22,550 bases of DNA from a virus: the IMG/VR virus record IMGVR_UViG_3300023284_001656, positions 1-22,550 of that record. One strand, 5' to 3'. The notes beneath the pieces are model-generated. The model saw only the letters and a list, made by a program, of their open reading frames with translations. It had not been told where the DNA came from and did not search any database. The position numbers and the translations under genes are program-made. Numbering within the stretch: position 1 is the first letter of the stretch; every line of letters starts with the position of its first letter. Below are positions 1 through 22,550 of the stretch, one piece after another.

Positions 1-2
1 GG

Positions 3-380
3 AAAGTCTATCCTAGAAAGGTCGGAAAACCAGCAGCGGAAAGAGCATGGGAAAAAACTTACTATCGGCAATCTGGCAGCCAATTCAACAAAATCCTAGA
101 TGGCCTAGAACGCTGGAAGGCAACCGAACAGTGGCAAAAAGAGGACGGCAAATTCATCCCCTACCCCGCGACGTTCCTGAATCAGCGGCGGTGGGAGGAC
201 GATCCGCCAGCTAGAGAAAGGAACCCAGAATCCTCCGTTGGCCGTAGCCAAGGCGCACAAGGACGAACATCAAACTGTTCTGAATGCGGCGCGGTTACTC
301 CCTGGGGATGGTCCCTTTGTGGTCCCTGCGATAAGAATGCGCGTGAAAAACTGGAGAAGAAAGCCCCGGTGAACCCATGA
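3..380 (+). CDS. Replisome-organiser-like phage protein, C-terminal part (5' truncated)
   Basis: An open frame runs in from the left edge and ends at TGA 378-380. The 125 visible residues begin with KVYPRKVGKPAAERAWEK, continue to LDGLERWKATEQW and then FIPYPATFLNQRRWED. This order (YPRK...A...AW, a helical stretch, then F-I-P-x-P-A-T-x-L-N-Q-x-R-W) is typical of the C-terminal domain of phage replication initiators and replisome organisers, which recruit the helicase to the phage origin. The tail adds a zinc-ribbon-like C-x2-C...C-x2-C (CSEC, CGPC) followed by a basic end. The N-terminal winged-helix domain expected in this family would lie outside the window. The stop overlaps the next start by ATGA. 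Family assignment is from motif recognition only. Confidence 0.6.
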   Translation, partial: KVYPRKVGKPAAERAWEKTYYRQSGSQFNKILDGLERWKATEQWQKEDGKFIPYPATFLNQRRWEDDPPARERNPESSVGRSQGAQGRTSNCSECGAVTPWGWSLCGPCDKNAREKLEKKAPVNP

Positions 381-625
381 AAACAGGAATGGAATTGGTG
401 AAAGAGTTGAGAACAGGGCCGCATGTTTACTACAGCGGTCGCGTCACCGCCGCGAACTTACTGGAAGCATGGTTGAGGGAAGCTGATGAAGAACTGCTGC
501 GAGATATTTCTAGCGAACCTGAAGAGGGCATTGTCAGTAGTTGGGTAATGTGGATTCGTAACAAGATTCTTGGCACATACCCAGGCACAACGCAAAGTTC
601 AGGCAAGCCGCGAGAGGAGGAGTAA
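377..625 (+). CDS. Small hypothetical phage protein
   Basis: The 82-residue product starts with MKTGMELVKEL and is rich in acidic residues and leucine, so it is probably mostly helical. I see no recognisable domain, membrane segment or cysteine pattern. The ATG overlaps the upstream stop by ATGA (377-380), which fixes the start and implies translational coupling. The stop at 623-625 lies one base before the next ATG. Position within the early operon is the only functional clue. Confidence 0.6.
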   Translation: MKTGMELVKELRTGPHVYYSGRVTAANLLEAWLREADEELLRDISSEPEEGIVSSWVMWIRNKILGTYPGTTQSSGKPREEE

Positions 626-626
626 G

Positions 627-881
627 ATGAAAACAACATTGTTTACCTTGTCCATCTTTCTGTTACTGGGCTGCCTCGTGTTTGCCTACTTTGTTGAAAT
701 AAAAACTCAAAACCGGGTGACAGCAACTAGGTTTATCGGGCCGAATCTAAAATTCCATCCGGCAGACTCCGAGTATTTGACCATGACAATCGTGACAGAG
801 AGCAACCTATTTGTGACGGAGGTGCCACAAGGCTGGTTAGAGACTGGCCGAGACCAGATAGTGGTTTTGCAATGGAAGTAG
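627..881 (+). CDS. Small membrane protein or lipoprotein
   Basis: The start at ATG 627 is preceded by a strong Shine-Dalgarno sequence (GAGGAGG, 614-620). The frame is open further upstream, from about 570, but that extension has no comparable ribosome site and would overlap the previous gene. The 84-residue product begins MKTTLFTLSIFLLLGCLVFAY, a single hydrophobic segment after one lysine. L13-L14-G15-C16 fits a lipobox, so the protein could be a lipoprotein; equally it could be a plain N-in membrane anchor. The remaining 60 residues are polar with beta-type alternation and would lie outside the cytoplasm. Small phage lipoproteins include outer-membrane spanins, but no holin, endolysin or inner spanin is adjacent, so no lysis role is assigned. 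Confidence 0.6.
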   Translation: MKTTLFTLSIFLLLGCLVFAYFVEIKTQNRVTATRFIGPNLKFHPADSEYLTMTIVTESNLFVTEVPQGWLETGRDQIVVLQWK

Positions 882-883
882 AC

Positions 884-1069
884 ATGACCTCCAAGCCCGC
901 AACAGGGAAGATGATTGAGCATGGCATTGGTGAGGCTATGTACTCAAATTCACCAGTCGGCTTTCATCCTATCTTGCATTGTTTGTGTGGGTGGTCAACC
1001 GGCCATTCATATAATTGGGAAGAAGCTGGGGCAGAACTGGATGAGCATTTGAAGGAGTCCAGCAAATGA
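884..1069 (+). CDS. Small phage protein with C-x-C-G-W motif
   Basis: The start is taken as ATG 884, two bases after the upstream stop, with GGAAG (874-878) as ribosome site. An in-frame ATG at 872 would give four more residues. The 61-residue product ends with a histidine/cysteine section H-C-L-C-G-W, then W-E-E-A-G-A-E-L-D-E-H-L. Small phage and actinobacterial proteins often have this arrangement (C-x-C-G-W, W, A, D-E-H-L), probably binding a metal, with no known activity. The stop overlaps the next start by ATGA. Confidence 0.6.
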   Translation: MTSKPATGKMIEHGIGEAMYSNSPVGFHPILHCLCGWSTGHSYNWEEAGAELDEHLKESSK

Positions 1070-1299
1070 AAAAGCCCAAGAGGAAGCCTAGGTTTGGGGT
1101 TGGACAGGTTGTGTTTCATCAAACCTATAAATTCGTGACCATAAATGGCGTTCGTTGGCCGCACGCGGATGAACTTCTCAAGCGAACTTTCTACTATAGC
1201 GCGAGGCCGTTCAGTTCTAATTATGGTTATGAGCCACAATCCAACTTGCGCCCCCTCACAGCAAAAGAGAAAGGGCCACGTAGAGGGAGAGGCCAATGA
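1066..1299 (+). CDS. Small basic phage protein (LRPLT-type C-terminus)
   Basis: The 77-residue product begins MKKPKRKPRFGVGQVVF and ends near NLRPLTAKEKG. Short phage proteins with a G-x-V-V opening, a small beta-barrel-like middle and a C-terminal L-R-P-L-T-x-x-E-x-G are common next to replication and recombination genes, and their function is unknown. The start is set by the ATGA overlap at 1066-1069. The stop overlaps the next start in the same way (1296-1299). Both termini are strongly basic, which could suit nucleic-acid contact, but that is inference. Confidence 0.6.
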   Translation: MKKPKRKPRFGVGQVVFHQTYKFVTINGVRWPHADELLKRTFYYSARPFSSNYGYEPQSNLRPLTAKEKGPRRGRGQ

Positions 1300-1541
1300 C
1301 TGACACCAAAAAGCCCACGCTGAGTGAGATTAGGGCGCAGACCGAAGCCGCTAGAAAGGGCGGTTTTGCTGGGCCTGCCATCCCCTACCTACTCGACCTT
1401 GTTTCTAGGATGGGGAAGACACTCAACTGGTTTGTTCATCTTGCTCACGGGGTTGGCAAGGCCGGTAATGAACCAGAACAAAGAGAGGAAGAAGCAGCAG
1501 CAGACAAAGCCAGCGCACTCCTAGAGGAGCTAAAGCAATGA
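1296..1541 (+). CDS. Small hypothetical phage protein
   Basis: The product has 81 residues, beginning MTDTKKPTLSEIRAQ. The first half is mixed, with a moderately hydrophobic stretch PYLLDLVSRMGKTLNWFVHL. The C-terminal third is a charged helix rich in glutamate and alanine. No catalytic motif or cysteine is present. The ATGA overlap at 1296-1299 sets the start, and the stop overlaps the next gene by ATGA at 1538-1541. It is not recognised beyond being a typical early-operon phage gene. Confidence 0.6.
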   Translation: MTDTKKPTLSEIRAQTEAARKGGFAGPAIPYLLDLVSRMGKTLNWFVHLAHGVGKAGNEPEQREEEAAADKASALLEELKQ

Positions 1542-1879
1542 GCCGGGAACTCACAGAGAAACTGTTGAAAGCATTTACTGATACTGGCGATATGCACATG
1601 AGCTACAGAGAGTTGGCGGTAATTTCAGCCAAGGAAATTGAGCAAGCGCAGGCGGAAGTGTTGGCGGCAGCAATTACATTGTTCGCTGACCGTGAACCCC
1701 ATCACAGGGCTTGGGCCGAACAGGTACGACTTCTACGAAAACTCCAACCCGCCGCCAAAGCCCTGGAAGAGTTGCTGCGGGAGGAATGGAACAAGGCGAT
1801 TGAAGCCTCATGTGAAGAGATTGAGAAATTGAAGCAAAGAATCATGCTAGAGAAGGCCCGCGCCGAGGGGAAGGGATGA
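1538..1879 (+). CDS. Coiled-coil hypothetical protein
   Basis: The product has 113 residues, is almost entirely predicted helix and is rich in E, K, A and L. The last 45 residues (from about AKALEELLREEWNKAIE to the end) show a coiled-coil-like spacing of leucine and isoleucine. There are no cysteine pairs apart from a single C, and no nucleotide-binding motif. The start and stop are both within ATGA overlaps (1538-1541 and 1876-1879). It could be an oligomerising accessory factor, but nothing in the sequence fixes a function. Confidence 0.6.
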   Translation: MSRELTEKLLKAFTDTGDMHMSYRELAVISAKEIEQAQAEVLAAAITLFADREPHHRAWAEQVRLLRKLQPAAKALEELLREEWNKAIEASCEEIEKLKQRIMLEKARAEGKG

Positions 1880-1971
1880 ACGAGCGGAAACAACTGTTTT
1901 ACTTTGTCCTTTGGATGTACGGATTCATTTGCGCGATTGTGGGATTCATGGTGGGAGTGATGCTGAAATGA
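1876..1971 (+). CDS. 31-residue single-span membrane peptide
   Basis: A very short frame opens at ATG 1876 inside an ATGA overlap and closes at TGA 1969-1971, which itself overlaps the next ATG. The product is four charged or polar residues (N-E-R-K) followed by a hydrophobic segment that fills almost the whole peptide (LFYFVLWMYGFICAIVGFMV) and a terminal lysine. This is the pattern of an N-in single-pass inner-membrane peptide. Conservation of the stop/start overlap on both sides is the main reason to believe it is translated. Confidence 0.55.
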   Translation: MNERKQLFYFVLWMYGFICAIVGFMVGVMLK

Positions 1972-2162
1972 GCAAGCGCCTTTGCCACTGCGGTAGTCAG
2001 TCTAAGGTGAGCTGCCCTCAGTGTGGGGAACCTCTGTGCTACGGCATGAATTGCTACCGGACCCATGAGGAGAAATGCCGGCCGCTTCCGATCACAGCGG
2101 ATCCGCTCAAGCTCAAGGCAGAAGAAATGCGGCCACATGGCGGGGTAATGAGAAAATCATGA
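1968..2162 (+). CDS. Zinc-finger protein (HIT/B-box-like cysteine pattern)
   Basis: The 64-residue product starts at ATG 1968 in an ATGA overlap; the frame is open further upstream, but that would run through the previous gene. The cysteine/histidine order is C6-x-C8, C16-x2-C19, C24, C29, H33, C37. This is eight ligands in about 32 residues, enough for two zinc ions in a cross-brace arrangement like HIT or B-box fingers. The C-terminal half is polar and unstructured. Such fingers mediate protein-protein contacts. No DNA-binding feature is evident. It precedes the ATP-grasp-like gene with another ATGA overlap. Confidence 0.6.
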   Translation: MSKRLCHCGSQSKVSCPQCGEPLCYGMNCYRTHEEKCRPLPITADPLKLKAEEMRPHGGVMRKS

Positions 2163-2929
2163 TCTACTGGATTGGCAACAGCGAGAATTGGGATAAGCCC
2201 ATTCACCCAAATGGGAACATGGTGGATACATGCATTTTCCCCTTAGTGGAAGAAACTGTATTGGAAGTGGCTTTCAGCCCGCTCTATATGGGTTACAAAC
2301 GCTTAAGCAAAGAAGCCGCCATCAATTGCACCAGCCGCTTTGCCCTGCGGAGCGCCCTGCCCCAGAAACTAAACCCCAACTGGATGGCTTTACATTTTGG
2401 TGACGGCATAGTAGTGAAAGCGCCGGCCAGTTGCCAGAATCAAGGCATCGGCTTTGCTTTTCCAAATGAATACTCACGTCGGCTGTCAGAGTACACGCCA
2501 CAAATAGATACCAAAGCAGGCACGGGCGTGGTCGAGCAGTACATTCCCGGCCCGCAGTACGAAGCTGATGGGGTAGTTATAGATGGCAGGGTTCATCTGC
2601 TGGCGTGGTCGCTGCAAGAAGGTGAGAACGGGAAAATTGTGTGTTACAGACAACGCCGCTATCAGGAGCATGGCTTTCCAGATGCCCCGACGGAGGTAAT
2701 TGAAAGAGTGGTAAAGGCGCTTGGCCTAGACAACTGCCCTTTCTGCTTTGAAATGAAGTGCATCCCGCCGCGCGACTGTTCCGAAGGGGCTAAATGGAAG
2801 ATCATTGACGCCCATGCTCGGTTGGGAGAGGATCGGCGCCTATGGTATGCTTTCGACGCGCAAGCCGCCTTATTTGACCGGATTGACAAGATTATTTCAG
2901 GATTGCCGCAGCCTTCTCCGCAATCTTAA
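2159..2929 (+). CDS. ATP-grasp-like protein
   Basis: I place the start at ATG 2159 (ATGA overlap), although the frame is open from about 2075. The 256-residue product carries an ATP-grasp order of motifs. V85-V-K87 is a candidate ATP-binding lysine strand, followed by a glycine-containing loop (NQGIGFAF). V124-V-E126-Q-Y-I-P-G-P-Q-Y is the adenine/hinge-type E-x-x-I-x-G strand, followed by A-D-G-V-V and D-G-R-V. E198 (CFEMK) and D217-A-H219-A-R221 sit where E and E-x-N-x-R bind the metals. ATP-grasp enzymes join a carboxylate to an amine or thiol through an acylphosphate. Histidine replacing the usual asparagine, and only about 84 residues before K87, are atypical. It is the last gene of the rightward early operon. 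The substrate is unknown. Confidence 0.6.
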   Translation: MIYWIGNSENWDKPIHPNGNMVDTCIFPLVEETVLEVAFSPLYMGYKRLSKEAAINCTSRFALRSALPQKLNPNWMALHFGDGIVVKAPASCQNQGIGFAFPNEYSRRLSEYTPQIDTKAGTGVVEQYIPGPQYEADGVVIDGRVHLLAWSLQEGENGKIVCYRQRRYQEHGFPDAPTEVIERVVKALGLDNCPFCFEMKCIPPRDCSEGAKWKIIDAHARLGEDRRLWYAFDAQAALFDRIDKIISGLPQPSPQS

Positions 2930-3179
2930 TCCGCAGGTCGTCAGCAGCAAAAAGAACGGTGTGGGTTTCCAGCCAACCGACAATCAGGGCGTGCCACTTC
3001 TTGCGCTGCTGCTGGGCTTGGGTTCCATTCACTACATCTTGCAAGCTACGACCCAGCGGAGTTGGTAGCTGCGTCTTAGGGTCGTAGAACACCAGCCGGG
3101 GAACGTCAGAGCCATCGAAGCCGGCCAACCACAGGCCGTGCTCTAATTCCATCACGCGGCTAATTTCTAAGTCGCTCAT
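2892..3179 (-). CDS. Hypothetical phage protein
   Basis: The product has 95 residues, starting at complementary ATG 3179 with a strong ribosome site (GGAGGGG) just upstream. It begins MSDLEISRVMELEHGLWLAGF, has a middle predicted to be beta (VPRLVFYDPKTQLPTPLG) and a helical C-terminus. Its last 38 bases overlap the end of the ATP-grasp gene tail to tail. It is the last of four leftward genes. No family is recognised. Confidence 0.6.
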   Translation of the reverse strand: MSDLEISRVMELEHGLWLAGFDGSDVPRLVFYDPKTQLPTPLGRSLQDVVNGTQAQQQRKKWHALIVGWLETHTVLFAADDLRIKIAEKAAAILK

Positions 3180-3232
3180 ATTTCACCCCTCCAAAAGTAC
3201 CGACCGACCCCCGCCCGGCACCGAGTCAGCCC

Positions 3233-3250
3233 GGTCGAGCGCGCTCGACC
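3233..3250. repeat. 18-bp perfect palindrome in a GC-rich intergenic gap
   Basis: GGTCGAGCGCGCTCGACC is identical to its own reverse complement. It lies in the 108-base gap between two leftward genes (3180-3287), which is much richer in G and C than its surroundings and contains no credible gene. It could be an operator for a dimeric protein or an RNA hairpin ahead of the 3179 start. No U-tract follows on either strand, so it is not a convincing intrinsic terminator. Confidence 0.6.
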
Positions 3251-3287
3251 CCGGCGGCTGGCAAGGGGAACGGGGGCTAGCCGGCGA

Positions 3288-3590
3288 CTATACCTTCGTG
3301 ATGATTTCCACGTTTCCACCAGTCCGCGCAAGTATTTTCTCCTGCTCACTAGCAGCAGATTCGGCAATCCGAACCTTACGCGGTGGCTTTGATGTTAGCG
3401 CCTTCTCGCCCATCACTACAGCGAAGAAATGGTGGCGGTCAAACCGTGGGTTCTCATCCTCTAGCTCATTGGCGATAAACTGAGCAGCGGTTCTCACTCC
3501 CGATTCCCTCCACATCTGGCCGCTTCGCATTTCATCTTCCCTTGCGAGTTTCAATGCTCTTGCCAAAACAATATAGTCTTTGCGTGTCAT
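3288..3590 (-). CDS. Conserved small phage protein (MTRKDY...ENPRFDR type)
   Basis: The product has 100 residues. The complementary ATG at 3590 has an excellent ribosome site (AAAGGAGG) seven bases upstream. The N-terminal half reads MTRKDYIVLARALKLAR, then a helix with A-x-F-I-A-N-E-L, then E-N-P-R-F-D-R-H-H-F. Short phage and plasmid proteins with this helical layout, ending in N-P-R-F-D-x-x-x-F, are frequent and of unknown function. The C-terminal 35 residues are basic and then polar and look like a species-specific extension. It is followed by the palindromic gap and one more leftward gene. Confidence 0.65.
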   Translation of the reverse strand: MTRKDYIVLARALKLAREDEMRSGQMWRESGVRTAAQFIANELEDENPRFDRHHFFAVVMGEKALTSKPPRKVRIAESAASEQEKILARTGGNVEIITKV

Positions 3591-3655
3591 CGTAGGGCCT
3601 CCTTTGTGCCTCTAGCATCTTCTCCCCCGCACCCGGTAGATGCGGAGGGCGAGTG

Positions 3656-4021
3656 CTACAACAGGCCGATGCGTTCCGCTTGCTGGTCAAAAATGCGGTC
3701 GTCGTGGCCGCTGGTGTCGGTTATGTCCACCGCCTTTTCACCATACACGCGCCGGGGGTCGTGGTTTGCCCTAGGCCGCATCACGCCACAAGGATGCTGC
3801 CACGCCTGCCGGTTGCTGCTCCAATGGAACCCCTCGAATCGCAGCCAAGCGAGAACACCCTTAGCGGGCTTGTTGGGAAACTCCACCCAAACCCACGACC
3901 CTACGATGCGAGCATGGGGTTGGATTGCAGGATTGGACGCGCAGACAGCAACCACTTCCTCAGTGGACCGCAGCCGGCGCTCGCGCCATGCTTGCCTTTC
4001 CTCTTGTGTGTACTTTGCCAT
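3656..4021 (-). CDS. Small phage accessory protein (GSWVWVEF...WQHPCG)
   Basis: The product has 121 residues from complementary ATG 4021, which overlaps the TAA of the upstream gene, with GGGGTGAG as ribosome site. After a basic helical N-terminus comes V-G-S-W-V-W-V-E-F, then L-R-F-E-G-F-H-W-S-S-N-R-Q-A-W-Q-H-P-C-G. This is a beta-alpha-beta arrangement found in many small phage and plasmid proteins (I/V-G-x-W-x-W-V, G-F-x-W-N-x-x-R-x-x-W). Its biochemical role is not established. The final 40 residues are polar. The long open frames on the opposite strand here are its shadows. Confidence 0.65.
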   Translation of the reverse strand: MAKYTQEERQAWRERRLRSTEEVVAVCASNPAIQPHARIVGSWVWVEFPNKPAKGVLAWLRFEGFHWSSNRQAWQHPCGVMRPRANHDPRRVYGEKAVDITDTSGHDDRIFDQQAERIGLL

Positions 4022-4263
4022 TACTCACCCCCTCGCACGCCATCGGGAGAAACCCGGCGCTCAGAACCACACCTAGCTACATTGCCCGTTGCGGTCGGCC
4101 CAACTTGTTTCATCCGGCGGACGATGCCGAAGCCACGCTCAGCCAGCCGTACAACTACCTCCAATGCTATATCGTGGTCTTTGGTGAAGTCATGCGCCCG
4201 CGAGAACTCCAGCGCCTCACAAATCGCGCTCCTTATTTCCGCTCGCTTGCTGCTGTGTTTCAC
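4021..4263 (-). CDS. Small hypothetical phage protein, GTG start
   Basis: I choose the GTG at 4263 because GGAGGTG (4268-4274 on the complement) lies six bases upstream. An in-frame ATG at 4338 has no such site and would add 25 residues of cysteine- and arginine-rich, unlikely sequence. The 80-residue product has a helical, charged first half (AEIRSAICEALEFSRAHDF), then HDIALEVVVRLAERGFGIVRR, and a polar tail. Its stop overlaps the next leftward start. It is probably the first gene of the leftward operon. No family is recognised. Confidence 0.55.
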   Translation of the reverse strand: MKHSSKRAEIRSAICEALEFSRAHDFTKDHDIALEVVVRLAERGFGIVRRMKQVGPTATGNVARCGSERRVSPDGVRGGE

Positions 4264-4381
4264 GAAGCACCTCCAAACTATGCTTAGCCTACACTGACAG
4301 AAACTCACTGAGAATAGGCCAAACCGCCTAAACCGCATGAGTGATTTCCCCTAGCCTAGCCCCATAGTCCTATTCCCCTTT

Positions 4382-4470
4382 AGGACACTAAGTGGACTAT
4401 TTCTGTTCACAATCTGTCCGTAGCCCTACCAAGAGGACACTAGCCGCACATAATCTGTTCGCAAAGTGTC
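4382..4470. promoter_or_regulatory. Repeated GGACACT words in a divergent control region
   Basis: The gap between the leftward genes and the rightward packaging operon holds AGGACACTA twice in direct orientation (4382-4390, 4434-4442) and AGTGTCC in inverted orientation at 4464-4470. AATCTGT also occurs twice (4411-4417, 4452-4458). CACTAAGTG (4387-4395) is itself a 9-base palindrome. The third GGACACT copy abuts the rightward -35 box. This clustering suits operator half-sites for a phage regulator. No regulator gene is seen in the window, so this is inference. Confidence 0.4.
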
Positions 4471-4472
4471 CC

Positions 4473-4501
4473 TTGACTAGCACCCCTCCAAGGCGTAGGG
4501 T
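4473..4501 (+). promoter_or_regulatory. Probable sigma70-type promoter of the packaging operon
   Basis: TTGACT (4473-4478) and TAGGGT (4496-4501) are separated by exactly 17 bases. They match the -35 consensus at five of six positions, and the -10 at its three most conserved bases (TA...T). The promoter would fire rightward, transcribing the tRNA-like element and the packaging genes. It directly adjoins the inverted GGACACT copy. No convincing promoter for the leftward genes was found in the same gap. Confidence 0.45.
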
Positions 4502-4578
4502 TGCTGTGCGGAGTGGCGAAAATGGAAAACGCGACGCAGGGTCTAGTTAATGCGCATATATACTAGTTCCCTTCAATC

Positions 4579-4638
4579 AGCGAAGGCGTTGTGTGGTAGG
4601 GAGATCACGCTTTGTGGGTTCAAATCCCACCTCCGCTA
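4579..4638 (+). other. tRNA-like sequence: intact T arm and acceptor, no anticodon arm
   Basis: A perfect T arm is present (GTGGG-TTCAAAT-CCCAC, 4614-4630), followed by a 7-base acceptor 3' strand CTCCGCT (4631-4637) and discriminator A 4638. The 5' strand AGCGAAG (4579-4585) pairs with it at six of seven positions. Only 28 bases separate the 5' acceptor from the T arm, so a normal anticodon arm cannot fit. A D-loop-like GTGGTAG is visible (4592-4598), and a 4-bp stem GCGT/ACGC (4586-4589, 4607-4610) can form. No CCA follows. It may be a decayed tRNA, a tRNA mimic or the tRNA 3'-end copy of an attachment site. Confidence 0.45.
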
Positions 4639-4657
4639 AACTATGCAAGATTGCACC

Positions 4658-4825
4658 ATGAGAAAGCCGAAGCGCAAACGGAAGCAGAGCAAGCCCAAGT
4701 TGAGCCTACAAGATGCTCTTCGACTTCCCCATACCGCTACACAGTGGCGCTGGTTCACTGGAGCTTGTGGTTCAATAGGGCTATCAAAGTTTCCAATGAG
4801 CGCCCCTATTCGAGTTCGACAGTGA
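4658..4825 (+). CDS. Small basic hypothetical protein preceding the small terminase
   Basis: I take ATG 4658 as start; an in-frame ATG at 4643 would add five residues, and neither has a strong ribosome site. The 55-residue product opens with a very basic stretch, MRKPKRKRKQSKPK, followed by SLQDALRLPHTATQWRW. Its TGA overlaps the GTG of the next gene by GTGA at 4822-4825. That matches the coupling style seen throughout this window and is the best evidence that this frame, not the longer overlapping one, is used here. Confidence 0.45.
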   Translation: MRKPKRKRKQSKPKLSLQDALRLPHTATQWRWFTGACGSIGLSKFPMSAPIRVRQ

Positions 4826-5529
4826 CAGAACCACTCCAGAGCACCCCCGATTTGAAGCCCCAGCAGCCCATAGCAGCCGATCCCAAGCCGGCACAACCCA
4901 AGAGGCACAAAAAGCCCCGACTGACCAACAGAAGGACTATTCACGCTTGCTCTGACCCTGATTGCACTTGGCAAGCAATCCGCTTCGCCCGAAAGAAACA
5001 ACTCCCCTGCCCTAAATGCGGCGCCACTGTAATCCGCCGACGCAAGGGGCGCTTAACACTGACACCAAGAGAACACCAACTCGTAAAGGGATACGCTGAT
5101 CCTAAGAGTCCAACCTTTGCCAATGGCACAACCACCGCTATTAAAGCAGGTTACAGCAAGAAGAGTGCGACAACTGTTGCATCTGAGACACTAGCCAAGC
5201 CCAATGTTAGAAAAGCCCTGTTGAGGGAAATCCACGCGCATGGTGGAACTCTGGCGCTCACAGGAAAGCGATTAGCAGAAGGATTATCCGCGCATCAAAC
5301 CCGCGTTTTCCTCAATAAAGACGGGGGCTTAGTGTATTCAGACGAGCTGGTTGACTTCGACCAACGCCGGAAGTACGCAGAGCTTGTCTCACGCTTTGAG
5401 GGCGCCCTACCTAGCCCACAGGAGCAAGAACGCATCGCGCTGTTGCAGATTCAGCAGACCTTCAACCTCGTGCCTCCAGTGGAAGTGAAGGAAGAGCCGA
5501 TAGAGATCGAGGGAACTGTGGAGGAATGA
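4822..5529 (+). CDS. terS: Terminase small subunit with N-terminal zinc ribbon
   Basis: The GTG at 4822 is chosen because it overlaps the previous stop by GTGA. The frame is open back to 4612, but that extension translates the tRNA-like T arm. The 235-residue product has a proline- and lysine-rich N-terminus, then a zinc ribbon (C43-x4-C48, C63-x2-C66). From about residue 80 there is a Terminase_2-like helix-turn-helix domain: LTPREHQLVKGY, A-N-G-T-T-T-A-I-K-A-G-Y-S-K-K-S-A, then LAKPNVRKALL. The small subunit recognises packaging-site DNA and regulates the large subunit. A large terminase subunit lies downstream, separated by the poorly coding stretch. The C-terminus is acidic, as expected for the large-subunit contact. 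Confidence 0.72.
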   Translation: MTEPLQSTPDLKPQQPIAADPKPAQPKRHKKPRLTNRRTIHACSDPDCTWQAIRFARKKQLPCPKCGATVIRRRKGRLTLTPREHQLVKGYADPKSPTFANGTTTAIKAGYSKKSATTVASETLAKPNVRKALLREIHAHGGTLALTGKRLAEGLSAHQTRVFLNKDGGLVYSDELVDFDQRRKYAELVSRFEGALPSPQEQERIALLQIQQTFNLVPPVEVKEEPIEIEGTVEE

Positions 5530-5636
5530 TGAGTTTTGAATGGTTCGACTGGGCAAGTTTCATGCTTGGACTGTTGATTGCATACGGCCACGTCTTTCTG
5601 CAAACAGAACTTTCCGAACGCCTTGGCCTTGACTAG
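5529..5636 (+). CDS. 35-residue membrane peptide
   Basis: A short frame starts at ATG 5529 (or ATG 5526), overlapping the TGA of the small terminase, with GAGGA just upstream. The product begins MSFEWFDWASF, contains one hydrophobic stretch (FMLGLLIAYGHVFL) and ends with a charged helix SERLGLD. It is probably a single-pass membrane peptide. The overlap with the preceding stop supports translation. No family is recognised. Confidence 0.4.
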   Translation: MSFEWFDWASFMLGLLIAYGHVFLQTELSERLGLD

Positions 5637-5664
5637 ACGACCACAAGTTGAAGAGTAGGAGGTG

Positions 5665-5745
5665 ATGCCAAGTGGATCCCAGACTATACCCCTCAAATGT
5701 GTTGTAACCGGGGCCACTCCGAGCGGTGAACGAGAGTGGGAATGA
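5665..5745 (+). CDS. Possible 26-residue peptide with strong ribosome site
   Basis: ATG 5665 is preceded by AGGAGG (5657-5662), one of the best ribosome sites in the region. The frame gives 26 residues starting MPSGSQTIPLKCVV and ending at TGA 5743-5745. The peptide has no recognisable feature. It may be real, a leader peptide, or a remnant of a longer gene. It is listed because of the ribosome site only. Confidence 0.25.
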   Translation: MPSGSQTIPLKCVVTGATPSGEREWE

Positions 5746-5887
5746 CCACAAGATGTTGTGTGTGGTGTTGCAGATAAAAAGACCCAACTGCTAACCCCTG
5801 TAGTACCAACAGACCTAACTTCCTATAAGGGGCTTTATGTAAGATAGGATGGGTGGCCGGCCAGCCTGTGTCAACGTGTGAGATCAA

Positions 5888-5925
5888 GGGGGGTGGGGGG
5901 GGGGCAAGGAGTCCCTAGGAGTCCC
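5888..5925. repeat. G6-T-G10 tract followed by tandem AGGAGTCCC
   Basis: Six G, one T and ten G occupy 5888-5904. AGGAGTCCC then occurs twice in tandem with a 10-base period (5907-5915 and 5917-5925). A run this long can form a G-quadruplex on the plus strand and is prone to slippage or sequencing error, so its exact length should not be trusted. Confidence 0.6.
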
Positions 5926-6104
5926 ACCTTAAGGTATATGGCTCGTCACAACGATTTACTCTTGCATTAGCCTTCTTTTGAGGCGGTGATTCCGATGTAG
6001 AGGCGGCACGAATTGCGGGGGGGTCAGCACCCCCTCTGTCGGACGAGGAATCCCCAAAAAATTCGCCCTTGAACTTCCCTTCTTTCTCTGCTACAGAGCG
6101 TACC
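5915..6104 (-). CDS. Doubtful small leftward gene
   Basis: From complementary ATG 6104 the frame reads MVRSVAEKEGKFKGEFFGD and continues through a serine- and proline-rich polar section to stop at 5915, about 62 residues. The beginning looks like natural protein sequence, but there is no good ribosome site, and the frame upstream of this ATG looks like an opposite-strand shadow. Overlapping plus-strand frames are equally open, so the call is tentative. Confidence 0.25.
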
Positions 6105-6197
6105 ATGCGCTCAAGGCTCGCTGTGGATTGTGTTGGCCTGCAACTAGCACTTGTCCGTGAACAGATCGTGCGCGAATGGGCGCTCAGGCTTGTGTTA

Positions 6198-6341
6198 GTG
6201 AAAAGAGAATTTTGGTGCATTGGTTGTCGTCACCCTTTTGAACTGCTATCATTTCCCAGCAGCGAGAGTTATCCCGGTATGGATATTCTGGTCTGCAAGT
6301 GTCCAATGGGATCGAGGAGGGCTGGCCGAAATGGAGGTTAG
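6198..6341 (+). CDS. Doubtful small zinc-ribbon-like protein
   Basis: A GTG at 6198 opens a 47-residue frame, MKREFWCIGCRHPFELL, with C7-x2-C10 and C36-x-C38, giving four potential zinc ligands. It ends at TAG 6339-6341. The cysteine layout looks like a small zinc ribbon. No clear ribosome site precedes the GTG, and the frame is open upstream to about 6069. The surrounding area is poorly coding, so this may be a remnant. Confidence 0.25.
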   Translation: MKREFWCIGCRHPFELLSFPSSESYPGMDILVCKCPMGSRRAGRNGG

Positions 6342-6567
6342 GCTGCTACTCCGTAGGCTTCAGCGGATTTGGTTTCCGCGTCCGACCTGCGATGTTTCTT
6401 GCCTTCCAGACTACCGCTGCTCCTCGTGCTCCCGTTGTTATCTCCACCAGCACCGCTCCTACTGCCTCTTTGGGGTGTGGTTCTGGCGGCATCCGGTCAG
6501 AGTCAATCGCAAGGTTGTCTTTGACGCTTCGATTGCGTATCCTGAGCCTGATGTGGTCTATTGGTAG
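6331..6567 (+). CDS. Doubtful cysteine-rich hypothetical protein
   Basis: The frame from ATG 6331 overlaps the end of the previous doubtful gene and ends five bases before the next ATG. The 78 residues include C-x3-C, C-x2-C-x2-C and a later C, followed by a plausible ending (RKVVFDASIAYPEPDVVYW). A minus-strand frame (6346-6657) is also open across it and reads reasonably, so the coding strand is uncertain. No ribosome site was found. Confidence 0.25.
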   Translation: MEVRLLLRRLQRIWFPRPTCDVSCLPDYRCSSCSRCYLHQHRSYCLFGVWFWRHPVRVNRKVVFDASIAYPEPDVVYW

Positions 6568-6571
6568 GCAA

Positions 6572-6922
6572 ATGAAGAAACTGATTCTGATTCTGTTCCT
6601 CTCCGCCGTGAGTCTTTCTGCCCAAAGCCCTGAACACCGTTTCTTTGACCGCAACAACCTGATTGGCTTTTCCGCTATGTTCGCAGGAACTGCCCTTGAC
6701 CATCACTCGACGTGTCGGTTCCTGCGAAGGGGTCAGCGCGAAGTCTTGTTGCCAACCCAGAGTTGTCGCACAGTCGGTATTGTGGTTTACAGCACTTCCT
6801 CCGCCGGGGTTGGGCTAAGCTACTGGATGCACCGCAAGGGGCACCACAAGATAGAACGCTGGCTCCCTCGCCTCCGTGCGATTGGTGGAGGGATTGCAGC
6901 CGGTTGGAACTATCGCCTGTGA
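6572..6922 (+). CDS. Small exported protein with Sec signal peptide
   Basis: The start is ATG 6572 because MKKLILILFLSAVSLSAQS is a clear signal peptide (two lysines, a hydrophobic core, S-L-S-A17 before Q18); the frame is open upstream but reads as non-coding. The 116-residue product continues R-F-F-D-R-N-N-L-I-G-F-S-A-M-F-A-G-T-A-L-D, then a short helix with C, and GLSYWMHRKGHHKIERWLP. Two further hydrophobic stretches could insert in a membrane. I recall similar small proteins with D-R-x-N, A-L-D-x-x-S-T-C and H-R-x-G-H-H-x-x-E in Acidobacteriota genomes, without known function. It is the first of several exported proteins among virion genes. Confidence 0.5.
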   Translation: MKKLILILFLSAVSLSAQSPEHRFFDRNNLIGFSAMFAGTALDHHSTCRFLRRGQREVLLPTQSCRTVGIVVYSTSSAGVGLSYWMHRKGHHKIERWLPRLRAIGGGIAAGWNYRL

Positions 6923-6949
6923 GGGGATTGGTTTGGGAGTAACCGCCTT

Positions 6950-7486
6950 ATGGCTCTGGCCCTAAGAACTCCAAACAACTACTGGCGGCAGTTCAGCCAC
7001 TTCCAGCCAGACAATTTTTTCCCTGCCGAACCATCCGATATTTACAATGAATCCGCCTTTCCGCACGAATGGAACTACGGGTTACCCGACTTCCCTCTCC
7101 CCAAAGACCTGTGCGCCTCCGGGCCAACGCGCGAAGGAGAACTAGACTTTGAGTACAGCCCTGACCGTCCTGTCCAGGACGCCGTGGAGCCTGGACCGTT
7201 CAAGAAGAAATTTCGTCGCCTTCCCAAACGTAAATCTCCTAACGTGCTCCATTTCCCTCAGCCGGCTGATGTACTTCCCCCGCCAGTGGAGTGGCAAGTC
7301 GAGGATGGCTTCCACATGAGCCTAGCTGAACTTATTGATCGTGCTAAGCCTGTACGGTGCGATAAAGGCCCATCAGGGGAATTTCCCACCCCCAAGCCTC
7401 CGATGCAGAGAACTTGGCATTACATTTGGCAAACCAAGAAAGTGCTCGCCTGCACTGGAAAGGGGTGTACACTTTGCTCGCCGTAG
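6950..7486 (+). CDS. Proline-rich hypothetical protein upstream of the large terminase
   Basis: The product has 178 residues from ATG 6950, with GGGAG (6935-6939) ten bases upstream. It is rich in proline and aromatic residues (W-R-Q-F-S-H-F, P-H-E-W-N-Y-G-L-P-D-F-P) with a basic middle (FKKKFRRLPKRKSP). The C-terminus is cysteine-bearing (LACTGKGCTLCSP). It has little predicted regular structure and may be an adaptor that folds on a partner. Its end overlaps the start of the large terminase. No family is recognised. Confidence 0.55.
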   Translation: MALALRTPNNYWRQFSHFQPDNFFPAEPSDIYNESAFPHEWNYGLPDFPLPKDLCASGPTREGELDFEYSPDRPVQDAVEPGPFKKKFRRLPKRKSPNVLHFPQPADVLPPPVEWQVEDGFHMSLAELIDRAKPVRCDKGPSGEFPTPKPPMQRTWHYIWQTKKVLACTGKGCTLCSP

Positions 7487-9072
7487 AACAAGAAAAAAAG
7501 AAATTCATCTGGGAGCCGCAACCCGGTCCACAAAGCGAGTTCTATTATTCCCGCGCCGATGAATGTTTCTATGGTGGGGCGGCCGGCGGTGGGAAGTCCG
7601 ACGGCATTCTTGGTATAGCCTGCTCTCAAGTTCACCATCCCTACTACAAAGCCTTGATCCTGCGCCGCACTCTGGCGGAACTGGCACAAGAAGGCGGCTT
7701 GATCGAACGATCTCACCAACTCCTACGCGGTGTAGCCCACTACAATTCCCAAAAGCATGTGTGGAAGTTTCCCTCCGGGGCGGGGATTCAGTTCGGGTAT
7801 TGCGAATCTGAGTACGATGTTCACCGCTATCAAGGGACTCAATACGCTTTTATCGGCTGGGAAGAATTGACTGGTTTTACCGAATACCAGTACCGAACCA
7901 TCAACGGCTACATTCGCAACCCTGGCTTCGGCTTGCGGAAACTTGTCCGAGCAACTTCCAATCCTGGACGAATCGGCCACGCTTGGGTCAAGGCGATGTT
8001 CATTGACAAACTCACTCCGTACAAAATCTACCGAGTGGAAAAGACCGGCCTTACCCGTCAATTCATTCCCGCTAAAGTCTGGGACAACAAGATTCTCCTC
8101 GCTAATGACCCTGACTATGTGAAACGCCTGAAAGGATTGCCGGAGCCGTGGCGTACCGCTTTGCTGGAAGGCAATTGGAATATCTTTACCGGGCAAGGCT
8201 TTCCTGAATGGGACTACAAAGTACATACTTGCGAACCGCACGAATTAGAATCGTGGTGGCCGAGAGTGATTGCGATTGATTGGGGTTACTCCAAACCCTA
8301 CTGCGCTACTTCAACTGCTGTCACGGATGCGCCCCAAGCCCTTCTTTACCGCGAAGCCTACGGAACTAAACAACTCCCTCCTAGAGTAGCTGAGAGAATT
8401 ATCCGCGAGCATGAAGGTGAACCACGACCAGTTGTGGTGCTGGATCGCGCTTGCTGGGCCAAGACTGGAGCTACCCACACAATTGCAGAACAATTTGACG
8501 AAGTATTCCAACAGGTTGGTTGGACAGTAGAACCAAGCGATTCCGACCGCCTTTCTGGAAAGTTGTTGGTGCATGAATTTCTCCGTACCGAACCAGTTGA
8601 TCCAGTTGTACCGCGCCCTGTGATTGATAGTCACTGGATGGAACGTTTCCGCAACGAAGGGGAAGAAGCAGTTAAGGAATTTGAAGCAATGGGGATACAG
8701 CCTGTGCTACCCCGCATGCTGATTTTCCGCAAAGGTATCTTGAATCGAAAACCCTACGGTTGTCCGAATCTGATTCGCACCCTTCCCACTCTGGTTTTGG
8801 ATGAAGATAATCCCGACGATGTTGACACCGAGCAGGAAGATCACCCCTACGACTCTTTACGCTATGGACTGAAACGCATTGGAGGTGCTGGACAGAAACC
8901 GCTTGCAGACATTTTGGGTGAACGCCTAGTCAACACCGATGCCTCTACCCGCCACATTGCTCGCGGCTTGGCAATGAAGCTCGACCGACGGCTGAAACTC
9001 TTGACAGGGGGTAGCATGAAGCGCATTATTTACCACGGTCACGCAAAGAATCGCCGCCGAGGGCCAGTGTGA
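7474..9072 (+). CDS. terL: Terminase large subunit (packaging ATPase and nuclease)
   Basis: This is the motor that pumps DNA into the procapsid and cuts it. I take TTG 7474 as start, with GGAAAGGGG (7457-7465) eight bases upstream; GTG 7465 is an alternative. The 532-residue product has Walker A G34-G-A-A-G-G-G-K-S42, Walker B A125-F-I-G-W-E-E131 with the catalytic glutamate, and a coupling motif A160-T-S-N-P-G165. An RNase H-like nuclease domain follows, with likely metal ligands D269 (IAIDWGY), D324 (VVLDRACW) and D460 (HPYDSLRYG). Length and motif order are complete for the family. It follows the proline-rich gene and overlaps the next gene by GTGA. Confidence 0.92.
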   Translation: MLAVEQEKKKFIWEPQPGPQSEFYYSRADECFYGGAAGGGKSDGILGIACSQVHHPYYKALILRRTLAELAQEGGLIERSHQLLRGVAHYNSQKHVWKFPSGAGIQFGYCESEYDVHRYQGTQYAFIGWEELTGFTEYQYRTINGYIRNPGFGLRKLVRATSNPGRIGHAWVKAMFIDKLTPYKIYRVEKTGLTRQFIPAKVWDNKILLANDPDYVKRLKGLPEPWRTALLEGNWNIFTGQGFPEWDYKVHTCEPHELESWWPRVIAIDWGYSKPYCATSTAVTDAPQALLYREAYGTKQLPPRVAERIIREHEGEPRPVVVLDRACWAKTGATHTIAEQFDEVFQQVGWTVEPSDSDRLSGKLLVHEFLRTEPVDPVVPRPVIDSHWMERFRNEGEEAVKEFEAMGIQPVLPRMLIFRKGILNRKPYGCPNLIRTLPTLVLDEDNPDDVDTEQEDHPYDSLRYGLKRIGGAGQKPLADILGERLVNTDASTRHIARGLAMKLDRRLKLLTGGSMKRIIYHGHAKNRRRGPV

Positions 9073-9362
9073 AAAAGAAAACCAAGCCAAAGGTCAAGGT
9101 CGCCAGAACAACCAGATTGCCTAAACCGCGCGTGCGAGAAGTTGAGGGCGTTACCGAAAGGGCGCTCCGACTTGCTATCGAAAAGGCGCTACCTGATTTT
9201 CTAAAAGCATCCCGCCAACCAATGCCCGCGCAAACAAGCCACTCCGTTGCAATTGTCAAAAACTGCGTGAAATTTTACGAAACAACTACTGGCGCGAAAG
9301 CCAACCAGACTCGCCTGATTGACTTTGTGCGCTGGTGTGAGGAAAACAGTGGCCTTCTCTAG
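9069..9362 (+). CDS. Small basic hypothetical protein, GTG start
   Basis: The GTG at 9069 overlaps the terminase stop by GTGA. The 97-residue product has a strongly basic N-terminus, MKKKTKPKVKVARTTRLPKPRVREVEG, then a mostly helical domain (TERALRLAIEKALPDFLKAS, later LIDFVRWCEEN). There are no catalytic motifs. Close coupling to the packaging ATPase suggests a head-assembly or packaging accessory role, but there is no sequence proof. Confidence 0.55.
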   Translation: MKKKTKPKVKVARTTRLPKPRVREVEGVTERALRLAIEKALPDFLKASRQPMPAQTSHSVAIVKNCVKFYETTTGAKANQTRLIDFVRWCEENSGLL

Positions 9363-9394
9363 TTTTCGGCGAAGTCCGGGCAACCTGCCAAGTC

Positions 9395-9799
9395 GTGCGT
9401 TCCAAGCTCCCCAGCGCGAAACCATCATCCGCCGCCTTCCTTCCCAGCGACGCCGCTTTCGCTTTCGGCTCAATCGCCGCCAAAGAGGTTCACGCCTTGG
9501 GCCTTCCTATTGAAGCTAGGATTTACCTACAAGCGACTCGCTACAAACCCGCCGGATCAGTCGCTATTACTCTCAACGCCACCGAACATGATGTAGTGAT
9601 TCCAGACGATGGTTTTACCTACCGCACCAGCGGAATGAAAAACATCGTGCCGATGGTGACGTTGAATCTGATTGTGACCTACGCGATAGAATTCCGGCCA
9701 GGTGAAACTGATTTCTCCAAAGGGTTTCGCATTATCTTGGGTGCGCCGGCCCCCGCTGGTCTCAAGGCCAGTTACAGTTTTGCGGTAGGAGCAGATTGA
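9395..9799 (+). CDS. Beta-rich hypothetical structural protein
   Basis: The product has 134 residues; the only start codon in the open frame is GTG 9395, which lacks a clear ribosome site, so the N-terminus is uncertain. From about residue 38 the sequence alternates like beta strands (EARIYLQATRYKPAGSVAITL, then D-D-G-F-T-Y-R, M-V-T-L-N-L-I-V-T-Y-A) and ends in K-A-S-Y-S-F-A-V-G-A-D. This suits a small virion beta-sandwich, perhaps a decoration or fibre-associated protein. Its stop overlaps the ATG of the next gene. Confidence 0.5.
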   Translation: MRSKLPSAKPSSAAFLPSDAAFAFGSIAAKEVHALGLPIEARIYLQATRYKPAGSVAITLNATEHDVVIPDDGFTYRTSGMKNIVPMVTLNLIVTYAIEFRPGETDFSKGFRIILGAPAPAGLKASYSFAVGAD

Positions 9800-11904
9800 T
9801 GAAAAAACTACTCTTACTCTTGCTGCTGCCTGTTTCTCTGTACGCTCAAACCATTCGTCCGACCTTCATCAGCCAGATTCAATTCACCGAACTCACGACC
9901 GCCCAAGAAGCCAGCATGACGCTGGCAGAGGGCTCCCATTGGTACAACACTACCCTTAATTGCATGCGAATCCGGTTGGTCGCCTCCAGTGTGTGTATTG
10001 CAGGTGGCGGCGGTAGATGGGACGAACTTACCGACCCGACCGCTGCGACCACGTTCCTCAGCGACGCTCTGATTGAGACGTTGGACTTCGATTTCCAAGC
10101 GCCTTTCACAACCGGAACACAAGTTCATTTTCGTCAGACTACCGGAAACCCCACTGGTGGGAACTTCTTTGGCATCACAGTTAATGATCCTAATGTACTG
10201 CCGTTTTTCATCAGCGACGGTACGAATAATGTGTTCCAGGTGGAGCGGGATGGCGACACCACCATTCGGAACTGGCTAGACCAAACTCTTTCAACTAACT
10301 TTGATGGGGGTGACACTACCTCTCAGATCGTCTCCCTTTGTCTCAACGATAGAGGTACTACGAGGTGGTGCATCCAAAAAGATGCCTCTAATGAGTTTAA
10401 CATCGAAGCCGCAGGCATCCAGCGAATCTTTCTCGGTATCAACGCAGACAACTCCTATCTAACGGGTTCCGTAAGTTCTGACCACCTGTTCAAAGATTCA
10501 GCGGGCCTGATTCGCTTTGTCATTGACGGTGGTGCCGACAGGATAAGGTGGGGGGCTGCGGGGGACACCAATCTCTTCCGCGCTGCCGCAAATATCCTCG
10601 CCACCGACGACCAATTTGAAGTCAGGTCGGGAGCGAACACAGTGTTCAAAGTGAAGCTGGATGGCGACACCGAAATTCGGAACTTTGCTGACGTAGGCCT
10701 TAACTTAATTCTTGATTCCGGTGATACAGCACAGCAGGGAGTGTCATTACTTTACCGGCACAAAGAAGTAAAGCGGTGGGCGGCAATAAGCACCTCAACA
10801 GACCAATACATAATCCAAGATAACGCGAACGCTACACGAATCTCATTAGCTCAGACGGGGGGACACGTCTACAACACAGCGGGAACGAGTCCTCACGAGT
10901 TCCGAGCAGGAGGCACTCAGCGCGTCCGCATTCGCGGCGACGTTGACGGAATCAGCTTCGGGAGCTTGGTCGATGTATCGGTGGAGCGGGCTGCCCACCC
11001 GAACTCCGTGTTAGGGTTCAGCATAGAGCCAACGGGGAGGGTGTTCGGTATGGCTCTGTTTGTGGGTGACCCCAATACGACCGGCTGGGGGGCCACCGAA
11101 AAAGGTGTAATGTGGTTCAATACGACCAGTAATACTTGGAAGGGGTGGGATGGGGCGGCTGTCGTTACCCTAACCACTAGCATCGGGACGTGGCTGAGCC
11201 TGTCTGACACCCCCGGCACCTTCACTGCTGGTGCTTTTTACAATGTCAATACCGGCGCGACTGCACTGGAACTAAGCCCGCTGTCGGAGGATGCCGATTC
11301 GCTCAACTCCTCCATTGACTTTGAGGCCCCCCAAGTTTCGACCACCGGCACGGCGGCAGGCGAGTATCGGATGCACGAACCCACCGCCACCGGAACAGAC
11401 TATGTTGCCCTCGGCGCACCGGCATCAATAGCGGCGAACATTAAATTCATCGTGCCTGCGGCTGATGGCTCCGCAGACCAAGTGTTGAAAACGGACGGCT
11501 CTTTGGTTCTAGGATTCACCTTCATGAGTTCCGCCAATCTCGTCGCCGCCAACAAGACCATTACTTGCAACCTCACCATCTTCCGTGACACTGGGCTCAA
11601 GGACACTGATGACCTTTTTAGCGTCACGGCTTGCAGCCGTCCAGGGCGTGACATCACCATCACCACCTTTAGCTGCGAGTGTGACGCCGGTTCTCCCATC
11701 GTCAATGCCCAACGGGATGATGGAACCCCTGCCAATATCTTGACGAGCAACCTGACCTGTACCACAGGGGGAGCAACTGGAACTCTCAGCGCGACCGAGA
11801 AACTCATCGCAGCGGCTGACAGGTTTGACTTCGTGGCGGTTTCTGGAATGTCGGGCGCCGACCAGTGCAGCCTGAACATTCTAGCCACGGTGGATGAGAC
11901 CTAA
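9799..11904 (+). CDS. Exported, repeat-containing fibre-like protein
   Basis: ATG 9799 has AGGAG (9787-9791) seven bases upstream. The 701-residue product starts with a textbook Sec signal peptide (MKK, seven leucines, P-V-S-L-Y-A16 before Q17). Residues about 30-60 carry L-A-E-G-S-H-W-Y-N and about 450 carries G-V-M-W-F-N-T-T-S-N-T-W-K-G-W-D-G, short motifs typical of tail-fibre proteins. A module beginning V-F-x-V-x-x-D-G-D-T-x-I-R-N occurs at residues 145 and 282, exactly 137 codons apart. The C-terminal 110 residues form a cysteine-containing beta domain. It is probably a receptor-binding or surface fibre. A Sec signal on a phage virion protein is unexpected, so it could instead be displayed by the infected cell. 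Confidence 0.6.
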   Translation: MKKLLLLLLLPVSLYAQTIRPTFISQIQFTELTTAQEASMTLAEGSHWYNTTLNCMRIRLVASSVCIAGGGGRWDELTDPTAATTFLSDALIETLDFDFQAPFTTGTQVHFRQTTGNPTGGNFFGITVNDPNVLPFFISDGTNNVFQVERDGDTTIRNWLDQTLSTNFDGGDTTSQIVSLCLNDRGTTRWCIQKDASNEFNIEAAGIQRIFLGINADNSYLTGSVSSDHLFKDSAGLIRFVIDGGADRIRWGAAGDTNLFRAAANILATDDQFEVRSGANTVFKVKLDGDTEIRNFADVGLNLILDSGDTAQQGVSLLYRHKEVKRWAAISTSTDQYIIQDNANATRISLAQTGGHVYNTAGTSPHEFRAGGTQRVRIRGDVDGISFGSLVDVSVERAAHPNSVLGFSIEPTGRVFGMALFVGDPNTTGWGATEKGVMWFNTTSNTWKGWDGAAVVTLTTSIGTWLSLSDTPGTFTAGAFYNVNTGATALELSPLSEDADSLNSSIDFEAPQVSTTGTAAGEYRMHEPTATGTDYVALGAPASIAANIKFIVPAADGSADQVLKTDGSLVLGFTFMSSANLVAANKTITCNLTIFRDTGLKDTDDLFSVTACSRPGRDITITTFSCECDAGSPIVNAQRDDGTPANILTSNLTCTTGGATGTLSATEKLIAAADRFDFVAVSGMSGADQCSLNILATVDET

Positions 11905-12638
11905 TGAGAAAGCTATTCCTACTCTTCGCGTTCCTTCTCGCTCAACCTGTCTGGGCAGCTTTCCCGACGGTTGTGACTGCTGCCAACTCGGTCCAGGCCA
12001 CTGATTCAACCAGCCATACCGTCAGTCTGCCTAGTGGTATTGTAAGCGGAGACTTGTTGATTGGATTCTTTTCTTGTGACGGTACTGCTACGGTTACATG
12101 GCCCAATGAAGGTACAGACTGGATCGAGATCGTTTCCAACGCTAGTGTTGCCAACCGTCTGAGCATTGCGTGGCGAAAGGCCGACGGCACAGAAGGGGCC
12201 AGTATAACAGTGACGACGAGTGCGAGTGAGGAATCTGTTCACATTGTATATCGCATCACTGGACATATAGACCCCAGCACACAGCCGCCGGAGCAGGCAA
12301 GCACTACCGGAAGCGGTGTCAACCCTAACCCGCCTGATTTGACCCCAACGGGCGGAGCCAAAGATTATCTCTGGTTCGCAATCGAGGGTAGCGACGATGA
12401 TGATCTTGTTACCGTCTACCCAACCAGCTATACGGACGGAGAAACATATGGGTCATCTACCGGCGGTGGCGATTGTGGGATTGGTGCGGCGCGGAGAGAA
12501 CTGAACGCAGCCAGTGAAAACCCAGGAGCATTTACTATCGCTGCCACTGAGCAGTGGGTGGCGGCAACAATTGCGGTTCATCCTGTCGCTGCCGGGGCCG
12601 ATGACGATTTGATGATACTGGCTCGAAGGGGGCACTAA
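11904..12638 (+). CDS. Exported beta-rich protein
   Basis: ATG 11904 overlaps the previous TAA. The 244-residue product has a signal peptide with likely cleavage after V-W-A19. The body is beta-rich: G-I-V-S-G-D-L-L-I-G-F-F-S-C-D-G, then T-D-W-I-E-I-V, L-S-I-A-W-R-K-A-D-G-T-E-G, I-V-Y-R-I-T-G. This S-G-D-L-L...W...K-A-D-G-T-E order is seen in phage-associated and metagenomic beta-sandwich proteins of unknown function. A T-P-T-G-G...W-F-A-I-E-G repeat of the fold occupies the second half. It lies between the fibre-like and beta-helix genes, probably as one secreted cassette. Confidence 0.55.
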   Translation: MRKLFLLFAFLLAQPVWAAFPTVVTAANSVQATDSTSHTVSLPSGIVSGDLLIGFFSCDGTATVTWPNEGTDWIEIVSNASVANRLSIAWRKADGTEGASITVTTSASEESVHIVYRITGHIDPSTQPPEQASTTGSGVNPNPPDLTPTGGAKDYLWFAIEGSDDDDLVTVYPTSYTDGETYGSSTGGGDCGIGAARRELNAASENPGAFTIAATEQWVAATIAVHPVAAGADDDLMILARRGH

Positions 12639-14771
12639 GTGGGTAAAGCGAGAACGGCAGTATTGGTATTAGGTTGCTTGCTTCTATCCCCGAATTCCAA
12701 TTCGTCCATCCAAGTAGCGACAGGCAGGACTACGACTCTAGGACGTACTACGGCTATCAAAGAAGTTGCTCCACCTGCTGGGTCGAGGACAGTGAGTGCA
12801 GTAGCCATACTAGACCCAGGCAGTTCCTACGACATCTTCTTGGAGCAGATTTTCAGCTTCCGAGCCGAAGTGACCACCACCGGCACCGGGGACAGCGACT
12901 ACGACATTCATTTCCAGGTCAACGATGGCGCATGGGCCGACATGCCCACCAGCGGCGCGTTGGATTTGGTTGCAGAGGGGCCGCCTATCAACCCCGCCGT
13001 GAATTTCAAGGTTGACCAAACTACTAAAGTCCATCGGCGGATGGTCAGGGCGGCGCAGGCGCTTACCTACACCATCCGGGCGCGGGTAGTGGATCACAAC
13101 AACAGTGAGGCTGTCACCCTCAGTTCGACCGAGACGGTCACAGCCACAGCCTACGGCGGCAGCATCACGCTCCCTCTACCCATCTTGGACTACATGGACA
13201 TTCGCTTTCCCGACGCGCTGAGTGGAACCACGACTACCGTGAGTTCAGCTCTCCAGACCGCCCTGAATGCTGCGGCCTGTGGCGACACCCTTGAATTGGT
13301 AGCGGGAACAACTTTCACGGGTAACTTCGTCTTGCAGCGCAACGAGTGCGGCTGCGCGGCTGACCCAACCAAGTGGATAATGATTCGCTCCAACACCGCC
13401 GATTCCAATTTGCCAGAGGAAGACGTGAGGTTCGATCCTGCGGTTCACGGGGCCTTCGTTCCTATCATCCTGACGGGCACGTCGAGTCCAACTCTGGACA
13501 CCGATGCCGCTTCCACGGCGGCCAACACGGTTGATTGCTACTACTTCTTTGGCGTCAAGTTCGAGTGTACCGTGACTGGCGCGTCTGAGAACTTCGGGTG
13601 TGTCGGCGTGGGAGAGAGCACCGGAGTCGCCAATTCACCGGAATTTATCATCTTCGACCGTGTGTGGTTTAAGGCCGACGACCAGAAGGACGTGCGACGT
13701 GGCTTGTTCATTCATAGTGCCGCCGACGTGGCGGTAATAAACACCTACTTTGAAGGCTGGCAACACACTGGAACTGATTCCCAGAGTATCTTGGTGAAGC
13801 AGGGCCACACGCTTCACTTTGAGAACAACCTCCTAGATGGCGCTGCCGAGCCCATCCTGTTCGGCGGGATAGTCCCGGCCACCGACCAAGTGCCTGAGGA
13901 CATTCTCATCCTGCGGAACAACATGACGCACCCGAACGAATGGAATCCTGAGCATCCTGACTGGGATGGGCGGCTTTCTCGTGATATTAAGAATCTGTTG
14001 GAGTTCAAGAACGGTCGGCGCGTCATCATAGAAGGAAACGTATTCAACAACAACTGGACAGGGTCGCAGGCTGGACAGACGATCATACTCACACCCCGAA
14101 ATGCAGGCGGGTGTACTTGGTGCACCGTCCACGATGTCGTCATTCGATACAACAAGATTTTCGATGTCGGTCGCGGCTTCAACATAGGTGGTAGGGACAA
14201 TGTAGCTACGAGCCTGGACAGCCACAACATCTGGGTGCATGACAATCTTCTCTTCAAGGTCGGCATTGACCCCTTCGATGGAGGTAACGAGGCTATCATC
14301 GTGGGTACGACCACCTCCGATAGCACGGACGTGCGGTTCACACACAATACTTTTTCAAAGACGCTGAGGCATGGCGGTGTCCAGGCGCAGGCAGGGTGCA
14401 ACTTCGATTTGAACTCCTATGAGTTCAGCAACAACCTCAATGACGTAGATAGGTTCACCGCCATTGGCACCGGGCAAGCACCAGGGCAGCCCACTTACGA
14501 CGCCTGCTACGATGTGAACTCCATCTTCTTGAACAACGCGGTGGTGAACATCGACACCACCGAGAATTGCAGCGGAGGAAGCGGCAGCGGCGATTATCCC
14601 ACTAACCACATCTGCGTAACCGGGTCGGCGGCAGTCAAGTTCACCGACCGCCTGAACGACGACTACTTGCTCCTGGCGACTTCCCCCTATTTTCAGGCCG
14701 GGACCGATGGCAAGGACATCGGGGCCAATATCCCCCTAGTGTTGAGTTTTACAGCGGGGGTTCTTCAATAG
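12639..14771 (+). CDS. Secreted right-handed beta-helix protein, putative polysaccharide depolymerase
   Basis: The GTG start directly follows the previous stop, with AAGGGGG (12626-12632) as ribosome site. The 710-residue product begins MGKARTAVLVLGC, a short basic and hydrophobic leader ending in lipobox V10-L-G-C13. Residues about 50-170 form beta domains. From about 185 the sequence turns into right-handed beta-helix repeats: D-T-L-E-L-V-A-G-T-T-F-T-G-N-F, later N-L-L-E-F-K-N-G-R-R-V-I-I-E-G-N-V-F, V-V-I-R-Y-N-K-I-F, I-W-V-H-D-N-L-L-F. Such pectate-lyase-like helices form phage tailspike depolymerases, and secreted Acidobacteriota proteins share the E-x-K-N-x-x-R-V-x-I-E-G-N-V-F wording. 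Several cysteine pairs suggest disulfides outside the cytoplasm. No catalytic residues were assigned. Confidence 0.65.
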   Translation: MGKARTAVLVLGCLLLSPNSNSSIQVATGRTTTLGRTTAIKEVAPPAGSRTVSAVAILDPGSSYDIFLEQIFSFRAEVTTTGTGDSDYDIHFQVNDGAWADMPTSGALDLVAEGPPINPAVNFKVDQTTKVHRRMVRAAQALTYTIRARVVDHNNSEAVTLSSTETVTATAYGGSITLPLPILDYMDIRFPDALSGTTTTVSSALQTALNAAACGDTLELVAGTTFTGNFVLQRNECGCAADPTKWIMIRSNTADSNLPEEDVRFDPAVHGAFVPIILTGTSSPTLDTDAASTAANTVDCYYFFGVKFECTVTGASENFGCVGVGESTGVANSPEFIIFDRVWFKADDQKDVRRGLFIHSAADVAVINTYFEGWQHTGTDSQSILVKQGHTLHFENNLLDGAAEPILFGGIVPATDQVPEDILILRNNMTHPNEWNPEHPDWDGRLSRDIKNLLEFKNGRRVIIEGNVFNNNWTGSQAGQTIILTPRNAGGCTWCTVHDVVIRYNKIFDVGRGFNIGGRDNVATSLDSHNIWVHDNLLFKVGIDPFDGGNEAIIVGTTTSDSTDVRFTHNTFSKTLRHGGVQAQAGCNFDLNSYEFSNNLNDVDRFTAIGTGQAPGQPTYDACYDVNSIFLNNAVVNIDTTENCSGGSGSGDYPTNHICVTGSAAVKFTDRLNDDYLLLATSPYFQAGTDGKDIGANIPLVLSFTAGVLQ

Positions 14772-14776
14772 AGGCG

Positions 14777-15130
14777 ATGCGAAGAAGCCTGTTATCCTAC
14801 TGTTCACCCTATGTGCGCTGGCTGGAGGCCCAGCAGGAAAAGTTGGAACACGTCTTGGAGGTACTAGCAGGCGTCAAGACGATAGAAGAACCGACAGGAG
14901 AGTTGAGTGAAGCCCATCCCGACAAAGGCAAACGCGCAACCCCGTATGGACTTTCCAGTGAGGGCGTGCGCGCAGAACTTGAAAAGCGCGCTCAGGAAGG
15001 GTACGATTCCGCTATGAAGCACGGAGTAGAGTTTTCAGCTAAAGAAGCGTGGAAGAAGCATCACAAGGAGGCCGAAAGTGCCAGCACTCAGCAAAGCAGC
15101 CCGGCGAACGGCGGGAATAGCGGAACATGA
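14777..15130 (+). CDS. Helical hypothetical protein
   Basis: The product has 117 residues from ATG 14777, with a weak ribosome site (GAGG) immediately upstream. The first third is a helical, coiled-coil-like segment (VRWLEAQQEKLEHVLEVLAG). The rest is polar and charged, with S-S-E-G-V-R-A-E-L-E-K-R-A-Q-E-G-Y-D-S-A-M-K-H-G and A-K-E-A-W-K-K-H-H. Its last 53 bases overlap the next gene in another frame. No family is recognised; the location suggests a head-assembly accessory. Confidence 0.5.
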   Translation: MRRSLLSYCSPYVRWLEAQQEKLEHVLEVLAGVKTIEEPTGELSEAHPDKGKRATPYGLSSEGVRAELEKRAQEGYDSAMKHGVEFSAKEAWKKHHKEAESASTQQSSPANGGNSGT

Positions 15131-15266
15131 GCCATCCAAGCTCTACGCACGCAACCGTGGCATGCTTGGAATGAACAAACGACAATTGCACCATCTAGCC
15201 GCTACTAAGGAAAAAGGCTTGCCGCAGAAGAAAGGAAAGTACCGCTTCCGCTTGCGGCAGAAATAA
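15078..15266 (+). CDS. Small phage protein resembling DUF3008-type proteins
   Basis: GTG 15078 has AAGGAGG (15065-15071) six bases upstream. The 62-residue product reads MPALSKAARRTAGIAEHEPSK, then M-N-K-R-Q-L-H-H-L-A-A-T-K-E-K-G-L-P-Q-K-K. The layout (M-P-x-x-S-K-A-x-x-R, middle M-x-K-x-Q-L, then A-T-K-x-K-G-L-P) is shared by many short phage proteins near portal genes, similar to DUF3008, and their role is unknown. The final residues (KKGKYRFRLRQK) are encoded by the direct repeat that also occurs after the portal gene. Confidence 0.6.
   Translation: MPALSKAARRTAGIAEHEPSKLYARNRGMLGMNKRQLHHLAATKEKGLPQKKGKYRFRLRQK
15219..15261 (+). repeat. Direct repeat, copy 1 (upstream of portal)
   Basis: TTGCCGCAGAAGAA (15219-15232) and a 21-base block beginning ACCGCTTCCGCTTGCGGCAG (15241-15261) recur downstream of the portal gene at 17639-17652 and 17655-17675. 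The spacer is 8 bases here and 2 bases there. TGCCGCA and TGCGGCA within the unit are inverted, so each copy can fold into a hairpin. This copy encodes the C-terminus of the small protein at 15078. Confidence 0.75.
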
Positions 15267-15267
15267 T

Positions 15268-17628
15268 ATGGCAACCAGTCCCGGTGCCGGTTCTCTAACC
15301 TCAGTTGTTTCCAGCCCTGCCCCTGCCGCTCCTGGCGAGCAGCAGAAGCCAGAAGGCACTGATTATCCTTCACTGAATGAGCATCGTGGCGAGGACTTAC
15401 CCGATAGCGCGCAGCGTTCTTTGCGCGAAATCGTCAACCGCTACGAGATTGAGCACAACAGCACTTGGCGCTACTTTCACCATCACTTTGCCAAAGCCGA
15501 CTACTACTGGCGCGGGATTCAGAATATCTACTTCGATGCGGAAGTGGACAACTACCGGGAAATTACCAGAGATGTATTTCGGCGCTTTGGTTTGAACGAC
15601 GAAGAAGAGCGATCCTACCTCTACCCGGTCAATTTCTACACCGCGATGGGAGAGTCAATTATCGCCATCCTGCTGCAACGCTTACCCAAAGGTCGCTTTG
15701 TTCCAACCGACTTTGAAAAAGAAGTGGACGTAATTGCTTCCAAAGCGGCCAACGCAGCTAAGACTCACCTAGATCGTGTGAATCAAGCCCGCCTGCTCTA
15801 TGCTCATGTTCTCTACCTAGCCTATACCCACGGTGTATTTGGTGCCTACACCCGCTTCAAGGTGGACAAAGACCTCTACGGCTCAAAGCAGGAAACAGCT
15901 TATACAATGGGTCAATCGCGCATTCCCCCTGCTTATTTTTGCGACCAATGCGGCACCATGAATCCAGCCGCTAACTTAGTTCTTACGGCTGGCATGTGTG
16001 TACGATGCAAAGCTCCGCTTCAACGCGAGAATCTGATTCCAGAAAAAATGATTGAAGTGCCGCAAGAAAGCCATACCTATGAAGTTCCCAACGGTATGGT
16101 CAAGACCGATATACACGATGGCCTTGAAATGCGGTTGCCCTTCTTTGCTCGTACCAGAACAGAGTGTCCTTTCATCGGCTTGGTATCTGAAATTGATGAA
16201 ACCTCTTTGAAAAACTCCAATCCCGACAAGGCCGACAAAATCACTGGTGGGTATCACGCCAGTGGAGGCGAAGAAGGCTACGACCGCTACCTGCGTTTAG
16301 CTCGAATGCAGCCCTACGGCTACTTCTATGGCACGGGAGCAGAAATTACCAGCCTAGTCACTTGGCGGCGCTGGTGGTTAAGGCCCTACACCTTTTGGAG
16401 TTTGAACAAGGATAAGCGCGAGGAACTTCTGCACTACTTTCCCCAAGGAGCGAAGGTTCACTTCGCCAACGATGTATTTCTCCTAGCAGAGAATGAATCT
16501 ATGGACGATCACTGGTCGGTGGGCCACACCATGCCCGGTGTAGGCATGTATCGCAATTCCATCGGGCAGAGCGTCATTCCTTTGCAGGAAGCCTACAACT
16601 TTGACGAATCCATCAAGCGGGAATGGATTGAGTACAAGTCGTTTGAGCCGGAGTTTGTGGACGTTCGGATGGTGAACGTGGATGCCTTGAATCGCCGCAA
16701 GATCAGGGCACGCGAAATGGTGGGAGTGGATGTTCCTGCGGGTAAGTCAATTCACGATGCCAAAGTGGAGTCGCGCAAAGGTAAAGGGCCAGAAGCAGCT
16801 TTTCGCCACTCGGTTGATATTTTTGAAATGTCACGCTTTTTGGCCGGAGCGCCCCCAAGTCTAAGCGGCGGTATGCAAAAAGTTGTCAAGCCGATGGCTT
16901 TTGCTGCGGACCGTGACATGGCTTTGGGCCGAAAAGGCATTCACTACGCCATGCTGGTTGATTTCTGGAACGATATGTCCTATCAGCAGGTCAAGATTTT
17001 CAGTGAAACCCAAGAAGAGGACGTTCGTTACCAACTCAAGAAAGGCGAAGGATACGAAAATGTGGTGGTTCCAGTCCAGGCACTCAAGGGGGGGAACTTT
17101 TCCATCTATCCCGAAATTGACGAAGGCTTCCCCGCCCTGATCGAACAGCAGCGCGAAACCTACATGAAGATGCTGGAAATGCAAGACGAGGAGTTCAACA
17201 AGATTCTCGCTCACCCGCGCAACATTGATTTGGGTAGGCAAATGTTTGGCCTGAAGTTGTATATCCCCGGCGAGGACGACCGCCATAAGCAGTTGCTTGA
17301 AATTGACGGCTTGCTCAAGGGTAAGCCCATGCCGCAGATGGCCCCTGATCCTACTACTGGGATGCCGACTCAGCGTTTGGTTCCTTCCATTCCGCCTAAT
17401 CCCCATGTGGACAACCACGCTATCCACGCCGAAGAACTCAAGAATTTCCTGGTTTCTTCGGCTGGAATCGAAGCAGAGAAAGCCAACCCTGGAGGCTTTG
17501 CCAATTGCATAGCGCACCTACTGGCGCATGAGGATATTATTCAACAAGAGATGCAGGCTGAGGCACAGGCTCAAGCAGCAATGCAGGCGCAAGCGGAACC
17601 GCAACCGACTGCTCCAGCGAAGAAATAG
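15268..17628 (+). CDS. Portal protein
   Basis: The portal forms the dodecameric ring through which DNA enters and leaves the head and to which the tail attaches. ATG 15268 follows the previous stop by one base. The 786-residue product has a proline/alanine-rich N-terminus, a helical region (WRYFHHHFAKADYYWRGIQN) and a membrane-free central domain containing a zinc ribbon (C225-x2-C228, C244-x2-C247). A wing/stem-like section follows (EAYNFDESIKREWIEYKSF, FLAGAPPSLSGGMQK), and then a long glutamine/alanine-rich C-terminus. Large size and layout fit P22-type or other large portals found in environmental phages. The assignment rests on overall pattern and context (terminase upstream, scaffold and capsid downstream), not a single motif. 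Confidence 0.72.
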   Translation: MATSPGAGSLTSVVSSPAPAAPGEQQKPEGTDYPSLNEHRGEDLPDSAQRSLREIVNRYEIEHNSTWRYFHHHFAKADYYWRGIQNIYFDAEVDNYREITRDVFRRFGLNDEEERSYLYPVNFYTAMGESIIAILLQRLPKGRFVPTDFEKEVDVIASKAANAAKTHLDRVNQARLLYAHVLYLAYTHGVFGAYTRFKVDKDLYGSKQETAYTMGQSRIPPAYFCDQCGTMNPAANLVLTAGMCVRCKAPLQRENLIPEKMIEVPQESHTYEVPNGMVKTDIHDGLEMRLPFFARTRTECPFIGLVSEIDETSLKNSNPDKADKITGGYHASGGEEGYDRYLRLARMQPYGYFYGTGAEITSLVTWRRWWLRPYTFWSLNKDKREELLHYFPQGAKVHFANDVFLLAENESMDDHWSVGHTMPGVGMYRNSIGQSVIPLQEAYNFDESIKREWIEYKSFEPEFVDVRMVNVDALNRRKIRAREMVGVDVPAGKSIHDAKVESRKGKGPEAAFRHSVDIFEMSRFLAGAPPSLSGGMQKVVKPMAFAADRDMALGRKGIHYAMLVDFWNDMSYQQVKIFSETQEEDVRYQLKKGEGYENVVVPVQALKGGNFSIYPEIDEGFPALIEQQRETYMKMLEMQDEEFNKILAHPRNIDLGRQMFGLKLYIPGEDDRHKQLLEIDGLLKGKPMPQMAPDPTTGMPTQRLVPSIPPNPHVDNHAIHAEELKNFLVSSAGIEAEKANPGGFANCIAHLLAHEDIIQQEMQAEAQAQAAMQAQAEPQPTAPAKK

Positions 17629-17638
17629 GGAGGAAACA

Positions 17639-17675
17639 TTGCCGCAGAAGAAGCACCGCTTCCGCTTGCGGCAGA
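17639..17675 (+). repeat. Direct repeat, copy 2 (downstream of portal)
   Basis: The same two blocks as at 15219-15261 occur here (17639-17652 and 17655-17675), with a 2-base spacer. The copy begins exactly at the TTG start of the next gene. The encoded peptides correspond (LPQKKHRFRLRQ here, LPQKKGKYRFRLRQ there), so reading frame is conserved between the copies. Confidence 0.75.
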
Positions 17676-17845
17676 CTTACGAAACCAAAGACCGGATTCT
17701 ACCAATGTTGAAGTTGAAAAAACCAGTGACCATCCGCATCACAGGGGACGACAAGTACCTACGCCTATTTGTCGGCCCCCGTGATTGGCAGTTCTCCAAA
17801 GAGGACGGGCGTTTTGTCGGGGCGGGTACTCGCCTGGGGAATTGA
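17639..17845 (+). CDS. Small basic phage protein, TTG start
   Basis: TTG 17639 is chosen because GGGAGG (17628-17633) lies five bases upstream; the frame is open further back only as a shadow of the portal gene. The 68-residue product begins with the peptide also found at the end of the 15078 product, then T-I-R-I-T-G-D-D-K-Y-L-R-L-F-V-G-P-R-D-W-Q-F-S-K-E-D-G-R-F, a compact beta-type domain. It stops just before the flavodoxin-like gene. The function is unknown. Confidence 0.5.
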   Translation: MPQKKHRFRLRQTYETKDRILPMLKLKKPVTIRITGDDKYLRLFVGPRDWQFSKEDGRFVGAGTRLGN

Positions 17846-17846
17846 T

Positions 17847-18548
17847 TTGCCTGAAACCTACGAACAGATGGTGGATAGGGAAACCGCCCCCCACTCTCCG
17901 GCTAATTCCTTGCGCGCGCTTATTCTAAACGCTTCCCTCAAGGCTGGCCCGGAAACGTCCAATACCGGCGAACTAGCTGCCGAAGTTGTGGAAGAAATGG
18001 AAAAGCATGCCCCTGGCCTGCGTCATGATGTCGTGCGCTTGGCCGACTATGAAATCCCAGTCGGCGTCAAAGCCAACATGGGGAAAGGGGACGACTGGCC
18101 CGAAATCTCCAAGCTCTTGTTGAAGGCTGACATTGTACTGTTTGCTACACCAATTTGGTGGGGGGATCGCTCTAGCCTGATGCAGCGAGTGATTGAGCGC
18201 ATGGACGATTTTGACGAGCAGTACCTAAAGAGCGGGAAGAATCTGATCTACAACAAAGTCGCAGGCGTTGTGATTACCGGCTCCGAAGATGGTGCTATGT
18301 CCACCTTCTCGCATTTAGCTGGCGTGTTGACTTGGCTGGGCTTTACCTTGCCGCCCGAAAGTGGAGCGTACTGGGTCGGGGAAGTGGGGCGGGCCGGCCC
18401 GCAAGATGCTCAAAAACGCCGTCGCAACAAAAGCACCAAAAAGATGATTCACTATATGGCGCGCAACTTGGTCAAGATGGCTCAAACCCTAAAATCTCAT
18501 CCTCTCCCGGCCAAAGGAGAAGAAAAGCACGGAGCCAGCACGCGATGA
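17847..18548 (+). CDS. Flavodoxin-fold NAD(P)H-dependent FMN reductase-like protein
   Basis: I favour TTG 17847, with GGGGA five bases upstream; ATG 17868 is an alternative. The 233-residue product has a first strand A-L-I-L-N28-A-S-L-K-A-G-P-E-T-S-N-T with the phosphate-binding loop of the NAD(P)H-dependent FMN reductase family. Later come A-D-I-V-L-F-A100-T-P-I-W-W-G106, which contacts the isoalloxazine ring, L-M-Q-R-V-I-E-R-M-D, K-V-A-G-V-V-I-T-G-S-E-D-G and LTWLGFTLPP. These enzymes bind FMN and reduce quinones, flavins or other acceptors with NAD(P)H. It lies between portal and capsid genes with tight spacing, so it is phage-borne, an auxiliary function. The C-terminal 45 residues are basic. 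Confidence 0.72.
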   Translation: MPETYEQMVDRETAPHSPANSLRALILNASLKAGPETSNTGELAAEVVEEMEKHAPGLRHDVVRLADYEIPVGVKANMGKGDDWPEISKLLLKADIVLFATPIWWGDRSSLMQRVIERMDDFDEQYLKSGKNLIYNKVAGVVITGSEDGAMSTFSHLAGVLTWLGFTLPPESGAYWVGEVGRAGPQDAQKRRRNKSTKKMIHYMARNLVKMAQTLKSHPLPAKGEEKHGASTR

Positions 18549-18754
18549 CAGAGAGCTGCTGCAAGTGTCCGTCAGTTCACCAACGCGGCGCGCATGAAGT
18601 AGTAGAAGTAGTGGACAGAGCGGTAATGCGAACCTGTGAAGTGCATGGCTACAATTCCGAACACGCGAAAGTTGTTCTCGTTAATGGCGAGTATTTCTTC
18701 CTGTGCGAGCTGTGTTTTCCAAAGGTTAGGGAGACAGTTGAGCCTATAGCATGA
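18545..18754 (+). CDS. Small cysteine-rich zinc-binding protein
   Basis: ATG 18545 overlaps the previous stop by ATGA. The 69-residue product has C5-C6-x-C8 at its N-terminus, then C31-x2-H, and C54-x2-C57, consistent with one or two structural zinc sites. A beta hairpin (KVVLVNGEYFFLCELC) carries the last pair. The frame is open upstream inside the flavodoxin-like gene, but that is a shadow. The stop overlaps the next gene by ATGA. The function is unknown. Confidence 0.5.
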   Translation: MTESCCKCPSVHQRGAHEVVEVVDRAVMRTCEVHGYNSEHAKVVLVNGEYFFLCELCFPKVRETVEPIA

Positions 18755-18933
18755 TTGAACTGAGGTGCAAGAGGTGCAGAAAATTGCTGCTACGAGCAAT
18801 GCTTCGCTCTGGCAAAATAGAGATCCCATGCCCCCGCTGCGGGACAAAAAATACTTATTGCTTTTCAGCCCGTAGTGGGCGTAGTTTAGGGTGGTTTGAT
18901 AGGGAGGAACCAAAGGCTGTAACGACAAGCTGA
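18751..18933 (+). CDS. Com-like zinc-finger protein
   Basis: The 60-residue product begins MIELRCKRCRKLLLRA, with C6-x2-C9 and C27-x2-C30 (IEIPCPRCGTKN). This matches the small Com family (phage Mu Com), in which L-R-C-x-x-C-x-x-L-L and I-x-I-x-C-P-R-C-G-x-x-N are the hallmarks. In Mu, Com binds mom mRNA and permits translation of the DNA-modification gene; many phages carry related proteins without mom. No modification gene is visible in this window, so the target here is unknown. The start is in an ATGA overlap, and a terminator follows. Confidence 0.7.
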   Translation: MIELRCKRCRKLLLRAMLRSGKIEIPCPRCGTKNTYCFSARSGRSLGWFDREEPKAVTTS

Positions 18934-18965
18934 GCGCCGCGAGCGCCTAAAAACTAGGCTCACTG

Positions 18966-19008
18966 AAGCCCACCCCGTCTTAGGACGGTGAGTGGGCTTT
19001 TTGTTTTT
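18966..19008 (+). terminator. Strong intrinsic terminator
   Basis: AAGCCCAC (18966-18973) pairs with GTGGGCTT (18992-18999). Inside, CCGTC pairs with GACGG around a TTAG loop. The stem runs directly into a T-rich tail (18998-19008). It separates the portal/accessory transcript from the scaffold and capsid genes, implying that the latter have their own promoter or depend on read-through. Confidence 0.85.
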
Positions 19009-19045
19009 TGCAATGATAAACAGGATTCCTCACGAAAGCCGACTC

Positions 19046-19060
19046 GCCGCCGTTAGCGGC
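19046..19060 (+). promoter_or_regulatory. Leader hairpin ahead of scaffold gene
   Basis: GCCGC-CGTTA-GCGGC forms a 5-bp hairpin about 12 bases before the ribosome site (GAGGT, 19072-19076) of the scaffold-like gene. It may stabilise the mRNA 5' end or modulate translation. I could not identify a confident promoter in the 74 bases between the terminator and this gene. Confidence 0.3.
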
Positions 19061-19082
19061 TGTACTGGAGTGAGGTAGTAAG

Positions 19083-20324
19083 ATGGCTGACGAACCCGTA
19101 GTGGCCGAACCACAGGTTGCCGAAACCCCCGCCCCGCCAGCGGAAACCCCGGCAGAACAAGAACAACCTACACTTACGCCGGAGCAGGAAATCGAGAAGT
19201 TAGCTCCGACGGAAGAGAAACCGGAAGAAACTCCCGCCCCATCGGCTGCGGAGCCGCCCCCGGAAGGGGAGAAACCTGTAGGGGAGGAAGCGAAACCGGC
19301 GGAAGAAGCTCCAAAACCCGAACTGTCACCGGAACAAGTTGAAGCTGAGAGTGCCTTACCGGAGAATGTCCGCAAGGCATTTGGCGAAGTGCCTGAATTG
19401 CGCGGGGTCTATTTCCGCGAGAAGCAGTACGCAGAGATTTACGGTAGCTTGGACAACGCCAAGCACGTTCACGCTGAGTACGCTGACTTGCAGGAAACCG
19501 ACCGCCAGTTTACATCGCCTAAGAGAGAGGATCAAATCTCCTTTCTCCAAGGGATGCAAGAGCAATTCCCCGAAGCCTACAACAACGTCCAGGGATTAGT
19601 GGTTGAAAGTGCGCTCCGGCAGTACGCAGAGGACGAGCGCACGATCTACAACCGTCCTGAGGTTGCAGACCATCTGGACGAAGTTAGGGAGAGGTATTTG
19701 GGCGACGGAGTCCAATCCCAACCAGCTACGGGAGTAGATGCGAGGGAACGGGCACTGGAAGTGCGGGAACAAGAACTTTCCAGCAAGGAAACAGCCGGCA
19801 CACAGCAACGGGCAGCGGAGTTTCAGCAAGGTGTTCAAGGAGCCTGGGAAAAACGGGTGGACAGTCATATCACCGAAAGAGTCAAAGAATTGCTAGGAGA
19901 CAAGTCGCTTCCCAAATGGCACGCCACTGGCCTCCGTCGCAACGTCCTAGAACGAGTGGGGCGTGCGATTGAGAACAATCCCATCTTCCAAGACCGCCTG
20001 CTCTCGCAAGTTCAATCAGGGAATTTCTCCGACGAGCATCGGGAATCCTTGGTGAACATGATTTTCAGCGAGTTCTCTTCTTCTCTCAGCAGCTTCGTAC
20101 AGGAGGAATTGGCGGAAGTCGGCCCGTTGGTTGTCCAGCAGAGCACGGAGCGTCAGCAAGCAGTAGAAGCGCGTACCGCCCGCGGTAAAGAACCCGGCGC
20201 GGGTACGGCGCACTCCACGCCCAAAAGGACGCCAGTAGCCGACATGAAGCCCAAGGAAGGCGAAACCGAACAGCAGTTCAATGACCGAATCTTCAGGGAG
20301 TTGGAGCCAACAGCGGCTACCTAA
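19083..20324 (+). CDS. Scaffold-like protein
   Basis: The product has 413 residues from ATG 19083 with GAGGT six bases upstream. The first 100 residues are extremely rich in proline, glutamate and alanine (repeated E-T-P-A-P/E-E-K-P-E-type words). The middle and end are long helices with coiled-coil character (VDARERALEVREQEL), and the C-terminus is polar with basic residues (TPKRTPVADMK). Acidic, disordered-to-helical proteins directly before the capsid gene usually serve as internal scaffolds that direct procapsid assembly and are then removed. There is no catalytic motif for a fused protease. Position and composition, not a specific domain, support the call. Confidence 0.62.
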   Translation: MADEPVVAEPQVAETPAPPAETPAEQEQPTLTPEQEIEKLAPTEEKPEETPAPSAAEPPPEGEKPVGEEAKPAEEAPKPELSPEQVEAESALPENVRKAFGEVPELRGVYFREKQYAEIYGSLDNAKHVHAEYADLQETDRQFTSPKREDQISFLQGMQEQFPEAYNNVQGLVVESALRQYAEDERTIYNRPEVADHLDEVRERYLGDGVQSQPATGVDARERALEVREQELSSKETAGTQQRAAEFQQGVQGAWEKRVDSHITERVKELLGDKSLPKWHATGLRRNVLERVGRAIENNPIFQDRLLSQVQSGNFSDEHRESLVNMIFSEFSSSLSSFVQEELAEVGPLVVQQSTERQQAVEARTARGKEPGAGTAHSTPKRTPVADMKPKEGETEQQFNDRIFRELEPTAAT

Positions 20325-20348
20325 TCTTACTCCAAGAGAGGAAAGACA

Positions 20349-21617
20349 TTGCCATCACCACAAGCAACAACCGATGTGGTTGGAGCACAACTTGAGCGAG
20401 TAATTCCCTCACTCAAACCGATGTTTGAATGGGACGATTTGCTTTTTGGTAAAATTGCCACCAAGCAAGGAGATATGGTTTCGTCTCGTTCGGCGCGGAT
20501 CGTGCTGCAAACACGAACTGGTGGACGTTCCGGTGCAGTATCTTTGGCCGGGGGCGTCCTGGGACGAGGCGGCGCAGGCCGGTACGATGTAGCGACTCTC
20601 ACCCCCCGGTCATCTCGCCACGCCCTAGAGATCAACTACGATGCCGTGAAGCAGACGCGCGGGAACCCTGTTTCCGTGTTCAACCTGCTTAAACGAGAGA
20701 CTTCCAATGCCATGTCGGAGTTCCGAAAGTTCTTCGACCGGCAGTTGCAACAGTCCTCCAACGGCATCCTCGCAACCATCTCAGCGGAGGCGGCTGACGT
20801 TATCACCGTCAACAACGCTCCCTTCTTCGTGCAATTGCTTTCGGAGGGTCAAGTGGTTTCGATTTATGACACCACCTTAGCCACCAAGCGCGGAGAAGGC
20901 GAGATTCTCATCATCGAGCAGGAGTTTGCGCGCTTCACTTTTGTTTCAGGTGACAAGCCCGCAGGCCTGGTCGTCGGTGACGAAGTGTTGCCGGAAGGAC
21001 TGACTGGCGCTACGCCAACATGGTACTTTGGTTTGCCATTCCATATTGACAGTAGTGCCACGGGCACCTGGCTTGGAATCAACCGTGCGACTGAGCCGCG
21101 TATCCGTTCCCACTCCGTCAACGCTTCTTCCAACGCCCTGTCTCACGTTCACCCACGCCAACTGTTGGACAAGATTCGCCAGCGCGTCGGCCTGAAGTAT
21201 TTTCAAAAGGGTCGCTGCCTCTGGCATCTCCATACCGCTCAGACGAAAGCCTGGGAGGATTTGGCGATCTTGATTCAGCGCGTTGACATCGGAAAGGAAG
21301 CAGGCAGCACCATTGACTTGCTTCCTTGGTCAAACTTCCGCATCAGTGGCGTCCCGACCATGGAGAACATTCACGCCGCACGCGACAGAATTGATTTCGT
21401 GTGCCTTGACAACTGGGGCCGGGTGGAAAGTGAACCAATCAACTGGTACGACGAGGAAGGGAAGCGTATTTTCCACCCAGTTGATTCGACTAGCGGCAGC
21501 CCGATAGCAGCGTACTTGATGTATCTCATTGCCTGGCTCGAATTTTACGATGTTAACCCGCCGGCAGAGGGAGCCATCACGTCGCTCGCCATTCCCACGG
21601 GCTACGACTTGCTGTAA
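20349..21617 (+). CDS. Major capsid protein (HK97-fold type)
   Basis: The start is TTG 20349, with AGAGG (20337-20341) seven bases upstream; no in-frame ATG lies nearby. The 422-residue product has a basic N-arm region, a loop rich in glycine (RTGGRSGAVSLAGGVLGRGGAG) that could be an E-loop, then a spine-like helix (GNPVSVFNLLKRETSNAMSEFRKFFDRQLQQS). Beta sections typical of P and A domains follow (FVSGDKPAGLVVGDEVLP, IDLLPWSNFRISGVPT). Length, location directly after a scaffold-like gene and secondary-structure order fit an HK97-type capsid subunit; there are no catalytic motifs. A strong hairpin follows. Confidence 0.72.
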   Translation: MPSPQATTDVVGAQLERVIPSLKPMFEWDDLLFGKIATKQGDMVSSRSARIVLQTRTGGRSGAVSLAGGVLGRGGAGRYDVATLTPRSSRHALEINYDAVKQTRGNPVSVFNLLKRETSNAMSEFRKFFDRQLQQSSNGILATISAEAADVITVNNAPFFVQLLSEGQVVSIYDTTLATKRGEGEILIIEQEFARFTFVSGDKPAGLVVGDEVLPEGLTGATPTWYFGLPFHIDSSATGTWLGINRATEPRIRSHSVNASSNALSHVHPRQLLDKIRQRVGLKYFQKGRCLWHLHTAQTKAWEDLAILIQRVDIGKEAGSTIDLLPWSNFRISGVPTMENIHAARDRIDFVCLDNWGRVESEPINWYDEEGKRIFHPVDSTSGSPIAAYLMYLIAWLEFYDVNPPAEGAITSLAIPTGYDLL

Positions 21618-21664
21618 AGCAGGAGGAAAAGAGGAAACCACAAGAACACTCAGGTCTGCGGATT

Positions 21665-21690
21665 GAGAGGGGTGGCGTTCCGCCCCTCTC
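21665..21690 (+). terminator. Hairpin downstream of capsid gene, weak U-tract
   Basis: GAGAGGGGTGG (21665-21675) pairs with CCGCCCCTCTC (21680-21690) over 11 base pairs (one G-U) around a 4-base CGTT loop. Only a few T residues follow, so complete termination is doubtful. It may lower expression of the following genes or protect the 3' end of the abundant capsid mRNA. Confidence 0.5.
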
Positions 21691-21714
21691 TATTCCAGAA
21701 ACAAAGGAGCTAAG

Positions 21715-22392
21715 ATGAAATTCACGAAACTGACCATGCTTTTGCTGTTTCTCTTTTGCGCCCCAATGTTGTTGCTGGCGCAAACCACCTGCCCTAGTGG
21801 GAGCAGGATTGCGCCGGGGTTTAGAACCGTAAATCCGTCTGACGGAACCATCAACCGGCCCATCTGCGTTGACAATGCAACTGGGCAGTATGTATATCAG
21901 ACCGGAAACATCAGCCTGCTAGCTGGCAGCACCCTAATCTTTGAGGGAACCACCGATGATGCCTTCGAGGCTACCGTCTCGGCTGACGATCCGGCGGCGG
22001 ATTACAACCTGACCCTAGGCGAGTTCACCGTTACCAAAGATTTCGGCCCTACCACTGCCGAACTCATTACTGCCAACGGGAAATTCTTTATCGCTACGCG
22101 GAAGTATCGTGTAGTTGATATTGATGCCGTCTGGACGGTAGAGGAAACCACCGGGTCAATGGACATCATGGTTGAGCGCCTGCAAGGAATTGAGGCGTGT
22201 GGTTCTGGCGACGATCTGCAAACAGCGGCAATTGACGCTACAGGCACAGCGGAAACAGTGAACAACGCCACCCTGACGGCTACTGTAGCTTTACTGAGCC
22301 TGGCAGCCGGGGATCGGCTTTGTGTCACTCTAACAGCCACACCGAACGAAATTGACGGCATAGTGGTTTCAGTTCGACTTGTGCCCGAATAG
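21715..22392 (+). CDS. Exported protein with C-terminal beta domain
   Basis: ATG 21715 has AAGGAG about seven bases upstream. The 225-residue product begins with a Sec signal peptide (MKFTKL, a hydrophobic core, M-L-L-L-A22 before Q23). Next come a cysteine pair and a G-T-I-N-R-P-I-C-V-D-N-A-T-G-Q-Y-V-Y-Q section, then a beta-sandwich-like domain. Its last 100 residues loosely match the end of the large fibre-like protein at 9799 in strand pattern and key words (a-G-S...I, A-A/G-D-R, final I-x-V). It follows the capsid gene, where head-decoration or completion genes are normally found, which makes a signal peptide surprising. Confidence 0.55.
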   Translation: MKFTKLTMLLLFLFCAPMLLLAQTTCPSGSRIAPGFRTVNPSDGTINRPICVDNATGQYVYQTGNISLLAGSTLIFEGTTDDAFEATVSADDPAADYNLTLGEFTVTKDFGPTTAELITANGKFFIATRKYRVVDIDAVWTVEETTGSMDIMVERLQGIEACGSGDDLQTAAIDATGTAETVNNATLTATVALLSLAAGDRLCVTLTATPNEIDGIVVSVRLVPE

Positions 22393-22397
22393 ACCCT

Positions 22398-22550
22398 ATG
22401 TTCACGATCATCAACGGAGCCAAGCTGGGCCAAGCAGAGGAAGCGAGCATGAACCAGGTCTTTGCCGACATAGGGGGCTACGCGGGGGTTGGGGTGCCTT
22501 GGTTCAAAATCAAGTGGGCCGCAACCGATTTTATCCGCGACCGCGACCCC
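22398..22550 (+). CDS. Hypothetical structural protein, 3' truncated
   Basis: ATG 22398 opens a frame without a stop to the end of the window, giving 51 residues from MFTIINGAKLGQAEEAS to FIRDRDP. No ribosome site is strong, but start and frame are plausible in the continuing operon. Placement after the capsid gene suggests a head-tail connection or virion component; no domain is recognised in the visible part. Confidence 0.45.
   Translation, partial: MFTIINGAKLGQAEEASMNQVFADIGGYAGVGVPWFKIKWAATDFIRDRDP

Follow-up and report, generated by a model that had tools for sequence, protein, structure and literature searches.

The window analysed here is the whole stretch of 22,550 nucleotides in the virus record IMGVR_UViG_3300023284_001656. 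Its packaging and virion block is marked by two genes with family matches, the terminase large subunit (TerL, 7414..9072, phrog_979, E 1.2e-52) and the major capsid protein (MCP, 20349..21617, phrog_14242, E 1.3e-6), both on the + strand. A presumed portal of 786 aa (15268..17628, +; 93-98% identical in the related contigs L002 and L003) and a presumed scaffold (19083-20324) were assigned by size and gene order; the PHROG search gave no family match for either, and tblastn gave no match for the presumed portal in cultured phages. Five further genes, starting at 6572, 9799, 11904, 12639 and 21715, lie on the + strand in the same block as TerL and MCP, just where a sequence-only reading had placed them. 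Promoter- or terminator-like sites were not overrepresented in the virion block. Some of the genome between MCP and a 980-aa protein is missing, so that the phage may also have a conventional, leaderless receptor-binding protein.

The leaders of these proteins were scored by a rule-based signal-peptide scan that considers the charge of the n-region, a core of 8-12 residues and the -3/-1 rule, with a cut-off of at least 4.5. Applied to E. coli MG1655 (about 95 kb of annotated sequence), the scan recovered all seven type I leaders at this cut-off, with CarB as the one false positive among the soluble cytoplasmic proteins. When the 29 window genes were shuffled 2000 times, a mean of 0.1 and a maximum of 2 leaders per window reached the cut-off by chance. 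The sequence-only reading had suggested a clean Sec leader or a lipobox in all five products. The scan finds a strong type I leader in four of them, 6572 (5.02), 9799 (4.94), 11904 (5.44) and 21715 (4.75), each fitting the expected pattern of a positive n-region, an h-region within 7-15 residues and small residues at -3 and -1, whereas 12639 is weaker and borderline (4.18). The hydrophobic runs of the window leaders are 7-14 residues long, like those of signal peptides of the cleavable type, and the four leaders end, as had been noticed, with A-Q or A-A (SLSA^Q, LYA^Q, VWA^A and LLA^Q). An 84-aa ORF at 627-881 was set aside, since its hydrophobic run of 21 residues is more likely a membrane anchor. 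Sec export of the leadered virion-operon proteins is thus very probably real as far as the sequences can tell, and the export predicted earlier for fibre-like and beta-helix-like proteins coded among virion genes is well supported.

The first gene (6572..6922, +) lies just 5' of TerL and encodes a protein of 116 aa with the leader MKKLILILFLSAVSLSA^Q. Leadered homologues stand at the corresponding position in L003 (690-1061) and L002 (8894-9409), and both cysteines of the pair STC...QxC are invariant in them. The protein is small, hydrophobic and of the envelope type rather than a fibre. Its family had no match in genome contigs in the host search.

The second gene (9799..11904, +) encodes a fibre-like protein of 701 aa with the leader MKKLLLLLLLPVSLYA^Q, a 53-aa N-module and a variable C-part. 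Its start is ATG 9799, not TTG 9796, it has a TGATG start/stop overlap, and the scan and the h-region length place its Sec signal peptide at 9799..9846. Homology to L003 spans the preceding gene, which encodes a leaderless 134-aa protein (9395..9799, +), the final one ahead of a hypervariable cassette (9964..14776, +), and reaches the N-terminus of the 701-aa protein before the DNA homology ends at 9963. The two proteins, 9799 and L003 3437, share 75% identity over 53 mature residues and then no similarity, so that this one sequence pair shows the combination of a conserved N-module and an unrelated C-part found in receptor-binding proteins. In relatives with 87-90% DNA identity in the flanks, leaders are kept at the same two loci, while 9964-14776 is swapped for unrelated leadered genes. 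Searches of viral contigs with the whole 9799 protein, with 12639 or with the 53-aa module gave known relatives only or no match, and tblastn against cultured phages gave only a 10% match for 9799. No Pfam or PHROG match was obtained for any of the leadered proteins of the window.

The third gene (11904..12638, +; hereafter w11904) provides the decisive evidence on the leaders. It encodes a protein of 244 aa with the leader MRKLFLLFAFLLAQPVWA^AFPTV, whose AF2 model (pLDDT 92.5) is an all-beta, soluble-type sandwich of 210 aa; at the N-terminus, low confidence is limited to the leader, and the fold begins with residue 22. The fold neighbours are of the phage tail type and include actinophage minor tail proteins, while among PDB folds none matched clearly, the best reaching a Z of 5.2 with 145 residues aligned at 4.5 A, and a PDB sequence search was negative. 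Relatives of w11904 are leaderless in 67 of 79 viral loci, with the typical start M-AFPTV, and one of the leaderless homologues belongs to an Octadecabacter phage (PMC9239159). Of the 58 relatives examined, 52 cannot be leadered because they have an in-frame stop no more than 25 codons upstream. The predicted cleavage VWA^AFPTV in w11904 would therefore yield the N-terminus that is typical of the leaderless phage homologues. This leader is no start-site artefact, because there is no usable downstream start: beginning at the next candidate, the GTG of codon 24, would truncate the first strand, whose first residue is 22. The doubt that homologues might lack the leaders, or that the N-termini might be wrongly called, is answered in part: the leader is conserved in close homologues (L003, L002 and L028), although in the wider family of w11904 it is mostly missing. 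G001 10685 carries its leader at the protein N-terminus though the w11904-type domain sits at residue 234. Among genome contigs, the domain type was found in one bacterial contig with leadered proteins, L113, where it is part of a leadered protein, so that exported host genes may have been captured.

For the two remaining genes, 12639 and 21715, there was no homologue in which to check for a conserved leader. The gene at 12639..14771 (+) begins with a GTG overlapping the previous stop and encodes a protein of 710 aa, called beta-helix-like by eye, whose leader has a poor c-region (LLLSPNSNSS). It had been proposed as a lipoprotein, but the candidate lipobox VLGC is unconvincing because C13 would leave a leader of only 12 residues; in none of the five is there a convincing lipobox after a full-length h-region. 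It had no Pfam match and no tblastn match in cultured phages, and its AF2 model, built without homologues, is unusable (pLDDT 30). The gene at 21715..22392 (+), 3' of MCP, has a strong Shine-Dalgarno sequence and encodes a protein of 225 aa with the leader MKFTKLTMLLLFLFCAPMLLLA^Q, a short stretch of which resembles a fibre-like 1251-aa protein of G001.

The cysteines are in line with the earlier remark that they might pair outside the cytoplasm. Mature counts are even in all five products (2 in 6572, 10 in 9799, 2 in 11904, 12 in 12639 and 4 in 21715), and even and odd counts stand at 23:9 in leadered against 198:266 in leaderless proteins (p=0.001), a modest effect in a test that pools related proteins. 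The idea that cysteines are confined to the leadered members of the w11904 family was dropped, as leaderless domains of the family carry 0-5 Cys.

The pattern of leadered genes, as judged from predicted leaders, recurs in unrelated phages. In G001, four further consecutive leadered genes stand ahead of an endolysin (Amidase_2), and leadered fibre or beta-helix genes occur in the phage contigs L067/L068, L106, L080, L093 and L038. The beta-helix family PF13229 was found in leadered proteins of G001, L067, L106 and L093. For example, L067 4740 consists of a leader, a beta-helix and a glycine-rich region of the tail-fibre type, and matches tail PHROGs; the beta-helix proteins of L067 and L028 had no tblastn match in cultured phages. 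In L080 and L093, leaderless and leadered proteins stand side by side, which suggests that some such proteins can do without export. Under the same scan, the control virion blocks of crAss001, phi38:1, B40-8 and lambda contain no leader except that of lambda Lom.

The usual view is that tailed-phage virions assemble entirely in the cytoplasm. We propose, with a probability of roughly one half, that this virion operon carries Sec-exported, mostly receptor-binding or adhesin-type beta-structured modules in an exchangeable cassette, and that these could dock on virions at lysis. The leadered proteins would be translated late and coupled to the packaging and head genes, as the start/stop overlaps suggest. 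They would then pass through SecYEG and lose their leaders to signal peptidase I, a cleavage to which the coincidence of the cut position in w11904 points, and would reach their folded, disulfide-bonded state outside the cytoplasm, consistent with the mostly even, elevated Cys counts. The mature proteins would next bind the host surface, and the conserved N-module might dock onto finished virions once lysis mixes periplasm and cytoplasm. Among the parts of this proposal, a receptor-binding or adhesin-type function is rather probable, while docking at lysis is offered tentatively, envelope-acting roles being nearly as likely. Export takes the protein away from the assembling virion, which was counted against the proposal. 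The general statement that some tailed phages have their adhesins exported by Sec, processed and given disulfide bonds in the periplasm, and attached to virions only at lysis, is a shade more doubtful still.

The alternative that survives best, and that we consider possible if somewhat unlikely, is that the proteins stay in the periplasm or on the cell surface, where they would block superinfection or mask or clear receptors so that progeny are not trapped, and never join virions. Such a role would naturally call for export, lambda Lom is a precedent, 6572 has the small, hydrophobic character of an envelope protein, and leaderless and leadered neighbours coexist. However, the exchange of C-parts behind a conserved N-terminus, the tail-type fold neighbours and a place within the virion block would be more usual for receptor-binding proteins, and several large beta-structured proteins per phage exceed the usual need of exclusion. 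The PF13229 domains could also indicate that the exported beta-helix proteins are diffusible polysaccharide-degrading enzymes, or adhesins, that aid spread through a matrix as an auxiliary function; this is unlikely, since no catalytic family was matched beyond the generic beta-helix, the fibre-like and beta-sandwich partners lack any enzyme match, and the N-module/C-part architecture speaks against it. Finally, that the hydrophobic N-termini are virion-internal or membrane-inserting peptides or start artefacts of ordinary fibres assembled in the cytoplasm, as the normal assembly site of virion proteins, the leaderless wider w11904 family and the usual lack of signal peptides in phage-encoded adhesins (PMC6199706) would suggest, is very improbable in view of the full n/h/c anatomy with its -3/-1 residues, starts fixed by start/stop overlaps, h-regions too short for membrane anchors, the Cys parity and a leader conserved while the cargo changes.

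If the proposed route is true, periplasmic maturation of adhesins would mean that host-range parts and capsid never come together in the cytoplasm. Whether the mature proteins sit on virions or act on the envelope, the answer would be informative, as it would reveal either a new route of assembly or late proteins of a new class that modify the envelope. Annotation pipelines should be cautious about discarding leadered virion-operon genes as host contamination. The lack of a signal peptide, treated as typical of phage-encoded adhesins, even serves to distinguish them from the surface adhesins of bacteria (PMC6199706), a rule that leadered, exchangeable adhesin-type cassettes in several unrelated phage contigs call into question.

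Our search of the open-access PMC literature found neither signal-peptide-bearing virion fibres nor multi-gene cassettes of leadered adhesin-type proteins. The suggestion of an undescribed system therefore holds for the cassettes within the literature searched, but not for single exported tail-operon proteins, of which lambda Lom is a known case. Superinfection-exclusion envelope proteins of the Llp and Cor type are small, often lipoproteins, exported and made by the infected cell. The window proteins resemble them as exported phage proteins, but have no convincing lipobox. Sec-exported and SAR endolysins (fOg44 Lys44; PMC6116005) are likewise late phage proteins that use the host Sec system; however, they are lytic enzymes, whereas Pfam and PHROG searches found no muralytic domain in the five proteins, and the G001 endolysin is itself leaderless. 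Receptor-binding proteins and tailspikes, such as the crAss001 fibre block and the P22 tailspike, share the position in the virion block, a conserved N-module with unrelated C-parts, and beta-rich and beta-helix domains, but the crAss001 fibre/spike block gp21-gp26 carries no leader under the same scan. Lambda Lom, an exported outer-membrane protein coded between tail genes (PMC12309495), is similar in having a cleavable leader, which the same scan finds, and in lying inside the tail operon, between J and the side-tail-fibre genes. However, Lom is one small outer-membrane protein, whereas the window has several large, exchangeable proteins of the adhesin or beta-helix type per phage, one of which (w11904) is built on a phage tail-type domain.

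In the window, a 22.5-kb virus record, the genes for TerL, the presumed portal, the presumed scaffold and MCP are all on the + strand, and five proteins encoded among them open with a hydrophobic leader. To score the leaders, a rule-based scan for signal peptides was used; on its calibration set, genes of E. coli MG1655, it recovered 7/7 type I leaders, and one soluble cytoplasmic protein was a false positive at a score of at least 4.5. The sequence-only reading had proposed five exported products that start with a Sec signal peptide or a lipobox. The genes starting at 6572, 9799, 11904 and 21715 score 4.75–5.44, and 12639 scores lower (4.18); the lipobox reading of 12639 fails, because cleavage at C13 leaves a leader of 12 residues. 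Shuffling of the window genes (n = 29) gave 0.1 leaders on average and 2 at most. The hydrophobic runs are 7–14 residues long, which is the length of cleavable leaders. Three starts, those of 9799 (TGATG), 11904 (TAATG) and 12639 (TAAGTG), overlap with or directly follow the stop of the preceding gene, and an AAAGGAG site precedes that of 21715; therefore these four starts are not arbitrary. Between MCP and 21715 there is also a GC-rich inverted repeat (GAGAGGGG...CCCCTCTC, 21664–21694), with no T run after it. In addition, an 84-aa ORF at 627–881 has a hydrophobic stretch of 21 residues and probably encodes a small membrane protein.

The domain of w11904, the 244-aa product of 11904..12638, has 79 relatives among viral contigs, including the 40.2-kb contig G001. 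In 67 of them the protein starts no more than about a dozen residues from the domain, typically as M-AFPTV, and in 52 of the 58 examined from this leaderless type a leader is impossible because an in-frame stop lies within 25 codons upstream. Homologues from two cultured phages also lack a leader: Maribacter phage Panino CDS0098, and Octadecabacter DB virus 2 gp11, whose gene lies between one with a tailspike and one with a tail fibre annotation. The cleavage predicted in w11904, VWA^AFPTV, would give exactly the N-terminus of the leaderless relatives. In the AlphaFold2 model (45 homologues) an all-beta domain, predicted with confidence (pLDDT 92.5), begins at residue 22, and the leader is the sole poorly predicted N-terminal part. 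Actinophage minor tail proteins are among the fold neighbours in viral models, and matches in PDB are weak only. In G001 10685 the homologous domain lies at residue 234 and the leader is nonetheless at the protein start; therefore, the leader tracks the protein N-terminus, not the domain. An uncultured bacterium contig (L113 534–7211) encodes two leadered proteins of ~1000 aa, one with the w11904 domain at 35% identity.

Judging from TerL, 96–97% identical to that of the window, the window phage is closely related to L003 and to G001 (IMGVR_UViG_3300022707_003617), the contig that holds loci L028 and L002. DNA identity to L002 and L003 is 87–90% across the flanks (TerL and downstream genes), and window 9964 to 14776 has no match at the corresponding place in either, where a leadered protein fills the same slot (623 aa in L002, 569 aa in L003). 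The L003 protein and 9799 have in common the leader and a 53-residue N-module, with 75% identity and both cysteines present, and no similarity past it. This conserved N-terminus with a replaced C-terminus, seen in one pair only, is the pattern of phage receptor-binding proteins. The 6572 gene has its leader in 3/3 genomes, with two invariant cysteines. In G001, four leadered genes in succession (L028 7586–12082), among them one PF13229 beta-helix and two w11904 homologues, lie shortly upstream of an Amidase_2 endolysin without leader. They are preceded by a fibre-like 1251-aa protein (L028 3622–7377) with ~85 N-terminal residues, a hydrophobic signal-anchor-like segment and then repeats, which are partly related to 9799 and carry paired cysteines (GVSC...TTC). 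G001 also keeps the NADPH-dependent FMN reductase gene (PF03358, 7.4e-18) found at 17769–18548 in the head gene block, between the presumed portal and scaffold genes. A ~43–50 base repeat with a stem-loop (15219–15261 and 17639–17689) flanks the presumed portal gene on both sides, with related copies in L002 and L003.

Leadered w11904-family members or leadered neighbours occur in five other contigs or contig pairs. L067/L068 has four leadered genes around MCP (phrog_283), one encoding a beta-helix and a glycine-rich region that matches tail PHROGs; L106 has three in succession; L080 has three consecutive ones between scaffold-like and MCP genes; L093 encodes a leadered beta-helix protein upstream of TerL; and L038 has one after MCP. 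The background rate, counted over ORFs of at least 100 aa in all viral loci retrieved, with these very contigs included, is 34/1256 (2.7%). The structural regions scanned in crAss001, phi38:1, B40-8 and lambda (phi38:1 and B40-8 records covered in part) have no leader except that of lambda Lom.

The mature cysteine count is even in 23/32 leadered type I proteins, whereas the leaderless proteins encoded in these loci give 198 even and 266 odd counts (p = 0.001, one-sided Fisher test); the list of 32 was hand-assembled after the first parity result had been seen, with lipoprotein-type and some minus-strand entries dropped and window 6572, 12639 and L028 7586 added. The unedited list gives 23:12 even:odd (p = 0.007). 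Cysteine frequency is 1.2% in leadered vs. 0.8% in leaderless proteins. Even and elevated cysteines fit disulfide bonding outside the cytoplasm. Leaderless members of the w11904 family carry cysteines too; therefore the cysteine signal is general, not domain-specific.

The leaders, their placement, retention and recurrence are thus established, and we infer that the proteins would be translocated, cleaved, oxidised and co-expressed late. The mature proteins may then dock late on virions, which agrees with the receptor-binding-type architecture and the position of the leadered genes; in P22, tailspikes are added last to otherwise finished particles. Action on the envelope is nearly as probable, with lambda Lom as a precedent, and 6572 agrees with it. 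A less likely reading, and a much more interesting one if true, is that receptor-binding proteins mature outside the cytoplasm. The frequency of glutamine at +1 in these leaders suggests a Bacteroidota- or Acidobacteriota-like diderm as a candidate host.

In the open-access literature searched, no account was found of leadered, exchangeable adhesin-type cassettes in virion operons. Exported phage proteins encoded in tail operons, such as Lom (PMC12309495), and Sec-exported endolysins (PMC6116005) are already known, and phage adhesins have been told apart by their lack of a signal peptide (PMC6199706).
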